This document shows, piece after piece, positions 1 through 64,000 of a DNA stretch of 64,000 nucleotides. The stretch is from positions 58,882 through 122,881 of the forward strand of contig CADBGN010000004.1 in assembly GCA_902794155.1 (NCBI GenBank), in the 5' to 3' direction. Position 1 is the stretch's first letter. Each line of letters begins with the position of its first letter. A program made the position numbers and the translations under genes. The notes beneath the pieces are model-generated. The model worked only from the letters and a program-made list of their open reading frames with translations, was not told the DNA's origin and made no database searches. This DNA comes from an uncultured Bacteroidia bacterium (lineage in GTDB: Bacteria; Bacteroidota; Bacteroidia; Bacteroidales; F082).

Positions 1-162
1 CCTTGGGTTTTCTAGTTCCTCGAAGGTGGGCATGGTGCCAAAGATACCCGTGGCGACGCCAATAAAGAAGAGGACGACGAGTAGCACCAGTGACCCGAAG
101 ATGATCCACAAATTCCTAATGGCATGTGATGGGGTTGATTCGGTTTTCTTTTTAATATTCAT
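1..162 (-). CDS. Penicillin-binding protein 1A, N-terminal fragment (cut by window edge)
   Basis: The reverse strand reads an open frame of 54 codons from an ATG at 162 to the window edge. It has a short basic cytoplasmic stretch, one strongly hydrophobic segment (about residues 18-42) and then TMPTFEELENP. That layout and the FEELENP motif just after the membrane anchor are typical of Bacteroidota class A penicillin-binding proteins (glycosyltransferase plus transpeptidase), which build peptidoglycan in the periplasm. The start lies 4 bases past the gldH stop, so the two are probably co-transcribed with ricT. Only the anchor is visible and no catalytic motif can be checked, so the call rests on the anchor motif and on the gldH-pbp1A gene order that I know from related genomes. 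Confidence 0.75.
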   Translation of the reverse strand, partial: MNIKKKTESTPSHAIRNLWIIFGSLVLLVVLFFIGVATGIFGTMPTFEELENPR

Positions 163-166
163 GGTA

Positions 167-661
167 TCATTGTTTTTCGATGTAAAGCCCGATGTCAGAT
201 ATGCCTTTTAGCACGGGTTCGCGCATGGCTTGTTCGATTTCAAAATGGTAGGTTCCCGATAGGGGGAAGAGGAGGCTCTCGTTGAGCGGCACCGTCAGGT
301 CGCGCATGCTGCCACTGCTCTTGCCAATCCATTTGCCTTCGGGCGTGGCCAAGGTGCATTCGATGGTGTCGTGGGTGTGGTTGCCGTTGGGCATGGTCGT
401 ATGGAGGAATACAAAGAGGTTGCTGTAACGGTAATTCTCCAGATGACGCAATCCGATGCCGAACTCGTAAGGACTGATGGTGTCGTTGATGTCGACATCG
501 AAAGTCACTCGGTTTTCTTGCTTCCATTCGGCTTCAGGGATGACGGTGCGCTTGTCGAAATCGTCGTTGCTACAAGACGAAAGAAACAAAAGAACGAACA
601 GAAAAGCCGTCATTGCGGGCTTTATGGTGTGGGTTATGTCGTTTTTCATAAAAAATCTCAT
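167..661 (-). CDS. gldH: GldH-like gliding motility lipoprotein
   Basis: This is a 164-residue protein with a hydrophobic signal segment ending in LFLSSC, so Cys30 is the likely lipidated residue. The rest is a compact beta-rich domain containing YEFGIGLRHLENYRYSN and GTYHFEIEQAMRE, which I recognise from GldH. GldH is an outer-membrane-associated lipoprotein needed for gliding in flavobacteria; in non-gliding Bacteroidales it is kept, presumably in connection with the type IX secretion machinery. It sits between ricT (2 bases upstream) and a penicillin-binding protein gene, the usual Bacteroidota arrangement. An internal ATG at 649 is an alternative start. The T9SS link fits the T9SS-tailed peptidase found at 12.8-14.0 kb. 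Confidence 0.85.
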   Translation of the reverse strand: MRFFMKNDITHTIKPAMTAFLFVLLFLSSCSNDDFDKRTVIPEAEWKQENRVTFDVDINDTISPYEFGIGLRHLENYRYSNLFVFLHTTMPNGNHTHDTIECTLATPEGKWIGKSSGSMRDLTVPLNESLLFPLSGTYHFEIEQAMREPVLKGISDIGLYIEKQ

Positions 662-663
662 GT

Positions 664-1782
664 TTAGTCACTCATTTTCTTAAGGTCTGCCTCGCCATAG
701 CCTTCGTTGGTGTTGGTGTGGGCTTCCTGTGTGACAGCAAAGTCCTCCAGTTTCTTGGGTTTCTGTCCTTTTTTGTTTATAGCAATGATGTCCTTCACCT
801 TGTCAACGGGGATGGCCATGATGTTGCTCTTGTCAGTAGTGTAGGAATACCACATGATGCCTTTGAAGACATCGTTTTTCTGGTGCACGGCGTCACCGCT
901 CTCGAAGTGCAGCACGATATTAGGGTCGGAGAAGGCCTTCAAAGCCTCCACGTATGCTTCATACTCATAGTTGAGGCAGCACTTCAACTTACCGCATTGT
1001 CCCGCCAATTTCTGCGGGTTGGGTGAGAGCTGCTGCACACGTGCCACACCAGTCGTCACCGATTGGAAGTCACAAATCCACGATGCGCAACACAATTCGC
1101 GGCCGCAAGAGCCGATACCACCTAATTTAGCCGACTCTTGACGTACGCCAATCTGGCGCATCTCGATTCTAATATGAAATTCCTCTGCCAGTTTCTTGAT
1201 GAGCTCGCGGAAGTCAACACGACCGTCGGCAGTATAATAGAAGATGGCCTTGGTTTTGTCGCCCTGGTATTCCACATCGTTGAGCTTCATTTCTAGTCCG
1301 AGGTTTTCCGCGATGGTACGCGTACGGGCCAAGGTGCTGTCTTCCAGTTTGATGGCGGCAAGCCACTTCTCTACATCGTTGGGACGTGCACGACGGTAGA
1401 TTTTTTTCATCTCATTGAGTGGCGTGCGGTATTTCTTGCGTTTCAATTGACGATTTACAATCTCACCCAAGAGAGTGATAATGCCAATGTCGTGTCCAAT
1501 GGCCGTTTCCACAGCAACTAATTCGCCCACTTCTAGTTCTAAGTCCTCTGCGTATGTGAAATAGTCCTTGCGGTCGTTCTTGAAACGCACCTCAGCCAAG
1601 CAAACATTACCAGTAATCTCTTGGTTTTCATAGTCTTTCAGCCAATCGAATTGGCTGAGCTTACAACGACCGCACGAAAGCACGTGCTGGCCGGTAGTAT
1701 AGGGTTCCTCCAGCCGACAACCTCTATTAATAAGTTGTCTTTCAACGTTGTTGTCTGGGTTTTTATGTTGATTCTCAATCAT
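664..1782 (-). CDS. ricT: PSP1-domain protein, RicT family
   Basis: The 372-residue product carries a cysteine-rich N-terminus (Cys22, Cys37, Cys40 in the SCGRCKL context) and a PSP1 core with the signature GSCGRELCCASWICDF and CGKLKCCLNYE. RicT (YaaT) in Firmicutes is part of an Fe-S complex that affects RNA processing and phosphorelay signalling. In Bacteroidota the protein is conserved, but its role is not well established. The many cysteines are consistent with Fe-S ligation. The C-terminal tail after about residue 330 is polar and probably disordered. It is the first gene of a leftward operon with gldH and pbp1A, and a -7 box lies about 35 bases upstream of the ATG. Confidence 0.88.
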   Translation of the reverse strand: MIENQHKNPDNNVERQLINRGCRLEEPYTTGQHVLSCGRCKLSQFDWLKDYENQEITGNVCLAEVRFKNDRKDYFTYAEDLELEVGELVAVETAIGHDIGIITLLGEIVNRQLKRKKYRTPLNEMKKIYRRARPNDVEKWLAAIKLEDSTLARTRTIAENLGLEMKLNDVEYQGDKTKAIFYYTADGRVDFRELIKKLAEEFHIRIEMRQIGVRQESAKLGGIGSCGRELCCASWICDFQSVTTGVARVQQLSPNPQKLAGQCGKLKCCLNYEYEAYVEALKAFSDPNIVLHFESGDAVHQKNDVFKGIMWYSYTTDKSNIMAIPVDKVKDIIAINKKGQKPKKLEDFAVTQEAHTNTNEGYGEADLKKMSD

Positions 1783-1817
1783 TTGTCAAATCCAAATTTG
1801 TAAGTGTATATAAAATG

Positions 1818-1825
1818 CAAAAGTA
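1818..1825 (-). promoter_or_regulatory. Predicted -7 box for the ricT-gldH-pbp1A operon
   Basis: The reverse strand reads TACTTTTG, a match to the Bacteroidota -7 consensus TAnnTTTG, about 35 bases before the ricT start. I do not see a clear TTTG at the usual -33 distance, so the assignment is moderate. Confidence 0.5.
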
Positions 1826-1893
1826 CGAAAAATATGTTTACCTTTGTGGCCGATTTTGATGAAGCTGATGAATTAATCCTAAATCCTATAATT

Positions 1894-2484
1894 ATGAAGA
1901 GAATTGTCATTATTGCCATTGCGGCTTTGTTTTTGGCCATAGGCTTTTCCTCCTGCGGCTATAACACTATGGTTTCCAAAGAAGAAGCAGTTTCCGCAGC
2001 TGTGGGTAATCTACAGACGGCCTACCAAAAACGTGCCGACCTGATCCCCAACTTGGTCGCCACTGTGAAGAATTATGCGGAGTATGAATCCGGTACCTTG
2101 ACCGCCGTGGTAGAAGCCCGTGCCAAAGCCACACAAGTCACGCTTGATGCAGAAAACCTCACCGAAGAGAACTTGAAGGCCTTCCAAGCCGCACAGGATG
2201 AGATGTCGGGTGCCTTGTCGCGTTTGTTGGTCACCGTGGAGCAATATCCCGATTTAAAAGCCAATCAAAACTATCTCGATTTACAGTCGCAACTCGAAGG
2301 CTGCGAAAATAGCATCGCCAATGCACGCAGGCAGTTCAATGAAACCGTACAGGACTACAACACTTTTATTCGCATGTTCCCCACCAACCTCATTGCCAAG
2401 CTGTTCGGCTTTCATCAGAAACCCTATTTCGAGGCTTCCCAAGGTGCTGAAAAAGCTCCCGATGTGAAGGGACTATTTGAATAA
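1894..2484 (+). CDS. lemA: LemA family lipoprotein
   Basis: The frame is open from 1804, but the ATG at 1894 gives a clean lipoprotein signal peptide: MKRI, a hydrophobic stretch, then GFSSC with Cys21 as the lipid-attachment site. The mature part shows the LemA signature (KRADLIPNLVATVKNYAEYE, RRQFNETVQDYNTFIRMFPTNLIA and a final GFHQKPYFEA). LemA proteins are membrane-tethered helical proteins of uncertain function, often near TPM-domain (DUF477) genes. No such partner is present here; glmS follows 66 bases later from its own promoter. At 196 residues, length is normal for the family. Confidence 0.92.
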   Translation: MKRIVIIAIAALFLAIGFSSCGYNTMVSKEEAVSAAVGNLQTAYQKRADLIPNLVATVKNYAEYESGTLTAVVEARAKATQVTLDAENLTEENLKAFQAAQDEMSGALSRLLVTVEQYPDLKANQNYLDLQSQLEGCENSIANARRQFNETVQDYNTFIRMFPTNLIAKLFGFHQKPYFEASQGAEKAPDVKGLFE

Positions 2485-2498
2485 AAGCGAAAAAAATC

Positions 2499-2529
2499 TT
2501 GCATCGTTATTTTCAATCCCCTATTTTTG
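2499..2529 (+). promoter_or_regulatory. Predicted promoter of glmS
   Basis: TTG at 2499-2501 and TATTTTTG at 2522-2529 are separated by 20 bases, matching the Bacteroidota -33/-7 layout. Transcription would start near 2535, giving a leader of about 15 bases before the glmS ATG at 2551. This also argues against the longer frame that opens at 2527. The leader is too short for a glmS ribozyme. Confidence 0.65.
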
Positions 2530-2550
2530 CACCTTTTAAACAGCGCAAAA

Positions 2551-4395
2551 ATGTGTGGAATAGTTGCTTACGTAGGCCAACAAGAGGCCTATCCCATCCT
2601 CATTGAGGGCTTGAAGCGCCTCGAATACCGTGGCTACGACAGCGCCGGTGTGGCACTGCTCAATGAAAACGACGAACTTAATGTCTATAAAGCAAAGGGC
2701 AAGGTCTCCGATTTGGAGGCCTTTGCTGATTCCAAGGATGTCAGCGGGCATATCGGCATCGCGCACACCCGATGGGCCACGCATGGCGAGCCTAATGAGG
2801 TGAATGCCCACCCGCATTGTTCACAGTCGGGCAACATCGCCCTAATCCATAACGGTATCATCGAAAACTATCTCAGCCTGCGTAAGGAATTGGAAAAACG
2901 TGGCTTCACCTTTAAGTCGTCGACCGACACAGAGGTGCTCACTAATCTTATCGAAGATGTGCAACTCAGCGAGCATGTCGATCTCTTTGAGGCCGTGCGA
3001 ATCGCCCTGAACCATGTGGTGGGAGCATACGCTATTGTTGTTGTAGAGAAAGGCCATCCCAATCAACTTATAGCCGCCCGAAAGGGTAGCCCCATGGTCA
3101 TCGGCATAGGCGAAGGTGAGTATTACATCGCCTCCGATGCCACACCCATTGTGGGTCGTACTCAGAAAGTGGTCTACCTTGAGGATGAACAGGTAGCTTG
3201 TATTAAGTTGGGCGAGGAGTTGCACATCAAGACCATCCAGGACGTGGAGGCTATGCCTTATGTTCAAGAGTTGAAGATGAACCTTGACAGTATCGAAAAG
3301 GCGGGCTTCGACCATTTCATGATGAAGGAAATCTATGAACAACCGACCATTGTGCGCGATACCATGCGCGGTCGTCTGCATCCCGATGCCAACACGGTGT
3401 GTCTCGGTGGTATTTTGCAGTATGAGAAGCAGTTACTCTATGCCGACAATATCGTCTTTGTGGCTTGCGGCACCTCTTGGCATGCCAGTCTTGTAGGTAG
3501 TTACCTCATTGAGAAACTAGCCAAGATTCGCGTCAAGGTTGAGTATGCCTCCGAGTTTCGTTATCGTGATCCTGTAATCACACCTCACGATGTGGTGATT
3601 GCCGTATCGCAGTCTGGTGAGACAGCTGACACTTTAGCCGCCATACAGTTGGCGAAGGAAAAAGGTGCAGTGGTGTTGGGCATCTGCAACGTCATTGGTT
3701 CGTCCATCTCAAGGGCCACGGATGCAGGTATCTATACCCATGCCGGTCCAGAAATTGGTGTAGCTTCAACTAAGGCTTTCACTTCGCAGGTGACCGTGAT
3801 GGCCATGCTGGCTTTGCGCCTCGCCGAGCTTAAAGGCTCGATGAAAGACGAGGAACGTCTTAAATTTATCCAAGAACTCGATCGCATCCCCGAAAAGATA
3901 CAGTGGACGCTTGACCATAGCGGCCATGTGAAAGACATTGCCGAAAAATACAAGGATGTGCATAACATGCTCTATCTCGGCCGTTTACAGAACTATCCTG
4001 TGGCTCTTGAAGGTGCCTTAAAACTGAAAGAAATCTCTTACATCCACGCTGAAGGCTATCCTGCCGCAGAGATGAAGCACGGCCCTATCGCTTTGATTGA
4101 CAATGACATGCCAGTTGTCTTTATTGCCACCAACCACAGCACCTACGAAAAAGTGATTAGCAATATCCAAGAAGTGAAGGCGCGTAACGGCAAGATTATT
4201 GCCGTGGTGAGCGAAAAGGACGTATTGGCCCGTCGCATGGCTGACTATGTCATTGAGATTCCCGAGACGGAGTGTCTCTACTCGCCTTTATTGGCTACGG
4301 TGCCGCTGCAAATCCTGGCATACCACATTGCCGTGATGAGAGGCTGCAATGTCGACCAGCCGCGAAACTTAGCCAAGTCGGTGACGGTGGAATAA
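2551..4395 (+). CDS. glmS: Glutamine-fructose-6-phosphate aminotransferase (isomerising)
   Basis: GlmS makes glucosamine-6-phosphate from fructose-6-phosphate and glutamine, the first step to UDP-GlcNAc. The start is set at 2551 because maturation leaves Cys2 (MCGIVAYVG) as the N-terminal nucleophile of the glutaminase domain; the eight codons upstream in the same frame would bury it. The glutaminase half shows LEYRGYDSAG, HTRWATHGEP and HNGIIENY. Two SIS isomerase domains follow, with CGTSWHA, SQSGETADT, GPEIGVASTKAFTSQ and the C-terminal DQPRNLAKSVTVE. At 614 residues it is full length. It feeds the amino-sugar nucleotides needed by the glycan locus further right. A strong hairpin terminator follows. 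Confidence 0.97.
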   Translation: MCGIVAYVGQQEAYPILIEGLKRLEYRGYDSAGVALLNENDELNVYKAKGKVSDLEAFADSKDVSGHIGIAHTRWATHGEPNEVNAHPHCSQSGNIALIHNGIIENYLSLRKELEKRGFTFKSSTDTEVLTNLIEDVQLSEHVDLFEAVRIALNHVVGAYAIVVVEKGHPNQLIAARKGSPMVIGIGEGEYYIASDATPIVGRTQKVVYLEDEQVACIKLGEELHIKTIQDVEAMPYVQELKMNLDSIEKAGFDHFMMKEIYEQPTIVRDTMRGRLHPDANTVCLGGILQYEKQLLYADNIVFVACGTSWHASLVGSYLIEKLAKIRVKVEYASEFRYRDPVITPHDVVIAVSQSGETADTLAAIQLAKEKGAVVLGICNVIGSSISRATDAGIYTHAGPEIGVASTKAFTSQVTVMAMLALRLAELKGSMKDEERLKFIQELDRIPEKIQWTLDHSGHVKDIAEKYKDVHNMLYLGRLQNYPVALEGALKLKEISYIHAEGYPAAEMKHGPIALIDNDMPVVFIATNHSTYEKVISNIQEVKARNGKIIAVVSEKDVLARRMADYVIEIPETECLYSPLLATVPLQILAYHIAVMRGCNVDQPRNLAKSVTVE

Positions 4396-4431
4396 AAGTT
4401 TTTGCACCTAATTATTACACCTTTGTATAAT

Positions 4432-4466
4432 AAAAGCCCCTCAAAATCATGATTATGAGGGGCTTT
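4432..4466 (+). terminator. Rho-independent terminator after glmS
   Basis: AAAAGCCCCTC and GAGGGGCTTTTT form a 10-11 bp stem closed by a loop of about 14 bases, ending in a run of T. It lies 40 bases after the glmS stop. With A residues on one side and T residues on the other, it can also end leftward transcription from the tRNA gene that abuts it. Confidence 0.85.
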
Positions 4467-4471
4467 TTGCG

Positions 4472-4555
4472 TACCGAAGGCCGGGATCGAACCGGCACGA
4501 GTGTTACCTCATCGGTTTTTGAGACCGACGCGTCTACCGATTCCGCCACTTCGGC
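4472..4555 (-). tRNA. tRNA-Leu, anticodon CAA
   Basis: The reverse strand folds as a class II tRNA of 84 bases. The acceptor stem GCCGAAG pairs with CTTCGGT, followed by discriminator A. The D-loop has the GGTAGACGC pattern, and the anticodon stem TCGGT/ACCGA holds the loop CTCAAAA with anticodon CAA, reading UUG leucine codons. A long variable arm (GATGAGGTAACACTCG region) and a T-arm with GGTTCGATCCC complete it. No CCA is encoded. The long variable arm and anticodon together identify leucine. Confidence 0.95.
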
Positions 4556-4582
4556 AAGTGTGACTCGGTCGAAACGAGGCTG

Positions 4583-4590
4583 CAAAAATA
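4583..4590 (-). promoter_or_regulatory. Predicted -7 box for tRNA-Leu
   Basis: The reverse strand reads TATTTTTG about 28 bases upstream of the tRNA 5' end, a perfect match to the Bacteroidota -7 consensus in the expected place. Confidence 0.6.
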
Positions 4591-4641
4591 CGGTTTTTTT
4601 TATTCACCGCAAGCAAGTTGTGAAAAATTTCTTTTTTTGTC

Positions 4642-4671
4642 TTGTTCGCACGGATAAAATCCCTAATTTTG
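4642..4671 (+). promoter_or_regulatory. Predicted promoter of prs
   Basis: TTG at 4642-4644 and TAATTTTG at 4664-4671 are 19 bases apart. The implied transcript start near 4678 lies upstream of the prs ATG at 4705 and rules out the upstream in-frame ATG at 4642, which would be untranscribed. Confidence 0.65.
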
Positions 4672-4704
4672 CAGCCCGTTAAAAACAACGTAAAATCCTT
4701 CAAA

Positions 4705-5640
4705 ATGTCAGGAAGATTTGTTTCCATTTTCGCCGGTAGGGCCACCAAGGACTTGGGTGCCAAAATAGCCGAAGCATACGGTGCAGAACTGGGAAAGTCT
4801 CAGGTTGTCGTTTTCTCTGATGGCGAGTTCCAGCCTTCATACGAAGAGAGCATACGTGGCCATCACGTGTTCATTGTGCAGTCCACCATGCCCTCCACCG
4901 ATAACTTGATGGAGCTTTTGCTTATGATTGACGCCGCTAAGCGTGCTTCGGCCCACAAGATCATTGCCGTGATTCCGTATTTCGGCTGGGCGCGTCAGGA
5001 CCGTAAAGACCAACCGCGTGTGAGTATCGGCTCTAAATTGGTGGCCAATCTGTTAACTGCCGCTGGTGTGAACCGTATCATCACCCTTGACTTACATGCC
5101 GACCAAATCCAAGGCTTCTTCGATATCCCTGTGGATGCCCTCTATGCCTCAAGTCTCTTTATTGACTATATCCAAAAGATGCAAATTGAGGACTTGATGA
5201 TGGCTTCGCCCGATGTGGGCGGCTCGAAGCGTGCTTCGGCCTATGCCAAACGTTTGGGTTGCGATCTCGCCATCTGTCATAAGCAACGTTCACGTGCCAA
5301 TGTGGTGGATAGCATGACTCTTATTGGCGATGTGAAGGACAAGAATGTCATCCTTGTTGACGACATCATCGACACGGCAGGTACTATCGTTAAGGCTGGT
5401 CAGGTCTTGATGGACAATGGCGCCAAGAGTGTCCGTGCCTTCGCCACCCACGCCGTGTGCAGCGGTCCCGCCATGGAACGCCTCGACAACTCAGTGTTCA
5501 GCGAGGTGGTGGTCACCGACTCCATCCCGTTGTCGGCTAACGCTTCGAAGAAAATCCGTGTGGTGAGTACGGCTCCTCTGTTTGCAGATGTCATCCACCG
5601 CGTGGAATCATACGAATCCATCAGTTCGTTATTCAAATAG
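4705..5640 (+). CDS. prs: Ribose-phosphate pyrophosphokinase
   Basis: This enzyme forms PRPP from ribose-5-phosphate and ATP for nucleotide, histidine and NAD synthesis. The protein begins MSGRFVSIFAGRATKDLGAKIA and contains the class I PRPP synthetase motifs: YFGWARQDRKDQPR, DLHADQIQGFFDIP, and the PRPP-binding loop VDDIIDTAGT at about residues 217-226. At 311 residues it is full length. The start at 4705 is chosen over the open frame from 4642 because a promoter overlaps that upstream part. It is followed 125 bases later by rplY, with an A/T-rich spacer of short near-repeats in between. Confidence 0.96.
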   Translation: MSGRFVSIFAGRATKDLGAKIAEAYGAELGKSQVVVFSDGEFQPSYEESIRGHHVFIVQSTMPSTDNLMELLLMIDAAKRASAHKIIAVIPYFGWARQDRKDQPRVSIGSKLVANLLTAAGVNRIITLDLHADQIQGFFDIPVDALYASSLFIDYIQKMQIEDLMMASPDVGGSKRASAYAKRLGCDLAICHKQRSRANVVDSMTLIGDVKDKNVILVDDIIDTAGTIVKAGQVLMDNGAKSVRAFATHAVCSGPAMERLDNSVFSEVVVTDSIPLSANASKKIRVVSTAPLFADVIHRVESYESISSLFK

Positions 5641-5765
5641 GAAAATAGACGCGGGACAATATGACGAAAGACGTGTGACAATAAAAGTCATAAGTCCCCA
5701 GTCCTAAAGTCCTTTGTCAAACTTAATAAACAATTAAACAAATCAACAATTAAACAATCAACACA

Positions 5766-6341
5766 ATGAAAACTGTATCATTGAGCGGTTCTCTTCGCGA
5801 GAACGTAGGGAAAAAGGATACTAAGGCTTTGCGTCAAGCCGAGATGGTTCCTTGTGTCATGTACGGTGCAGGTGAGGAGCAGATTCACTTCGCCACTGCC
5901 GAGAAGAACTTCACCAAGATTCTCTTCACCCCTGAGACCTACATCATCGATTTTGAAGTCAATGGTAAGACCTACAAGACCATTCTTCAAGACATTCAGT
6001 ATCACCCTGTGACCGACAAGGTGTTGCACGCCGACTTCCTCATCGTGAAGGAAGACAAGCCCATCACCGTTACGCTGCCTATCACCCTCGAAGGTTCGGC
6101 TGCTGGTGTCATGCGCGGTGGTAAACCCAAATTGGGTATCAAGAAGGTCAAGGTTTGCGGCCTGATCAAGGACCTGCCGGACTACGTGAAAGTCAACATC
6201 AGCGATGTGAACATCAACGAAGCCATCAAGGTGAAGGATCTCGCCATCGAGAACGTGACCCCCATCACCCCTGGTTATACTGTTATCTTCGCCGTCAATG
6301 CCGCCCGTGGCGCCGCTGCTGCCGAAGAAACCGAAGAATAA
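5766..6341 (+). CDS. rplY: Ribosomal protein L25, CTC (general stress) form
   Basis: L25 binds 5S rRNA in the large ribosomal subunit. The 191-residue protein has the short N-terminal L25 domain (about residues 1-90, starting MKTVSLSGSLRENVGKKDTKALR and containing VPCVMYG) plus the C-terminal beta-rich TL5/CTC extension (GVMRGGKPKLGIKKVKV, LPDYVKVNISDVNINEAIKV). It ends in an acidic alanine-rich tail (RGAAAAEETEE), as is common in Bacteroidota. It precedes pth, a frequent neighbour in many phyla. A terminator lies 22 bases after the stop. Confidence 0.95.
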   Translation: MKTVSLSGSLRENVGKKDTKALRQAEMVPCVMYGAGEEQIHFATAEKNFTKILFTPETYIIDFEVNGKTYKTILQDIQYHPVTDKVLHADFLIVKEDKPITVTLPITLEGSAAGVMRGGKPKLGIKKVKVCGLIKDLPDYVKVNISDVNINEAIKVKDLAIENVTPITPGYTVIFAVNAARGAAAAEETEE

Positions 6342-6362
6342 TCAATTATTCAACCATACGGG

Positions 6363-6392
6363 ATAGGCCGTCTTCGGACGGCCTATTTTTTA
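6363..6392 (+). terminator. Rho-independent terminator after rplY
   Basis: ATAGGCCGTC (6363-6372) pairs with GACGGCCTAT (6377-6386) around a TTCG tetraloop and is followed by TTTTTTAG. A 10 bp GC-rich stem, stable tetraloop and T-run make a textbook terminator. Confidence 0.9.
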
Positions 6393-6528
6393 GTTTTTGG
6401 AATTTGCTTCGCAAAGAAATCAATCAAAAATCAATCAAAATATTCAAAGAAATATGTGCTTAAGAAAGATTTTTGAACGATTTCTTGGCCGTAGGCCAAT
6501 CCCAAATAAGGAAACCAAAGAAAAAAAC

Positions 6529-7092
6529 ATGAAATACCTGATTGCCTGTTTGGGAAACATCGGTGCCGAGTACGACAACACGCGCCACAACATCGGCTTC
6601 AAGATCGCCGACCGTTTGGCGAAAGACTTGGAGTGCTCGTTCACTACAGGTCGTTTGGCCCAGACGGCGGAAGTGAAATACCGTGGCAAGACCTTGCTCA
6701 TCATCAAGCCGACGACCTATATGAACCTCAGCGGAAAAGCGGTGAAATACTGGATGCAGCAGGAGAAGATCCCGATGGAGAACCTCCTGGTTGTCAACGA
6801 CGACATCGCACTGCCTTTGGGCACATTGCGCCTGCGCAAACAAGGTGCCGACGGTGGCCACAACGGTCTGACCGACATCATCGAAAAATTAGGCACCAAC
6901 GTGTTCTGCCGCCTACGTTTCGGCTTGGGCGACGACTTTCCACGCGGCCGTCAGGTGGACTTTGTCTTAGGACAATGGAAACCCTCCGAAGAGCCCATCG
7001 TCGACGAAAAAGTGAACGAAGCCGTTGAAATCATCAAGAGCTTCGTTGTTCAAGGGCCAGATCGGACGATGAATCAGTTTAATAAGAAATAG
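6529..7092 (+). CDS. pth: Peptidyl-tRNA hydrolase
   Basis: Pth releases tRNA from prematurely ended peptidyl-tRNA. The conserved N-terminus begins at the ATG at 6529 (MKYLIACLGNIGAEYDNTRHN, with substrate-binding Asn10 and catalytic His20). The 44 in-frame codons upstream are basic and unlike the family, so they are left out. Further motifs are KPTTYMNLSG, VVNDDIALPLGTLRLR (catalytic Asp) and GADGGHNGL. At 187 residues it is normal in length. It lies after the rplY terminator, so it needs its own promoter or read-through; I found no clear -7 box in the A-rich leader. Confidence 0.95.
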   Translation: MKYLIACLGNIGAEYDNTRHNIGFKIADRLAKDLECSFTTGRLAQTAEVKYRGKTLLIIKPTTYMNLSGKAVKYWMQQEKIPMENLLVVNDDIALPLGTLRLRKQGADGGHNGLTDIIEKLGTNVFCRLRFGLGDDFPRGRQVDFVLGQWKPSEEPIVDEKVNEAVEIIKSFVVQGPDRTMNQFNKK

Positions 7093-7150
7093 TCCTTTTC
7101 GTCATAAATTTGCTTCGCACATAGTGAAGTTTTTTATAAAAAGACGCATA

Positions 7151-7174
7151 ATGTAAGAAATATTCTTACATTTG
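7151..7174 (+). promoter_or_regulatory. parDE promoter with overlapping palindromic operator
   Basis: A perfect inverted repeat, ATGTAAGAA (7151-7159) and TTCTTACAT (7163-7171) around a 3-base centre, overlaps the -7 box TACATTTG (7167-7174). It lies about 27 bases before the parD start. This fits autorepression by the ParD ribbon-helix-helix antitoxin, which in known systems binds palindromes over its own promoter. Confidence 0.6.
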
Positions 7175-7200
7175 CGGCATAATTACAATGTTATTTTATT

Positions 7201-7452
7201 ATGAGCAGGACTGTAACAGCATCATTAGGACCTCATTATGAGGAGTTTATCATGAACAGTATTCATAGTGGCAGATACAACAACGTCAGTGAGGTCATTA
7301 GAGCAGCACTTCGTCGATTGGAGGAAGACGAAGCCCGATTGGCAGCACTTCGTGCTGCGTTGGACGAAGGCGAAGCCAGTCCCGACGTGATGGATTTTAA
7401 TCCGACAAGTTTTCTTCAAGAGATGAAAGCGGAAAGAAGAAACAATGGCTGA
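7201..7452 (+). CDS. parD: ParD-like antitoxin
   Basis: The 83-residue protein begins with a ribbon-helix-helix DNA-binding region (TVTASLGPHYEEFIMNSIHSGRYNNVSEVIRAALRRLEEDE, read in parts), the pattern of the ParD/CC2985 antitoxin family. The C-terminal part (DFNPTSFLQEMKAERR) is the segment that wraps the toxin in ParDE complexes. It overlaps the toxin gene by 8 bases, so translation is coupled. A palindrome over the promoter suggests autoregulation. Such modules stabilise genomic regions or respond to stress; which applies here cannot be told. Confidence 0.9.
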   Translation: MSRTVTASLGPHYEEFIMNSIHSGRYNNVSEVIRAALRRLEEDEARLAALRAALDEGEASPDVMDFNPTSFLQEMKAERRNNG

Positions 7453-7741
7453 TTATATCCTTTCCAAGAAAGCATTGTTCGACCTTCGTAGTATATGGCT
7501 TTATACAGTCGAGACATGGTCGGAAGAACAAGCTGATATCTATTATCAGAATTTAATACAAGCCATTGAGACAATTGCCAATAGACCAGAATCCGCAGGA
7601 CATTCCTATGAAGAAGTACGCAGTGGTTACTGGGGTTGTCATTCTGGGAGACACATTATCTTCTATCGAGTTTTGAAGAGCGGAAAAGTAAGAATTATTC
7701 GTATTCTGCACGAACGTATGGACTTTGGGAGGCATTTATGA
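7445..7741 (+). CDS. parE: ParE/RelE-superfamily toxin
   Basis: This 98-residue protein has the RelE/ParE fold pattern: YILSKKALFDLRSIWLYTVETW at the start, a central NRPESAGHSYEEVR, and a C-terminal beta sheet ending GRHIIFYRVLKSGKVRIIRILHERMD. ParE toxins inhibit DNA gyrase and the related RelE toxins cleave mRNA. Its pairing with ParD and the IWLYT segment favour ParE. It ends only 5 bases from the stop of the convergent methyltransferase gene, so the two transcripts must overlap unless termination occurs inside a gene. Confidence 0.9.
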   Translation: MADYILSKKALFDLRSIWLYTVETWSEEQADIYYQNLIQAIETIANRPESAGHSYEEVRSGYWGCHSGRHIIFYRVLKSGKVRIIRILHERMDFGRHL

Positions 7742-7746
7742 TAAAA

Positions 7747-8916
7747 TTAAGATTCCGCCTCCCTCGCCTTCTTTTCCTTCAATGATCCTTCAAAAATATC
7801 AAACCTCACGAAACGGCACTCCAGCGGGCCGTTCCAAACAGGTATCTTGGCCGTAGGCTTCAATCCCACATGGCGCAAAGCCACAGCATCGTCGGTGATG
7901 AGCCAGCATTGGAAGCCCTGGAAGTTGTGCTTCAGTGTGTGGCCTATTTCTTCGTATAAGTTGTCGATGTCGTCTTCCTCCAAACGGTCGCCGTAAGGTG
8001 GGTTGATGACAAGGATGCCACCGCCTTCGGGTGGGGTGAGGTCGTGCATGTCCTTCTTCATCAGGTGGATATCGCGCTGCAGATGGGCGTAGTTGATGTT
8101 GCCCTCAGCGATGGCCACGGCCTTGGGTGATCGGTCGGAGGCCCAAATTTCGTATTCGAAATCACAAATCTTATCGTCGGCTTCCTGACGGATGCGCTGC
8201 CAGAGTTCGGCATCGTAGTCGTCCCATTTCATGAAGCCCCATTGCTTGCGGTAGTAGCCCGGCGGAATCTTCATGGCATACATGGCCGCCTCGATGGGCA
8301 GGGTGCCCGAGCCGCACATGCAGTCGAGAAAGTTGCAGTCGGCTTTCCAACCCGTGAGTTGGATGAGACCAGCCGCCAGCACCTCGTTCATCGGAGCCTT
8401 ATCGACTTGTTTGCGATAGCCGCGGTGGTGCAACGATTCGCCCGAGCTGTCGAAGAGCAAGGTCACCTTGTCCTCGCGGATGTGCAGGCTGATGCGCAGG
8501 TCGGGGTTCAAGGTGTTGATGTTCGGACGGATGCCATACACATCACGGAACAGGTCGACGATGGCGTCTTTCACCGTCAAGGCTGCATACTGCGAATGGG
8601 TGAAGAAACGTCCGCTCGTCACGGCATCGACGCAGAAGGTCTGGTCGGTACGGAGCAACTCACACCAATTGATTTCCTTCACTTTTTTATACAGTTCATC
8701 GGGGTTTTTGGAGAAGAAGTTCTTAAACGGCTTCAGCACCTTAAGGGCCGTACGCACCTCATAGTTAATGCGGTACATCAGCTCCTTGTTGCCTTCGCAG
8801 ATGACGGCGCGGTGCATGGGTCTCACGTTCTTTGCTCCAAGAGCCTTGATTTCAGCGGCCAGCACGTCCTCGAGTCCGGCTGCCGTCTTGGTGATGAGTT
8901 GGTAGTTGTCTTCCAT
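7747..8916 (-). CDS. THUMP-domain 23S rRNA (guanine-N2) methyltransferase, RlmL N-terminal type
   Basis: An N-terminal ferredoxin-like/THUMP RNA-binding part (about residues 1-160) is followed by a Rossmann methyltransferase. The motifs are LDCMCGSGTLPIEAAM (SAM binding, with the CGSGT core) and VINPPYGDRLEE (NPPY, as in guanine-N2 or adenine-N6 methylation). This matches the N-terminal module of RlmL, which makes m2G2445 in 23S rRNA. The RlmK half of the E. coli fusion is absent, which is usual in Bacteroidota. A promoter -7 box at 8955-8962 places the transcript start close to the upstream in-frame ATG at 8946, so the ATG at 8916 is preferred. Confidence 0.88.
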   Translation of the reverse strand: MEDNYQLITKTAAGLEDVLAAEIKALGAKNVRPMHRAVICEGNKELMYRINYEVRTALKVLKPFKNFFSKNPDELYKKVKEINWCELLRTDQTFCVDAVTSGRFFTHSQYAALTVKDAIVDLFRDVYGIRPNINTLNPDLRISLHIREDKVTLLFDSSGESLHHRGYRKQVDKAPMNEVLAAGLIQLTGWKADCNFLDCMCGSGTLPIEAAMYAMKIPPGYYRKQWGFMKWDDYDAELWQRIRQEADDKICDFEYEIWASDRSPKAVAIAEGNINYAHLQRDIHLMKKDMHDLTPPEGGGILVINPPYGDRLEEDDIDNLYEEIGHTLKHNFQGFQCWLITDDAVALRHVGLKPTAKIPVWNGPLECRFVRFDIFEGSLKEKKAREAES

Positions 8917-8954
8917 GTTGTTGAGCTTGTCGAAATATGGATTCAATTTTTGCG

Positions 8955-8962
8955 CAAAATTA
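8955..8962 (-). promoter_or_regulatory. Predicted -7 box of the RlmL-like gene
   Basis: The reverse strand reads TAATTTTG. It is back to back with the gltX promoter, and the 40 bases between the two boxes hold tandem CTTTGAAT/CTTGAAT-like short repeats. Confidence 0.6.
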
Positions 8963-9004
8963 GGAATAATCTTTAATCTTTGAATCTTGAATCTTTGAAT
9001 TGAT

Positions 9005-9012
9005 TATTTTTG
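9005..9012 (+). promoter_or_regulatory. Predicted -7 box of gltX
   Basis: TATTTTTG, 22 bases before the gltX ATG. Candidate TTTG/TTG elements upstream fall inside the short tandem repeats at 8971-9000, but none has ideal spacing. Confidence 0.55.
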
Positions 9013-9034
9013 CACCCGTAATTTGAAAATCATT

Positions 9035-10552
9035 ATGAAAGAAGTTAGAGTAAGATTTGCCCCCAGCCCGACGGGTCCTTTGCACATCGGGGGCGTGCGA
9101 ACAGCATTATATAATTATTTGTTTGCCAAAAAGAACGGCGGCAAGATGATCCTCCGTATCGAGGACACCGACCAAACCCGCTTTGTGCCGGGCGCCGAGC
9201 AATATATCGTGGAGTCCTTGGACTGGTGCGGCATCAAGTTCGACGAGAGCGACTATGTGGGTGGCGAATTTGGTCCCTACAAGCAGAGCAACCGCAAGCA
9301 CCTCTACAAGCAATACAGTGACGAGCTGCTGGCCAAAGGTTGCGCTTATATCGCCTTCGACACTGCCGAGGAACTGGACAAATACCGCAAGGAAGCCGAA
9401 GCCAACAAGCAGACCTTCATCTACAACTGCCAAAGCCGCAAACACCTACGCAACAGCTTGACGATGAGCAAGGAAGAAGTCGATAGAATGATTGCCGACG
9501 GCACGCCCTACACAGTGCGTTTCATGATTCCCGAGGACCGCGAGATTGTCATGCACGACCTCATTCGTGGCGAGGTGCATGTGCAGACCAACACGCTCGA
9601 CGACAAGGTCTTGTTCAAGAGCGACGGCATGCCGACCTACCACCTGGCCAACATCGTCGATGACCACCTAATGCAGATCAGCCATGTCATTCGTGGCGAG
9701 GAATGGCTGCCTTCGATGCCGCTCCACGTCATGCTTTACGAGGCCTTCGGATGGGAAGCACCGCAGTTTGCCCACCTGCCCCTGTTGCTCAAACCCGACG
9801 GCAACGGCAAGCTCAGCAAACGCGACGGCGACCGTCTCGGTTTCCCCGTCTTCCCGATGTATTGGGTCGACCCGAAGACCGGCGACACGGCCATGGGTTA
9901 CAAGCAGTCGGGCTACTACCCTGAGGCCTTCATCAACATGTTGGCACTGCTGGGTTGGAACCCTGGCACTGAGCAGGAAATCTTCACCATGGACGAGCTC
10001 ATCCAGGCTTTCTCGCTCGAGCGTTGCAGCAAGAGCGGCGCCAAGTTCAATGTGGAGAAGACCAAATGGTTCAACCACGAGTGGCTCATGCGCAAGTCGA
10101 ATGAGGAAGTCGGCAAGGACTACCAGGCTTGGCTGAAAGAAGAAAAGGGCATTGACGCCCCGCTCGACTTCGCCGTGAAAGTCGCTGGTCTAGTGAAAGA
10201 TAGAGTCAACTTCGTGAAGGAAATCTGGGACCAGAGTTTCTTCTTCTTCGAGGCTCCCACGGAATACGACCCTGTCACGGTCAAGAAACGTTGGAAAGAG
10301 AACAGCGCCGAGACTATGCTCAAGGTGAAGGAAGTCATCAAGGGCATTGAGCCGTTCAGTTTGGCCAACATTGATGAGACCTTGAACAATTGGATTACCT
10401 CCAATGAGCTGAACATGGGTCTCGTGATGAACGGCCTCCGCTTGATGGTGGTGGGCGCCGGTAAAGGCCCGCACATCGGCGAGATCCTTGAGCTTTTGGG
10501 CAAGGAAGAGACCCTCAAGCGCATCGATGCAGGCGTGAAGGCCTTGGGATAG
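9035..10552 (+). CDS. gltX: Glutamyl-tRNA synthetase
   Basis: GltX charges tRNA-Glu (and tRNA-Gln in organisms that use transamidation). The class I signatures are clear: [15 protein letters not shown] near the N-terminus (HIGH motif variant), RIEDTDQTR, and [11 protein letters not shown] at about residues 259-269 (KMSKS variant). The C-terminal helical anticodon-binding part ends with [15 protein letters not shown]. At 505 residues it is full length. The ATG at 9035 is preferred to the TTG at 9023 because the family begins with the (M)[13 protein letters not shown] segment. The AsmA-like gene follows after 10 bases, so the two probably share a transcript. Confidence 0.96.
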
Positions 10553-10562
10553 TCACAAATCG

Positions 10563-12797
10563 ATGAAAAAGGGACTGAAAATAACGCTACTTGTCTTAGG
10601 AGTAATCGTAGTGTTACTCCTATTGGTGCTTGTTTTTGCGGGTCCCATAGCGAAGTGGTATGTCGAAAAGCACGACAAAGAGTTGATAGGTCGCGAGTTG
10701 ACCATAGGGAAGCTATGGGTCAACGTATTTTCGGGGACGGCGAAAATCAATGATTTGACGCTGTACGAAGACGATGGCGCCACGCCCTTCGTGAGTTTCG
10801 ACCATTTCGATACCAACATCAAATTGCGTGACTTGTTGGATAACCGTCTGTGGGTGAATCATGCCCTGCTTTCGGGGCTGAAGGTCTACATCCAGCAGAA
10901 CCGCACATGGTTCAACTTCGACAGCATGGTGCAGCACTTCGCCTCCGACAAGCCCAAGGAACCTTCTGAGCCTTCTAATTTCGGCCTGATTTTCAACGAC
11001 ATCACGATTGATAAGAGTTTTTTGCGCTATACCGACTTGGACATCGGCAGCGAGTTTAACCTGCGCGACATTGCCATCCATGTGCCCTATATCGACTTGT
11101 CGGACATGAAGACCACTGTCGGCCTTGACCTCATACTGGCCGACAGCGCCACCCTGCATACCGACTTGCGACTGTCGGAGAATGCGGAAGAGTATTTCGT
11201 GAATTTGAAAGTGAATGACTTGGGCATCGACATCATCGAGCCTTATTTGCAACAGACGCTTGCGGTCGACTCGCTGCAAGGTCAGCTTTCCTTGGACCTT
11301 TCTGCCGAAGGACGCACCGAGCATATCCTTGACTTTGACATGATCGGCGACATCGTGCTAAGCGATTTGTCGTTGTGCGACGATGGCGGTTACAGGTTGG
11401 GTCACATCGACTCCATCTGGACCGATATTGGACGTTTCAACTTGAACCAGAACGTCTTGGATCTGGACAGGTTAAAGATCTCTGGCGTTAGGACCGCCTA
11501 TATCGTCAATGCGGATAGCACCACAAACTTTGACCTTTTCCTCGGTCATGTGTATCATCGCGACACCACGGTCTTCGAGAAAGTCATCGACACTGTGGCA
11601 TCGGCCATTGAGGAAGTACAGGATCGCGAAACTCTCGTCATAGGCATTAAGCAGCTACAAGTCGACAAGATCAACCTGGAATACCAAGACCACACCTTAC
11701 CCGATCCTTTCATTTATGAAATCTCCGACATCAGCATCACATCGAATAATTTCACACTGACGGGTGATAACGCCGTCCATCTGGATGCCTTGCTCAACAA
11801 TGTGGGTAAGCTCAGGATGCAATGGCAGGGCGACGTGCATGGGTTGGAGAACCACGACCTCACTTTGATACTGAGCAACGTGAAACTGACGGATTTCTCG
11901 CCTTACGTTCAGCAGATGTTCGGTTTTCCGCTTGAAGACGGCACACTCTCATTCCGCAGTCAAAACAAGATTGTCAACGGCAACCTTGAGGGCATCAACA
12001 AGTTACAACTGGCTTCGCCCACGGTGGGCAAGAAGATGAAGAATTTTGAGCCGCAATATCCCAAGATTCCGTTGAGGTTGGGTATCTACCTGCTCACCGA
12101 CAAAGACCACAATGTCAGCATCGACCTGCCTATCTCGGGTAATCTCAACGACCCGCAGTTCTCTTACGGCAAGGCCCTGCTAAAAGTGCTCAGTAACCTG
12201 CTGGTCAAGGTGGTGACCACGCCTTTTCGTCTCTTTTCTGACGACGATGTCCAATACGTGCCTTTCGACCTACTCCATCCCGATTTCAACGCCGATGAAT
12301 ACGCGATGCTTGACGATGTGGCCTCCACCATCAGTCTTCACCCCGACCTGTCAGTCGAATTTGAACAGTGTGTGAACTACAAAGAGACCCTTCAGCGGCT
12401 GTGTAACTTGCAGTTGCAGCGCGACTATTACATCTCGCAGCATCCCGAGGTTGACTCGACGGGTATTGATTTCCTCACCAACGAAGCCATACAAGCCATC
12501 AAGTTGAACGACAAAGGCTTATGTGACTATGCAGTGCAGTTCTCGGAGCGCGAGAAGTTGTCGTCGAAGCGTGACGTCGCCTCAGTGGCCTACGCCGTGT
12601 ATCACGAAAAGTCGAAGGCGATCATCGCAAGGCTGATGGATAGGCGAAATGCCTTGCTTACCAATTACATGCTGAACACCAAGGGATTGAATAACAATCA
12701 GATCTCGGTGACGAAGATGGACGAGGCTTTACAGGAGACCTATGACAAAGCCTCGCGCTATGAAGTGCGGTTGCTCAACGATGAGGAAGCGGATTAG
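10563..12797 (+). CDS. AsmA-like / DUF748 inner-membrane-anchored protein
   Basis: This is a 744-residue protein with one N-terminal transmembrane helix (about residues 6-30) and a long periplasmic part of repeated beta-rich units, such as LTIGKLWVNVFSGTAKINDLTLYEDDG, in the style of AsmA/DUF748 proteins. AsmA-like proteins resemble eukaryotic bridge-type lipid-transfer proteins and are thought to help move phospholipids or support outer-membrane biogenesis. The last 170 residues are more helical (ASTISLHPDLSVEFEQCVN and onward) and resemble the C-terminal part of DUF748. It lies 10 bases after gltX and its stop overlaps that of the convergent peptidase gene by 4 bases. Confidence 0.78.
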   Translation: MKKGLKITLLVLGVIVVLLLLVLVFAGPIAKWYVEKHDKELIGRELTIGKLWVNVFSGTAKINDLTLYEDDGATPFVSFDHFDTNIKLRDLLDNRLWVNHALLSGLKVYIQQNRTWFNFDSMVQHFASDKPKEPSEPSNFGLIFNDITIDKSFLRYTDLDIGSEFNLRDIAIHVPYIDLSDMKTTVGLDLILADSATLHTDLRLSENAEEYFVNLKVNDLGIDIIEPYLQQTLAVDSLQGQLSLDLSAEGRTEHILDFDMIGDIVLSDLSLCDDGGYRLGHIDSIWTDIGRFNLNQNVLDLDRLKISGVRTAYIVNADSTTNFDLFLGHVYHRDTTVFEKVIDTVASAIEEVQDRETLVIGIKQLQVDKINLEYQDHTLPDPFIYEISDISITSNNFTLTGDNAVHLDALLNNVGKLRMQWQGDVHGLENHDLTLILSNVKLTDFSPYVQQMFGFPLEDGTLSFRSQNKIVNGNLEGINKLQLASPTVGKKMKNFEPQYPKIPLRLGIYLLTDKDHNVSIDLPISGNLNDPQFSYGKALLKVLSNLLVKVVTTPFRLFSDDDVQYVPFDLLHPDFNADEYAMLDDVASTISLHPDLSVEFEQCVNYKETLQRLCNLQLQRDYYISQHPEVDSTGIDFLTNEAIQAIKLNDKGLCDYAVQFSEREKLSSKRDVASVAYAVYHEKSKAIIARLMDRRNALLTNYMLNTKGLNNNQISVTKMDEALQETYDKASRYEVRLLNDEEAD

Positions 12798-14017
12798 TTG
12801 ACGACCAACCGCTTGGCCACCATTCCTTTTTCGGTTTTGATTTTGACCACATAGACACCTGAGGCCAACTCGTTTGTATGGAGTTGGTATTGTCTCGTCT
12901 TGTTCAAATCCTGGGTTTCGATTTGCTGTCCCAATAGATTATAGACGCTGACGTTCAACAAGTTGTCGTCGGAAAGGAGGGTCACTTCGCCTTGTGCGGG
13001 GTTGGGGAACATCGCCACGTTGAGGGTTTCGTGCTCCGCGACGCCGTCATGGTTGGGACCCGCCAAGGTCGCCACCAAGCCGAGGTTGAGTTCGGTGAAG
13101 CGTTTCGACTGATCCAAATTGTTGACGCTTAAGCCTAAGATATCCTGTCGTGAGTGAATAAAAGGCGAGCTGGCATGCACGTCTTCGAAGGGATGCACGG
13201 CGGGGTAGCCGTTGCGGTTGAAGGAGGAGTAGTCGCTGTCGCCCCAAGCCAACCAGTTTTGGCGGATGGGCATCTCTGGAAAGTAGATATGGCTGAAGTT
13301 GAATACATATCTGCCGATGAGGGAATCTTGAGTGGTGAACATCAAGTGAACATGGATGTCGGTGCCTTCTTCAAGGTAACCCGTCATGTCAAGATTAAAA
13401 TAGCCCACGATGTCTATCAATTGTTCAGCACAGTCGGCAGCGTATGCGGCACTGCCCTTGAGCCCGATTTCTTCAGCATTCCAGTTGCCATAGATGATGG
13501 TACGGTCGAAAGTGTAGTTGCTTAAAATCCTGGCAGTTTCAAGGATGCCAGCCACGCCCGAGGCGTTGTCGTCGGCACCGGGTGAGCGGATGGTGTCGGG
13601 GTCGGTGCCGTCGTCGTTCCACGAGTCGTAATGCGCCCCACAGATGACGAACTCTTCTGGAGTACGGGTTCCCCATTGCACGGCAAGCACGTTGTCGGCA
13701 GTCTCTTCCGGGAATCCTTCCTTGTGGACTTTGAAGTCGTGCAGCATCACTGTGTCCATGCCAAACTGCCCGTAACGACTTGTCAACCAGTCTTGTACTT
13801 CATAAATATAACGGCTGTCGAAGCGGCGGTTATGGTAAGAACAGAGGTGTTCGATATTGGCCTTGATGCTATCGAGGGAGACGGAGTCCATCATGGCACG
13901 GATCTCAAGGTTCTCATCAGTAATGACGGGGTAGTCATGCTCAAAGAGATGTTGAACCTGCGCAGAAGCAGTGAGACCTGCTAACAGTAGTAATGTGATA
14001 AGTATTCGTTTTTTCAT
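12794..14017 (-). CDS. Secreted M28-family metallopeptidase with T9SS sorting domain
   Basis: A signal peptide (MKKRILITLLLLAGLTASAQ) directs export; the start is set there instead of the longer frame from 14050. The M28 aminopeptidase core shows the di-zinc ligand motifs CGAHYDSWNDDG, PGADDNASGVAGILE and NAEEIGLKGSAAYA, with further ligand regions in YFNLDMTGY and SDYSSFNRNGYPAVHPFE. The last 75 or so residues (MFPNPAQGEVTLLSDD, VYNLLGQQIE, LASGVYVVKI, VAKRLVVN) form a type A T9SS C-terminal sorting domain, cut off on secretion to the surface. It likely trims peptides outside the cell. It overlaps the convergent AsmA-like gene by 4 bases. Confidence 0.92.
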   Translation of the reverse strand: MKKRILITLLLLAGLTASAQVQHLFEHDYPVITDENLEIRAMMDSVSLDSIKANIEHLCSYHNRRFDSRYIYEVQDWLTSRYGQFGMDTVMLHDFKVHKEGFPEETADNVLAVQWGTRTPEEFVICGAHYDSWNDDGTDPDTIRSPGADDNASGVAGILETARILSNYTFDRTIIYGNWNAEEIGLKGSAAYAADCAEQLIDIVGYFNLDMTGYLEEGTDIHVHLMFTTQDSLIGRYVFNFSHIYFPEMPIRQNWLAWGDSDYSSFNRNGYPAVHPFEDVHASSPFIHSRQDILGLSVNNLDQSKRFTELNLGLVATLAGPNHDGVAEHETLNVAMFPNPAQGEVTLLSDDNLLNVSVYNLLGQQIETQDLNKTRQYQLHTNELASGVYVVKIKTEKGMVAKRLVVN

Positions 14018-14032
14018 ATTGTTTTGTTTTTT

Positions 14033-14163
14033 GCCTCTGGCTGCTGGCAAGATCCCCTCCCCTTTAGGAGATTGCGTTCCACTTTCGCGGAATGAGGCTT
14101 CGCCCGCAATGAGGCCGTGGGGAGTGGATCAGCCAGTGGCTAGAGGCCAGTAGCCAGAGGCTA
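14033..14163 (-). repeat. Intergenic palindromic repeat, family B (copy 1, composite)
   Basis: The left arm TGCCTCTGGCTGCTGGC and the right arm (14131-14163, GCCAGTGGCTAGAGGCCAG and on) are rich in TCTGGC/GCCAGA words and complementary. Between them lies a unit GAGATTGCG...CGCAATGAGG resembling the family A palindromes. The repeat fills the whole space between the M28 peptidase leader and the tsaB stop. Confidence 0.7.
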
Positions 14164-14868
14164 TTAAAGTCCCTTCACATGCGGCTTGCCCGCAATGAAA
14201 TCCTTCAAATAAAACGGCTCGAAATACGCCACATCGACAAACTGCTGTTGCTGCAAAGCCCGTTCCGCCAAGACTTTCATATAAGCTGCAGAGGGCTTGA
14301 AGCCGTCGATGATATGGATATTTGGTTGGTTTTCAAAAAGTTTGCTCAGCTTTGGCGCACCGTCACCGAAGAGCCAGAGCCGATGGTTTTTTCTCAAGTC
14401 CTCGAACGAATTCTCGTCGATGACCAAGGCAGCCGTGTCGTTGATTTTGTTCAAGTTGGCGTCGAAGACAGAGGCATACACTTCCATGCGGCGCGCGTCA
14501 ATCATGGGGATGAGCAGGTCATCAAGACCGATTTGGCTGCCAAGCTTGTCCTTCATGCCATAGGCCATGGCTTCAAGTGTGTCTATGGACATCAGCGGGA
14601 GGTCGGCAGCATAGCAGATGCCTTTCGCGGTGCTCACCCCGATGCGCAGACCCGTGTAAGAGCCTGGACCTTGGCTCACCGCCACGGCGTCCAGTTGCGG
14701 ATAGTCGATTTTGGCCTCTTCCATCACTTCGTGGATGAAGTTGGTAATTTTTTCAGAATGAGCGTTTTGTCCCTCTGTTTCGCGCATAGCCAAGGTGCAA
14801 CAGGCCGAGTTGAGTGCGACCGAACAAACCGATGTAGCCGTTTCCAAACAAAGTATCATTTTTGTCAT
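14164..14868 (-). CDS. tsaB: tRNA threonylcarbamoyladenosine biosynthesis protein TsaB
   Basis: TsaB is the inactive ASKHA-fold partner of TsaD in the complex that makes the t6A modification at position 37 of ANN-decoding tRNAs. The protein begins MILCLETATSVCSVAL (after an optional MTK) and contains the family motifs YPQLDAVAVSQGPGSYTGLRIGVSTAKGICYA (read in parts) and PMIDARRMEVYAS. The C-terminus is ordinary for Bacteroidota. Length is 234 residues. A -7 box at 14880-14887 places transcription start just before the ATG at 14868, which excludes the open frame from 14892; the ATG at 14859 is also possible. Confidence 0.93.
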   Translation of the reverse strand: MTKMILCLETATSVCSVALNSACCTLAMRETEGQNAHSEKITNFIHEVMEEAKIDYPQLDAVAVSQGPGSYTGLRIGVSTAKGICYAADLPLMSIDTLEAMAYGMKDKLGSQIGLDDLLIPMIDARRMEVYASVFDANLNKINDTAALVIDENSFEDLRKNHRLWLFGDGAPKLSKLFENQPNIHIIDGFKPSAAYMKVLAERALQQQQFVDVAYFEPFYLKDFIAGKPHVKGL

Positions 14869-14879
14869 TTTTAATGAGG

Positions 14880-14887
14880 CAAAAATA
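14880..14887 (-). promoter_or_regulatory. Predicted -7 box of tsaB
   Basis: The reverse strand reads TATTTTTG, followed within 12 bases by the tsaB ATG. The leader would be only a few bases long. Confidence 0.55.
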
Positions 14888-14948
14888 GGCAAAAAACGTG
14901 TGTAAATAGGCCCTTTTCTTACTTTTATTATTTTTTATAATAAATGAG

Positions 14949-14977
14949 TTGTAAAACCGTAGAAAACCTTATATTTG
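14949..14977 (+). promoter_or_regulatory. Predicted promoter of the DNA methyltransferase gene, with leader hairpin
   Basis: TTG (14949-14951) and TATATTTG (14970-14977) are 18 bases apart. Just downstream, ATGCCT (14988-14993) and AGGCAT (14998-15003) form a small hairpin followed by TTTTG. That hairpin would lie at the very start of the transcript and could act as a weak attenuator or 5' stabiliser. The remaining leader to the start at 15071 is about 65 bases. Confidence 0.55.
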
Positions 14978-15070
14978 CAAAATTAATATGCCTTATTAGG
15001 CATTTTTGTATATGATTGAAATAGAGTTCATTAAGTAAGCTTGATGGGACTTAGGAGGCGGAGCTGTATC

Positions 15071-16780
15071 ATGACTGAAACTACGGTTTTTATATCAAAA
15101 GCAACAAAAAGAAATTGGGATAAGCTAAAAAACAGTGGCAACGACCGTCTAACGCGTAGGGCAAACAAAAGTCGGTCGCAGAAGACCATCGTTCCTGACA
15201 GTTATGTCATGGCTGGAAGTCTACCTCGTTTTGTGGAAGAGTTAAGGCAACAGAACTATCCCATTAACGACCTCATTTTCAGCCTTTGCGCTTTGAAAGT
15301 TGAGCACAACAAGGTAAACGAGGCCAATGTTAAACGGTTTTTTGAGGAGTATAAGAGCTATCAACGTCTCAACCTTGAAGTGCCTAGACAGATTCTAAAA
15401 AACCGTTTCGATGACTGGATTGGTTTTGTATATCAGTCACTGACAGCCGAGGGCCATCGCATCCTAACGGGCTTGTATTATACCAGCCCTGTTATCGTCG
15501 ACGAGATGTTGTCGGATGTGGAATTGTTTGGGCCCCAACGTTTTCTAGACCCTTGCTGCGGCAGTGGCATCTTCTTGATGAAGGTTCAAGGCGCCCGTCT
15601 TGAGCAGCTTTATGGAATCGACAACGACCCGCTCGCTGTGATGATCGCCAAGGCCAACCTCATGGTCAAGTTCAACGAATCAGAGGTTTATCCTCATATT
15701 TATCAGTTGGACTTTCTTCTGCACGCGGCTTCAGCTTTGGCAGGTCTTAAGTTTGATTATATTATCACCAATCCGCCATGGGGCAGCGAAAAACGGAAAC
15801 ACCATAACTCTGAGGTCATCGCTTCTCATGAGCAGTCGACCCTTTTCTTTACAGAGTCCTTCAATTACTTGAACAACGATGGGGTTTTGCATTTTCTGAT
15901 GCCTACTTCGGTGTTGAAAATTAAGGTGCATTCCGATTTCCGTCATTTCATTGCTAATAGAACTTGTTTGGACGTCATTAAATGCTACCATGAACGCTTC
16001 AAAGGGGTGTTTACCGACTTCATCAGTATGAAGGTCCAGAATAAGACAATGAATGGGAAGCAGAGTTATATCGTCAAGACTGCCCACAATGAGGTTATCC
16101 GAAAGATTTGGCAAGTACAAGACGATGACTTCTGCGCCATCCCCTTGCTCAACGACCGCACCGAGGCCATCCTTGACAAAGCGGAACGGATGCGCCACGA
16201 CGACCTCACACACAGCCAATGGGCACTGGGGATCATCACGGGCAACAATGCCAAGGTGCTGAAAGACAGACCCCGCAAGGGTCTGGAACCCATCTTCACA
16301 GGCAAGGACATTCGCCCTTACGGCCTGAAGAAAGCAAGCCGTTACATCAAATACAACCGCGTCGACTTCCAGCAATGCGCCAAAGACGAGTTTTACCGCG
16401 CCAAGGAGAAGCTGGTGTATAAGTTCGTCTCAAGTAGCCTTTGTTTCACCTATGACGACAAGCAACGCCTCTTCCTCAACAGTGCCAACATCCTTATCCC
16501 CAAGGTTGACGGCATGAGCATCAAGACGGTGCTTGCCTTCTTGAACTCGGCGTTGTTCAACTTCTTATACGCCAAACGCTTCAACGACATCAAGATTCTT
16601 AAGGGCAACCTTTCGGCTTTGCCTTTTCCGAAGATTACACCTAAACAGGACAAAGAACTGACGGCTTTGGTCGACCGGGCTTTGAGCGGTGACATTAGTG
16701 CTGAAGACGAAATCAACGAGTTGGTTTTTTCTTTGTATGAGCTTAATCAAGAAGAGATTAGAATGATAGAGACACCCTAA
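15071..16780 (+). CDS. Solitary class I N6-adenine DNA methyltransferase with TaqI-like specificity domain
   Basis: The SAM-binding motif FLDPCCGSGIFLMK (about residues 158-171) and the catalytic NPPWGS (about residue 233) mark an N6-adenine DNA methyltransferase. The C-terminal half (GIITGNNAKVLKD, EPIFTGKDIRPYGLK, FLNSANILIPK, LNSALFNFLYAKRFNDIKILKGNLSALPFP) is the TaqI-type target-recognition domain pattern. About 140 N-terminal residues before motif I are helical and basic. No restriction endonuclease, specificity subunit or BREX/DISARM partner lies next to it, so it is either an orphan methylase or a methylase-nuclease fusion whose nuclease part I do not recognise. The stop TAA lies inside a family A repeat. 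An ATG at 15041 is an alternative start. Confidence 0.85.
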   Translation: MTETTVFISKATKRNWDKLKNSGNDRLTRRANKSRSQKTIVPDSYVMAGSLPRFVEELRQQNYPINDLIFSLCALKVEHNKVNEANVKRFFEEYKSYQRLNLEVPRQILKNRFDDWIGFVYQSLTAEGHRILTGLYYTSPVIVDEMLSDVELFGPQRFLDPCCGSGIFLMKVQGARLEQLYGIDNDPLAVMIAKANLMVKFNESEVYPHIYQLDFLLHAASALAGLKFDYIITNPPWGSEKRKHHNSEVIASHEQSTLFFTESFNYLNNDGVLHFLMPTSVLKIKVHSDFRHFIANRTCLDVIKCYHERFKGVFTDFISMKVQNKTMNGKQSYIVKTAHNEVIRKIWQVQDDDFCAIPLLNDRTEAILDKAERMRHDDLTHSQWALGIITGNNAKVLKDRPRKGLEPIFTGKDIRPYGLKKASRYIKYNRVDFQQCAKDEFYRAKEKLVYKFVSSSLCFTYDDKQRLFLNSANILIPKVDGMSIKTVLAFLNSALFNFLYAKRFNDIKILKGNLSALPFPKITPKQDKELTALVDRALSGDISAEDEINELVFSLYELNQEEIRMIETP

Positions 16781-17016
16781 GCGTAAGAGATGGCGGGTCT
16801 TCGCCCGCCATGAGAATTCCCGCTGTGGGTCTCTCTTAAAAAGTACTATTATCGGGTATCCTCTTCATACTCCTAACCCTAAACGACACACACTCCCGCC
16901 CCTTGGCCTCATCGCGGGCCTCAGACCCTCTCTTTCTGACACTACACGACACACTCTACCCCAAACCCCTCATCGCGGGTGCCAGACCCGCGATCTCCAA
17001 CACTAGAGACACACTA
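16774..17016 (+). repeat. Intergenic palindromic repeat, family A (copy 1, composite)
   Basis: A forward unit (16774-16830) reads ACCCTAAGCG, then GAGATGGCGGGTC/GCCCGCCATGAG as a hairpin, and ends GTGGGT. After about 140 bases of C-rich, CGACACAC-containing spacer with a degenerate unit, a reverse unit (16970-16999) reads CATCGCGGG...CCCGCGATCTCC. The same forward-spacer-reverse layout occurs at 19100-19270 and 29461-29640. The forward unit supplies the stop codon of the methyltransferase gene. It fills the 265-base space before galE; I see no gene in it. Confidence 0.8.
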
Positions 17017-17045
17017 ATACAAACAAAAAACAGTGTTTTAATCAT

Positions 17046-18056
17046 ATGAACATCCTAGTCACTGGTGGCGCCGGTTTCATCGGCAGTCATACTTTAGTTG
17101 AATTGAACGCTGCAGGCCATGAGACCGTAGTCATTGATAATCTCAGCAACAGCAACCCCAAATCGCTCAGTCGGGTGGAGGAATTGACGGGAAAGCAAAT
17201 CCCTTTCTATGAAGTCGATATCCGCGACCGCAAAGGCCTCAACCGCGTCATGGAAGCCCATCATTTCGATGCCTGCATCCACTTCGCTGGACTAAAGGCC
17301 GTGGGTGAGAGTGTAGAGAAGCCCTGGGAGTACTACGAAAACAACATTGGCGGCACGCTGACCCTTCTCGATGTGATGCGTCAGCATGGCTGTAAGAATA
17401 TCATCTTTTCGTCGTCGGCGACCGTCTATGGCGATCCGACCATCATCCCCATCACGGAGGAATGCCCAAAAGGTCATTGCACTAACCCATACGGACATAC
17501 CAAGAGCATGCTCGAAGAGATAATGATGGACATGCAGAAGGCCGACAAGGAATGGAACATCGTCCTGTTGCGCTATTTCAACCCTATTGGCGCCCACCCG
17601 AGTGGCAAGATAGGGGAGAATCCTAATGGTATCCCGAACAACCTGATGCCATACGTCACCCAGGTGGCTGTGGGCAAACGCCCAGAGTTGGGCATCTTCG
17701 GCAACGACTATCCCACGCCTGATGGCACGGGTGTCCGCGACTACATCCATGTCGTCGACTTGGCACGCGGTCATGTGGCGGCCTTGCAGGCGATCGAGAG
17801 AAACTGCGGCATCGCCATTTATAACCTCGGCACGGGCCAAGGCTACTCGGTGCTTGATGTGGTGAAGACCTTCGAGAAGGTCAACGGCATAAAGATTTCC
17901 TATAGTATCAAGCCGCGCCGCGCAGGCGACATTGCCACCTGCTATTCCAATCCCGCTAAGGCGCAACGCGAATTGGGTTGGAAGGCACAATATGGCCTCG
18001 AGGAGATGTGCCGCGATTCATGGAACTGGCAGCGAAACAACCCTGATGGATATTGA
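17046..18056 (+). CDS. galE: UDP-glucose 4-epimerase
   Basis: GalE interconverts UDP-glucose and UDP-galactose (some also take the N-acetyl forms). The extended SDR fold is shown by the NAD-binding GGAGFIGSHT, by HFAGLKAVGES, by SSSATVYG, and by the catalytic NPYGHTKSMLEE (Tyr-x3-Lys). PRRAGDIATCYSNP and the C-terminal LGWKAQYGLEEMCRDSWNWQRNNPDGY are typical of true GalE. At 336 residues it is full length. It is the first recognised enzyme of the glycan locus and would supply UDP-Gal or UDP-GalNAc. The 118-base space to rmlA holds nothing that I can identify. Confidence 0.96.
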   Translation: MNILVTGGAGFIGSHTLVELNAAGHETVVIDNLSNSNPKSLSRVEELTGKQIPFYEVDIRDRKGLNRVMEAHHFDACIHFAGLKAVGESVEKPWEYYENNIGGTLTLLDVMRQHGCKNIIFSSSATVYGDPTIIPITEECPKGHCTNPYGHTKSMLEEIMMDMQKADKEWNIVLLRYFNPIGAHPSGKIGENPNGIPNNLMPYVTQVAVGKRPELGIFGNDYPTPDGTGVRDYIHVVDLARGHVAALQAIERNCGIAIYNLGTGQGYSVLDVVKTFEKVNGIKISYSIKPRRAGDIATCYSNPAKAQRELGWKAQYGLEEMCRDSWNWQRNNPDGY

Positions 18057-18174
18057 TTTTTTCACAAAACACTCAAAACCAAGCATAAACTATGTTTCTC
18101 AAAACAAACGGCTCTCAGTCGCTTGCCATTGAAGTTTCGCAGTCAAATGTTAGTGACAATATAAACAAAGAAAT

Positions 18175-19098
18175 ATGAAAGGAATAGTCCTCGCCGGAGG
18201 TTCTGGCACCAGGTTATACCCAATTACTAAAGGTGTAAGCAAACAGTTGCTTCCTATTTATGATAAGCCGATGGTATATTATCCTATCTCGGCCTTAATG
18301 CTTGCTGGCATTCGTGACATCCTTATTATCAGCACGCCATACGATCTGCCAGGCTTCCAACGTTTGTTGGGCGACGGCTCTGACTACGGTGTGCACTTCG
18401 AATATGCCGAACAGCCCTCTCCTGATGGTCTTGCCCAGGCTTTCATCATCGGTGAGAAGTTCATCGGCGATGATTGCGCTTGCCTCGTATTGGGCGACAA
18501 TATCTTCTATGGTAGCGGTTTCACAGGCTTGCTTCGCAACGCCGTGAAGGACGCTGAAGAGAATAAGAAAGCCACCGTGTTTGGATATTGGGTTAGCGAC
18601 CCCGAAAGATATGGTGTGGCCGAATTCGACCGTCAAGGCAACTGCCTCAGCATTGAAGAGAAGCCCAAGGAACCTAAGAGCAACTATGCTGTGGTGGGAC
18701 TCTACTTCTATCCCAACAAGGTCGTCGACGTGGCCAAGAACATCAAGCCATCGGCACGCGGAGAACTTGAGATTACCTCGGTGAATCAACGCTTTTTGGA
18801 AGACGGCGAGTTGAAAGTGCAGGTATTTGGTCGCGGTTTCGCTTGGCTTGATACCGGAACTCACGATAGCCTCTCGGAGGCCTCCACTTTTGTCGAGGTT
18901 ATCGAGAAACGCCAAGGCTTGAAGATTGCTTGCTTGGAAGGCATCGCTTACCGCAACGGCTGGATCACTGAGGAAAAGATGCGCGAGTTGGCCAAGCCCA
19001 TGCTGAAGAACCAATACGGACAGTACCTTTTGAAGGTCATCGACGAATACAAGTCAGAGATCACTTCTGATACGTTGACGCACCCGAATAGGAAGTAG
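18175..19098 (+). CDS. rmlA: Glucose-1-phosphate thymidylyltransferase
   Basis: RmlA makes dTDP-glucose from dTTP and glucose-1-phosphate, the entry to dTDP-deoxysugars. The nucleotidyltransferase signature [28 protein letters not shown] is present (read in parts), followed by [36 protein letters not shown] and [12 protein letters not shown]. At 307 residues it is full length. In most Bacteroidota loci it is followed by rmlC, rmlD and rmlB; here only rmlB follows, across a family A repeat, and rmlC and rmlD are not in the window. Confidence 0.96.
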
Positions 19099-19099
19099 T

Positions 19100-19270
19100 A
19101 CCAAAGCGTGGGAGTTTGCGGGTCAAGCCCGCAATGAGGGTTTTCCGCTTAGGGTGTCTCGTATAGCTAGCCTTAGGGTATTTCCCATAAACAGCACATT
19201 TACGACACACTACCCCTTAAGCCCTCATTGCGGGCGCCAGACCCGCAATCTCCCGAGCAACACGACAAAC
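19100..19270 (+). repeat. Intergenic palindromic repeat, family A (copy 2)
   Basis: The forward unit (GGGAGTTTGCGGGTC, GCCCGCAATGAGGG, ending CCGCTTAGGGT) starts right at the rmlA stop. After a spacer containing ACGACACACTACC comes the reverse unit (CTCATTGCGGG, ACCCGCAATCTCCC) with the tail GAGCAACACGACAAAC. Stem sequences differ from copy 1 (TTGCGGG versus TGGCGGG) but stay self-complementary. Confidence 0.8.
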
Positions 19271-19292
19271 CAAACAAAAGCATCATACAATC

Positions 19293-20450
19293 ATGACATA
19301 TAAAAGATCCATCATCATCACCGGCGGCGCCGGCTTCATCGGCAATCACGTCGTTCGCTTGTTCGTCAACAAATATCCTGAATACAAGATCATCAACCTT
19401 GACAAATTGACCTATGCCGGCAACCTTGCCAACCTTAAAGATATCGAGGACAAGCCAAACTATCGCTTTGTCAAGATGGACATCTGCAACTTCGAGGGCG
19501 TCTATAAGCTGATGCAGGACGAACACGTTGATGGCATCATCCACCTTGCTGCAGAGAGCCATGTGGACCGTTCCATCAAGGATCCGTTCACCTTTGCCCA
19601 GACCAATGTGATGGGGACGCTAAGTCTGCTGCAAGCTGCAAAGTTGTATTGGGAACAAACCCCTGTAGAGACGGTACACGCACCGTCTTTACAACATAGG
19701 TTCTATCACATCAGCACCGACGAGGTCTATGGCGCCTTGGAGCTGACCGACCCCCAAGGCGTCGAGCCACCATTCAGTACCAAGGCCAGCAGTGGCCAAC
19801 ACCACCTCGCCTACGGCAACAAGTTCTTTACAGAAGACCTAAAATACCAACCTCATAGCCCATATAGCGCCGCTAAAGCCAGCAGCGACCATTTCGTTAG
19901 GGCATTTCATGATACTTATGGCTTGCCGACTATTGTGACGAATTGTTCAAACAACTACGGCCCATACCAGTTTCCCGAGAAGCTGATTCCCTTGTTCATC
20001 AATAACATCCGCCACCGCAAGCCGCTTCCTGTTTATGGTAAGGGCGAGAATGTACGCGATTGGCTCTATGTGGAAGACCATGCTCGCGCCATCGACCTCA
20101 TCTTCCACAAAGGTAAGGTGGCCGAAACCTACAACATTGGCGGTTTCAACGAATGGAAGAACATTGATCTCATCAAGGTGCTCATCAAAACGGTGGACCG
20201 TTTGCTCGGACGCGAGGAAGGAGAAGACATGAACCTTATCACCTACGTCACCGATCGCGCTGGTCATGATATGCGTTATGCCATCGATTCAACCAAACTT
20301 CAAAAAGAATTGGGTTGGGAGCCGAGTTTGCAGTTTGAGGAAGGCATCGAGAAGACAGTTCGCTGGTATTTGGACAATCAGGAGTGGATGGACAATGTGA
20401 CAAGCGGGGACTATCAGAAGTATTACGACGACATGTATAAAAACAGATAA
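19293..20450 (+). CDS. rmlB: dTDP-glucose 4,6-dehydratase
   Basis: RmlB converts dTDP-glucose to dTDP-4-keto-6-deoxyglucose. The motifs are GGAGFIGNHV (NAD binding), HLAAESHVDRSI, HISTDEVYGAL (catalytic Asp/Glu region), YSAAKASSDHFVRA (Tyr-x3-Lys), NYGPYQFPEKLIP and DRAGHDMRYAID. At 385 residues it is slightly long. The region around residues 124-134 (PVETVHAPSLQ) is encoded by a 30-base palindrome of family E and has no counterpart that I recall in other RmlB proteins. It lies on the surface-exposed stretch before the strand carrying HISTDE, so activity is probably kept. The next gene starts directly after its stop. Confidence 0.95.
   Translation: MTYKRSIIITGGAGFIGNHVVRLFVNKYPEYKIINLDKLTYAGNLANLKDIEDKPNYRFVKMDICNFEGVYKLMQDEHVDGIIHLAAESHVDRSIKDPFTFAQTNVMGTLSLLQAAKLYWEQTPVETVHAPSLQHRFYHISTDEVYGALELTDPQGVEPPFSTKASSGQHHLAYGNKFFTEDLKYQPHSPYSAAKASSDHFVRAFHDTYGLPTIVTNCSNNYGPYQFPEKLIPLFINNIRHRKPLPVYGKGENVRDWLYVEDHARAIDLIFHKGKVAETYNIGGFNEWKNIDLIKVLIKTVDRLLGREEGEDMNLITYVTDRAGHDMRYAIDSTKLQKELGWEPSLQFEEGIEKTVRWYLDNQEWMDNVTSGDYQKYYDDMYKNR
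19664..19693 (+). repeat. In-gene palindrome, family E (copy 1, inside rmlB)
   Basis: TGTAGAGACGGT (19664-19675) and ACCGTCTTTACA (19682-19693) are complementary apart from one position, around a 6-base loop. The GTAGAGACG end is shared with perfect 28-base palindromes at 26608 and 57800. It is read in frame as ten codons. Confidence 0.85.
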
Positions 20451-22661
20451 ATGGACAAAGTAACTATTATTGACTATGACCGGATCTATAAGAACTTCAT
20501 CGACGAGAAGTACTTACACGATGGTCATGACGAGTACTACTACCGAAACCAGCAGGTGAAAAAACCTGCCGGTGGTTGGCGTCACTTGCATTCGGACGAA
20601 ATCGAACGCTTGGTAAAAAACAGCAACACCGCCACCAACTGGGACGACATCTGGGTCACTGACGAATTTGATACCAATATGGTACGTAACAACCATTTCT
20701 TTGGTATGGTACGTATTGGCCGTGTGACACGTAAAGTGTTGCAATACCATGATTTACGTGTTCCTATTGGTATCACCGACAGCAGTATCATGTCGTGCGA
20801 CATAGGCGATGATGTTGCTATCCACGACGTTCATTATATGTCCAATTATATCATTGGAGATAGGAGCATCCTTTTCAACATCCAAGAGATTTCGACTACT
20901 GACCACTCCAAATTCGGCAATGGCACCATCAAGGAGGGAGAACCAGAAGATGTACGTGTGTGGCTGGAGGTGATGAACGAAATCGGCACACGCCGAATAT
21001 TGCCTTTTGATGGCATGATTACCGCCGATGCCTATCTTTGGGCCAAATACACCGATGACACCAAATTGCAAGAACGCCTTAAGGAAATCACCCAAGCTAG
21101 CGTTGACATTCATCGTGGTTACTATGGCACCATCGGAGAGTCGTGTGTCATCAAGAATTGTTGGATTCTGAAAGATGCCAAGGTGGGACCGCATTGCTAT
21201 ATCAAAGGGGCAAGCAAGCTGAAAAACATAACCATCAACTCGTCAGAGGGGGAACCCTCGCAAATTGGCGAAGGTGTTATCCTTGTTAACGGTGTGACAG
21301 GTTATGGCTGTCGCATTTTTTACTCGGTGACGGCCACCCGTTTCGTGTTGGGTGACAACTGTAACTTGAAATATGGAGCCCGCCTGATCAACTCTGTGTT
21401 GGGCGACAACTCCACCATCTCTTGCTGTGAAGTGTTGAATAACCTCATCTTCCCTTCGCACGAGCAGCACCACAACAACTCCTTCCTTATCTCAGCTTGT
21501 GTGATGGGACAGAGCAACATGGCTGCCGGTGCCACTATTGGATCCAACCACAATAGTCGTGCTACCGATGGCGAGATTGTGGCCTCACGCGGCTTCTGGC
21601 CTGGCCTTTGCTCAAGCGTGAAACATTCGTCGAAGTTTGCTTCGTTCACTTTGCTTTCCAAAGCTGACTATCCAAGCGAGCTCAACATTATGTTGCCTTT
21701 CTGCTTGGTCAACAACAACACGACCAAGAACGAATTAGAGGTAATGCCCGCTTATTGGTGGATGTACAACATGTACGCACTCGCCCGCAATACCTCGAAA
21801 TACCAAAAACGCGACAAACGTAAACGTAAGATCCAAAACATTGAGTTCGAAACCCTTGCCCCCGACACTGTTGAAGAAATCATAGAAGGTCGTAAGTTGC
21901 TTGAAGTCTGGGTCGCCAAAGCCTACCTTCGCAAAAAAGGCGAAGTCCCAGAGCAATACGAATACTACGATTTGCGTGAATGCGGGAAGAACCTTCTTGA
22001 CAACGAATCCGAAACCGTGAAATCGTTAGAGGTTTTCGGTGAACATATAGAGAAAGGCAAACGCAAGGTACGTATCCTCAAACCTTTGGAGGCATATCAT
22101 GCCTATGGCGATATGATCGTCTACTATGCCGTTTCCACATTGATGCATTATCTTGAAGCCCATCCCGACACCGACATGGAAACCATCGTCAACCACATGA
22201 GGGGTAAACGCCTCCGCAAATGGATTAACCTTGGTGGTCAGACTATGCCTGAGGAAAATGTTGAACAACTGCGTGCTGACATCCGGGACGGTGTCTTAAA
22301 TACCTGGGATGAAATACACCACCGTTATGATGAGTTATGGGAAAACTATCAATTGGAAAAGCTGCATCACGCTTACTTTGCGCTAATGTTCCTGTATAAG
22401 GATGATGCCGATGCACTTACCGAAGAGATGTGGCATGAAAACCTGGAAAAGGCGGCCCGTATCCAACATTACATCTGTAATCAGGTATACGAAAGCCGTA
22501 AAAAAGACTACGAAAATGAATTTCGTAATGCCACTTTCCGCAATGAGGCAGAGAAACTAGCTGTCATCGGCAGCATTGATGATGTGGGCTTTGTCAAGGA
22601 AATCCGCAAGGAAACAGAGGAATTCATTGCATTAATTCAAAAATACAGAAAAACCCATTAA
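20451..22661 (+). CDS. DUF4954-family protein with left-handed beta-helix region
   Basis: This 736-residue protein belongs to a family that I know only as DUF4954 in Bacteroidota. Residues about 80-430 contain hexapeptide-like turns (IGDDVAIHDVHYMSNYIIGDRSILFN, read in parts; KDAKVGPHCYIKGASKLKNITI; LGDNCNLKYGARLINSVLGDNSTISCCEV), as in sugar-nucleotide acyltransferases and nucleotidyltransferase-associated beta-helices. The C-terminal 300 residues are helical and charged. The ATG follows the rmlB stop without a gap, so it is co-translated with rmlB. That suggests action on a dTDP-sugar or a related intermediate, but this is inference. No catalytic residue can be named. Confidence 0.8.
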   Translation: MDKVTIIDYDRIYKNFIDEKYLHDGHDEYYYRNQQVKKPAGGWRHLHSDEIERLVKNSNTATNWDDIWVTDEFDTNMVRNNHFFGMVRIGRVTRKVLQYHDLRVPIGITDSSIMSCDIGDDVAIHDVHYMSNYIIGDRSILFNIQEISTTDHSKFGNGTIKEGEPEDVRVWLEVMNEIGTRRILPFDGMITADAYLWAKYTDDTKLQERLKEITQASVDIHRGYYGTIGESCVIKNCWILKDAKVGPHCYIKGASKLKNITINSSEGEPSQIGEGVILVNGVTGYGCRIFYSVTATRFVLGDNCNLKYGARLINSVLGDNSTISCCEVLNNLIFPSHEQHHNNSFLISACVMGQSNMAAGATIGSNHNSRATDGEIVASRGFWPGLCSSVKHSSKFASFTLLSKADYPSELNIMLPFCLVNNNTTKNELEVMPAYWWMYNMYALARNTSKYQKRDKRKRKIQNIEFETLAPDTVEEIIEGRKLLEVWVAKAYLRKKGEVPEQYEYYDLRECGKNLLDNESETVKSLEVFGEHIEKGKRKVRILKPLEAYHAYGDMIVYYAVSTLMHYLEAHPDTDMETIVNHMRGKRLRKWINLGGQTMPEENVEQLRADIRDGVLNTWDEIHHRYDELWENYQLEKLHHAYFALMFLYKDDADALTEEMWHENLEKAARIQHYICNQVYESRKKDYENEFRNATFRNEAEKLAVIGSIDDVGFVKEIRKETEEFIALIQKYRKTH

Positions 22662-22662
22662 T

Positions 22663-22767
22663 GGGCCTCTGGCTTCTGGCTTCTGGCCTCTGGCAGCCTC
22701 ATCAGAAGGGAAGTCCCTCCCTTTGCATGGAACTGCCAGTAGCCAGTAGCCAAGAGCCAGTAGCCAC
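22663..22767 (+). repeat. Intergenic palindromic repeat, family B (copy 2)
   Basis: The left arm (22663-22697) is made of GGCCTCTGGC and TTCTGGC words. The right arm (22734-22767) is made of GCCAGTAGCCAGTAGCC and AGAGCCAGTAGCC words. The arms can pair over about 30 bases, with a 36-base centre between them. Confidence 0.8.
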
Positions 22768-22806
22768 TGAACAACTGAATAACTTAACAACTAAAAACTA
22801 TATACA

Positions 22807-23598
22807 ATGAGAGTCATTATCGAAAAAAACTACGACGCCATGTCACGTTGGGCTGCCAATCATATAGTGGAACGTATTAAGGCTTTTAAGCCTACTGCCA
22901 AGAAACCTTTTATCTTGGGTCTGCCCACAGGCTCCACACCCATTGGTACCTATAAGGAATTAGTACGTCTTTACAAGAAAGGCGAGGTCTCTTTCAAGAA
23001 CGTGGTCACTTTCAACATGGACGAATATGTTCGCATCCCTGAAGACCACCCAGAGAGTTACCATAGCTTCATGTGGAATAACTTCTTCAAGCACATCGAC
23101 ATCAAGAAAGAGAACGTCAACATTCTGAACGGCAACGCCGAAGACCTTGAAGCCGAATGCGCCCGTTATGAAGCCAAGATCAAGAGTTACGGTGGCATCG
23201 ACCTCTTCATGGGTGGCATCGGTCCGGATGGTCACATTGCCTTCAACGAACCAGGTAGCAGTCTGACCTCACGTACTCGTGTAAAGACCCTTACCACCGA
23301 CACCATCATCGCCAACTCTCGCTTTTTCGAGAACGATATCAACAAGGTTCCGAAGACTGCCCTCACTGTTGGTGTGGGTACTGTCATGGACAGCCGTGAG
23401 GTGATGATTCTGGCCAATGGGCATGGCAAGGCCCGCGCTTTGGCACATGCCATCGAGGGTGCTGTCAGCCAAATGTGGACCGTTAGTGTGCTGCAGATGC
23501 ATCCGAAAGGCATCATTGTATGCGACGATGCCGCCTGCGATGAAATGACCTACGGTACTGTGAAGTATTTTAAGGATATAGAAAAGAATAATTTGTAA
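22807..23598 (+). CDS. nagB: Glucosamine-6-phosphate deaminase
   Basis: NagB converts glucosamine-6-phosphate to fructose-6-phosphate and ammonia, the reverse direction of GlmS flux. The motifs are [38 protein letters not shown] (read in parts), [29 protein letters not shown] (read in parts) and [15 protein letters not shown]. At 263 residues it is full length. Being placed between glycan genes and flanked on both sides by family B repeats, it may be a housekeeping gene caught in the locus. It differs from the longer Bacteroides form that has an extra PIG-L-like domain; such a domain is instead encoded alone at 28110. Confidence 0.95.
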
Positions 23599-23600
23599 TA

Positions 23601-23660
23601 GCTATTGGCTTCTGGCCTCTGGCAGCTTGAACGTTGTTTTGAGGTCAGAAGCCAAGCCTG
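23601..23660 (+). repeat. Intergenic palindromic repeat, family B (copy 3)
   Basis: TTGGCTTCTGGCCTC (23605-23619) pairs with GAGGTCAGAAGCCAA (23641-23655) with one mismatch. It lies between nagB and the four-helix-bundle gene. Confidence 0.8.
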
Positions 23661-23691
23661 AAACAATGTGTAATAAAAAACAATTTAGGTT

Positions 23692-24051
23692 ATGAGAAAC
23701 TTTAAGAATTACGAGATATGGATTGATTCCATTGAATTGACAGATGTTATCTATGATATTTGTGAGAGCTTTCCAAAGAATGAACTCTATCAATTAGGAA
23801 GTCAAATGGAAAGAGCCGTTGTTTCTATTCCTTCAAACATAGCGGAAGGAGCGGGGAGAAGATCGGAAGCAGAATTTGCTCATTTTCTTGATATTGCTTT
23901 AGGTTCTGCATACGAGTTGGAAACACAACTTATCATAGCAAAAAGAAGAAAATACATTTCGGTTGAATTGTTTGAAACTACCGATGAAAGTATTATGAGT
24001 CTTCAAAAAAGAATAGGATCGTTTATAGCAACAATAGTAGGAGAAAAATAA
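23692..24051 (+). CDS. Four-helix-bundle protein (S23 / 23S rRNA intervening-sequence protein family)
   Basis: The 119-residue protein has the family layout: an N-terminal F-KNYEIWIDSIELTDVIYDI segment, FPKNELYQLGSQMERAVVSIPSNIAEGAGR (read in parts) and a C-terminal pair of helices (FLDIALGSAYELETQLIIAKRR). Members of this family are encoded within intervening sequences of 23S rRNA genes and, in related form (Avd), next to diversity-generating retroelements. Solved structures form pentameric nucleic-acid-binding bundles. Here the gene stands alone, bracketed by two family B repeats, with no rRNA or reverse transcriptase nearby. Its base composition is more AT-rich than the neighbouring enzymes, suggesting a separate origin. 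Confidence 0.88.
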   Translation: MRNFKNYEIWIDSIELTDVIYDICESFPKNELYQLGSQMERAVVSIPSNIAEGAGRRSEAEFAHFLDIALGSAYELETQLIIAKRRKYISVELFETTDESIMSLQKRIGSFIATIVGEK

Positions 24052-24061
24052 CTTGGACTCA

Positions 24062-25127
<1,066 letters not shown>

Positions 25128-25133
25128 AAACTA

Positions 25134-25290
25134 GCCTCCCATGTCATTCCTGCGTTGGCAGGTAGGCGAGCATGGAATCTATGGGAGGCGGCGCAAAGCA
25201 GTAAAGCCTTTGTGTGACGGCTTCAGAAAGCATAGATCCCAAGCCGACGCACAAGCTTGCGCGGGGATGACATGCTTCCTGAAGCCTTTT
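25134..25290 (+). repeat. Intergenic palindromic repeat, family C (copy 1, without cargo)
   Basis: Left hairpin: GCCTCCCAT (25134-25142) with ATGGGAGGC (25181-25189). Right hairpin: GGCTTCAGAAAGCAT (25219-25233) with ATGCTTCCTGAAGCC (near 25272-25286). Between them lie about 30 bases (GCGCAAAGCAGTAAAGCC and on). Recurring words GTCATTCC, GGAATCTATGGGAGGCGG, ATAGATCCCAAGCC and GGGATGACAT are shared with the two half-elements that flank the GIY-YIG gene at 61823. It fills most of the 203-base space before the next gene. Confidence 0.8.
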
Positions 25291-25330
25291 AAACCTGAAA
25301 ACAAAGACAAACACATATATTCAATATTCA

Positions 25331-26599
25331 ATGAAAGAAACTAAAATCTGCGTCATAGGTTTAGGTTACGTTGGTTTGCCATTGGCACGCTTATTCTCAA
25401 CCAAGTTTGAGACCATTGGCTTCGACATGAACCAATGTCGTGTTGATGCCCTCATGACCGGCCATGATGCTACCCTCGAAGTTAGCGACGAGTTGCTGCA
25501 GGATGCCATCAAAAACCATGGCTTCCGCTGTACCACTGATCTCGAAGAAATCAAGAAGTGCAACTTCTATGTCGTTGCCGTGCCCACCCCTGTCGATGTC
25601 GACAACCGTGCTGATCTGCGTCCCCTTTGGGGCGCCTCCGAGACGGTCGGTAAGGTCATCAGCAAAGGTGATGTGGTGGTGTATGAGTCAACGGTGTATC
25701 CTGGTGTGACCGAGGAGGAGTGCCTGCCTGTAGTGGAACGCGTCAGCGGACTGAAGTTCAACGTCGACTTTTATGCCGGCTACAGCCCCGAACGCATCAA
25801 CCCAGGTGACAAGCAACATACCGTGGAAAAGATTAAAAAGGTGACTTCTGGAAGCACTCCTGAAATTGCCGACTACGTCGACAGCGTTTATAACACCGTC
25901 CTCGTCAACGGTACCCATAAGGCACCAAGCATCAAAGTGGCCGAGGCCTCCAAGATTATTGAGAACTCGCAACGTGACGTTAACATCGCCTTCATGAACG
26001 AGTTGGCCAAGATTTTCAATGCCATGGGCATCGATACACACGACGTCATCGAGGCGGCCTCCAGCAAGTGGAACTTCATCAAACTCAGCCCTGGTCTCGT
26101 TGGCGGCCATTGCATATCAGTGGATCCGTACTACCTCATCCAGAAGGCACAGGTCTATGGCGTACTGCCCCGCATCATGCGTGCTTCGAGAAGGTTGAAC
26201 GACGGTATGGGTGCCTATGTAGCCAACCAGACCATCAAGTGCATGAACAAGAAGGGCGTGCTGGTGAAAAATGCCAGGATGCTTATTCTTGGCGTTACTT
26301 TCAAGGAAAACTGTCCCGACATCCGCAACACCAAGGTTGTCGACATCTATAACACCCTGCGGGAGTACACGCCCAACATCACAGTCTACGACCCTTGGGC
26401 CAATGCCGAGCATGTGTTTCAAGAGTACGGCGTGGTGATCACCAACGAGTTGCCCACGACGCAATTTGATGCTGTCATTCTTGCCGTGGCGCACAAAGAG
26501 TTCCTTGATATGAACGTGAAGACCTTTGTGAAGGACGGAGGTGTCATCTACGACGTGAAAGGCATTTTGCCTCGTGATATTATTGACGGAAGATTATAA
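25331..26599 (+). CDS. UDP-N-acetyl-hexosamine 6-dehydrogenase, WbpO/TviB family
   Basis: This NAD-dependent four-electron dehydrogenase oxidises the C6 alcohol of a UDP-N-acetylhexosamine to a carboxylate, giving UDP-GalNAcA or UDP-GlcNAcA. It has VIGLGYVGLPLARLFS (NAD binding), AVPTPVD, ESTVYPGVTEEECLP, GYSPERINPGDK, and the active-site Cys at about residue 260 in GGHCISVDPYYL. These motifs match the WbpO/TviB/CapL branch, not UDP-glucose dehydrogenase. TviB makes the uronic acid of the Vi antigen. Length 422 residues is normal. A free uronic carboxylate is the group that an ATP-grasp ligase could amidate, which matters for the locus as a whole. Confidence 0.93.
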   Translation: MKETKICVIGLGYVGLPLARLFSTKFETIGFDMNQCRVDALMTGHDATLEVSDELLQDAIKNHGFRCTTDLEEIKKCNFYVVAVPTPVDVDNRADLRPLWGASETVGKVISKGDVVVYESTVYPGVTEEECLPVVERVSGLKFNVDFYAGYSPERINPGDKQHTVEKIKKVTSGSTPEIADYVDSVYNTVLVNGTHKAPSIKVAEASKIIENSQRDVNIAFMNELAKIFNAMGIDTHDVIEAASSKWNFIKLSPGLVGGHCISVDPYYLIQKAQVYGVLPRIMRASRRLNDGMGAYVANQTIKCMNKKGVLVKNARMLILGVTFKENCPDIRNTKVVDIYNTLREYTPNITVYDPWANAEHVFQEYGVVITNELPTTQFDAVILAVAHKEFLDMNVKTFVKDGGVIYDVKGILPRDIIDGRL

Positions 26600-26607
26600 T
26601 CAACCAT

Positions 26608-26635
26608 GTAGAGACGCGATTAATCGCGTCTCTAC
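26608..26635 (+). repeat. Perfect 28-base palindrome, family E (copy 2, intergenic)
   Basis: GTAGAGACGCGATT is followed directly by its exact reverse complement. It lies in the 51-base gap between the two UDP-sugar dehydrogenase genes. Confidence 0.9.
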
Positions 26636-26650
26636 CAACACAATACAAAA

Positions 26651-27949
26651 ATGAACATCGCAGTAGCAGGCACTGGCTACGTGGGCTTGAGCATAGCCAC
26701 TCTCTTGGCACAACACAACCACGTCACAGCCGTGGATGTCATCCCCGAAAAGGTCGACCTTATCAACCAAAGGAAGTCGCCTATTCAGGACGAATACATT
26801 GAGAAATACTTGGCTGAGAAAGACTTGGACCTTACTGCGACACTTGATGGTGCGTCGGCGTACAAAGATGCTGAGTTTGTTGTAATCGCTGCGCCCACCA
26901 ACTATGACCCTCAGAAAAACTTCTTCGACACGAGCCACGTGGAAGAGGTCATTGATCTAGTGCTCTCAGTCAATCCTGACGCCGTGATGGTCATTAAGAG
27001 CACCATCCCGGTGGGTTACTCTCGTAGTCTTTATGTGAAATACGCTGCCAAGGGCGTGAAGCAGTTCAACTTGCTCTTTTCGCCTGAGTTTTTGCGCGAG
27101 AGCAAGGCTTTGTATGACAACCTCTATCCTAGCCGCATCATTGTTGGCTATCCCAAGCCGATAGAAGGCTATGACTTTGAAAACAAAGCTATCATGAAGC
27201 TAGTAAGTGTCGATATGGAAGAAAAAGCTAGGCTTTTCGCCTCGCTGCTCCAGCAGGGTGCCATCAAGAAAGACGTACCCGTGCTCTTCATGGGTATGAA
27301 AGAGGCTGAGGCAGTGAAGCTCTTTGCCAATACCTATCTTGCTTTGCGCGTGAGCTATTTCAATGAGTTGGACACTTATGCTGAGGTTAAAGGTCTCGAC
27401 CCGCAGGCCATCATCGAGGGCATCTGTCTCGATCCTCGCATTGGCACACACTACAACAATCCTTCCTTCGGCTATGGTGGTTACTGTTTGCCTAAGGATA
27501 CCAAACAACTTTTGGCCAATTATGAGAACGTGCCGCAAAACATGATGAGCGCTATTGTGGAGAGCAACCGCACCCGCAAAGACTTCATCGCCGATCAAGT
27601 GCTGAAGAAAGCAGGCTATTACGATTATTATGACCAAGGGCAATATAATGCCGCACAAGAGAAGCATTGTGTCATAGGGGTGTTTAGGCTGACGATGAAG
27701 TCGAATAGTGACAACTTTCGGCAAAGCAGCATCCAAGGTGTGATGAAACGTATCAAGGCCAAGGGTGCAGAGGTCATCATTTACGAGCCGACCCTGCCCG
27801 ACGGGACGACGTTTTTCGGCTATTTGGTGGTCAATGACCTTTCCCGCTTCAAGGCACAGAGCCAGGCAATCATTGCCAATAGATACGATAGCGTGTTAGA
27901 CGACGTGAAGGAGAAGGTGTATACAAGGGATATCTTTAAGCGGGATTGA
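26651..27949 (+). CDS. ugd: UDP-glucose 6-dehydrogenase
   Basis: Ugd makes UDP-glucuronic acid. The NAD motif [54 protein letters not shown] and the catalytic-Cys motif [15 protein letters not shown] (Cys at about residue 278) identify the short bacterial UDP-glucose dehydrogenase type. Length 432 is slightly over the common 390-400, with an insertion around [18 protein letters not shown]. Together with the preceding gene the locus can make two kinds of uronic acid nucleotides. Confidence 0.94.
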
Positions 27950-27957
27950 TGAAAATG

Positions 27958-28093
27958 GGATTCCCCTCCGGGGAATGGAGTGTGGTCGCGGTGTTATACA
28001 GCGGCGGCAAGAGGTGTTTGTGAGTTGTAGGTTCCTACAGCCGCCGCAATATGAACTATACACGAGCTCCATTCCCGCACAGCGGGAATCTCC
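27958..28093 (+). repeat. Intergenic palindromic repeat, family F (copy 1)
   Basis: Three nested hairpins: the ends GGGATTCCCC...GGGGAATGGAG and CTCCATTCCCGC...GCGGGAATCTCC, and a centre CAGCGGCGGC...GCCGCCGC enclosing TTGTAGGTTCCTACA. The end segments also pair with each other (GGAATGGAG with CTCCATTCC). A second copy lies at 58944-59085. It occupies the space between ugd and the next gene; an open frame running through it (from 27975) is not taken as coding. Confidence 0.8.
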
Positions 28094-28109
28094 ATCGAAC
28101 AAAATAACT

Positions 28110-29498
28110 ATGTTCAACAAAACCGATCCATCATATTTTGACGGTCCTTGGACCTTTGAGAAGACCGAACATGCTGTGCTCGGCCTCTGCAAGACCCTAG
28201 ACCGTTACGCCCATAAGCTGACGCTCGAAGACCTACGCAACGACCCACGCTGTGCGCGCATCCCTGACCTCAGCCTCGACACTGTGCAACAGGTCATCCA
28301 TGACGTGGAAGCCAAGCTTTGGCGCGGCATCAAGCCTTTCGAGAACGAAGTCATCTACCATACCGGTCCGCATCATGATGACATTATGTTGGGACTCATG
28401 CCCTTCATCAATAGGCAGCTGCGCTCGCCCAAGAACCAGGTGCATTTTGCCATCATGACCTCGGGCTATCACTCTGTCACCGATGCCTTTTTGCAGAAGG
28501 CCATGGAAGACACTTTGGACTACCTCCATCAGGGGCGTATCCAGATGGTGAAGTATCCCGACTTTTTTGATCGAGGTTACCGTTTCAAGCAGGTGAAGGA
28601 CATCCACCATTACCTTGACAATGTCGCTCGGAGGAATCCTGATGAGATGCGACGTGGCTTCTGCCACCGCATCCTTCGCGACGCCGTGGGGCTTTGGGGG
28701 CTGAAAAGCGTTGACGACATCGAGACATGCTTCAAGATGGAGATAGAGAATCTCAAGAAAAGCAAGCCAAATAGTGCTGAGATACAGAAACTTAAAGGTG
28801 AAATTCGGGAATTTGAAGAGGAACTCGTTTGGGCCTATGCCGGTACGGCCTTAGACCATATCCATCATCTAAGATTAGGATTGTATAATGATTCTTCTTT
28901 TGGAGTCATTGCGGACTCCGATCCGCAATCTCCTAAAGTATGGTCACCCAACCGTCAACGCGATGTTGAACCCATCCTCAATCAATTACGTGCCATCAAG
29001 CCCACCGTCATCACCGTGGCCATCGACTCGGAGGGACAGGGCCCCAATACGCACTACAAGGTCATGCAGAGCATTGCAGAGGCCGTCAGGTTGTGGAATG
29101 CCGAGGCCGATCTCAAGGACTTGAGGATTATTGGTTATCGCAATGTATGGTCGACCTTCCATCCTGCCGAGGCCAACATCTATGTGCCCGTGTCGCTCAA
29201 TGCTTTTGCAGTCTTTGAGAAAGCTTTCAAGGATAGCTACCTGACCCAATATAAGGCAGAGTTTCCCAATCCGGACTTTGATGGCCCTTTTAGCGAGCTG
29301 GCGGAGCAGATCTGGGTGAAGAACTACAAGGACGTGCAGTTCATCCTCGGGAAGGACTTCTTCTACGAGAACGCCCACCCACTCATCCGCGCTACCCATG
29401 GTCTGATTTTTTTGAAGGAAATGGATGTGAAGGGATTTGTGGCTTTGGCGGAGGAGATGGCCCTAAGCGTGAGGGATGGCGGGTCAAGCCCGCCATGA
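28110..29498 (+). CDS. PIG-L-family deacetylase-like protein (C-terminal half of long NagB)
   Basis: At about residues 83-92 the protein reads TGPHHDDIML, a PIG-L/LmbE-type zinc-binding motif (family pattern AHPDDE). LmbE enzymes remove N-acetyl groups from GlcNAc-type substrates. The overall sequence resembles the extra C-terminal domain of the long Bacteroides glucosamine-6-phosphate deaminases, here encoded without the NagB half. The start at 28110 avoids coding through a family F repeat. Two oddities: residues about 266-275 (VIADSDPQSP) are encoded by a family A palindrome, and the C-terminal SVRDGGSSPP comes from another family A unit that also supplies the stop. The native C-terminus may therefore have been altered. 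Confidence 0.7.
   Translation: MFNKTDPSYFDGPWTFEKTEHAVLGLCKTLDRYAHKLTLEDLRNDPRCARIPDLSLDTVQQVIHDVEAKLWRGIKPFENEVIYHTGPHHDDIMLGLMPFINRQLRSPKNQVHFAIMTSGYHSVTDAFLQKAMEDTLDYLHQGRIQMVKYPDFFDRGYRFKQVKDIHHYLDNVARRNPDEMRRGFCHRILRDAVGLWGLKSVDDIETCFKMEIENLKKSKPNSAEIQKLKGEIREFEEELVWAYAGTALDHIHHLRLGLYNDSSFGVIADSDPQSPKVWSPNRQRDVEPILNQLRAIKPTVITVAIDSEGQGPNTHYKVMQSIAEAVRLWNAEADLKDLRIIGYRNVWSTFHPAEANIYVPVSLNAFAVFEKAFKDSYLTQYKAEFPNPDFDGPFSELAEQIWVKNYKDVQFILGKDFFYENAHPLIRATHGLIFLKEMDVKGFVALAEEMALSVRDGGSSPP
28906..28933 (+). repeat. In-gene palindrome, family A reverse unit (inside the PIG-L-like gene)
   Basis: TCATTGCGGA then TCCGCAATCTCC around a CTCCGA loop. Both ends match the intergenic reverse units (TCATTGCGGG...CCGCAATCTCC at 19223-19251). 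It is read in frame. Confidence 0.75.
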
Positions 29499-29640
29499 GG
29501 GTCTCCCGTTTAGGGTCACTTAAAATAAGCGTTGTTTTCGGGTATCCCTTTCCCTAAACCCCACCTTAAACGACATACTTACGCCCCAAACCTCTCATCG
29601 CGGGCGTCAGACCCGCGATCTCCAACACTACACGACACAC
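29461..29640 (+). repeat. Palindromic repeat, family A (copy 3), partly coding
   Basis: The forward unit CCCTAAGCGTGAGGGATGGCGGG, continuing to CCGTTTAGGGT (29461-29516; its first 38 bases are the end of the preceding gene). Then a spacer with GGGTATCCCTTTCCC and AAACGACATAC, and the reverse unit CTCATCGCGGGCG...CCCGCGATCTCC (29593-29622) with the tail ACACTACACGACACAC. The spacer is clearly related to that of copy 1. Confidence 0.8.
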
Positions 29641-29646
29641 TCAATT

Positions 29647-30222
29647 ATGGAATTTCTCTCCGCCCATTGGCTCGACATCACTACCACGGCCCTTGGCCTC
29701 GCCTATATCCTCCTGGAATACAAGGCCAGCGTCTGGATGTGGGTTGTCGGCTTCGTGATGCAGAGCCTTGGCATCGTCTTATACTACCAGAAAGGCCTCT
29801 ATGCCGACTGCGGCATGGAGTTTTACTACCTGGCCATGACCGTCTACGGCTTCATTGCCTGGATGCGTCACAAGCAGAAAGCCAAGGATTTGCCCATCCG
29901 TCACATGCCCAAGCGTATGGTCTTGATATGGATGGGTGTTGCTGCTGCGGTATGGGCAGCCATTTATTTCTTGCTGTCGCGGTTAACAAACTCAACTGTC
30001 CCCGTTCTCGACGCCTTCACCACCTCTTTGAGCATTGTAGGCATCTGGGCCTTGGCGCGCAAGTATTTGGAACAGTGGTTTGTATGGATTGTAGTCGATA
30101 TTGTAACTTGTGCGCTCTATTTCTATAAGGACATTCCTTTTAAGGCCAGCCTTTATGCCTTGTATGTCGTCATCGCGGTGTTCGGCTACCTCAAGTGGCG
30201 GAAAATGATGGGAAATACCTAA
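29647..30222 (+). CDS. pnuC: PnuC-type nicotinamide riboside / vitamin transporter
   Basis: This 191-residue integral membrane protein has about six or seven hydrophobic segments. It shows the PnuC layout, including YILLEYKASVWMWVVGFVMQ and the W-rich GIWALARKYLEQWFVWIVVDIV. PnuC proteins carry nicotinamide riboside, or in related forms thiamine or other vitamins, by facilitated diffusion coupled to phosphorylation. Bacteroidota copies often sit near a thiamine kinase or a TonB receptor; neither is here. It lies between the PIG-L-like gene and the capsule core, so its link to glycan synthesis is unclear. Confidence 0.88.
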   Translation: MEFLSAHWLDITTTALGLAYILLEYKASVWMWVVGFVMQSLGIVLYYQKGLYADCGMEFYYLAMTVYGFIAWMRHKQKAKDLPIRHMPKRMVLIWMGVAAAVWAAIYFLLSRLTNSTVPVLDAFTTSLSIVGIWALARKYLEQWFVWIVVDIVTCALYFYKDIPFKASLYALYVVIAVFGYLKWRKMMGNT

Positions 30223-30250
30223 GTTTTATTAGAAAATGGAATAATTTTCC

Positions 30251-30258
30251 TATCTTTG
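30251..30258 (+). promoter_or_regulatory. Predicted -7 box for the central polymer operon, with long leader
   Basis: TATCTTTG matches TAnnTTTG. Transcription would begin near 30264, leaving a leader of about 140 bases before the first ATP-grasp gene at 30407. The leader contains CTGACGGGGCGGAGCTG and an A/T-rich 3' part. No UpxY/NusG-type antiterminator gene is visible, although long leaders in Bacteroides capsule loci are regulated by such proteins. Confidence 0.5.
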
Positions 30259-30406
30259 CACACAAAATACCTTGTCTTGGGTTTTGCCTTAAGATAAAGG
30301 TAACCAGCCCTTTGTCATCACAGAATGTGACTGACGGGGCGGAGCTGTAGGAAAAGGATTTGTTTTTAGTTTAGAAAAAAATTCAAAACTAATTAAATTA
30401 CTATTT

Positions 30407-31486
30407 ATGGGGTACAAAGAAAAGTTTGAAGAAAAGCTGTTTGACTTTTGTCGGTGGACACATAAAGTGTCTGGGATGAAAAAAAGAATAAATGACTTCA
30501 AGAAAAAACCTTTTTCTAATGCCTTGACAAAAGAACAAGAAAAAGAAGTATTGTCATTCTATCAACCATACGCCAAACCTTCTTTGGTTTTTCATCGCTA
30601 TTTTACTGGTGTTTCCGGTGTTTTTCACGCTTCATACATTCCACAGGATTTGTATGTCGGATATATTGATCCCTATTTTAATGATATTCTTGCCGCGAAG
30701 TTTTACGACAATAAAACCAATTATGCCGCATTGTTTTACGGTATTCCTCAACCGAAGACCTTGCTTAAAAGGGTGAATGGCATTTGGATGGACGGTGATA
30801 ACCTTCCACTCTATGATGGCAATGATTTAAAGAAAGGCCTTCGCTTGTCTATTGATAAAGGTTGTTTTGTCAAAGAAGCTCAGAACACTTCGGGTGGCAG
30901 TGGGGTTACCTATATTCCACAAGGTCAGTTTTCTATGCAAAAAGTGTTGGACATTGCCAAAAAGTACAAAACAGACATTATTGTCCAGGAAGAGTTGATT
31001 CAACATGAGGATATGGCTCGCCTTCATGCGAGTTCATTGAATACACTTCGCATGTATTCAGTGCTTGGTAAAGATGGCAATGCCACGATTTATTCCGCAG
31101 TGGTTCGTATGGGATCTGGTGACGCAAAGCTTGACAATTATAGTGCAGGAGGATTGACTTGCGGTATTCAACCGAATGGCCATTTGCGCAAATATGGATA
31201 TAATAAGAAATTCGAAAAAATGGAATGTCATCCGACTTCGAAAGTCGTGTTCTCTGAATATGAAATTCCCAATTTCCAAGGTGCAGTTGAGTTGATCAAG
31301 AAGGCGCATCCTATGATTGCCCATTTTCGTTCTATTGCATGGGACATTGCCATTAGGCAAGATGGAGTGCCAGTGTTGATAGAGGCAAATCTCTGCCGTG
31401 GTGGTATTGATTCGCTTCAACTCAACAATGGACCTCTTTATGGTAACGATACAAAGAAAATCCTTGACGAAGTATTTGGTAAGTAA
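30407..31486 (+). CDS. ATP-grasp ligase, sugar-transfer-associated family (1)
   Basis: ATP-grasp ligases form amide bonds via an acyl phosphate. The 359-residue protein has a helical N-terminal part (to about 130) and an ATP-grasp core: KEAQNTSGGSGVTYI (nucleotide loop), IIVQEELIQHEDM (adenine-contact segment), SSLNTLRMYSV, LDNYSAGGLTCGI, and the metal-binding end AWDIAIRQDGVPVLIEANLC. The SxNTxR, DNxxxGG and WDI/IE-N pattern recurs in four other genes here (31558, 44523, 45690, 46813) and matches the Pfam family I know as sugar-transfer-associated ATP-grasp. It opens the AT-rich core of the locus. Substrate unknown; joining an amino acid to a sugar carboxylate is the natural guess. Confidence 0.85.
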   Translation: MGYKEKFEEKLFDFCRWTHKVSGMKKRINDFKKKPFSNALTKEQEKEVLSFYQPYAKPSLVFHRYFTGVSGVFHASYIPQDLYVGYIDPYFNDILAAKFYDNKTNYAALFYGIPQPKTLLKRVNGIWMDGDNLPLYDGNDLKKGLRLSIDKGCFVKEAQNTSGGSGVTYIPQGQFSMQKVLDIAKKYKTDIIVQEELIQHEDMARLHASSLNTLRMYSVLGKDGNATIYSAVVRMGSGDAKLDNYSAGGLTCGIQPNGHLRKYGYNKKFEKMECHPTSKVVFSEYEIPNFQGAVELIKKAHPMIAHFRSIAWDIAIRQDGVPVLIEANLCRGGIDSLQLNNGPLYGNDTKKILDEVFGK

Positions 31487-31557
31487 CATAAAATTGCTTA
31501 TCTACTAAACAAATAACAATTCTTATAATTAGTAAACATTTTAAAACTATATCCATT

Positions 31558-32739
31558 ATGACTGATTATGATGTTTTATTAGAAAAGATTCGTGCACTTG
31601 GCATGGACTATCGTTGGGCTGGTATGTTTGTGAAAAAGCTCAGAGATGATGAAAATGCATTTCCTGTTGCTGATGTAGAAAAACAACGTTGGGCTTTAGA
31701 ACGTGGCTTCTATCCTGGACGTATTGAGTTATATGGACTTACAGAGGAGAATTATCGTGATTATGTTCCGGATTTTCAATATTTCATGTTGCATCCGATG
31801 AACAATCATTTTCTGAAATGGCTTGATAAGACCACGTTGAAATATGTGCTGAACAGTAATGGTTGCGAGGATACAATGCCGGCCTATTACGTTTATGTCG
31901 AAAATGACTTGTGTGGTGGCCGTTTTACCTATTTGATGGATTGCCCTACGGATATTCCCAAAGATAAGGATTTCTTGTGGAATTTGCTTCAGAAAAAACG
32001 TATCCTTGCCATGAAGCCCAATTCAGGGACAAGTGGTGGTTTGGGCTTCATTAAGATGGAACTGCGCGATGATGGAATTTATGAAAACAACAAACCAATC
32101 GATATGGCGCGTTTTGAGGAAATCAGGGATACAATGCGTAATTATATCATTACTGAATACTGTCATCAACATCATGAATTGGCGGCAGTTTGGCCAGATA
32201 GTGAGTGTACATTGCGAGTAATCATGTGTAAGAATCATACCGAAGACCGTTATGCGCTTACTTCATGGTCATGTGCAGTGTCCTATGCCCGTTTTGGAAC
32301 TTCTATCAATGGTGGGGCAAGCAATCTGTCTTCAGGTGGTGTCGGAGTGGGATTTGATTTTGAAACAGGTAAATACAAAGATTTCTGTATCCGTTACAAG
32401 CGCTTTACACCTGATGGGAAATGGTTACTTGATAAGCATCCTGATACGGGAATCGTCTGGAAAGATAATGGGCTTCCCAATTGGTCATTGGTGCGTGACA
32501 AGATTAACGCATTATGTCAACACGTTTCTTCTTTGGATTATATGGGACTTGACATCATCATCACCGAAGACGGGATGAAACTTTGTGAGATTAATTCACA
32601 TCCCGCCATTGACTATGAACAGGTGATGTGTGGACCCGTGTTGAAAAACGAGAAAGTAAGAGCTTTCTTTGAACATAAAGGTATTTCCAAGTGGGATGGA
32701 AACTTGTTTTGCCAGGCATATCTTGAAAGCCAAAAGTGA
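31558..32739 (+). CDS. ATP-grasp ligase, sugar-transfer-associated family (2, divergent)
   Basis: The 393-residue protein has a variant core: ILAMKPNSGTSGGLGFIKM, YIITEYCHQHHEL, DSECTLRVIMCKNH (for the SxNTxR motif), GGASNLSSGGVGVGFD and GLDIIITEDGMKLCEINSHPAIDY (metal ligands Glu/Asn). It is more distant from the other four than they are from each other. The N-terminal 120 residues (YRWAGMFVKKLRDDENAFPVADVEKQ) are its own. It lies directly before the initiating sugar transferase. That placement, ligase next to phosphoglycosyl transferase, is the association that gives the Pfam family its name. Confidence 0.8.
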   Translation: MTDYDVLLEKIRALGMDYRWAGMFVKKLRDDENAFPVADVEKQRWALERGFYPGRIELYGLTEENYRDYVPDFQYFMLHPMNNHFLKWLDKTTLKYVLNSNGCEDTMPAYYVYVENDLCGGRFTYLMDCPTDIPKDKDFLWNLLQKKRILAMKPNSGTSGGLGFIKMELRDDGIYENNKPIDMARFEEIRDTMRNYIITEYCHQHHELAAVWPDSECTLRVIMCKNHTEDRYALTSWSCAVSYARFGTSINGGASNLSSGGVGVGFDFETGKYKDFCIRYKRFTPDGKWLLDKHPDTGIVWKDNGLPNWSLVRDKINALCQHVSSLDYMGLDIIITEDGMKLCEINSHPAIDYEQVMCGPVLKNEKVRAFFEHKGISKWDGNLFCQAYLESQK

Positions 32740-32766
32740 TTTGCAACCGATGGATTAACACTGATT

Positions 32767-33363
32767 ATGTATAAGCATTTCTTTAAAAGAGTATTGGATT
32801 TCTTGATTTCTTTGATTGCAATTATCTGTCTCAGTCCGTTTCTCTTAGTGATGATTGTTTGGCTCCATTTTGCCAATAAAGGGGCGGGAGTGTTTTTCTT
32901 GCAGGACCGTCCCGGGAAAGATGCAAAGCTTTTTAACGTGATTAAGTTCAAGAGCATGACGGATGAAACGGATGAGAATGGCGTTCCTTTACCCAATGAT
33001 CAACGCATTACAAAGATTGGGAAGTTTATGCGCAAGTTCTCAATTGACGAATTGCCGCAACTCTTCAATGTATTGAAGGGTGATATGTCGTTGATAGGGC
33101 CTCGGCCTTTGTTAACAAGGTATTTGCTACTTTATACCCCTGAACAAGCCAGACGGCACGAAGTACGTCCTGGTCTTACGGGTTGGGCTCAAGTTCATGG
33201 TAGGAATAATATAACGTGGAAGGAGAAATTTGAATTGGATCTTTGGTATGTTGACCACTGTACTCTGTGGACGGATATCAAAGTTGTTTTTATGACTGTC
33301 AAAAACGTTCTGTCGGGAAAAGATGTGAGTGTTGTAAGTGGTAGTTTCGATGGGACCAATTAA
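32767..33363 (+). CDS. Initiating phosphoglycosyl transferase (PglC/WcaJ bacterial sugar transferase family)
   Basis: This enzyme moves a sugar-1-phosphate from a nucleotide sugar to undecaprenyl phosphate, starting the lipid-linked repeat unit at the inner membrane. The 198-residue monotopic form has one N-terminal hydrophobic re-entrant segment (FLISLIAIICLSPFLLVMIV), FFLQDRPGKDAKLFNVIKFKSM (read in parts), the catalytic Asp-Glu pair in FSIDELPQLFNVLKGDMSLIGPRPL (read in parts) and RPGLTGWAQVHGRN. It is full length for the short PglC type. It is the only enzyme in the locus that would put a first sugar on the carrier lipid. Confidence 0.95.
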   Translation: MYKHFFKRVLDFLISLIAIICLSPFLLVMIVWLHFANKGAGVFFLQDRPGKDAKLFNVIKFKSMTDETDENGVPLPNDQRITKIGKFMRKFSIDELPQLFNVLKGDMSLIGPRPLLTRYLLLYTPEQARRHEVRPGLTGWAQVHGRNNITWKEKFELDLWYVDHCTLWTDIKVVFMTVKNVLSGKDVSVVSGSFDGTN

Positions 33364-33378
33364 ATGAGGTTATAAGTT

Positions 33379-34641
33379 ATGAAGAGTGATAGACATGTAT
33401 TAATGCAGTATGGAAGTGAAAACACAACTTTTGGGGATAAAATTTGTGCTTTAGTTCTTGCATTGGCGCCTATTTTGCAACATTATAAAGGTATTATAGA
33501 AAATGCGGGTTTTACGGTGCTGATTCTCATCACTCCTATATTGTTTTTGCGTACGTTTAAGAAGTTGGATTCTGGCGTTGTTGAACGAAAGAGCTTTTTT
33601 GCTATCATTCCGCTTATTATATTTTATTTTTATACGATTCTTATTCGTGATTTCAATTTCATGCGATTGGGTTACGTATTGTTGCTTTCTTGGATTTTTA
33701 TATGTGTCTCAAATGGTAGCATCAACATTTCTTATTTTTTTAAGTGTGCAACAAAGATTGCAATATTGGCGACAATAGCCATTATCATCCAATTTGTTTC
33801 ACACAATGTGTTGAATTGGACCATTGATTTTCGCCCCTTATCTTTGTTGACTACCCAAGAGAATATCTGGGTCAGAACTTCGGTAAATTATGGTGCGGTT
33901 GGTTATTTATATCGTCCTTCAGGCTTTTTTCTAGAGCCTTCTCATTTCTTTTTATACTCGTTTCCAATCATAACCGTGTTATTGCTCTCGGTTGATAGGG
34001 ACAAAAAGGATTTTCGAACAGCTTTGTTTATATCTTTGGGATTGCTGTTGACTACTTCGGGAATGGGAATAGTTGTACTAGCAGGATTATGGACACTTTA
34101 TTTTTTGATTTATAAAAGAATTGAAGATTATTCGATTTCTAGTTTTACCAAACAGATTAGTGTTAGAAGTGTTGTAATAGTATTGTTATTGGTTGTCGTT
34201 TTTTATTTTGCATATCGTGGAATTCCCTTTATTCAAAATGCTGTTAATAGAATTCTTACAGATGATGAGACTTCGAATGCTATTGAAGGAAGAACCCGTC
34301 TTGTGGAAAACTTTGTTAAAGGCATTACGGGAAAGGCTGTTTGGTTTGGAACGCCCAATGCCATGGCTGATATTGATTTTAATGTTCCTGGTTTCTTTGC
34401 TACATATATTAAATATGGCATTTTAGGATTGTTATTTTCCTATTGGTTTTATCTTCAAGGTGTGTTCAAACTTAAAGGTCCGTATTTTTGGCTCACACTT
34501 ATTATAGTGGTTATTTCTTATTTTACGGCACATACGCATGGGACGTTTTATATGCTTTACTTTGTGCTATTCCTGATGAATGGGTATTATGAAAGGGGTA
34601 GTGGTCGAATAATGGAATCTGACATTATTGAAGAAGACTAA
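33379..34641 (+). CDS. Wzy-like O-antigen / capsule polymerase
   Basis: The 420-residue protein has about ten to twelve hydrophobic segments. A larger polar loop near the middle (residues about 140-190; RPLSLLTTQENIWVRTSVNYG, RPSGFFLEPSHFFLYSF) is followed later by a second loop (DDETSNAIEGRTRLVENFV). The layout and the RPSGFFxEPS motif are typical of Wzy and O-antigen ligase proteins, which polymerise lipid-linked repeat units at the periplasmic face. Sequence is poorly conserved in this family, so the call rests on topology, the motif and context beside the initiating transferase and flippase. The gene is markedly AT-rich. Confidence 0.82.
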   Translation: MKSDRHVLMQYGSENTTFGDKICALVLALAPILQHYKGIIENAGFTVLILITPILFLRTFKKLDSGVVERKSFFAIIPLIIFYFYTILIRDFNFMRLGYVLLLSWIFICVSNGSINISYFFKCATKIAILATIAIIIQFVSHNVLNWTIDFRPLSLLTTQENIWVRTSVNYGAVGYLYRPSGFFLEPSHFFLYSFPIITVLLLSVDRDKKDFRTALFISLGLLLTTSGMGIVVLAGLWTLYFLIYKRIEDYSISSFTKQISVRSVVIVLLLVVVFYFAYRGIPFIQNAVNRILTDDETSNAIEGRTRLVENFVKGITGKAVWFGTPNAMADIDFNVPGFFATYIKYGILGLLFSYWFYLQGVFKLKGPYFWLTLIIVVISYFTAHTHGTFYMLYFVLFLMNGYYERGSGRIMESDIIEED

Positions 34642-34685
34642 TACTATACTCCTTTGAAAAATAATAAATATAATAATTCTACATT

Positions 34686-35276
34686 ATGAAGGATTTCAAA
34701 AGGTTGTATTATTCAGCGCGCTCATGCTTAATTCTTAGTTCTAATAAGCGTACTGATTTTTTTCGTAAAAAACACGTTTTCGGTCTCTTGGGAGAGAAGT
34801 GTAATATTCAAGATCGCAAACTTCCTCTTTATCCTAATCTCATATATTTACACAATAATGTTCGCATTGCTGCAGGTGTGATGTTTCTTACCCATGATGG
34901 TATACATAGAATGCTTAACAATAGTCATTTGGACGAAGGTGGGTATATGGAACGAATGGATTGTATTGAAGTGATGGATAATGTGTTCATTGGAACAGGA
35001 ACACATATTTTGTATGGGGTTAGAATTGGTACAAATGTGATTATTGGCACGGGTAGTTTGGTGAACAAGGATATTCCTGATAACTCAGTGTATGCAGGTG
35101 TACCCGCACGGTATATTTGCAGTTTTGACGAATATATGCAAAAGGCAAGAAAATATTCCGAACTATTTAAAAACAAATATGGAATCACCAAGTTTTCTGG
35201 GGGGGTAATAGATGATAAGTTTGCAGCCTCTCTCTATGAAGATTTTTGTAAGAAAAGACAATCTGGTAATAAATGA
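34686..35276 (+). CDS. Hexapeptide-repeat O/N-acetyltransferase
   Basis: Left-handed beta-helix turns are visible at about residues 50-140 (NNVRIAAGVMFLTHDG with its catalytic-type His, MDNVFIGTGTHILYGVRIGTNVIIGTGSLVNKDIPDNSVYAGVPARYI, read in parts). This is the pattern of the maltose acetyltransferase/CatB/NodL group, which transfers acetyl groups from acetyl-CoA. It could O-acetylate the polymer, or act as the WbpD-type N-acetyltransferase after the WbpB-like and aminotransferase steps. The C-terminal helical tail is about 45 residues. Its stop overlaps the next start by 4 bases (ATGA). Confidence 0.88.
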   Translation: MKDFKRLYYSARSCLILSSNKRTDFFRKKHVFGLLGEKCNIQDRKLPLYPNLIYLHNNVRIAAGVMFLTHDGIHRMLNNSHLDEGGYMERMDCIEVMDNVFIGTGTHILYGVRIGTNVIIGTGSLVNKDIPDNSVYAGVPARYICSFDEYMQKARKYSELFKNKYGITKFSGGVIDDKFAASLYEDFCKKRQSGNK

Positions 35277-36508
35277 GTTTTATGAAATCATTAGTCATAG
35301 CAGGCGGAGTGCCTCAAATTGAACTTATCAAGCAACTGAAAGCACGTGGCATAGAGACTTTGTTGGCCGACGGCAGTCCCAATGCCGTGGCCAGACCCTA
35401 TTGCGACAAGTTCTATCATGTGGACGTCTTCGATATAGAAGCCATTAAAGATATTGCTGTCACAGAAAAAGTGGATTTCCTCATCACCGTTTGTGCCGAC
35501 CAGGTGCTGCTGGTGGTGGCCAAGGTGTCGGAACTGTTGGGACTACCTTGTTATATCGGTTACGAGACTTGTAAGGATGTGTCAGACAAAATCCGCATGA
35601 AACGCATTTTCAAGGCCAACGGCATCCCGACCACAGACTATGTGGAGACCGATGCGCTTGATATGGAAGTGATAGGCAAGCTGAAATTCCCGTTGGTAGT
35701 GAAACCCGTGGATGCCTATAGCTCCAAGGGAGTGAGAAAGGCGGAAAACCTTGAGGAATTGAAGCAGTATTACGAGGAGGCCCATACCATCAGCCGCAGT
35801 GGAGGCGTAATCGTGGAGGAATTTTTTTCGGGTGAGGAAATCAGCGTGGATGCTTTTGTGGTGAATGGCAAAGCCCATGTATTGAATGTCACCAACAGTG
35901 AAAAAGTGAAAAATAAAGACAGGTTTGTCATTTTCCGAGGCCGCTATCCCGTGAAAGCCTCCGAGGCCGTGTTGAAACAGATCGATGAGATTGCCCAAAA
36001 AATTGCTGACGGCTTTGGCTTGGTGAACGCTCCCTTGTTGATTCAGTTGCTGCATCATGGCGACGAGGTGTCGGTGCTGGAGTTCTGTGCCCGCACGGGG
36101 GGCAATATGAAATACTTGCTTATCAAGTATTCCACTGGAGTAGATGTGATAGGTGCAACCATTGACATTACCCTAGGGACGAATCCCGACTTAAGCAAAA
36201 AATGCAAGAGTTACAACATTGTGGTGAACGATTTCATTTATTGCCAACCAGGTGTTTTCGACCATTTTGTGGGTTTTGAAGAGCTGGAGAAACAGGGACT
36301 GATCAACGAATTCCATCCCGTCAGAATCAAAGGAACGGAAATGCGTGGTGTGACCAGCAGCAGCGACCGCGTTGCAGGCATGAATATCGTAGCAGATTCC
36401 ATAGAGCAATACAACGAGAAACTGCATAAAATCAACGAGACGGTTAAGGTGATTGATGTTGAAGGAAAAGATATCATGCGGCATGACTTGCTACCTGATA
36501 TGATTTGA
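35273..36508 (+). CDS. ATP-grasp ligase, carbamoyl-phosphate-synthase / amino-acid-ligase type
   Basis: This 411-residue ligase differs from the other five. It has an N-terminal pre-ATP-grasp domain (SLVIAGGVPQIELIKQLKARGIETLLADGSP, read in parts), then FPLVVKPVDAYSSKGVRKA, GGVIVEEFFSGEEISVDAFV, and the metal-binding LLHHGDEVSVLEFCARTGGN. That is the biotin-carboxylase/PurK/L-amino-acid-ligase arrangement. Members join a carboxylate to an amine or to another small acceptor. It is translationally coupled to the acetyltransferase gene, so both probably modify the same sugar. GC content is visibly higher than in the genes just before it. An in-frame ATG at 35282 is an alternative start. Confidence 0.85.
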   Translation: MSFMKSLVIAGGVPQIELIKQLKARGIETLLADGSPNAVARPYCDKFYHVDVFDIEAIKDIAVTEKVDFLITVCADQVLLVVAKVSELLGLPCYIGYETCKDVSDKIRMKRIFKANGIPTTDYVETDALDMEVIGKLKFPLVVKPVDAYSSKGVRKAENLEELKQYYEEAHTISRSGGVIVEEFFSGEEISVDAFVVNGKAHVLNVTNSEKVKNKDRFVIFRGRYPVKASEAVLKQIDEIAQKIADGFGLVNAPLLIQLLHHGDEVSVLEFCARTGGNMKYLLIKYSTGVDVIGATIDITLGTNPDLSKKCKSYNIVVNDFIYCQPGVFDHFVGFEELEKQGLINEFHPVRIKGTEMRGVTSSSDRVAGMNIVADSIEQYNEKLHKINETVKVIDVEGKDIMRHDLLPDMI

Positions 36509-36532
36509 TAAAATATCATCACGAAGTTCAGC

Positions 36533-36877
36533 ATGAATAAAACGAGGAAAAAAGCTATCGCGTTTTCATTTTTGGTGGCAATGTGTGTGTTGCTGTCTGC
36601 CAATGTGTTTGCACAATCTCAGGAAAGGCCTGGTGGACTGTTTGGATATATGTCCAATACATCCACCACTGGCGGTATGATGAATCGTAGCAATGATGTG
36701 GTTGGGAGCAACCTTAATGGTCAAGGTTTTGGGGCTACCGAAGGTAACATTACCGGACAAACTTTCGGCGCACCTTTGGGCAGTGGACTATTTGTTCTGC
36801 TCGTTGCCGGTGCAGGTTATGCGACACTAAGGGCAAAGAAAAAGCAACAACAAAACAGAAAGGAAAACCAGACATGA
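36533..36877 (+). CDS. Small exported protein with C-terminal membrane anchor
   Basis: I do not recognise a family. The 114-residue product has an N-terminal signal (KKAIAFSFLVAMCVLLSANVFAQ), a Gly/Asn/Thr-rich middle (FGYMSNTSTTGGMMNRSND, NGQGFGATEGNITGQTFGAP), and a C-terminal transmembrane helix (GSGLFVLLVAGAGYATLRAK) ending in lysines. The tripartite end looks like a sorting or tail-anchor signal, and the low-complexity middle like a short surface linker. It overlaps the following lipoprotein gene by 4 bases, so the two proteins are made together. Confidence 0.7.
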   Translation: MNKTRKKAIAFSFLVAMCVLLSANVFAQSQERPGGLFGYMSNTSTTGGMMNRSNDVVGSNLNGQGFGATEGNITGQTFGAPLGSGLFVLLVAGAGYATLRAKKKQQQNRKENQT

Positions 36878-38523
36878 AAAAGCTAAGCACAATCATTGCA
36901 TTAATGGCACTGTTGGTGACCATGGCGCAATGCAAGAAGGAAGAGCAGCCCTCGCCGAGCAGTGAGGATAAAGGTGTGGCTATCACACTCAACATCAAGG
37001 GCAACAACGGTTCCCGTATGGATGTGAATACTAGTACTGGCGAAGTCGAATACGAAAATGGCGATGTGGTGTATGTGGCTAGTGGCGGCAAATATGTCGG
37101 CACATTGACCCACAATGGCACTAACTTCGGAGGTACCATCACCGACCCGACCGTGGGTGAGCCGCTTCATTTCTATTTTCTTGGTAATGTGACACCTACT
37201 GAGACACTTACACAGGGAGTCACCACTTCTTGCTCCGTGGTCATCAGTGACCAGACGGAGGAGTTGCCCGTGATAGAGTATGCGCCTTCAAACGAAACCT
37301 ATACCGGAGGCGTGACCGCTTTCACGGCCATGCTGTTGAACAAGTGCGCTTTGGTGAAGTTTGACGTGACCACCTCGTCAAATGCTGCAACTTGCATCAC
37401 AGGAATGAACAACAAGGTGACGGTGAATTTTGCTGAGAACACGCTGACTCCATCACAAGAAGGCACAGGTCTTATCAAGCTTGGTGAAGGTAGTGGCGAG
37501 AGATGGGCCATTTTATTGCCACAAGATGCTGTTGAAGAATGCGACGCTTTTTCTGAGGATGGAGCGTATACTGGCACTTGCGCTTCTATACCTGCCATCA
37601 CGGAGAATGCTTACTTGACAGCAGGCATTGAGGTAAATGTCACCATAGAGGTTAGTGCAATACCTGTTGGTGCCATCAATGGCAAGTTCACCATCAATGC
37701 CAATGGCGACCAAGTGTATTTTTCGCAAGGCAATTTGCAATACATAGGAAGTGCAGCCACCCCCTATTGGAAGTTTGCGGAGAACCAGTGGGATTATTTT
37801 GGAACATCAACTGGGCAAAATAGTAGTGACCCTAATGTTGACCGTGACCTTTTCGGTTTTGGAACAAGTGGTTGGAACAACGGCAATTATTATTACCAAC
37901 CTTACGATACCGATCAAACCAATCTTTGGGAGGAACCTTATGAATATGTTGCTGATGGCTATGGTCCCATTGCAGGGACAGATTACCATTTCGTTTATAG
38001 TTTGACTGGAACCTATGCGAATGCTGATTGGGGTGTTTACAATGCCATTTCCAACGGTGGTAATATGTCTGGCCTTTGGCGTACATTAACCTTTGATGAG
38101 TGGAGTTACTTGTTTTATGACCGTACTACACCGTCGGGTATTCGTTATGCCCATGCGGTGGTGAATGGACATAGTGGCATTGTCCTATTGCCCGACGACT
38201 GGAGTACTTCTGTGTACGAACTGAATGAAACTAATGAATTTGAGGGACAATACAATATCAATACAATTTCTTTGGAGGATTGGGTCAATATGGAGATCAA
38301 CGGAGCAGTATTTTTGCCTGTCGCTGGTAGACGAGAAGGAACTATAGTGCAAGATGTCGGATATGAGGGCAATTATTGGACTTCAACCTGTGATAGTGAG
38401 ATAGCCACGTGCATATTGTTTTGGAATTATGATAGTGAAGAAGATTATGTAGGTCCGTACATTGATCCTGGTTATTGCCATTATGGTTTTTCTGTGCGCT
38501 TGGTACAAGATATTGAACCTTAG
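36874..38523 (+). CDS. Surface lipoprotein, fimbrillin-like N-terminal part with FISUMP-like C-terminal part
   Basis: This 549-residue lipoprotein has a signal peptide ending at a lipobox Cys (LLVTMAQC). Residues about 30-265 have the fimbrillin-like beta-sandwich pattern (NIKGNNGSRMDVNTSTGEVEYENGDVVYV, read in parts), seen in Bacteroidales Mfa/FimA-type pilins and other surface lipoproteins. From about residue 275 (NGKFTINANGDQVYFSQGNLQY) to the C-terminal GFSVRLVQDI it follows a repeat type common in Bacteroidales surface proteins. It is coupled to the small membrane-anchored gene before it. It may be carried inside the locus without a role in polymer synthesis. Confidence 0.75.
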   Translation: MKKLSTIIALMALLVTMAQCKKEEQPSPSSEDKGVAITLNIKGNNGSRMDVNTSTGEVEYENGDVVYVASGGKYVGTLTHNGTNFGGTITDPTVGEPLHFYFLGNVTPTETLTQGVTTSCSVVISDQTEELPVIEYAPSNETYTGGVTAFTAMLLNKCALVKFDVTTSSNAATCITGMNNKVTVNFAENTLTPSQEGTGLIKLGEGSGERWAILLPQDAVEECDAFSEDGAYTGTCASIPAITENAYLTAGIEVNVTIEVSAIPVGAINGKFTINANGDQVYFSQGNLQYIGSAATPYWKFAENQWDYFGTSTGQNSSDPNVDRDLFGFGTSGWNNGNYYYQPYDTDQTNLWEEPYEYVADGYGPIAGTDYHFVYSLTGTYANADWGVYNAISNGGNMSGLWRTLTFDEWSYLFYDRTTPSGIRYAHAVVNGHSGIVLLPDDWSTSVYELNETNEFEGQYNINTISLEDWVNMEINGAVFLPVAGRREGTIVQDVGYEGNYWTSTCDSEIATCILFWNYDSEEDYVGPYIDPGYCHYGFSVRLVQDIEP

Positions 38524-38628
38524 CCCATCAACTCTAAACTCTCCATTGACTCTAAACACTAAACTCTAAACACTAAACAAATCTCTGACTCTAAACTCTA
38601 AACCCTAAACTCTAAACTTTATAAAGAC
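38524..38628 (+). repeat. Heptamer-like direct repeats, family D (copy 1)
   Basis: The stretch consists of tandem CTCTAAA/CACTAAA-type words (ACTCTAAACACTAAACTCT and variants). It fills the gap up to the dehydrogenase gene. Similar tracts lie at 40766-40812 and 48845-48936. Confidence 0.8.
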
Positions 38629-38650
38629 AATATTCAAACAACATAACATC

Positions 38651-39859
38651 ATGAAAATAGGTATCATTAAAGAAACAAAGACCCCGGTGGACAACCGCGT
38701 GGCACTCGCCCCCAAGCAGGTGGCAGAATTGAATAGACAATTTCCCCAACATGAAATCGTAGTACAAGCCAGCGACATCCGTGCCTTTTCGGATGACGAA
38801 TATCGCGCCGAAGGCGTGAAAGTGGTCGACAGTTTGCAAGACTGTGACATCCTTTTCGGCATCAAAGAGGCCAAGATCGAAAGCCTGATTCCGAACAAGC
38901 ATTACTTCTTCTTCGGCCATATCGCCAAGATGCAGGAATACAATCGTCCGCTGTTGCAAGCCTTCATGGAGAAGCATATCACTTTCTGCGACTATGAGTA
39001 TCTGGTCGACGACAAGGGCATCCGCGTTTGTGCCTTCGGCTGGTGGGCCGGCGTGGTGGGTGTTTACTATACATTGCGTGGCTATGGCCTGAAACACAAA
39101 CTCTATGAATTGCCTAAGCCCGATCGCCGTTTCACGCTCACTCAGTTGTTGGAATCATTGAAAGGTATTCAATTGCCGAAAATAAAGCTGTTTGTAACCG
39201 GCGCAGGCCGTGTTTCACAAGGTGCACAATATGTGTTGGATAACATTGGCGCCCAAAAGCTGACGGAAGAAGAGTATCTTTCCTGTGATTCGGTGGATCG
39301 TTTGTCCTATTGTTTTGCCGATGTGGACCGTTTGGTGAAACGCAAGGATGGCGGTGCCTTCTCGTGGAACGACTTCACACACAACGCCAAGGCATACGAA
39401 AGCGACTTTATGCGTTGGGCCAAGAAAACCGATGTGTTGGTGTGCGCCCACTTCTGGGGACCTGAAGCACCTGTGTATCTGAGCGAGGAAGATTTGCGCA
39501 ACAAGGATATGCGCATCCGCATGATTGGCGACGTGACTTGCGACATCAAGGGTAGCATTAAGTCAACAGTCCGTCCTGCCACGCATGATGATCCTTATTA
39601 TGACTACAATCCGATGACCGAGCAAGACGAACCTGCTTTCTCGTCAGCCAACAACATCTCCGTGATGGCGGTGGACACCTGCCCGAATGCCTTGGCTATG
39701 GACACCAGTGCCTATTTCGGAGAGATGCTGACCAAACATGTGTTTGAGCCTTTGCTGAGGGGCGAACATTCCGATGTGATTGATCGTTCGATGATTTTGA
39801 AAGACGGTGTTTTGACGCCAAGATTCGATTATTTGACCGATTTTGCAAAAGGCAAATAA
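38651..39859 (+). CDS. Alanine dehydrogenase / saccharopine dehydrogenase-family oxidoreductase
   Basis: The 402-residue protein begins with the AlaDH/PNT N-terminal pattern KIGIIKETKTPVDNRVALAPKQV and continues with HYFFFGHIAKMQEYN and DYEYLVDDKGIRVCAFGWWAGVVG. A Rossmann motif VTGAGRVSQGAQYVLDNIG follows at about residue 180, then MIGDVTCDIKGSIKSTVRPATHDDP (read in parts). This matches the lysine-forming saccharopine dehydrogenase branch: NAD-dependent enzymes that make or split a secondary amine between an amino acid and a keto acid. In a locus full of amide ligases and uronic acid enzymes, it could supply an opine-type amino acid, but a general amino-acid role is equally possible. Confidence 0.75.
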   Translation: MKIGIIKETKTPVDNRVALAPKQVAELNRQFPQHEIVVQASDIRAFSDDEYRAEGVKVVDSLQDCDILFGIKEAKIESLIPNKHYFFFGHIAKMQEYNRPLLQAFMEKHITFCDYEYLVDDKGIRVCAFGWWAGVVGVYYTLRGYGLKHKLYELPKPDRRFTLTQLLESLKGIQLPKIKLFVTGAGRVSQGAQYVLDNIGAQKLTEEEYLSCDSVDRLSYCFADVDRLVKRKDGGAFSWNDFTHNAKAYESDFMRWAKKTDVLVCAHFWGPEAPVYLSEEDLRNKDMRIRMIGDVTCDIKGSIKSTVRPATHDDPYYDYNPMTEQDEPAFSSANNISVMAVDTCPNALAMDTSAYFGEMLTKHVFEPLLRGEHSDVIDRSMILKDGVLTPRFDYLTDFAKGK

Positions 39860-39988
39860 AGAATGCGACAGAGACAAGATGTTACAAACAGGCACAGTTG
39901 CGCAAAGCACACTTGTATGCTGACTAATGAAAATCATTAAACTTTTGCACATTAAGAAATAAAAACACTAATTATTAGCTGCAAAAAC

Positions 39989-40777
39989 ATGAACCCTCTT
40001 CAAGAAATATTCGACGCCATTGCGGCTGAAGGCTTTTCTGCGAGGGTTGTGGCATTGATTGATAATTACATAAACGATTTACTTTATGGGAAAACAAGCT
40101 TTCCTCGATTCAATTTATCAGAGCATGCAGGACTCTGCTCGGCTGGTGCGCCTCTTATTGGGGCGTCCATCGTCGCATGCTACGCGCGAGCAAGCCTTGA
40201 AGCAAGTAGCAATGTTACAAGCTGCGAAAGAAGCCGCCCAAGCAACTGGGAAATAGACGAGCTTCAGGAGCAGCTCATCGAGCAATGGGCAAGAGAGGCC
40301 AACTTGTGGGAAAACGATTCCGAGAAGATTCTCGTTGAGGCGTTTGGACCCAAGATCGCTGAAGGTGCTGAGGCCAAGGTCTATTATCGCAGCGGCGATA
40401 CTTCTGTGGTCAAGGAGCGAGCCTCGATTTACTCGACCACGCAAAAGGCTTTGGAGGCCATCGTCCTTCACAATTGCCTTTTCCCGGAGACTACGATGCG
40501 CGTCATCGGCTTTACGCGCGACAGTGACCACATCTTCCGCATCGTCCTCACCCAGCCCTACATTAGTTGCAAACGTTTGGCTTCAAAGGATGAGATCGAT
40601 GAGCTAGCCTTCTCAAAGGGTTTCCGCGACAACAGGAACGGTGAGGGTGTGAACTACATCTCCGAGCGCATCGCCCTTGAGGACATGCACCCCGCCAACG
40701 TTTTCATCGACGATGTGACCTATAAGCCCATTTGTATTGATTGTATTGTTAAGTTTGTGAATAACTTTCAACTCTAA
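39989..40777 (+). CDS. Protein-kinase-fold protein of the polyvalent-protein type
   Basis: The C-terminal 150 residues show an atypical kinase fold: a glycine-loop equivalent AEGAEAKVYYRSG (about residue 123), the ATP-contact Lys in TSVVKERAS, a hinge near IVLTQPYISC and a catalytic-loop-like EDMHPANVFIDD followed by PICIDCIVKFV. This resembles kinase domains that I know from phage and mobile-element polyvalent proteins. The N-terminal 110 residues are unrecognised. It stands alone between the dehydrogenase and the flippase, bounded by repeats, and could phosphorylate a protein or a small molecule. Its relatives suggest arrival from a mobile element. Confidence 0.6.
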   Translation: MNPLQEIFDAIAAEGFSARVVALIDNYINDLLYGKTSFPRFNLSEHAGLCSAGAPLIGASIVACYARASLEASSNVTSCERSRPSNWEIDELQEQLIEQWAREANLWENDSEKILVEAFGPKIAEGAEAKVYYRSGDTSVVKERASIYSTTQKALEAIVLHNCLFPETTMRVIGFTRDSDHIFRIVLTQPYISCKRLASKDEIDELAFSKGFRDNRNGEGVNYISERIALEDMHPANVFIDDVTYKPICIDCIVKFVNNFQL

Positions 40778-40936
40778 ACTTTCAACTGACTCTAAACTCT
40801 AAACTTTAAATAAACACACGTGACAACAGCTGCTTCTGGCCTCTAGCCTCCAGCTTCTGGCAGCTTACTGAAAAGCTTGAGAGCTTCATTCTATCATTGA
40901 GCAGCCAATAGCCAGTGGCCAGCAGCCAATAGCCAA
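40766..40936 (+). repeat. Family D direct repeats followed by family B palindrome (copy 5)
   Basis: 40766-40812 carries TCTAAACTTTCAACTGACTC-type words that overlap the end of the kinase-like gene. From 40828 the family B left arm (GCTTCTGGCCTCTAGCC, CCAGCTTCTGGCAGC) pairs with the right arm at 40901-40936 (GCAGCCAATAGCC, AGTGGCCAGCAGCC). With the following 66 A/C-rich bases this makes up the gap before the flippase gene; no gene is seen in it. Confidence 0.75.
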
Positions 40937-41002
40937 ATCCATAGTCAAAAAACTCCCATATCAACACAATATATCATCCAATTTTGAACCCCTAACTAAA
41001 TC

Positions 41003-42478
41003 ATGGCAAAAAGCTTAAAACATAAAGCCGCCTCTAGTATGGTGTGGATGGCCGTTCAGAAATACTCGACAATGTTCATTCAGTTCATTTCGGGTATTAT
41101 TTTGGCCCGTCTGCTCACGCCTTACGATTATGGTTGCATAGGTATGTTAGCAATCTTTATGGTGTTGGCGGATGTTGTTATTGATGGCGGTTTTGGATCC
41201 GCATTGATTCAGAAAAAACGACCCACACAAGAAGATTATTCCACTATTTTTTTCTGGAATATGTTTGTGGCAATTGTACTTTATGCGATACTATTTGTAT
41301 CTGCTCCTGCCATTGCACGCTTCTACAACATTCCATTACTTAGCAAAGTTCTTCGGGTGCAGGGTGTGGTTTTGTTTACCTATTCATTTAATATAGTACA
41401 GCATAATCAGTTGAGAAAACAATTGAGGTTTAAAGTGTTGTCTATCATTTCGGTAGTTTCAGCCATTATCTCTTTGGGAGTGACCATAATTATGGCATAT
41501 AAAGGGTTTGGTGTTTGGGCTTTGGTGGCACAACATATTCTTCTTTCTGCTATTCCGTCTGTTGCATATTGGTTTGTTGTTAAGTGGAGACCTATATTGG
41601 TTTTTTCCTGGAATTCATTTAAAGAGTTGTTTGGTTTTGGCTTTTATATGTTCCTAACCAATCTACTTAATCAATTTAGTGGTCAGCTGCAAGGCTTGTT
41701 GATTGGTAAGTTTTATAATGCATCAACCATGGGCTATTATTCCAAGGCACAAAGGACGGAGTCTTTAGCTTCACAAAGCATTTCCACTGTGATGACCCAG
41801 GTGACCTTCCCTTTATATGCCGAAATGCAAGATAATAAAAAGGCAATGGCAAATGCCATTAAAAGAATTACAATGACACTCTCTTATTTTTCTTTTCCTC
41901 TATTGTTTATCTTGTTGTTGTTGGCTAAACCAATGTTCATCCTTCTTTATTCCGAAAGATGGTTGCATAGCGTTCCTTATTTTCAGGTGCTTTGTATAGC
42001 TGGACTTGCGGGCTGTTTGCAAGCGGTGAACCTTCAATCCATCTCTGCTATTGGAAAAAGTAAAACCATGTTTATATGGACTGTAATTAAACGTTGTGTT
42101 GGAATTGGTGCTGTGGTTTTGGGTTTGGTGTTTTTTGGCATGAAAGGATTGTTGGCAGGCGTGGTGTTTAATTATTGGTTCTCTTATTTTATCAATATCA
42201 GTTTGGTATCGAAACACATCGGCTATAAATGGTATCAACAAATCAAGGATCTTCTTCCAGTTGGGCTAGTCTCTTTGGCGATAGCTGCTATTTGTTATGC
42301 TATTGGGTACTTCCTACATCTTGAAATGTACACAGAAGGAGCGATTGTCTTGGCTGTCTATTTGATTCTTTATATTGGATGGTCTGTTGTGTTTAAGCCA
42401 GAAGCGTATAAGTATTTCTTGAGCGTCATACCTAATAAATTTAAGTTTCTTAGAAAAAGAAAACAATCGACAAAATAA
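41003..42478 (+). CDS. Wzx-like lipid-linked oligosaccharide flippase (MOP superfamily, PST family)
   Basis: The 491-residue protein starts SLKHKAASSMVWMAVQKYSTM and has about twelve to fourteen hydrophobic helices, with the family motifs GIILARLLTPYDYGCIGML, VIDGGFGSALIQKKRPTQEDYST (read in parts) and LNQFSGQLQGLLIGKFYNASTMGYYSKAQR (read in parts). PST-type Wzx proteins move undecaprenyl-linked repeat units across the inner membrane. It pairs functionally with the initiating transferase at 32767 and the Wzy-like polymerase at 33379, so the locus follows the Wzx/Wzy route. It is the first gene of the second AT-rich block. Confidence 0.94.
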   Translation: MAKSLKHKAASSMVWMAVQKYSTMFIQFISGIILARLLTPYDYGCIGMLAIFMVLADVVIDGGFGSALIQKKRPTQEDYSTIFFWNMFVAIVLYAILFVSAPAIARFYNIPLLSKVLRVQGVVLFTYSFNIVQHNQLRKQLRFKVLSIISVVSAIISLGVTIIMAYKGFGVWALVAQHILLSAIPSVAYWFVVKWRPILVFSWNSFKELFGFGFYMFLTNLLNQFSGQLQGLLIGKFYNASTMGYYSKAQRTESLASQSISTVMTQVTFPLYAEMQDNKKAMANAIKRITMTLSYFSFPLLFILLLLAKPMFILLYSERWLHSVPYFQVLCIAGLAGCLQAVNLQSISAIGKSKTMFIWTVIKRCVGIGAVVLGLVFFGMKGLLAGVVFNYWFSYFINISLVSKHIGYKWYQQIKDLLPVGLVSLAIAAICYAIGYFLHLEMYTEGAIVLAVYLILYIGWSVVFKPEAYKYFLSVIPNKFKFLRKRKQSTK

Positions 42479-42486
42479 GCAGTTAT

Positions 42487-43281
42487 ATGGTTAAGGTTAT
42501 TTTAAATGCAGATGATTTTGGCAAGAGCGTGGAACGAAATCGTGCCATTGACGATTCTTTTAAGCAAGGTTTGATTTGTTCTGCTGGGTTAATTGTAACT
42601 GGGAAACATCTCAAAGAGGCAGTTGATTATATGAAAAAGGGAGGTTATAGTGAAAAAATCCACGTTCATTTTAATCTATCCACCAATCTGTTACATGAAG
42701 ATTCAGATGACATCCCTTTGACGGAAGCCATGAGAAAAGACCCCACGTTCAGTAAGAACGGGAAATTCATTCCATATAAAGGTTTGCCACGCAATCCAAA
42801 AACTGTTTTTAAGTGGAAATTGGTTTATAATGAATTGGTTGCGCAATACAACAAATTCATTGAAGTGACGGAAGGGAAAGGAGACTACAAGCATGTTGAT
42901 TTCCATCTATGGTATAATCTTTCTTGGCCGTCTTCAATTGCATTGAATAAGTTTACCAGAAAATATAAGATAGAGTCTGTGCGATACATAGGACTACATC
43001 AAAAGGCATTTAAATATAGGTTTTTCCGAGCTCTCAGCAGGAATCCACGTGTAAAACAATTCCCAGCTACTAACATAGATTATTTTCTTGCAAAACAAAA
43101 AACATTAAGTCAAGAAAAGGTGATAGAGTTGTATTGCCATCCCAATTATAAAGAAGACGGAACATTCCTTGATGATAGTCCCTCATATCTGAAACATGAA
43201 CGAAGACCTATGATAGACCAGATTCAAGATTTGAGAGCGACTGGAAATGTTGAGTTCATTTCTTGGGAGGATAAATTTTGA
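42487..43281 (+). CDS. YdjC/ChbG-family carbohydrate deacetylase
   Basis: This family removes N-acetyl groups from chito-oligosaccharides and related molecules (ChbG) or acts on hopanoid-linked sugars (HpnK). The metal-binding N-terminus VILNADDFGKS, the second ligand motif KIHVHFNLSTN, a third motif HVDFHLWYNL, and a final VIELYCHPNY match the family. Length 264 is typical. It starts 8 bases after the flippase stop. If it deacetylates a lipid-linked or nearly finished amino sugar, it would free an amine that an ATP-grasp ligase could acylate. Confidence 0.88.
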   Translation: MVKVILNADDFGKSVERNRAIDDSFKQGLICSAGLIVTGKHLKEAVDYMKKGGYSEKIHVHFNLSTNLLHEDSDDIPLTEAMRKDPTFSKNGKFIPYKGLPRNPKTVFKWKLVYNELVAQYNKFIEVTEGKGDYKHVDFHLWYNLSWPSSIALNKFTRKYKIESVRYIGLHQKAFKYRFFRALSRNPRVKQFPATNIDYFLAKQKTLSQEKVIELYCHPNYKEDGTFLDDSPSYLKHERRPMIDQIQDLRATGNVEFISWEDKF

Positions 43282-43321
43282 ATAAAATAACTAAAAACAC
43301 TTACAGAACAAGCGCTTGAAT

Positions 43322-44422
43322 ATGAGTAATATAAAACTGTTTTTTGCTGGAGATTTCTGTTCCAAGCCGTCCACATCAAAAATCACCATATCAGATGAAT
43401 TGAAAAACTTGATTCAGTCCTGTGATTTGAAAGTGGTGAATTTTGAAGTGCCATTAAAACCTGATGTAAAGCTTACTTCACAAAAGAGGGAACGATTCTT
43501 TCAAAATGATGATGCTCCGGACTTTTTACGCAGTATAGGTTTCAATCTATTCTCACTAGCTAATAATCATGTTTTTGATTGGGGTAATGAAGGCTTCAAA
43601 AAAACAAAAATGGCATTAGGCGATGCCTCGTTTGGTGCCGGTACTTATGAAGAGGCTTACAGGGTTAAAGTTGTAGAGGCGCAAGGGGTAAAAATTGGTT
43701 TCTATGCATTGTCGTTTGCAGCATATACAGGGGTATTTGATGATGTCGCCAAACACGATGGACTTGGGTGCGCCTACATCAATGATTTGCGTGTAAACCA
43801 TGATATCATGGAGGCAAAAAAGAAAGTAGATTATCTCTTTGTTTTGCCGCATGAAGGTATTGAGTATATTAGCATTCCTTTACAAGAAACCATTGCTCGT
43901 TACCGCGATTTCATCGATTATGGTGCGGATGGAGTGATTGCATCCCATCCTCATTGCCCGCAAGGTTGGGAGGAATACAAGGGGAAACCGATATTCTATA
44001 GCCTTGGTAATTTCCTTTTTAACAGTAAGGAAGGTTATGACTTTCGCGCTAATAAACCGCATTGGTATGATGGTTTGTGCCTAGAGATGACCATTACTGA
44101 CGGGATTATTGCCTGTCAAGTAGTGAATACGAAAAATATGGATAATGTTAGAATTGAAATTGACCATGGGGAGGATAGAAACAAACATAATGAACAGTTA
44201 TGTAGATATCTCACTGACAGTGAGGAATACAACCGTTATTTTAATAAAATCAAAGCAAAATTGGGTCGAGTAACTGACGTGAAAGTCATTGAAAGATTTG
44301 TTTTAAAGCATTGGTTTGACAAGATAAGGAGAAAAGAGTTTTCGAGTGAGGATGAGTTGGTCTATTTGATAAAAAACGATCAAAGAAGGAACTTGCTCAT
44401 CCGTTCAATTAGCAGTAAGTAG
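43322..44422 (+). CDS. CapA-family (poly-gamma-glutamate capsule) metallophosphatase-like protein
   Basis: The protein begins IKLFFAGDFC, then NFEVPLKPD, LANNHVFDWGNEGF, FVLPHEGIEYISIP, and GADGVIASHPHCPQGWEEYKGKPIFYSLGNF (read in parts). These are the metal-binding motifs of the CapA/PgsA branch of calcineurin-like phosphoesterases. CapA is needed for poly-gamma-glutamate capsule production in Bacillus, though its enzymatic role is unsettled. No signal peptide or transmembrane helix is visible here, so this form is probably cytoplasmic. Its presence with amide-forming ligases supports a polymer containing amino-acid linkages. The ATG at 43322 is preferred over the TTG at 43316. Confidence 0.88.
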   Translation: MSNIKLFFAGDFCSKPSTSKITISDELKNLIQSCDLKVVNFEVPLKPDVKLTSQKRERFFQNDDAPDFLRSIGFNLFSLANNHVFDWGNEGFKKTKMALGDASFGAGTYEEAYRVKVVEAQGVKIGFYALSFAAYTGVFDDVAKHDGLGCAYINDLRVNHDIMEAKKKVDYLFVLPHEGIEYISIPLQETIARYRDFIDYGADGVIASHPHCPQGWEEYKGKPIFYSLGNFLFNSKEGYDFRANKPHWYDGLCLEMTITDGIIACQVVNTKNMDNVRIEIDHGEDRNKHNEQLCRYLTDSEEYNRYFNKIKAKLGRVTDVKVIERFVLKHWFDKIRRKEFSSEDELVYLIKNDQRRNLLIRSISSK

Positions 44423-44522
44423 TTTTTTTCGAATTATTTGAAGCAAGATGGATTCTAGAGGGCTCTCCATCAAACTTCAATGAGTAATATAATATTTGAA
44501 TATTCCATTAATTTAAATCATC

Positions 44523-45656
44523 ATGAGTTCAGCAATACAAAAAATCTATCAATCGTCTCAAAAAAAGTTGACAATTCGATATCTTGAAAGTTTTTTCGAG
44601 AAAAAGATAAAGAAATCCATGCAATTGTGTCCGATGAAACCTCTTACGAAAGGACAAGAAGCAGAGATTAAGGCGTATTTCAAAAAGCATTTTAATAGGG
44701 ATATTCCTACTTATTGGCATCAGTATTTTTATTCCAGAAATGGATTGTATTCAGAAAAGTACATTCCTGCCAGTATTTATTCTTCAAGTATTATATATAA
44801 TTTGAACAATTACCAGTTCAGTTTAGCGTATGTTGACAAAGGCTTTTATGATACTTTGTTTCCGGATGTCAATAGACCACATACAATCATTAAAAATGTG
44901 AATGGTTTGTATTATGATGATAAAAATCCAATAAGTATAGAGGAAGCAATAGATCGTTGTTCGAATTTAAAAGAAGCGGTTATTAAGCCAACAGTACTTG
45001 GTACTTGGGGAGTGGGAGTAAATCTGTTTCATGCGGAAAAGGGCTTTGTTCCTGAAATGAATATGTCTGTGAATGATTTGTTTTCGCACTATAAAAACAG
45101 CTTTATTGTTCAAAGTAAACTTGAACAACATCCAGATCTCGCAAAACTAAATCCGACTTCTGTCAATACAATTAGAGTAATGTCATACCGAAGAGACAAT
45201 GAAGTGGTCATACTATATGCTGTTATTCGAATTGGTCGTATGGGTAAGGTGGTTGATAATGAAACATCAGGCGGAATAAAGGCTGATATTGATTTGCAGA
45301 CTGGTCGAATCAAAGGTCCAGCGTTTGGAAGTCCAACGGAGAAAAATATGCCTCAAACTGATTCTGGCGCAGTATTGGATAATTATTTAATACCCTCATT
45401 CCCGCAAATACTTGATTTTGTTAAAAGTCTGCATTATAGACTTCCTTATTTCAGACTAATTGGATGGGATATTTCGGTTGATACGAATGGAAAGCCGGTG
45501 ATGATTGAATGGAACAGATCGGCAGAGTTGAGCCAAGTGGCTCATGGACCAGCATTTGGCGATTATACAGAGGAAATTTTGGCCAGAGCTCTTCATGAAA
45601 AAAATACTCGTTTCACTCAATTAAGTGGGAGGAGTCACCCAACTCATGGTATTTAA
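44523..45656 (+). CDS. ATP-grasp ligase, sugar-transfer-associated family (3)
   Basis: 377 residues. A helical N-terminal part includes LTKGQEAEIKAYFKKHF and TYWHQYFYSRNGLYSEKYIPASIY (read in parts). The core has EAVIKPTVLGTWGVGVNLF, FIVQSKLEQHPDLAKLNPTSVNTIRVMSYRR (read in parts), VVDNETSGGIKADI, TDSGAV and IGWDISVDTNGKPVMIEWN. It is clearly a close paralogue of the gene at 46813, sharing the YFYSRxGxYSxxYIP segment and the final AxGPxFGxYTEEI. These two and the gene at 45690 lie in tandem with short gaps, suggesting duplication followed by divergence in substrate. Confidence 0.85.
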   Translation: MSSAIQKIYQSSQKKLTIRYLESFFEKKIKKSMQLCPMKPLTKGQEAEIKAYFKKHFNRDIPTYWHQYFYSRNGLYSEKYIPASIYSSSIIYNLNNYQFSLAYVDKGFYDTLFPDVNRPHTIIKNVNGLYYDDKNPISIEEAIDRCSNLKEAVIKPTVLGTWGVGVNLFHAEKGFVPEMNMSVNDLFSHYKNSFIVQSKLEQHPDLAKLNPTSVNTIRVMSYRRDNEVVILYAVIRIGRMGKVVDNETSGGIKADIDLQTGRIKGPAFGSPTEKNMPQTDSGAVLDNYLIPSFPQILDFVKSLHYRLPYFRLIGWDISVDTNGKPVMIEWNRSAELSQVAHGPAFGDYTEEILARALHEKNTRFTQLSGRSHPTHGI

Positions 45657-45689
45657 TACTACTTTTCAAATCTTCTAAAGCAATAATAA

Positions 45690-46766
45690 ATGGATTTAAA
45701 AACATTTGTATGTAACATTGCCTATTCGCCATTTGGAAACAAATTGGTTTCATTAGTTGGCGGGCAGAGATGGTATGCAGAACTTCATGTGCGTTCTGAA
45801 AAGAAGAAACTACTTGCCAATGCAAAGAAAGAATTTGAAAAAGAATCGGCATTAGGAACGTTTGATGATTATAAAAAGGCGTTGGAGAAACATTGGGTTT
45901 CATATTCTGAATATGCTAACCAATATGAGTTTTACAGAAAGCCAGAAGAGGAAAGAGACGAGTATGTATCAAGATTGAAGATGGCTTATTTTTATTGGAG
46001 GTATGCTCCAGGTGTGGCGAAATCGGTATTCCGAAATAAAACTATGTTTCTTAAAGCCTTTAATAAGTATATTCATAGAAAATGGTTGTATGCTCCAGAG
46101 TCTTCTTTCGAAGATTATGAACAACTGGTTACTAGTTTTGATTGTATTGTTAAGCCTTGTGATGGAAAATTAGGTAAAGGTGTTTTCAAGATTTTTAAAG
46201 ATGCAGATCACAATGACGACAGGAAAGTATATGAGTCTTGTGTGAAAAACAGAATGTTGGTGGAACAATGTATTGTAGCATGTGATGAATTAAAAGCATT
46301 TCATCCCCAAAGCCTAAATACAATTAGAGTTGTTACTATTGCAAATCAAGAAAAAGCCTGCGTTTTCTCTGGAGTGTTTCGGACAGGTGTTGGTGAAAGT
46401 GTAGTTGACAACTCCCACAAAGGTGGTGTGTCGGTGCAAATCAATGTTGAAAATGGTATTGTTGAAACCGACGGCGCTAACACTAGTGGTGAACGGTTTG
46501 TATGTCATCCTGATAGTGGGATTGTTTTCAAAGGGTTTAAAATACCCCAATGGAATGATGTTGTTGCCACTTGTTGTGAGGCAGCCAAACAATCGAGAAA
46601 TCCTATTACTGGTTGGGATGTGGTCGTAAATAATCACGGAGAGGTGGAGTTTATAGAAGCGAATTATGGTCCAGATATGGATATGATGCAGACTCGGTAT
46701 AATGCTGGGGCCAAAAAGAAAATTTTCGGTTTAATTAAAGAGTATTGTGGAATTGAAATGAAATAA
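45690..46766 (+). CDS. ATP-grasp ligase, sugar-transfer-associated family (4)
   Basis: 358 residues. The N-terminal 120 residues are charged and helical (KKKLLANAKKEFEKES) and differ from those of the two flanking paralogues. The core shows CIVKPCDGKLGKGVFKIF, RMLVEQCIVACDELKAFHPQSLNTIRVVTIA (read in parts), GESVVDNSHKGGVSVQI, CHPDSGIVF and TGWDVVVNNHGEVEFIEANYGPDMDMMQ (read in parts). The metal-binding IEAN is followed by the family's Gly-Pro and acidic residues. It starts 33 bases after the preceding gene. The distinct N-terminal domain suggests a different acceptor from its neighbours. Confidence 0.85.
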   Translation: MDLKTFVCNIAYSPFGNKLVSLVGGQRWYAELHVRSEKKKLLANAKKEFEKESALGTFDDYKKALEKHWVSYSEYANQYEFYRKPEEERDEYVSRLKMAYFYWRYAPGVAKSVFRNKTMFLKAFNKYIHRKWLYAPESSFEDYEQLVTSFDCIVKPCDGKLGKGVFKIFKDADHNDDRKVYESCVKNRMLVEQCIVACDELKAFHPQSLNTIRVVTIANQEKACVFSGVFRTGVGESVVDNSHKGGVSVQINVENGIVETDGANTSGERFVCHPDSGIVFKGFKIPQWNDVVATCCEAAKQSRNPITGWDVVVNNHGEVEFIEANYGPDMDMMQTRYNAGAKKKIFGLIKEYCGIEMK

Positions 46767-46812
46767 TTTAATTTATTGATAATCAAATATTAACAAATAA
46801 AACATCATTATT

Positions 46813-47916
46813 ATGGACATTTCAAAAGCAATCTTCAGAAGACTTGATCGGTTTACCAATAAAATGAAAATGAAACATGCTTACAAGCAATCCGATAGGG
46901 TCTTTAAAAATAGCATGAAGAAACTGCCAGCTGAAAAGAAGCTCACCAGTGAACAAAAGAAAGAAATCCAAGAATTCTACAAAGGATTGATTGGGAAAGA
47001 AATTCCATTGTATTCACACGAATATTTCTATTCCCGTACAGGCATCTATTCAAAGGAATACATTCCAAGAAGCCTTTACTATGTCGAGTTGCAACCCAAA
47101 GCATGCATGGTCCCATATCGTGATGCCTACGCAAATAAAAACATGGCGGAAATTTTGCTACCAGATGTAAAACATGCACATACCATTCTTAAAAGAATGA
47201 ATGGCTATTTTTACTATGAAAACAAGCCCGTCACCAAGGAAGAAGCTATAAAAGCATGTAGTAACCTTAAGAATGCAATCATCAAGCCTGTATTGGAAAG
47301 TAGTGGTAAAGGCGTTCGTGGCCTTGAAGTTACAGATGGAAAGACGAGTGTTGATGGTTTGACAATAGAGCAATTGTTTGATAAATACGGCAATAACTTC
47401 CAAATTCAAGAAAAACTAAAGCAGCATGCCAAAATGAATGAATTGAATGCTACTTCGGTCAATACATTGAGAATTCTTACCTATAGGTCGGGTATGGAAA
47501 TACTGCTCATCTATTCCGTCGTACGTATTGGAAGGCAAGGTCAGGTGATTGATAACCAAAATGCGGGTGGCATGAGTACGATTATCGGTGAAGATGGTAA
47601 GTTGGGTAAATACGCTTTTAGTGGTTACACAGGAGAGAGAGTAGAAAAGACGGATTCAGGAACTGTTTTGGAAGGATTTGAAATTCCCTCATACGCTAAG
47701 GCTATCGAAACGGTGAAACGGCTTCATTATGAATTGCCTTTCTTCAACTTGATTGGTTGGGATATTGCCATTGATGAGGTGGGTGATCCTGTTCTTATCG
47801 AATGGAATTCAAATCCTGGCTTAAGCCAATCGGCATTTGGTCCAGGTTTCGGAAAATACACCGAAAGGATTATTCGTGAGTTGTGGCCAAGAAAGAACAC
47901 AAGATACAATCTCTAG
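46813..47916 (+). CDS. ATP-grasp ligase, sugar-transfer-associated family (5)
   Basis: 367 residues. It resembles the gene at 44523 throughout: KLTSEQKKEIQEFYKGLIGKEIPLYSHEYFYSRTGIYSKEYIP (read in parts), NAIIKPVLESSGKGVRGLEV, FQIQEKLKQHAKMNELNATSVNTLRILTYR (read in parts), VIDNQNAGGMSTII, KTDSGTVLEGFEIPSYAKAIE and IGWDIAIDEVGDPVLIEWNSNPG. The N-terminal helix is lysine-rich and may touch the membrane. It is the last of the AT-rich core; the next gene, 33 bases on, returns to higher GC content. Confidence 0.85.
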   Translation: MDISKAIFRRLDRFTNKMKMKHAYKQSDRVFKNSMKKLPAEKKLTSEQKKEIQEFYKGLIGKEIPLYSHEYFYSRTGIYSKEYIPRSLYYVELQPKACMVPYRDAYANKNMAEILLPDVKHAHTILKRMNGYFYYENKPVTKEEAIKACSNLKNAIIKPVLESSGKGVRGLEVTDGKTSVDGLTIEQLFDKYGNNFQIQEKLKQHAKMNELNATSVNTLRILTYRSGMEILLIYSVVRIGRQGQVIDNQNAGGMSTIIGEDGKLGKYAFSGYTGERVEKTDSGTVLEGFEIPSYAKAIETVKRLHYELPFFNLIGWDIAIDEVGDPVLIEWNSNPGLSQSAFGPGFGKYTERIIRELWPRKNTRYNL

Positions 47917-47949
47917 TTTTAGAATTTGAAATAATAAAAATCAATCATC

Positions 47950-48846
47950 ATGAAATACTACACCATGCCAGAAACGCGTGCGTTTCTTGAAAGTATAGGG
48001 ATGCCAGGCGGCGACCTTTACGATTTGCCAACATCAGAAAAGCGCTTCCCCGACGGAGGCCAATACCGTTTCGAGGTTCCCGGAATCCAAGGTCCTGGTC
48101 CGATGAAAGCCCTGCTTGAGGCCTTGGACGAATACGGCGTACAGATTCACCGCGTCACCCAAACCAAGGGCATCATGTTCCTTACGGATGATGAAATCAA
48201 ACAGATGGTGGAATACGCCAAGAAATGGAATGTGCAACTCGTGTTGGCCTGCGGTCCCCGTGCCACAACCGACACTTCCGCTTCAGTGAAGACCGAAGAA
48301 GGCCAGCGTATGGGCTATCGCCTGCGTGGCGAAGAACAGATTGCCCGTGGCATCGAAGAAATCCGTCGCGGTGCCCGTTTGGGCGTGCGTGGATTCCTTG
48401 TCTATGACGAGGGCCTGCTTTGGGCATTGGGTGAAGCTCGCAAGAAAGGCTTCATCCCTGCCGACTGCCACTTCAAAGTGAGCGCCCACAGCGGTCATGG
48501 CAATCCGTGCTCGGCCCATGTACTGGAGACCTTGGGTGCCGACAGCATCAATCCCGTGCGCGACATCCAGGTGCAGATGTTGGCCGCTATGCGTGCCGCC
48601 ATCGATGTGCCGATCGACTTGCACACTGAGAACCCAAAATCGAGCGGTGGTTTCATCCGTCACTACGAGGTGCCCGACTTCATCCGTGTAGCCGCCCCCG
48701 TCTATCTGAAGACCGGTGGCAGCGTGGCCGCCAACCACAGCTACGACACCACGGAGAAGGAAGCCAAGCAACGCGCCAAGCAAGTCATGCTGGTCAAGCG
48801 CGTCATCGACACCTATTACCCCGAAGCCATCGTATCACCCAAATAA
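47950..48846 (+). CDS. U32-peptidase-like TIM-barrel protein of unknown function
   Basis: The 298-residue protein starts TMPETRAFLESIGMPGGDLYDLPTS and contains YRFEVPGIQGPGPMKALLEALDEYGVQIHRVTQTKGI (read in parts), RLGVRGFLVYDEGLLWALGEA, LGADSINPVRDIQVQMLAAM and RHYEVPDFIRVAAPVYLKTGGS. I recall similar proteins labelled as U32-type peptidases in Firmicutes and Actinobacteria, usually in sugar-acid or catabolic clusters. A repeating beta-alpha pattern suggests a TIM barrel. The characteristic U32 protease signature is not obvious, so proteolysis should not be assumed. It may act on a small carbonyl compound alongside the operon that follows. Confidence 0.6.
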   Translation: MKYYTMPETRAFLESIGMPGGDLYDLPTSEKRFPDGGQYRFEVPGIQGPGPMKALLEALDEYGVQIHRVTQTKGIMFLTDDEIKQMVEYAKKWNVQLVLACGPRATTDTSASVKTEEGQRMGYRLRGEEQIARGIEEIRRGARLGVRGFLVYDEGLLWALGEARKKGFIPADCHFKVSAHSGHGNPCSAHVLETLGADSINPVRDIQVQMLAAMRAAIDVPIDLHTENPKSSGGFIRHYEVPDFIRVAAPVYLKTGGSVAANHSYDTTEKEAKQRAKQVMLVKRVIDTYYPEAIVSPK

Positions 48847-48936
48847 CTCTAAACTTTACACCCTCAACTAACTCTAAACTATCCACTCTACACTCTCAAC
48901 TGACTCTCAACTCTAAACCCTCAACTCTAAACTAAA
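48845..48936 (+). repeat. Heptamer-like direct repeats, family D (copy 3)
   Basis: Tandem words of the type AACTCTAAACT, CAACTGACTCTCAACT and ACCCTCAACT fill the 91-base gap between the U32-like gene and the CitE-like gene. Confidence 0.8.
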
Positions 48937-48937
48937 A

Positions 48938-50083
48938 ATGAGACATCATAGTTACAACCCGAACTTCAACTTCATAAAATTTCCCGTTGAATTCAACAAA
49001 TACACCGACCGCGACACCCTGCAATATTGTCTCGGAGCCACGCTCTACATGCCCGGCACCAAGGACATCAAGGAGAAGGTGTTGCACCATCAGCTCGACG
49101 TCACCTCGCTGGTGATGTGCTGTGAGGATGCCATCAAGGAAGAAGACCTGCCGATTGCCGAGCAGAACATCCTCGACCACATGGACTTCTTTGCCGACAA
49201 GATAGCTGCTGGTGAGCTTACCCACGATGACATTCCGTTGATTTTTGTCCGTGTCCGCAATCCCGAACAGTTTGAGCATTTCGCTAGTCGCATGACGGTC
49301 AAACAAGCCTCGGTGTTGACTGGGTTCAATTTCCCGAAGTTCAGCAGCAAGAATGCCTTGCGTGTGCTGCAGACTTTGGTGAATGTCAACAACAGGTTAG
49401 GGGTGGTGCTTTACGGCATGCCTATCCTTGAAGGGCCAGAGGTGGCTTTCCATGAGCTTCGGGGGCAGGAATTGCTGTTGTTGCGCAACATTTTGGAGCC
49501 CTACAGGAATCTGATTCTCAATATCCGTGTGGGAGGAACCGACATGTCGTCGTTGTTTGGCGTGCGCCGTGGCATCAACTCCACGGTTTACGACATCATG
49601 CCCGTCCGCGACGCGCTGAGCGATGTGCTTAATTTCTTCAACCGTTACAACGACTACTGCGTTTCGGCCGCCGTGTGGGAATATTTTCGCGCCTACAAGG
49701 ATGATGATATCAACGATGTGATCAAGCGTAACTTCCATAATGCCCTCATTAAGGGTCAGGACATTGTGAATCCCGCTATCGATGGATTGATGAAGGAGGT
49801 GCTCATCGACCGTGCCAACGGTTTTGTGGGCAAGACCATCATCCATCCCACTCACGCCCGGTTCGTGAATGCCATGTTCACTGTGGTAGAAGAAGAGTAC
49901 AACGATGCCGTGCAGATTTTGAACACGTCAGGCGGTGTGGTCAAGAGTGCCCATGGCGACAAGATGAACGAAATTGGGCCTCACCGTCGCTGGGCAGAAA
50001 AGATTGTCAAACGAGCCGCAGTTTACGGTGTGGTCAAAAATGAGGATTCGGTCTTGAGCCTCGTTTTGGGTGAAAGAGAATAG
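48938..50083 (+). CDS. HpcH/HpaI-CitE-like C-C bond lyase
   Basis: The 381-residue protein has CitE-superfamily TIM-barrel motifs: YCLGATLYMPGTKDIKEKV, VTSLVMCCEDAIKEEDL (acidic metal ligand region), IFVRVRNPEQF, FPKFSSKNAL, LILNIRVGGTDMSSLFGVRR (read in parts) and GKTIIHPTHARFVNAMF. Such enzymes cleave or form C-C bonds in citramalyl-, malyl- or citryl-type substrates with Mg2+. It is longer than CitE (about 290 residues) and resembles the C-C bond lyase branch found in some nucleotide- or stress-related biosynthetic operons. It opens a tight operon ending with fumarase-like subunits, so a C4 or C5 acid substrate is likely. Confidence 0.75.
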   Translation: MRHHSYNPNFNFIKFPVEFNKYTDRDTLQYCLGATLYMPGTKDIKEKVLHHQLDVTSLVMCCEDAIKEEDLPIAEQNILDHMDFFADKIAAGELTHDDIPLIFVRVRNPEQFEHFASRMTVKQASVLTGFNFPKFSSKNALRVLQTLVNVNNRLGVVLYGMPILEGPEVAFHELRGQELLLLRNILEPYRNLILNIRVGGTDMSSLFGVRRGINSTVYDIMPVRDALSDVLNFFNRYNDYCVSAAVWEYFRAYKDDDINDVIKRNFHNALIKGQDIVNPAIDGLMKEVLIDRANGFVGKTIIHPTHARFVNAMFTVVEEEYNDAVQILNTSGGVVKSAHGDKMNEIGPHRRWAEKIVKRAAVYGVVKNEDSVLSLVLGERE

Positions 50084-50096
50084 AATTACAAAAGCT

Positions 50097-51038
50097 ATGA
50101 AGATCGTTTTAGGAACCATGAACTTCGGTCCGCAGTTGGACTTGGAGGCCAGCCGTACCATGGTGAAGGCCTACCTTGCCACAGGTGGACGAGAGTTGGA
50201 TACCGCTTATGTCTATAATGACGGTGCAACAGAAAACTACCTTGGTGAGATTTTGCCAGAGTTGGATCCGCAAAGCTATGAGATAGCAACGAAAGTGCAT
50301 CCACGCATCACGGGGAAACTGGACAGAGCCACCATTCTGATGGAATTTCCCGAATCATTGCGTCGCATGAAACGCGATAGCGTCGATTTGCTCTATTTCC
50401 ATTTCCCCGACGGAAAGACTCCTATAGAGGAGGCCTTGGAGACCGTGGCGGAACTGCATGAGCAGGGCAAGGTCAAGGAACTTGGCCTTAGCAATTATCC
50501 CGCTTGGCAAGTGGTTGACATTGCGTACAAATGCGACAAAATCGGTTGTCCGCGTCCTACCGTGTATCAAGGCATGTACAATGCGCTTTGCCGCAATGTG
50601 GATCCTGAACTTTTTCCGGCAATCCGTTCGTTGGGGATGCGTTTTTATGCATTCAATCCCTTAGCGGGAGGCTTACTCACAGGCAAGCACCATCATTTTG
50701 AGGACAGTCCTGAACCTGGTCGGTTTGCCAGACTGAAAAGCTATCGTGACCGCTATTGGAAAAACTCCTATTTCGATGCCATTGAGGAAATTCGTTTGGC
50801 CTGCGAAAAGGAAGGCATAGTGATGGTTGAGGCTGCTTATCGATGGATGGTGAACCACTCTTGCATGAAATCGGAGTTGGATGACGGCATCTTGTTAGGT
50901 GCATCGCGTCAAGAGCAGATGGAACAGAATCTGGCTGCGGCCACGAAAGGTCCGTTGCCTGAAAGCATTATTGCCGCAATGGATGAGGCTTGGGAGATAG
51001 CCAAGCCTGATAGTCCGGCTTACTTCAAATTCTTTTGA
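50097..51038 (+). CDS. Aldo/keto reductase, AKR7-like
   Basis: The 313-residue enzyme begins KIVLGTMNFGPQLDLEAS, the AKR7 (aflatoxin aldehyde / succinic semialdehyde reductase) N-terminus. The catalytic tetrad is visible: Asp and Tyr in RELDTAYVYNDG, Lys in EIATKVHPR and His in LLYFHFPDG. GLSNYPAWQVVD and FYAFNPLAGGLLTGKH bind NADPH and the substrate. The start at 50097 follows the CitE-like stop by 13 bases; the frame open from 50070 would overlap it. In this operon it would reduce the aldehyde made by the ThDP decarboxylase two genes on. That pairing is inference. Confidence 0.9.
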   Translation: MKIVLGTMNFGPQLDLEASRTMVKAYLATGGRELDTAYVYNDGATENYLGEILPELDPQSYEIATKVHPRITGKLDRATILMEFPESLRRMKRDSVDLLYFHFPDGKTPIEEALETVAELHEQGKVKELGLSNYPAWQVVDIAYKCDKIGCPRPTVYQGMYNALCRNVDPELFPAIRSLGMRFYAFNPLAGGLLTGKHHHFEDSPEPGRFARLKSYRDRYWKNSYFDAIEEIRLACEKEGIVMVEAAYRWMVNHSCMKSELDDGILLGASRQEQMEQNLAAATKGPLPESIIAAMDEAWEIAKPDSPAYFKFF

Positions 51039-52387
51039 AGACCATGAATGTCTCGCAATCGTTTTTTTACGAAATCGACAAGATAGCCCATCAGGAGATT
51101 CCTTCTGCTGTGATGGCAAGAGCTCGTCGCTCGTTGCTTGACTATTTGGCGGTGACCTGTGCGGGTACTGCTTTCCAAAAAGACAAGCTAAAAAACTATT
51201 TTGGTTTTGTTTGTCCGGAAGCAGGTGGCTTCAAGGCTATCGGTACAGGCAAAAAACTGGCTTTGAAAGAGGTTGTGTTTCTTAACGGCCTTAACGCTCA
51301 TGCTTTGGACTTTGACGATGGAACCAATTCGGGTATCATTCATTTAGGATCTCCCATTTTTTCGCTTCTGTTGCCGCTTTCCCAACGCTACAACACGGGA
51401 ATAGAAGAAATGCTGAAAGCGGCTATCGTTGGCTATGAGGCTTCCTATACCTTGGCAGTTTCCATTCAGCCACAACACAAGGCCCTAGGATTTCATGCCA
51501 CGGGAACATGCGGTACAATAGGGGCAACTTTGGCCGCGGCTTACATGCTTGGTTTTACTGAAGAAGAACGCTATCAGGCTTTTGCCACGGCATGTGTGTC
51601 GGCATCAGGAATGCTGAAGGTGCTTGACGACGGATCGGAACTGAAGCCATACAATGTGGCTAAAACGGCGCTTTTGTCGTTGACCAGTCTTCAGTTAGCC
51701 AAGGCTGGGTTCAAAGGCCATGTCGATCCCATGGGTGGCTATCGCGGTTTTCTGAAGATGATGACTGGTGACGAGCATACACCCATAAAGTCGACCTTGC
51801 TGAATGGCACATATGCCATCATGAAAAGCTATACCAAGCCTTATGCTTCCTGCCGTTATACACATCCTCCCGTGGAAGCTGCAATTCATTTGAGGAACCA
51901 ATTTGGCTTGAAGCCAGAGGCAATAGAGAAAATCAAGGTGGAGACATATAGTCTTGCCGTTTCTGGTCATGACCATACGGATATTGCAAGCCCTTATTCG
52001 GCCAAGATGAGTACCCCCTATAGCACGGCTGTCGCTCTAATCTATGGCAAAGCAGGTTTGAAAGAGTTCGAGCAAGCATGTCTGACGGATGTAACAGTCA
52101 AGGCATTGACAAATAAAGTTGAAGTAGTGTCAGATGAAGAAATGAGTCGCATTTTTCCAGAGAAGCAAAGTGCGATGCTTACGGTGATGACCCATGACAA
52201 CACTTATTCAGAGCGTGTTGATTTTCCCAAAGGGGAACCGGAGAATCCAATGAGTGAAGAAGAGTTTCGTGGACGATACGAAGACTTGATGACATACGGG
52301 CAAGTTGACAGAGCCGCGTTTGAGGCAATTTATAAAATGGTCAGTAAACCGAACGCCAAGGTTTCGGAATTAATTAAAGACTTGTAA
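51035..52387 (+). CDS. MmgE/PrpD-family protein
   Basis: The 450-residue protein shows MmgE/PrpD motifs: ARARRSLLDYLAVTCAGTAFQ, LNGLNAHALDFDDGTNSGIIHLGSPIF (read in parts), ATGTCGTIGATLAAAYMLGF, KPYNVAKTALLSLTSL and KPYASCRYTHPPVEAAIHLRN (read in parts). Known members are 2-methylcitrate dehydratase, cis-aconitate decarboxylase and iminodisuccinate epimerase, all acting on C4 to C7 polycarboxylic acids. The start overlaps the reductase stop (ATGA). Substrate cannot be assigned, but a di- or tricarboxylate fits both its neighbours, the lyase and the hydratase. Confidence 0.88.
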   Translation: MKTMNVSQSFFYEIDKIAHQEIPSAVMARARRSLLDYLAVTCAGTAFQKDKLKNYFGFVCPEAGGFKAIGTGKKLALKEVVFLNGLNAHALDFDDGTNSGIIHLGSPIFSLLLPLSQRYNTGIEEMLKAAIVGYEASYTLAVSIQPQHKALGFHATGTCGTIGATLAAAYMLGFTEEERYQAFATACVSASGMLKVLDDGSELKPYNVAKTALLSLTSLQLAKAGFKGHVDPMGGYRGFLKMMTGDEHTPIKSTLLNGTYAIMKSYTKPYASCRYTHPPVEAAIHLRNQFGLKPEAIEKIKVETYSLAVSGHDHTDIASPYSAKMSTPYSTAVALIYGKAGLKEFEQACLTDVTVKALTNKVEVVSDEEMSRIFPEKQSAMLTVMTHDNTYSERVDFPKGEPENPMSEEEFRGRYEDLMTYGQVDRAAFEAIYKMVSKPNAKVSELIKDL

Positions 52388-52391
52388 AAGA

Positions 52392-53519
52392 ATGGTAAAC
52401 CAAAAAGAATTATTTGATGCATTGAGCGAAATGGGTGTTGACTTTTTCACAGGTGTGCCCGATTCGCTGTTGAACGACTTTTGTCTATATATGACCAACA
52501 ACATGACGGCCAAACAACACGTGATGGCTGCCAACGAAGGCAATGCCATTGGCATTGCTGCTGGTCACTATATGGCCACGGGTAAGTTGCCTTTGGTCTA
52601 TATGCAGAATTCTGGTATTGGCAATGCGACCAATCCTTTGCTTTCGCTCACGCACGATTGCGTGTATGGCATCCCGATGTTGCTGGTCATCGGTTGGCGC
52701 GGCGACCCGTCCATCAACGACCATGCCCAACATAAGAAACAAGGAGAGTTGACCCCCGTCTTGATGAAGGATATGGATATTCCTTACGAAATCCTCGATG
52801 ATGAGAATACGGTGATTGAGAAGTTCCGTTGGGCAGCCGATAAGGCCCGTGAGATTTCCTCACCAGTTGCCTTGATTGCCAAAAAGGCCATATTGACGCA
52901 AAAAGAAAAGAAACAACAGTATCCCGAAAGTCCCTTGATGAATCGTGAGGAAGCCATATCAGCCGTTATTGATGTTTTTGGCGAAGATGCAATTTATCTC
53001 GGAACCACGGGTCGTGCCACGCGGGAGGTACACGAACAGTTGAAACTGCATGGAATTGAAGAGGGCCATGAGTGGCAAAACGTAGGCTCGATGGGACATG
53101 TGTCGTCTGTTGGCCTTGGATTGGCTCTGGCTTGTCCTGATAAAAGGATTGTGGTTTTTGATGGTGATGCTGCAGCCGTGATGCACATGGGAGCTTTGGC
53201 TACCAACTGCCGTTACAAGGCTTCGAATCTTATCCATATCGTACTCAATAATGGTGTGAACGAATCTGTCGGAGGACAACAATCGGCCGGACAATTGATT
53301 GACTTGACAGGAGTGGCAAAATCGTGTGGTTATCGCAACATTGGCCATGCCGTTGAGACAAAAGAAGAATTGCAACAGGTAATGAGAACTTTGCCAGGTG
53401 ACGACATGCCTACTTTTGTTGATGTTCATGTCCGTCAAGGTATCCGCCCCGACATGCCCAAACTTGGCATTGACCATAAGGCACATAAAGAGGCCTTGAT
53501 GCGTCGGCTTTTGAAATAG
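52392..53519 (+). CDS. Phosphonopyruvate decarboxylase-like ThDP enzyme
   Basis: The 375-residue enzyme has the hallmarks of phosphonopyruvate decarboxylase (AepY/Ppd/Fom2): VDFFTGVPDSLLNDFCLYM, the catalytic Glu in AANEGNAIGIAAGHYMATGK, VYMQNSGIGNATNPLLSLT, IGWRGDPSINDHAQHKKQGELTP (read in parts), and the ThDP-Mg site FDGDAAAVMHMGALATNC...NNGVNESVGGQQS (read in parts). Ppd converts phosphonopyruvate to phosphonoacetaldehyde; sulfopyruvate decarboxylase is a close relative. The usual partner PEP mutase is not in the window and the AEP aminotransferase is also missing. It is embedded 4 and 3 bases from its neighbours in a C4-acid operon, so its substrate may be another 3-substituted pyruvate. 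Confidence 0.88.
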   Translation: MVNQKELFDALSEMGVDFFTGVPDSLLNDFCLYMTNNMTAKQHVMAANEGNAIGIAAGHYMATGKLPLVYMQNSGIGNATNPLLSLTHDCVYGIPMLLVIGWRGDPSINDHAQHKKQGELTPVLMKDMDIPYEILDDENTVIEKFRWAADKAREISSPVALIAKKAILTQKEKKQQYPESPLMNREEAISAVIDVFGEDAIYLGTTGRATREVHEQLKLHGIEEGHEWQNVGSMGHVSSVGLGLALACPDKRIVVFDGDAAAVMHMGALATNCRYKASNLIHIVLNNGVNESVGGQQSAGQLIDLTGVAKSCGYRNIGHAVETKEELQQVMRTLPGDDMPTFVDVHVRQGIRPDMPKLGIDHKAHKEALMRRLLK

Positions 53520-53522
53520 AAG

Positions 53523-54830
53523 ATGAGAAAAAGCTTCTTGTTTTTCCTTTTGTCATTGACCTTGTTTTCTGTATGCAATGGTCAGATAAAGGTGGGAAAA
53601 CCATCGCTTTTTGTGGATGACGTGGGTAGCCCAGGTGCACAAAATGCGGTGAAGAAGGCGCATCAGATGACGGATTTGGAGTTCGTGTCATACGATACGC
53701 TCAAAGCGAACTCCAAAAAAACCTATCTGCCAAATAAGCGTTATAAAGGTTTAATATATTCATTTCCTCAGGAAACCAGTACTTTTGTTGGATTGGATGT
53801 GAGCTTTCATACCTTCATGACGGCATTACACAATCCAAGAAGTGTTGTCTATACAGAGCATCTTAACAAGTATCCGTATCATGGAAAACATATAGGTTCT
53901 TATTACGGAACAGTCTGTAGCGGTTTTGTTTCATACGCATTGGGATTTAAAGCTTATCAAACTACTTATGACATAGCAGAGCATGATTTCATGACCCTTG
54001 TTGACGACCAATCGGCTAGAGGGATACAGTTGGCCGATGTGCTATGGCAAAAAGGGCATGTGGCTTTGATTACCGGAATAAGGCGAGATAAGTCCAACGG
54101 AGAAATTGTGCGGATTGAAATCAGTGAAGCTTGGCGGTCGGGTTGTCGTCGTCGGGTGGTAGAAGGTGAGTCGGCATTTAATAAGATGCTGTTGGATGGG
54201 AAATGGAAGATTTATCGATATAAGGATCTTGAAAAGAATGAATACAAACCTTGGACAGAATTTGTAGCTGTTGAAGGGGAACAAAGCACTCCATTTCAGT
54301 ACAACGAAGCGATTTGTCCCAACAAAGGCGACAAGTCTTGTTATGTCACGGGCGAGAATGTCGTTTTGAACCTTTCTGAGGGCTATAGGAAAGTAGAGAT
54401 CTATAAAGATTCGAAATTCTATAAACGGCTTAGGATTGGTAATGATTTGGATGTCATATTGAGAGATTTGCCTTATGGTGATTATCAAGCAAGGTTGGTC
54501 AAATGGTGGCATAAAAGTGATTTTGCCTATTGGAAGGTGATTGACGCTGATGTCGATGTTGGAACAGAAGTGGTTTCGTTTCATTCCAATAACGCAACCC
54601 CGGTTTATTTGGAATTTTGTACCATCACGGGATCAAGACCTACTTGGGCCTGGTATGTTTTGACAGAAAAAGACATTGCAAATGGTTGGGTAAAGGTTTC
54701 ACCGCGTGTTTCAAATAGATTGAAGCAGAAAACATCAAAAATGTATGCCAAAGTGCATTTTGAGTGCGATTATGGTAGGGTGGTTAATAAGCCTGTCTTA
54801 TGGAATACAAATGTTATAAAAGCAAATTAG
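53523..54830 (+). CDS. Secreted Cys/His (NlpC/P60-like) hydrolase-like protein
   Basis: A signal peptide (MRKSFLFFLLSLTLFSVCNG) precedes a 415-residue mature protein. Residues about 120-210 look like a papain-type NlpC/P60 or CHAP core: candidate nucleophile Cys in GTVCSGFVSYALG, candidate His in LADVLWQKGHVALITGI, and polar residues in RIEISEAWRSG. The C-terminal 200 residues are beta-rich (KVEIYKDSKFYKRLRIGNDLDV, read in parts) and may bind the polymer or the surface. NlpC/P60 enzymes cut amide bonds next to D-amino acids in cell walls. It is unexpected inside a tight metabolic operon, and could process an amide-linked surface polymer. Confidence 0.65.
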   Translation: MRKSFLFFLLSLTLFSVCNGQIKVGKPSLFVDDVGSPGAQNAVKKAHQMTDLEFVSYDTLKANSKKTYLPNKRYKGLIYSFPQETSTFVGLDVSFHTFMTALHNPRSVVYTEHLNKYPYHGKHIGSYYGTVCSGFVSYALGFKAYQTTYDIAEHDFMTLVDDQSARGIQLADVLWQKGHVALITGIRRDKSNGEIVRIEISEAWRSGCRRRVVEGESAFNKMLLDGKWKIYRYKDLEKNEYKPWTEFVAVEGEQSTPFQYNEAICPNKGDKSCYVTGENVVLNLSEGYRKVEIYKDSKFYKRLRIGNDLDVILRDLPYGDYQARLVKWWHKSDFAYWKVIDADVDVGTEVVSFHSNNATPVYLEFCTITGSRPTWAWYVLTEKDIANGWVKVSPRVSNRLKQKTSKMYAKVHFECDYGRVVNKPVLWNTNVIKAN

Positions 54831-54837
54831 AACAACG

Positions 54838-55344
54838 ATGATAGAACTTACGACTCCTTTAAGTGAAGAGGTTATCCGTGGATTGAAAGTCGGTGATGTG
54901 GTGACCATCACGGGCAATATCTATACAGGCCGTGATGCCGTGTTGCCTAAAATTGTGAAGGCAGCAGAGGAAGGCACCTTGAAAGACTTGGGTATCGACT
55001 TGCAAGGCTCGGTCATTTTTCACACGGCTGTCAGCCCTGCGGGCGTGGGACCTACTTCAAGCAATAAAGTGGAAATAGAGTGTACTTTTGAGCCATTGTC
55101 GCGTCATGGAGTAAAAATGCACCTTGGCAAGGGAGCCATTTCCAAAGAGACAGTAAAGGCATTGGCCGAGCAAAATGCTGTCTTTGCCATCATTCCACCC
55201 GTGACCGCTTTGTTGGGTAGCCAGACTGTTGAACAAGAAATAGTCGCTTTCCCCGAATTGGGTATGGAAGCTTTCAACCGTTTGAAAGTGGTCAAGTATC
55301 AAGCCATTATTGCCGCAGCGAAAGGAGAATCAATCTATGACTAA
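54838..55344 (+). CDS. Fumarase / L-tartrate dehydratase-type hydro-lyase, beta subunit
   Basis: The 168-residue protein matches the C-terminal domain of class I fumarases and TtdB: VGDVVTITGNIYTGRDAVLPKIV (read in parts), VIFHTAVSPAGVGPTSSNKVE, HLGKGAISKETV and VTALLGSQTVEQEIVAFPELGMEAF (read in parts). Together with the alpha subunit it adds or removes water across a fumarate- or tartrate-like substrate with a 4Fe-4S cluster. Beta precedes alpha here, the reverse of ttdAB order, and the two genes overlap by 8 bases. It is a split heteromeric enzyme in place of the fused FumA form. Confidence 0.9.
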   Translation: MIELTTPLSEEVIRGLKVGDVVTITGNIYTGRDAVLPKIVKAAEEGTLKDLGIDLQGSVIFHTAVSPAGVGPTSSNKVEIECTFEPLSRHGVKMHLGKGAISKETVKALAEQNAVFAIIPPVTALLGSQTVEQEIVAFPELGMEAFNRLKVVKYQAIIAAAKGESIYD

Positions 55345-56182
55345 TATAAAAGAAAAAGTGGCCGATTGCCTTGTTAGGGCAGGATCGACTTTTCGTGAAG
55401 ACCAAAAGGAAGCTTATCGCAGAGCGATTGCTGATGAATCCAACAGCCAGAGCTGCTGGGTGATGCAACAAGTGCTTGACAACGCCATTGTCGCTGAAGA
55501 AAGAAGAAGTCCCCTTTGCGATGACACGGGAATTCCCCATCTTTTCCTTGAAGTGGGAAAGAATCGCTCCGTCACAGGAGAAATGATGCAGGAAATCATG
55601 GAAGGTGTGGAGCTTGGTCTCCGCCAACTTCCTGGTCGTCCGATGGCCATCATGGGTGATGATAATGCCCGCATTGACCAAAGTGGGGGCTTGAACCCTG
55701 ATTCAGGTGCCTTGAAACCCTCTCCTATCCTAATCAAACCCGTGGACGAGGATGTGATTCGCCTCACGGTGCTGATGCTTGGCGGTGGTCCAGCCATTCG
55801 TGGTATCACTCAACGCATCTTCCATAAGCACAATGTGGATGTGGTAATCGATGAAATTGTCAACCGTGCAAAAGAAGGCGTGTCAAAACTTGGATGCAGT
55901 CCTTGCGTGTTGGCTGTAGGTATAGGCCGTTCGCAGTTCGAAGCCACGAGCATGATGATGGAGGCGATGGTGTATGGTGACTTCAATAAACAAACCGATT
56001 TTGAAAGGAAGATAACCGAAAAAGTAAACGAAGCCAACATCGGTCCGCTTGGTTTAGGTGGTAAGCATAGTGTTTTGGCTACCTTTGCGAAAGTGGGGCC
56101 GCAGCGTGCTAGTGGAGTGAGAATTGTGGCATTGAGACCGTGCTGCTGCTTTGAGCCGAGACGGGCCAGTGTTGAATTGTAA
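55337..56182 (+). CDS. Fumarase / L-tartrate dehydratase-type hydro-lyase, alpha subunit
   Basis: The 281-residue protein shows the Fe-S cluster Cys motifs of the class I fumarase N-terminal domain: SPLCDDTGIPHLFLEVG, LGCSPCVLAVGIGRSQFEATSMM (read in parts), and a C-terminal ALRPCCCFEPRR. GGGPAIRGITQRIFHKHNVD is family-like. The start at 55337 overlaps the beta stop; the frame from 55310 is longer but less likely. Since the host should have its own fumarase elsewhere, this copy probably has a special substrate such as a malate- or tartrate-related acid from the operon. A weak terminator lies about 125 bases downstream, ending the operon. Confidence 0.88.
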   Translation: MTNIKEKVADCLVRAGSTFREDQKEAYRRAIADESNSQSCWVMQQVLDNAIVAEERRSPLCDDTGIPHLFLEVGKNRSVTGEMMQEIMEGVELGLRQLPGRPMAIMGDDNARIDQSGGLNPDSGALKPSPILIKPVDEDVIRLTVLMLGGGPAIRGITQRIFHKHNVDVVIDEIVNRAKEGVSKLGCSPCVLAVGIGRSQFEATSMMMEAMVYGDFNKQTDFERKITEKVNEANIGPLGLGGKHSVLATFAKVGPQRASGVRIVALRPCCCFEPRRASVEL

Positions 56183-56307
56183 ATAAGTATTAAAATTTGG
56201 AGCGCAAATGCATCTACCTTTGCCTGATTCACGTGAGTGAAGCTGTGATCCAATAATTGAGGGTTGCTTCATTAGTTTCTGTTGATGTCATGGAACATGA
56301 GACGAAT

Positions 56308-56337
56308 AAAAGCGTCGCTTTAGGGCGGGGCTTTTTT
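56308..56337 (+). terminator. Possible terminator after the fumarase-like operon
   Basis: AAAAGC (56308-56313) can pair with GCTTTT (56330-56335), and an inner AAAGCG/CGCTTT palindrome lies at 56309-56321; a T-run follows. The stem is short. This lies in the 259-base gap between the operon and the ATPase gene; apart from it and the promoter at 56412 I see nothing in that gap. Confidence 0.35.
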
Positions 56338-56411
56338 GTTTTGTGATGTAGCATCCTGAAGGATTGAAGAATTTTTTGTCATCTTATGGTTATCATTTTA
56401 TGACAAAATTG

Positions 56412-56419
56412 TATCTTTG
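56412..56419 (+). promoter_or_regulatory. Predicted -7 box of the AAA ATPase gene
   Basis: TATCTTTG, 23 bases before the ATG at 56442, in an A/T-rich context. No ideal -33 element is visible. Confidence 0.5.
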
Positions 56420-56441
56420 CGGCAAATAATAGAATAGACCC

Positions 56442-57557
56442 ATGATAAATCCTTTTGTTACAAACGGTTATGCTGGTGAAGCCTATTTCTGCGACCGAGT
56501 TCAGGAAACGAAAGACATCACTGCTTGGTTGTTGAATGGTAACAATATTGCGCTCATATCACCACGTCGTTATGGAAAGACAGATTTGATGCGGCATTGT
56601 TTTGAGCAGAATGAAATCAAAAAACGCTATTATACCTTTATTATTGACATTTACTCTACCAAGTCGCTTTCAGAGATGGTCAACAAAATGGGACGTGTCA
56701 TTCTTGATGAGCTTAAGCCCAAAGGGAAACAGCATTGGGAAGCTTTTCTCAATATGATGCACTCCCTCAAGACAGGCATAACTTATGATGCAATGGGTCA
56801 GCCATCCTGGAATGTTTCGGTGGGCGATATAGCCAATCCCAACAATACCTTGGATGAGATATTCCATTATTTGCAACAGGCCGACAAACCTTGTCTTGTA
56901 GCCATCGATGAATTCCAGCAGATTTTGAAATACAGCGACACTAATGTGGAGGCCTCCCTTCGTACTTATGTTCAATACTGCAGTAATGCCAATTTTGTCT
57001 TCTTGGGCTCGCAACGTCATTTGATGGGATCCATGTTCGTTTCTCCCAACCGGCCTTTCTATCAAAGCGTAACGGTTATGAACCTCAATCTCATTGATGA
57101 GGAGAAGTATTGGGAGTTCTGCAATGCCCATTTTGAAAAGGCTGGTAAAACTATCGATAGGGAAACAGTAAGGCAACTATATGCCCAATTTGAAGGTGTG
57201 ACTTTCTACCTGCAAAAAGTAATGAATGTGCTCTTCATGCGTACAGCTGAAAATCAACATTGCACCATTAATGATCTTCAGTCTGCTGTTGACTATATCA
57301 TTGATTTCACTAATCATACCTATGAAGATCTGATGTATCAATTACCTGAGAAACAAAGCCTTGTATTAAGAGCGATTGCCAAAGAGGGCAAAGTGAAACA
57401 AATCACCTCTGGTAAGTTCGCAAAACACTATGGATTGATTTCACCAAGTGCAGTTAAATCGGCGGTTAACGCATTATTGGACAAGGATTTGATTACCCAA
57501 GACAAAGGGGTCTACCAAGTTTATGATAAATTTTTGGAAATCTGGCTGAAACGCTAA
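56442..57557 (+). CDS. AAA ATPase of the archaeal-type (ATPase_2) family
   Basis: The 371-residue protein has an N-terminal NPFVTNGYAGEAYFCDRVQETKDI, Walker A in ISPRRYGKTDLMRHCF (about residues 38-48), Walker B in PCLVAIDEFQQI and sensor-like FVFLGSQRHLM. A C-terminal winged-helix-like part follows (VLRAIAKEGKVKQITSGKFAKHYGL, read in parts, to DKFLEIWLKR). Such STAND-like ATPases are abundant in Bacteroidales and mostly uncharacterised. A partner PD-(D/E)XK nuclease domain found in some relatives is absent. It has its own promoter and its link to the glycan locus is not evident. Confidence 0.85.
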   Translation: MINPFVTNGYAGEAYFCDRVQETKDITAWLLNGNNIALISPRRYGKTDLMRHCFEQNEIKKRYYTFIIDIYSTKSLSEMVNKMGRVILDELKPKGKQHWEAFLNMMHSLKTGITYDAMGQPSWNVSVGDIANPNNTLDEIFHYLQQADKPCLVAIDEFQQILKYSDTNVEASLRTYVQYCSNANFVFLGSQRHLMGSMFVSPNRPFYQSVTVMNLNLIDEEKYWEFCNAHFEKAGKTIDRETVRQLYAQFEGVTFYLQKVMNVLFMRTAENQHCTINDLQSAVDYIIDFTNHTYEDLMYQLPEKQSLVLRAIAKEGKVKQITSGKFAKHYGLISPSAVKSAVNALLDKDLITQDKGVYQVYDKFLEIWLKR

Positions 57558-57618
57558 TTCTCAATTCAATTCTCAATTCTCAATTGTTAATTGTCAATTA
57601 AAAAAATCTCTATTTTTG
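57558..57618 (+). promoter_or_regulatory. Short tandem repeats and predicted promoter of the aminotransferase gene
   Basis: 57560-57600 consists of TCTCAATTC/TTAATTGTCAATT words, like other A/T-rich tandem spacers in the window. TTG (57591-57593) and TATTTTTG (57611-57618) follow, 17 bases apart, with the ATG at 57638. Confidence 0.55.
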
Positions 57619-57637
57619 CCACGTAAAATATAACCCT

Positions 57638-58933
57638 ATGGAACGCAAACGCATCTACCTCTGCTTAGCCCACATGAGCGAAGCAGGACTTGAAAAAAAG
57701 TATATCCAAGAAGCCTTCGACACCAATTGGGTGGTGCCGCTGGGACCTAATGTCAATGGGTTTGAGAAAGATCTTGAAGATTTTGTCAACGGCACGTCCG
57801 TAGAGACGTACGGCCGTACGTCTCTACAAACGCCGTTGCAAAAACGTGTTGTTGCCCTCTCCGCCGGCACGGCGGCCGTACATCTTGGATTGATTGCCTG
57901 TGGCGTGGGACCTGGCGATGAGGTCATCGTGCAGTCCTTCACTTTCTGCGCCTCTTCGCACCCCATCACCTACCTTGGCGCAAAGCCGATCTTCGTCGAT
58001 TCAGAGAAAGATTCTTGGAACATCGACCCCGAACTGATGGAAAAGGCCATCAAGGACCGCATCGCCAAGACGGGCAAGAAACCTAAAGCCATCGTGCCAG
58101 TAGCCCTTTATGGCATGCCTTACGATATCGACCGTATCATGGAAGTTGCCAACAAATATGGTATACCTGTCGTCGAAGATGCTGCTGAAGGCTTTGGCAG
58201 CCGTTGGAAAGGACAGGTACTGGGCACCTTCGGTGAATATGGCGTACTCTCCTTCAATGGTAACAAGATGATCACCACCTCAGGCGGCGGCGCACTCGTC
58301 TGCCCCAACCAAGAAGCTTGGCAGAAGATCATGTGGCTTGCCACCCAAGCCCGTGAGGCTTATCCTTATTATCAACATGAGGCTGTCGGTTATAACTACC
58401 GCATGTCGAACATCTGCGCTGGTATCGGTCGCGGACAAATGACCATCGTCAACGACCACATCGACCATCACAAGCATGTCTTTGAGTTGTACAAGGAATT
58501 GCTGAAGGACGTAAAAGGTATAGAGGTGCACGGCAACCCCGACGAGCGCTACGATGCCAATTTCTGGCTCAACACCATTACCATCGATCCGAGTATTCGC
58601 ATCAAAGGACAGGAGAACGCCTATAAAACTATCATCCAAGGTGCCGTGGGTGGTGCTGCGGGCGTGGTGCATGCCTCTGAGAACGCTCACACCGACTGCG
58701 AACCCAACAATAACGTAGAAGCCTTGCGCGTTTGGCTTGACCAAAGAGCTATTGAAGCCCGTCCGTTGTGGAAACCGATGCATAAGCAGCCTGTCTATAA
58801 GGATGCACCAGCCTACGTCAATGGTGTTTCTGAAGCCTTGTTTAAAGTGGGTATGTGTCTGCCTTCTGGGCCTTATGTCAGCGATGACGATGTGAAATAT
58901 ATCGTGGATTGCATCAAAGAAGCTGTTTTATAA
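57638..58933 (+). CDS. DegT/DnrJ/EryC1/StrS-family PLP sugar aminotransferase
   Basis: These enzymes add an amino group from glutamate to a keto-sugar nucleotide. Motifs are RIYLCLAHMSEAGLEKKYIQEAF, VVALSAGTAAVHLGLIACGVGPGDEVIVQSFTFCAS (read in parts), PVALYGMP, VEDAAEGFGSRWKGQ and the PLP Lys in LSFNGNKMITTSGGGAL (about residue 208). GYNYRMSNICAGIGRGQM is the usual later motif. At 431 residues it is longer than the usual 370-400. One extra piece, residues about 54-68 (VETYGRTSLQTPLQK), is encoded by a 28-base family E palindrome and its edge. A further insertion (GAVGGAAGVVHASENAHTD) occurs near residue 330. It may serve the WbpB-like product or an RmlB-type 4-keto sugar. Confidence 0.9.
   Translation: MERKRIYLCLAHMSEAGLEKKYIQEAFDTNWVVPLGPNVNGFEKDLEDFVNGTSVETYGRTSLQTPLQKRVVALSAGTAAVHLGLIACGVGPGDEVIVQSFTFCASSHPITYLGAKPIFVDSEKDSWNIDPELMEKAIKDRIAKTGKKPKAIVPVALYGMPYDIDRIMEVANKYGIPVVEDAAEGFGSRWKGQVLGTFGEYGVLSFNGNKMITTSGGGALVCPNQEAWQKIMWLATQAREAYPYYQHEAVGYNYRMSNICAGIGRGQMTIVNDHIDHHKHVFELYKELLKDVKGIEVHGNPDERYDANFWLNTITIDPSIRIKGQENAYKTIIQGAVGGAAGVVHASENAHTDCEPNNNVEALRVWLDQRAIEARPLWKPMHKQPVYKDAPAYVNGVSEALFKVGMCLPSGPYVSDDDVKYIVDCIKEAVL
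57800..57827 (+). repeat. In-gene perfect 28-base palindrome, family E (copy 3, inside the DegT gene)
   Basis: GTAGAGACGTACGG followed directly by its exact reverse complement, read in frame. AACGGC (57788-57793) and GCCGTT (57833-57838) extend the symmetry on either side. Confidence 0.9.
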
Positions 58934-58943
58934 TTTATTATAA

Positions 58944-59085
58944 GAGTTTCCCGCTTGCGGGAATGGAGTATAGTTTATATGTTATTTAGCGGCGGCATTG
59001 GGTACTTGCGTATGTAAGGATCCTACTGCCGCCGCTGTTATGATAACACAAATTTGACTCCATTCCCGCCACAAGGCGGGAAACT
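58944..59085 (+). repeat. Intergenic palindromic repeat, family F (copy 2)
   Basis: The same plan as 27958-28093: end hairpins GAGTTTCCCGC/GCGGGAATGGAG and CTCCATTCCCGCC/GGCGGGAAACT, and a central TAGCGGCGGC...GCCGCCGCT enclosing GTAAGGATCCTAC. Loops differ between copies while stems are kept. It sits between the aminotransferase gene and the gmd promoter. Confidence 0.8.
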
Positions 59086-59107
59086 TCTTTTATATTGAAT
59101 TTATTTC

Positions 59108-59115
59108 TATTTTTG
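59108..59115 (+). promoter_or_regulatory. Predicted -7 box of gmd
   Basis: TATTTTTG, 14 bases before the gmd ATG, implying a very short leader. Confidence 0.5.
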
Positions 59116-59129
59116 CAAAAAAAAGAACC

Positions 59130-60209
59130 ATGTCAAAAACCGCATTAATCACAGGCATCACAGGCCAAGACGGCTCCTTCTTGGCTGAGCTATTGTTGGA
59201 AAAAGGCTATGAAGTGCACGGCATTATTCGGCGCTCCTCATCATTCAACACAGGCCGCATTGAACACCTCTACCTTGACGAATGGGTGCGCGACATGAAG
59301 AACAAACGTCTGCTTACCTTGCATTACGGCGACATGACCGACTCGTCATCCCTTGTCCGTATCATCCAAAAGGTGCAACCTGATGAGATCTATAACCTTG
59401 CTGCGCAAAGCCATGTGAAGGTCTCTTTCGACTGTCCCGAATATACAGCCGAAGCCGATGCCGTTGGGACACTGCGTCTCCTTGAGGCTGTGCGTATCTT
59501 GGGCTTGGAGAAGAAATGCAAGATATACCAAGCTTCCACATCTGAACTTTTCGGTAAAGTCCAGGAAGTACCTCAGAAGGAGACGACGCCATTCTACCCG
59601 CGCTCTCCCTACGGTGTGGCCAAGCAGTACGGCTTCTGGATTGTCAAGAACTATCGCGAGAGCTATGGTATGTTCGCTGTCAATGGCATCCTCTTTAACC
59701 ATGAGAGCGAACGCCGTGGCGAGACCTTCGTCACGCGCAAAATCACTTTGGCGGCAGCCCGCATCAAGCAGGGCTATCAAGACAAGCTATATCTTGGCAA
59801 CCTTGATGCACTCCGCGATTGGGGTTATGCCAAGGACTATGTGGAGTGCATGTGGCTTATCATGCAACAGGAGCAGCCTGAGGACTTCGTCATTGCTACA
59901 GGCGAATACCACACGGTGCGAGAATTCTGCACCTTGGCTTTCAAACAAGTCGGCATCAATCTGCGCTGGGAAGGCGAAGGCGTTGACGAAAAAGGTATTG
60001 ATGTGGCTACGGGCAAGTCGCTTGTTGAGGTGGATCCTCGCTATTTCCGTCCCGCTGAGGTGGAGCAGCTTCTCGGTGATCCAACCAAAGCTAAGACACT
60101 CCTCGGTTGGAACCCTCGCAAGACCTCATTTGAAGACCTTATCAGGATCATGGTCGAGCATGACATGCGCTTCGTGAAGAAACTTTATTTGAAGGCTCAC
60201 ATGGAATAA
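59130..60209 (+). CDS. gmd: GDP-mannose 4,6-dehydratase
   Basis: Gmd converts GDP-mannose to GDP-4-keto-6-deoxymannose, the precursor of GDP-L-fucose and other 6-deoxysugars. It shows [33 protein letters not shown] (read in parts), [67 protein letters not shown] (Tyr-x3-Lys), [18 protein letters not shown] and [10 protein letters not shown]. At 359 residues it is full length. The next sugar gene, fcl, completes GDP-fucose synthesis and is separated from it by a GIY-YIG gene flanked by repeats, which looks like an insertion into a former gmd-fcl pair. Confidence 0.97.
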
Positions 60210-60247
60210 CAAAAGGTTACTCTATAGGACATACTCACACTCCAAGG

Positions 60248-60294
60248 TCTCATCGCGGGCGAAGCCCCGCGATCTCCCAAGCAAAACGACAAAC
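60248..60294 (+). repeat. Palindromic repeat, family A reverse unit (copy 4), left of a GIY-YIG gene
   Basis: CTCATCGCGGGCGAAGCC pairs through CCCGCGATCTCC; the tail CAAGCAAAACGACAAACGC resembles the tail of copy 2 (GAGCAACACGACAAAC). It ends 4 bases before the GIY-YIG start. Confidence 0.75.
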
Positions 60295-60298
60295 GCTT

Positions 60299-60664
60299 AT
60301 GTCATTACAAGGAATCGTTTACATCCTCACGAATAAAAACAACACCACCCTATACACTGGCGTGACCAGAAACCTGAGACGTAGGGTCGCCGAGCATAAG
60401 CTCCATATCAACAAAGGTTTCTCTGATCGCTACAATTTGGAGAAACTAGTGTATTATGAAGTATACGACTACCTTGTGGATGGTATTCACAGAGAAAAGC
60501 AACTTAAGAAATGGCGTAGGGAATGGAAAGAGAAGTTGATAAGTGATTTTAATCCTACATGGGAAGATTTGGCGGATTCGATAGGATTGGATGAAAAATA
60601 TATTCAGTCTATAAAAGAAGCATACGATAATGGGGACTATGAAGCTGTGACACCCAAAGCGTGA
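60299..60664 (+). CDS. Small GIY-YIG nuclease-domain protein (1)
   Basis: The 121-residue protein is essentially one GIY-YIG domain: GIVYILTNKNNTTLYTGVTRNLRRRVAEH (GIY and YIG motifs and the catalytic Arg, read in parts), the metal-binding Glu in GIHREKQLKKWRREWKEKLI and NPTWEDLADSI. GIY-YIG domains cut DNA in homing endonucleases and UvrC; the function of these small stand-alone UPF0213-type proteins is mostly unknown. The gene lies between two inverted family A units. Its last codons and stop (PKA, TGA) come from the right-hand unit. It interrupts gmd and fcl. Confidence 0.9.
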   Translation: MSLQGIVYILTNKNNTTLYTGVTRNLRRRVAEHKLHINKGFSDRYNLEKLVYYEVYDYLVDGIHREKQLKKWRREWKEKLISDFNPTWEDLADSIGLDEKYIQSIKEAYDNGDYEAVTPKA

Positions 60665-60704
60665 GAGATGGCGGGTCTACGCCCGCCATGAAGCCTCTCG
60701 CTTC
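60650..60704 (+). repeat. Palindromic repeat, family A forward unit (copy 5), right of a GIY-YIG gene
   Basis: ACACCCAAAGCGTGAGAGATGGCGG, continuing GTCTACGCCCGCCATGAAGCC (hairpin stem GGCGGG/CCCGCC), overlaps the GIY-YIG stop codon. The open frame from 60661 that leads into fcl starts inside this repeat and is not taken as the fcl start. Confidence 0.75.
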
Positions 60705-60753
60705 GGTTTTCTGTAATCAAACAATTGTTTTAGATAGAAGTAATACCATAAAA

Positions 60754-61695
60754 ATGAAAATAGATAGCAAAATATACGTCGCCGGGCACCGTGGCATGGT
60801 AGGCTCTGCCATAGTGAGAGAACTGCAAAAGCAGGGTTACAAAAACATTATCACTAGAACCCATAAGGAACTTGACCTGTGCCGTCAAGATGAAGTGGAA
60901 AAGTTTTTCGCAGACGAGAAACCAGAATATGTGTTTCTTGCCGCTGCCAAAGTAGGTGGCATCGTCGCTAATCAGAACGCCTTGGCCGACTTCATGTACG
61001 ACAACATGATTCTCGAGATGAACGTCATCCACGCTGCATGGAAGAACGGCTGCAAAAAACTGGAGTTCCTTGGCTCATCGTGCATCTATCCCCGCATGGC
61101 GCCGCAGCCTATGAAGGAATCCTGTCTGCTGACGGGAGAATTGGAGAAGACCAACGAAGCTTATGCCTTAGCGAAGATTAGTGGACTGAAATACTGCGAG
61201 TTCCTTAATCGACAATACGGCACCGACTACATCAGCGTGATGCCAACAAATCTTTATGGCCCTAATGATAACTACCATCCCGAGCATAGTCATGTATTAC
61301 CCGCTTTGATTCGTCGCTTCCACGAAGCCAAGGTCAACGGCTTGAAAGAGGTGACCTGTTGGGGTGACGGCTCGCCATTGCGCGAGTTCCTCTATGTGGA
61401 TGACCTTGCCAACCTCTGTGTCTTCTTGATGAACAATTATTCAGGTAATGAGACTGTCAATGCTGGAACTGGCAAAGAACTAACCATCAAAGAGTTGACC
61501 GAACTTGTCGCCAAAGTCATCGGTTACGAAGGAGAGATCAAATGGGATACCACGCGTCCCAATGGTACACCACGCAAGTTGCTAGATGTTAGCAAGGCAA
61601 CGGCTTTGGGATGGACCTACAAGACCGAGCTGGAGGACGGCATTCGCCTGGCGTATGACGACTTCTTGAACAACCCCATGCGCGCTGAGCGGTAG
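60754..61695 (+). CDS. fcl: GDP-L-fucose synthase
   Basis: Fcl (WcaG) is the NADPH-dependent epimerase-reductase that makes GDP-L-fucose from the Gmd product. The ATG at 60754 gives KIDSKIYVAGHRGMVGSAIVRELQ (NADP motif GxxGxxG, read in parts). Later motifs are LAAAKVGGIVANQ, FLGSSCIYPRMAPQPMKESCLLTGELEKTNEAYALAKISGLKYCE (read in parts; Tyr-x3-Lys), PTNLYGPNDNYHPEHSHVLPALIRRFHEAK (read in parts) and WGDGSPLREFLYVDDLA. At 313 residues it is full length. No manB or manC for GDP-mannose is present in the window. It ends the glycan locus. Confidence 0.96.
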   Translation: MKIDSKIYVAGHRGMVGSAIVRELQKQGYKNIITRTHKELDLCRQDEVEKFFADEKPEYVFLAAAKVGGIVANQNALADFMYDNMILEMNVIHAAWKNGCKKLEFLGSSCIYPRMAPQPMKESCLLTGELEKTNEAYALAKISGLKYCEFLNRQYGTDYISVMPTNLYGPNDNYHPEHSHVLPALIRRFHEAKVNGLKEVTCWGDGSPLREFLYVDDLANLCVFLMNNYSGNETVNAGTGKELTIKELTELVAKVIGYEGEIKWDTTRPNGTPRKLLDVSKATALGWTYKTELEDGIRLAYDDFLNNPMRAER

Positions 61696-61696
61696 A

Positions 61697-61808
61697 GCCT
61701 AGTCTCCCATGTCGAAGCCCCGCTGCACATGTCATTCCAGCAGAGGCATGTGGGAGAGCGAGGAATCTATGGGCAGCTGGATGTAAAGAGGAATCTATAG
61801 GAGGCGGT
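61697..61808 (+). repeat. Palindromic repeat, family C, left half (copy 2)
   Basis: GCCTAGTCTCCCATGTC, ACATGTCATTCCAG, GGAATCTATGGGCAG, GGAATCTATAGGAGGCGG and TACAAAAACG repeat the words of the left half of copy 1 at 25134. It ends 14 bases before the GIY-YIG start. Confidence 0.75.
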
Positions 61809-61822
61809 ACAAAAACGTAATA

Positions 61823-62110
61823 ATGAAAACCTATTGGGTTTATATGATGCAAAGTGCCAATGGACGTGCTTTATACACGGGTGTTACTAATAACCTAGAC
61901 AGGCGTGTTAGAGAGCACAAGGAAGGTAGTGGGTCTGCTTTTACTGCAAAATATAAATGTCATAAGTTGATGTATTATGAAGACTTTGGGTTGATAGATC
62001 ATGCGATTGCTAGGGAAAAGGAGATAAAAAGACTATCAAGGTCGGAAAAAGAGAAATTGATAGATACTATGAATCCAGAAAGGAAAGACTTATTTGAATA
62101 TAACGTCTGA
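61823..62110 (+). CDS. Small GIY-YIG nuclease-domain protein (2)
   Basis: The 95-residue protein is a single GIY-YIG domain: YWVYMMQSANGRALYTGVTNNLDRRVREHKEG (read in parts), AKYKCHKLMYYEDFGLIDHAIAREKEIKRLSRSEKEKLI (read in parts; catalytic Glu in AREKEIK) and NPERKDLFEY. It resembles the product of the gene at 60299 in layout but is clearly diverged. The gene sits precisely between the left and right halves of a family C repeat, while the copy at 25134 has the same halves without the gene. That makes it look like cargo of the repeat. More AT-rich than its neighbours. Confidence 0.9.
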   Translation: MKTYWVYMMQSANGRALYTGVTNNLDRRVREHKEGSGSAFTAKYKCHKLMYYEDFGLIDHAIAREKEIKRLSRSEKEKLIDTMNPERKDLFEYNV

Positions 62111-62225
62111 CGGCCTCAACAGCTATAGATCCCAAGCCTTTGCCCACCAACCCCCGTAGGGATGACATATCTGTTGAGGCCTGAACAATCCAGCGTTGGA
62201 GCGACATGCTTTCTGAAGCCTTTTT
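62111..62225 (+). repeat. Palindromic repeat, family C, right half (copy 2)
   Basis: GGCCTCAACAGCTATAGATCCC and GGGATGACATATCTGTTGAGGCC form a hairpin whose loop has CAAGCC as in copy 1. A second piece follows, GCGACATGCTTTCTGAAGCC, then a T-run that could also terminate transcription. Confidence 0.75.
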
Positions 62226-62247
62226 TTGCTTTTTCTTTTTTTCTGAC

Positions 62248-62276
62248 TTGCCCAATTGCTTTATTTATTACCTTTG
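62248..62276 (+). promoter_or_regulatory. Predicted promoter of mutA
   Basis: TTG (62248-62250) and TACCTTTG (62269-62276), 18 bases apart, 60 bases before the mutA ATG. Confidence 0.6.
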
Positions 62277-62335
62277 CACATTATTTGTATACCCTTGACA
62301 AGTCATACAATCGAATATCAATTAAATACATCAAC

Positions 62336-64000
62336 ATGGAAGAAAAAAAGAGACTCTTTGAAGAATTTCCACCCGTGACGACCGAAGAATGGGAAGCCGT
62401 CATCGAAAAGGACCTCAAAGGGGCAGATTACAACAAGAAACTGGTTTGGCGTACGGCCGAAGGCTTCAACGTGAGGCCTTACTACCGTGCCGAGAACCTG
62501 GCCGACATCCCTTGGACGGGTCAGAACCCCAACGAGTTCCCCTATGTCCGTGGCAACAAGGCCGAAGGCAACGCATGGCTGGTCCGTCAGGACATCACCG
62601 TGAAGGATGTGCATGAGGCCAACAAGATTGCTCTCAACGCCATCAGCCGTGGTGCCAACAGCATCGGCTTCAAGCTGGAGTACGACAAGGCCTACGACAC
62701 CATCGCCATCTCGACGCTGCTCAATGGCATCGACCAAAAGGCTGTGGAGATCAACTTCTACAACAACAAGTATCACCTGCCGATACTTGAGATGCTGTCG
62801 AAGATTCCGGACATCAAGGGTTCGTTGAACTACGACCCGCTGACGCGTTACCTGCGTCGCGGCACCTGGTTCGTGACCGAAAGCACTGACATGGAATTAG
62901 GTTACATCGTGGTGAAAGCCGAAATGCCTGGTTTCCATACCATCGGCGTCAACGGCCATGTGTTCACCAACGCCGGTGCCACCATCGTGCAGGAAATGGC
63001 CTTCAGCCTTGCTGTGGGTGCCGAATACCTCGACAAACTCACCGAGAAAGGCTTGACCATCGATGAGATCGCACCCAAGATGCGCTTTAATCTCGCCATC
63101 GGCCAGAACTACTTCATGGAGCTGGCCAAGTTGAGAGCGTATCGTCTGCTGTGGGCCAACATTCTGAAGGCATACGGCGCAAAAGAAGAGAACGCCAAGA
63201 TGCACATCCATGCCACCAACGCTGAGTTGGGCATGAGCCTGTACGACGCGTATGTCAATATGCTGCGCACCACCACGGGCACGATGTCAGCCGTCCTCGG
63301 TGGCGTGGATTCGTTCACGGTGATGCCGTTCGACACGCCGTTTGAGATCCCCACCGACTTCGCCGACCGTATCGCCCGCAACCAGCAGCTCATCCTCAAG
63401 GAAGAGGCCCACTTCGACAAGGTGGCCGACCCCGCTGCGGGTTCCTACTACATTGAGAACCTCACCGAGAGCCTGGCTGCTGCCGCTTGGGACTTGTTCA
63501 ACAAGATTCAAGACGAAGGCGGCTATCTCGAAGCCGTTCGCAAGGGCATGATCCAAGGCCTCATCAAGGAGAGCGCTGCCAAGAAGTTCAGCAATGTGGC
63601 TACCCGCCGCGAGACCATCCTGGGCACGAACCAGTACCCGAACTTCACCGAGACGATGAAGTTCACGCCTGAGGCTTGGGTCTTCGAGGCTGACGACCGC
63701 CGCGATGCCAACGCCGAGGTCGAGACCATCGTCACCTTCCGCGCTGCACAACAGTTTGAGAAGCTCCGCTTCGCCACCGACGTCTATGCCCAAGACCACA
63801 AGCGTCCTGTGGCTTGGATGTTCACCTATGGCAACCTCGCCATGCGCAAGGCCCGCGCCAACTTCGCCTCCAACTTCTTCGCCTGCGCCGGCTTCCAAGT
63901 TGTCGACAACCCGGGCTTCAAGACCTTGGACGAAGGCATCGCCGCCGCCCGCGAGGTGAAGCCCGAGATTCTGGTCATCTGCTCCTCCGACGAGGAATAC
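62336..64000 (+). CDS. mutA: Methylmalonyl-CoA mutase small subunit (cut by window edge)
   Basis: 555 codons are visible and the frame runs off the window. The start EEKKRLFEEFPPVTTEEWEAVIEKDLKGADY (read in parts), WRTAEGFNVRPYYRAENL, MRFNLAIGQNYFMELAKLRAYRLLW (read in parts), MHIHATNAELGMSLYDAYVNMLRTTTGTMSAVLGG (read in parts) and VADPAAGSYYIENLTESL are those of the MutA TIM barrel. The C-terminal cobalamin-type domain has begun (FFACAGFQVVDNPGFKTLDEG). MutA is the non-catalytic partner of MutB in the adenosylcobalamin-dependent interconversion of succinyl-CoA and methylmalonyl-CoA used for propionate production in Bacteroidota. mutB is expected just beyond the window. Confidence 0.96.
   Translation, partial: MEEKKRLFEEFPPVTTEEWEAVIEKDLKGADYNKKLVWRTAEGFNVRPYYRAENLADIPWTGQNPNEFPYVRGNKAEGNAWLVRQDITVKDVHEANKIALNAISRGANSIGFKLEYDKAYDTIAISTLLNGIDQKAVEINFYNNKYHLPILEMLSKIPDIKGSLNYDPLTRYLRRGTWFVTESTDMELGYIVVKAEMPGFHTIGVNGHVFTNAGATIVQEMAFSLAVGAEYLDKLTEKGLTIDEIAPKMRFNLAIGQNYFMELAKLRAYRLLWANILKAYGAKEENAKMHIHATNAELGMSLYDAYVNMLRTTTGTMSAVLGGVDSFTVMPFDTPFEIPTDFADRIARNQQLILKEEAHFDKVADPAAGSYYIENLTESLAAAAWDLFNKIQDEGGYLEAVRKGMIQGLIKESAAKKFSNVATRRETILGTNQYPNFTETMKFTPEAWVFEADDRRDANAEVETIVTFRAAQQFEKLRFATDVYAQDHKRPVAWMFTYGNLAMRKARANFASNFFACAGFQVVDNPGFKTLDEGIAAAREVKPEILVICSSDEEY

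Follow-up and report, generated by a model that had tools for sequence, protein, structure and literature searches.

A Bacteroidales surface-polymer locus with six ATP-grasp ligases and no glycosyltransferase family match

The window is a 64,000-nucleotide stretch of DNA from an uncultured Bacteroidales bacterium of the gut, and its right end is the end of the contig. Between galE (17,046) and fcl (61,695), 40 open reading frames (ORFs) were scanned against 24,736 Pfam models at E values up to 0.01. No glycosyltransferase (GT) family matched any of the 40 proteins, and the sole sugar-joining domain among them is Bac_transf (PF02397). A sequence-only reading had claimed that this interval lacks GTs, which the profile search bears out; no GT domain turned up in the unassigned and kinase-like proteins either. 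The core of the locus (Table 1) includes acid and amino-acid enzymes, with sugar-nucleotide genes in the flanks. The phosphoglycosyl transferase (PGT), the Wzx flippase and the five sugar-transfer-associated ATP-grasps (ATPgrasp_ST) named in that reading all score above their family cut-offs. Its Wzy polymerase is a candidate: the protein has seven transmembrane (TM) segments predicted from hydropathy, but its PF04932 score falls under the cut-off. Of the features expected of a Wzx/Wzy-dependent locus, PGT and Wzx are present and locus-encoded GTs are absent. At Pfam depth, ATP-grasps occupy the positions in this gene cluster that are expected for GTs, an arrangement that points to a coat polymer joined mostly through peptide-like bonds.

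Table 1. Genes of the locus core, with positions in the window
Feature	Coordinates	Strand	Evidence and remarks
ATPgrasp_ST ligase 1	30407..31486	+	PF14397 120.1 bits; catalytic residues kept; 86% identity to a G075 homologue
ATPgrasp_ST ligase 2, directly upstream of PGT	31558..32739	+	PF14397 81.8 bits
PGT, initiates on lipid carrier	32767..33363	+	PF02397 219 bits
Wzy-like polymerase/ligase, multi-TM	33379..34641	+	PF04932 25.1 bits, below cut-off 31.7; homologues in G075, G180
Hexapeptide acyltransferase	34686..35276	+	PF00132 37.9 bits; 4-base overlap with next gene
Sixth ATP-grasp (ATP-grasp_4 / L-amino-acid-ligase-like)	35273..36508	+	PF13535 56.1 bits; LAL_C2 below cut-off; 94% in G075
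Small secreted/membrane protein, probably cargo	36533..36877	+	No family above cut-off
Secreted lipoprotein-like protein, probably cargo	36874..38523	+	No family above cut-off; lipobox-like start by eye
Saccharopine-dehydrogenase-like (opine-type) enzyme	38651..39859	+	PF05222 78.7 bits
Kinase-PolyVal domain protein, insert	39989..40777	+	PF18762 107.9 bits
Wzx flippase	41003..42478	+	PF13440 308.9 bits
YdjC-like deacetylase	42487..43281	+	PF04794 81.2 bits
CapA-like calcineurin-fold metalloenzyme	43316..44422	+	PF09587 154.7 bits
ATPgrasp_ST ligase 3	44523..45656	+	PF14397 140.4 bits
ATPgrasp_ST ligase 4	45690..46766	+	PF14397 163.3 bits
ATPgrasp_ST ligase 5	46813..47916	+	PF14397 127.8 bits; 95% in G075
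TIM298, adjoins C-C lyase gene	47950..48846	+	No Pfam, NCBIfam or PDB match
C-C bond lyase (CitE-like)	48938..50083	+	PF15617 355.4 bits
Aldo/keto reductase	50070..51038	+	PF00248 190.3 bits
MmgE/PrpD family enzyme	51035..52387	+	PF03972 147.4, PF19305 132.6 bits
Phosphonopyruvate-decarboxylase-like TPP enzyme	52392..53519	+	TIGR03297 387 bits, cut-off 312.5
Probably secreted protein	53523..54830	+	No Pfam match
Class I fumarase/tartrate-dehydratase pair	54838..56182 (54838-55344 and 55310-56182)	+	PF05683 76.4, PF05681 165.4 bits

The flanks carry galE, an rmlA/galU-like gene, rmlB, two UDP-sugar dehydrogenase genes, gmd and fcl. Because the same flanks border GT-rich loci in other species, these sugar-nucleotide genes do not specify this polymer; the enzymes for activated sugars in the sequence-only reading are present, but their position makes them uninformative about the product. 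Relatives have the same right flank, DegT-gmd, which rules out truncation of the locus by the contig end. One of the 40 ORFs (29,532-30,128) is spurious; the conserved gene there, 29,647-30,222, encodes a membrane protein of 191 aa and is presumably pnuC.

All five ATPgrasp_ST proteins exceed the PF14397 family cut-off of 31.4 bits. Residues K109, K158, R220, D317, E330 and N332 are invariant in 62/62 ATPgrasp_ST proteins of an alignment drawn from a set of 77; across all 77, K109, K158, D317 and E330 are conserved in 100% and R220 and N332 in 99%. In ATP-grasp ligases, K109 and K158 are the ATP-binding lysines, and D317, E330 and N332 are metal ligands; these five residues are present in every ATPgrasp_ST protein of the window. 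Because the lysines and metal ligands are kept, the five proteins look like working ligases, predicted to form amides, rather than disguised GTs, and the alternative that they have a transferase-like role not yet described is set aside. They are diverse, the other four being 19-41% identical to ligase 5. The homologues of ligase 2 in the genomes G075 (94%) and G113 (78%) each lie directly upstream of a PGT gene. The protein at 35,273 had been called a CPSase-type ATP-grasp. It is an ATP-grasp, but "CPSase-type" is loose, since CPSase_L_D2 (25.5 bits) scores lower than ATP-grasp_4 and the D-Ala-D-Ala ligase C-terminus (50.2 bits). None of the six ATP-grasps matches PF14305 (TupA-like) at E 0.01; the related G075 locus holds a PF14305 match (8.4e-42). 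Selection was compared with G075 for ligases 1, 2 and 5, the sixth ATP-grasp and the PGT. Omega values of 0.026 (ligase 5), 0.029 (35,273) and 0.012 (PGT) indicate strong purifying selection; ligases 1 and 2 have dN values of 0.093 and 0.048, with dS saturated. We consider it highly probable that the ATP-grasps are amide ligases of this polymer.

The CapA-like metalloenzyme has no membrane or signal segment predicted from hydropathy. Its family profile matches the lasso-peptide epimerase MslH (8gq9) at E 3.5e-31, and seven of eight MslH residues (D11, E44, N87, H88, D91, H259 and H295) have counterparts, whereas the metal ligand H261 aligns with Gly. Unlike MslH, the protein has an extra invariant His (H211), as phosphoesterases do. 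The opine-type enzyme resembles saccharopine dehydrogenase/LKR in its N-terminal part only: PF05222 spans residues 4-135, and the PDB match, mitochondrial alpha-aminoadipic semialdehyde synthase (E 2.8e-29), covers residues 8-148 of 402. Both genes have preferred neighbors. Among 57 loci picked by ligase homology alone, 50/57 CapA genes have an ATP-grasp gene as immediate neighbor (mean 23.5 and maximum 35 when gene order is shuffled), and 23/34 saccharopine/opine dehydrogenase genes lie next to wzx (mean 3.4, maximum 12). Two of these loci, L177 and L180, overlap by ~5.5 kb; a recount with L180 removed gives 47/54 (maximum 32) and 23/34 (maximum 10). In a second set, drawn from outside the bacterium's own genome, CapA touches an ATP-grasp in 25/31 cases (shuffle maximum 15) and PGT touches an ATP-grasp in 12/21 (mean 4.3, maximum 11). 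The dehydrogenase/wzx pairing is weaker there, at 3/7 for saccharopine dehydrogenase (maximum 3) and 4/7 for opine dehydrogenase (maximum 4). The two sets are not independent, because several genomes occur in both. Loci L149-L193 bear our own label "rumen-type", which denotes closer homologues; a rumen source is named for part of them. In the window itself, the Kinase-PolyVal insert parts the dehydrogenase gene from wzx, and in G117 a 97% identical copy of the inserted protein is likewise flanked by opine dehydrogenase and wzx.

The right part of the core encodes a module of acid enzymes. A phosphonate pathway was considered for the TPP enzyme and rejected: the bacterium's own genome (88.6% complete) yielded no PEP mutase above the cut-off and one sub-threshold match. 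The protein at 53523..54830 is possibly a peptidase, to judge from a motif. Judged by eye, the unnamed core proteins other than TIM298 look secreted. The set of acid and amino-acid enzymes is compatible with amide chemistry, as are CapA as a partner and the opine-type dehydrogenase.

A GT could be hidden in an unrecognized fold, most plausibly in TIM298 or an unnamed protein. TIM298 has no database match, and sequence searches can miss divergent GTs, as our home-made GT2 profile missed a weak one in G174. Against this, TIM298 looks like a metabolic enzyme: its homologues in relatives are 94-99% identical across loci that otherwise vary widely in gene content, and 6/8 TIM298-type genes outside the window lie beside a C-C lyase gene. 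With the secreted appearance of the other unnamed core proteins and the ligase residues retained by the ATP-grasps, a hidden GT is improbable.

The arrangement recurs. A survey for loci that combine PGT and ATP-grasps without GTs, as the sequence-only reading had proposed, found loci lacking GT2 and GT4 matches in four other Bacteroidales genomes, G127, G129, G180 and G075; in G075 the locus is divided between two contigs. Neither PF00535 nor PF00534 matches in these locus stretches, and no GT family was found among those of their larger unlabelled proteins that were scanned with Pfam. That full scan took in two proteins of G075, four central unlabelled proteins of G180, and the proteins of G127 and G129 outside clusters u41, u34, u21, u30 and u71, of which u41, u34 and u21 were read by eye. 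Because some proteins, a few of them insert-like or small, fell outside the scan, these four loci may hold GT families beyond PF00535 and PF00534. Seven loci that appeared GT-free within 21 kb were extended; 1/7 stayed so (G180), four gained GT2/GT4 matches, G174 was rejected for a weak GT2 match over the cut-off, and G173 for a DUF354 protein, which we take to be akin to GT-B folds. GT counts in relatives came mainly from two home-made iterated profiles, seeded with 16 GT2 and 9 GT4 proteins of the bacterium's own genome. Such profiles miss divergent GTs, which makes a zero count weak evidence; the window and the loci of G127, G129, G180 and G075 are exceptions, as Pfam models were applied to them too.

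Most related loci (26/41, within ~21 kb) hold GTs beside the same ATP-grasps, many with one to six GTs and some with CapA. The numbers of ATP-grasps and GTs per locus are not significantly anticorrelated, either in 12 loci (rho -0.36, p 0.26; this set includes G098, a 7.7 kb stretch without PGT whose delimitation failed and which is set aside in reading) or in 41 (rho -0.05, p 0.76). Simple numerical replacement of GTs by ATP-grasps is rejected on this basis. These mixed loci also favor an ordinary polysaccharide, with a backbone built by GTs encoded elsewhere and the locus giving the initiator, flippase, polymerase and several amide decorations. The bacterium's own genome, searched with PF00535 and PF13692, has 18 GT2 (PF00535) and 9 PF13692 matches, all outside the window, and a GT2-rich cluster at 107-137 kb of contig C1 is one candidate source. 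GT2/GT4 matches likewise occur elsewhere in each of the four other genomes, and a Campylobacter jejuni TupA-fold ligase amidates a GT-built backbone (PMC11800379). Yet the locus owns a PGT, Wzx and a Wzy-like gene, the same borrowing of GTs would be needed in five genomes, and six distinct ligases are many for decoration. GTs normally travel with PGT, Wzx and Wzy genes. An ordinary polysaccharide is a real possibility, on the doubtful side of even.

The product might instead be non-polymeric, a lipid-linked or secreted peptide-sugar such as a one-unit glycolipopeptide, for which no repeat-joining GTs would be needed. In having several ligases together with acid pathways to match, the locus is like a small biosynthetic cluster of the peptide type, and no Wzy was recognized in G174. 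However, a Wzy-like protein is encoded here and in G075, G113 and G180, G127 and G129 encode a membrane protein that is Wzy-like, and in relatives the site is a hypervariable surface-polymer locus. We regard a one-unit product as quite improbable.

From the observed gene content, intact ligase motifs, recurrence and gene pairings, we infer a polymer, its substrates, an order of steps and a CapA reaction. The locus product would be a Wzx/Wzy-type surface polymer lengthened in the cytoplasm mainly by ATP-grasp amide ligations. The PGT would load an N-acylated sugar phosphate onto the lipid carrier. The YdjC-like enzyme may then free an amine, or a uronate may offer a carboxylate, and the ATP-grasps would attach special acids and amino acids one after another. 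The saccharopine-dehydrogenase-like enzyme may supply one of these residues, an opine-type amino acid, and the C-C lyase/PrpD/decarboxylase/fumarase module another, an organic acid. The CapA-like metalloenzyme would process a freshly joined residue by epimerization or dephosphorylation. Wzx would flip the unit, and Wzy would make the single glycosidic bond linking units. Assembly of the repeat unit with PGT and Wzy as the sole GTs is our preferred reading, at somewhat less than even odds. The fuller picture is tentative and more apt to fail in some part than to hold: a new class of surface polymer in bacteria, a sugar-peptide hybrid exported by Wzx/Wzy with one lipid-linked sugar, a backbone or long branch made by an assembly line of five to six ATP-grasps, CapA acting on added residues, and ligase genes replacing GT genes in antigenic shuffling. 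An amide-built repeat unit, as the sequence-only reading proposed, is favored by the absence of GTs, the ATP-grasps in their position, the recurrence in other genomes, the acid and amino-acid enzymes, CapA and the opine-type dehydrogenase. That it is built "wholly" so is not sustained, given the GTs in most related loci, the lack of significant anticorrelation and the GTs encoded elsewhere that could act.

Several known systems resemble parts of this locus. The poly-gamma-glutamate capsule system comprises PgsB, PgsC and PgsA, the last being CapA. There too, the enzymes that form the amides of a surface polymer have a CapA-type protein next to them; the system differs in that no match to Mur-ligase-type PgsB or to PgsC was found among the 40 window proteins, the window CapA lacks a predicted signal or membrane segment, and a PGT/Wzx/Wzy set is present. 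The TupA-fold ligase domain Cj1438C of C. jejuni acts on glucuronic acid of the capsule, amidating it ahead of chain growth (PMC11800379). The likeness is that a surface-glycan locus encodes a ligase of ATP-grasp fold, which there forms an amide on a uronic acid, and a second, hydrolytic enzyme as its partner, the Cj1435 phosphatase. Cj1438C belongs, by its TupA name, to PF14305 rather than PF14397, and is a single ligase domain joined to a GT2, in a system whose capsule is built by GTs; the window locus encodes six ligases as separate proteins and no GT. O-antigens can carry amino acids and opines in amide linkage; in those of Proteus and Providencia, opine-type amino acids are amide-linked to surface sugars, as side-chain groups of a polysaccharide (PMC10609480). 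Iyer, Burroughs and Aravind proposed linked ligases for successive ligations in peptidoglycan, teichuronopeptides and O-antigen; the passage in question speaks neither of a Wzx/Wzy locus free of GTs nor of CapA pairing or an opine dehydrogenase (PMC4431377). ATP-grasp capsule amidation and amide-linked opines in O-antigens are thus already known, and the GT-free arrangement is new. If the proposal is true, some Bacteroidales of the rumen and gut would owe the diversity of their coats to peptide-type rather than glycosidic bonds, and annotation pipelines that seek GTs would miss such polymers. It would also give a joint, testable function to ATPgrasp_ST, a Pfam family named by association only, and to cytoplasmic CapA proteins, and would provide a source of ligases for making sugar-peptide polymers.

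Pfam matches were collected for 40 ORFs from 17,046 to 61,695, with weak matches down to E 0.01 included, and none belonged to a glycosyltransferase (GT) family. The sequence-only reading that no GT lies between galE and fcl is thus borne out. The proteins that were recognized include a phosphoglycosyl transferase (PGT), polymer-export components and six ATP-grasp proteins, as listed in the table. The window spans positions 58,882-122,881 of contig C4 (122,881 bases), which belongs to a 3.28 Mb assembly of 205 contigs with an estimated completeness of 88.6%. All GT2 (18) and PF13692 (9) matches of this genome fall outside the window, and a cluster of seven GT2 matches and one PGT is found at 107-133 kb of contig C1. 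GTs acting from elsewhere are the alternative to the GT-free, amide-built repeat unit proposed from the sequence. That proposal is partly supported: the ATP-grasp proteins very likely perform amide ligation; polymer assembly without GTs is plausible, but so is a contribution of those other GTs.

Recognized features of the polymer locus (window coordinates)
Feature	Position	Basis
ATPgrasp_ST ligases 1-5	30,407; 31,558; 44,523; 45,690; 46,813	Pfam
Phosphoglycosyl transferase	32,767	Pfam
Wzy-like protein	33,379	Sub-threshold Pfam match; 7 predicted TM segments
Sixth ATP-grasp protein	35,273	Pfam
Saccharopine-dehydrogenase-like protein (SacDH)	38,651	Pfam
Wzx	41,003	Pfam
YdjC deacetylase	42,487	Pfam
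CapA-like protein	43,316	Pfam
Gene run, mostly acid metabolism	48,938-56,182	

Comparison of genomes of the same genus reveals a recurrent chromosomal site with a variable core between two flanks. One flank, which varies somewhat between genomes, carries among others galE, a nucleotidyltransferase, rmlB, a DUF4954 protein, a glucosamine-6-phosphate-isomerase-like protein, a Gfo-type oxidoreductase, UDP-sugar dehydrogenases, a PIG-L-like protein and a small membrane protein that we take to be pnuC. The opposite flank carries DegT and gmd, and in several genomes fcl. Most of the genes for the six activated sugars attributed to the locus are thus assigned to a flank that adjoins GT-rich cores as well. 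By annotation, the core (30.4-56.2 kb) has at least seven genes for acids and amino acids and no gene for sugar-nucleotide synthesis, a hexapeptide acyltransferase being a possible exception; it thus contrasts with the sugar genes of the flank. The ORF at 29,532-30,128 is in the wrong frame and overlies a conserved membrane protein gene (29,647-30,222).

TIM298 (47,950-48,846; 298 aa) has no Pfam, NCBIfam or PDB match; its homologues in relatives are 94-99% identical despite strongly differing neighbours, and six of the eight TIM298 genes outside the window adjoin a C-C lyase gene. The product of 52,392-53,519 is a phosphonopyruvate-decarboxylase equivalog, which probably uses another substrate, since no PEP mutase scores above cut-off in this genome. 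The protein encoded at 53,523-54,830, within the run of acid-metabolism genes, belongs to no recognized family, is probably exported and shows, by eye only, a peptidase-like Cys motif. Similar proteins occupy the same place in the related genomes G075 (74%) and G180 (by eye).

Loci with a PGT, at least three ATP-grasp genes and no GT2 or GT4 match also occur in four related Bacteroidales genomes, G075, G127, G129 and G180. Across these, PF00535 (56 matches) and PF00534 (40) have no match in the loci concerned. The most similar locus, in G075 (same genus), is split over two contigs and replaces YdjC and ligases 3 and 4 with another ATPgrasp_ST ligase and a TupA-type ATP-grasp (PF14305). The Wzy-like proteins of G075 and the window share only 69% identity, which, together with the swapped ligases, would fit a changed repeat-unit chemistry. 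No gmd match was found in G075 at E 1e-150, and its right flank therefore differs. The G127 and G129 loci have both flanks, a PGT, Wzx, three ATPgrasp_ST proteins, one to three other ATP-grasps, two CapA proteins, a beta-lactamase-family serine hydrolase and AMP-binding enzymes, with FemAB additionally in G129; their Wzy-like membrane protein lacks a Pfam match, and its cluster has 8-9 predicted TM segments. In G180, a PGT, Wzy, SacDH, Wzx, three ATPgrasp_ST proteins, one further ATP-grasp and CapA are followed on the right by the DegT flank.

Such loci are nevertheless a minority. A PGT is present in 11 of the 12 stretches delimited by both flanks, and 3 of these 11, the window included, lack GT2/GT4 matches. 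Among 41 rumen-type loci, our label for the closer homologue loci, 15 lack GT2/GT4 within about 21 kb, and 11 of the 15 have at least three ATP-grasps. When seven of the 15 were extended, only G180 remained GT-free; four of the others showed GT2/GT4 matches, which in G175 lie beyond a DegT flank-like gene, another has a weak GT2 and the last a DUF354. The numbers of ATP-grasps and GTs show no significant anticorrelation in the flank-delimited stretches (rho -0.36, n = 12, p 0.26) or the rumen-type loci (rho -0.05, n = 41, p 0.76). As descriptive means only, loci with CapA have 0.94 GTs (n = 32) versus 2.11 without (n = 9). Related loci (L089, L091, L072, L104 and others) carry ketosynthase-III, AMP-binding, acyltransferase, SDR and transketolase-half genes, which resemble a small acyl-making pathway that may feed the polymer. 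The G174 locus has six ATPgrasp_ST proteins and no recognized Wzy; a right-handed beta-helix protein, probably exported, is encoded 3' of its PGT (L209:1554-3050).

The window ligases appear intact. In the ATPgrasp_ST alignment (62 of 77 proteins; numbering after 46,813), K109, K158, R220, D317, E330 and N332 are invariant; across all 77, K109, K158, D317 and E330 reach 100% and R220 and N332 99%, and all five window proteins have the six residues. In the PDB, the family profile has matches of low significance (best E 2.8e-5) to tubulin-tyrosine, RimK-type glutamate and D-Ala-D-Ala ligases. The other four ligases are 19-41% identical to ligase 5; the tree places ligases 1, 2 and 4 in different groups and ligases 3 and 5 in neighbouring but separate supported groups, and each group also includes proteins of other species. 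A recent tandem origin is therefore improbable, and the five probably have different substrates. Omega values against G075 of 0.012-0.046 (PGT, ligase 5, the sixth ATP-grasp and SacDH) indicate strong purifying selection; dS was saturated for ligases 1 and 2, and ligases 3 and 4 fall outside this comparison. A second ATPgrasp_ST gene of the same genome (contig C54; L070 329-982), seen as two separate partial matches near the contig end, is apparently partial or broken.

Iyer et al. reportedly surveyed amidoligases in 2009, and ligases in surface-glycan loci are already known. Excerpts of published work describe a TupA-fold ligase that forms an amide on glucuronic acid as the capsule of C. jejuni is made (PMC11800379), linked peptide ligases to which successive steps in the synthesis of peptidoglycan, teichuronopeptide and O-antigen are ascribed (PMC4431377), and O-antigens containing amide-linked amino acids and opines (PMC10609480). 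In the open-licence PubMed Central papers searched, we found neither a locus with ligases and without GTs, nor the ATPgrasp_ST family name, nor "ATP-grasp" together with "Wzx" or "phosphoglycosyl transferase".

The CapA family profile matches MslH, a lasso-peptide epimerase, in the PDB (E 3.5e-31). An added His is invariant in the aligned CapA proteins and presumably brings their site closer to phosphoesterases. Across an alignment of 30 CapA proteins, the counterparts of MslH D11, E44, N87, H88, D91, H259 and H295 do not vary, whereas H261, a metal ligand of MslH according to an excerpt of PMC10406935, aligns with Gly. Hydropathy predicts no TM segment in 28 of the 30, the window CapA among them, which argues for action in the cytoplasm before flipping. 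Two reactions are candidates: a phosphatase, modelled on Cj1435 of C. jejuni, and an epimerase, which is slightly preferred because the partner makes amides.

Gene pairings were examined in 57 loci, whose sole selection criterion was homology to ligases 3 and 5, against 1000 order shuffles within each locus. Of 57 CapA genes, 50 adjoin an ATP-grasp gene (shuffle maximum 35), and of 34 saccharopine/opine dehydrogenase genes, 23 adjoin wzx (maximum 12); with one overlapping locus dropped, the values are 47/54 (32) and 23/34 (10). SacDH occurs in 15 loci and an octopine-type dehydrogenase (PF02317, 7.6e-31) in 18; only one locus has both, which suggests that the one stands in for the other. A second set of stretches, from other genomes, has an ATP-grasp gene next to 25 of 31 CapA genes (maximum 15) and 12 of 21 PGT genes (maximum 11); 5 of the 21 PGT genes lie beside a GT gene, no excess (147 of 1000 shuffles reach 5). 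There, wzx adjoins 3 of 7 SacDH genes (maximum 3) and 4 of 7 opine dehydrogenase genes (maximum 4). In the window, an insert separates the dehydrogenase from wzx. The gap holds a Kinase-PolyVal protein, with a 97% identical copy in the same place in G117, and ATPase-like or HATPase-like genes in G127, G129 and G075; in the window and in loci L099, L097, L089 and L084, it looks like an insertion hotspot within the polymer locus. The gene pairings suggest that ligation may take place at the first sugar on the lipid carrier, with CapA as functional partner of the ligases, and that building blocks of the opine type would be common among these polymers.
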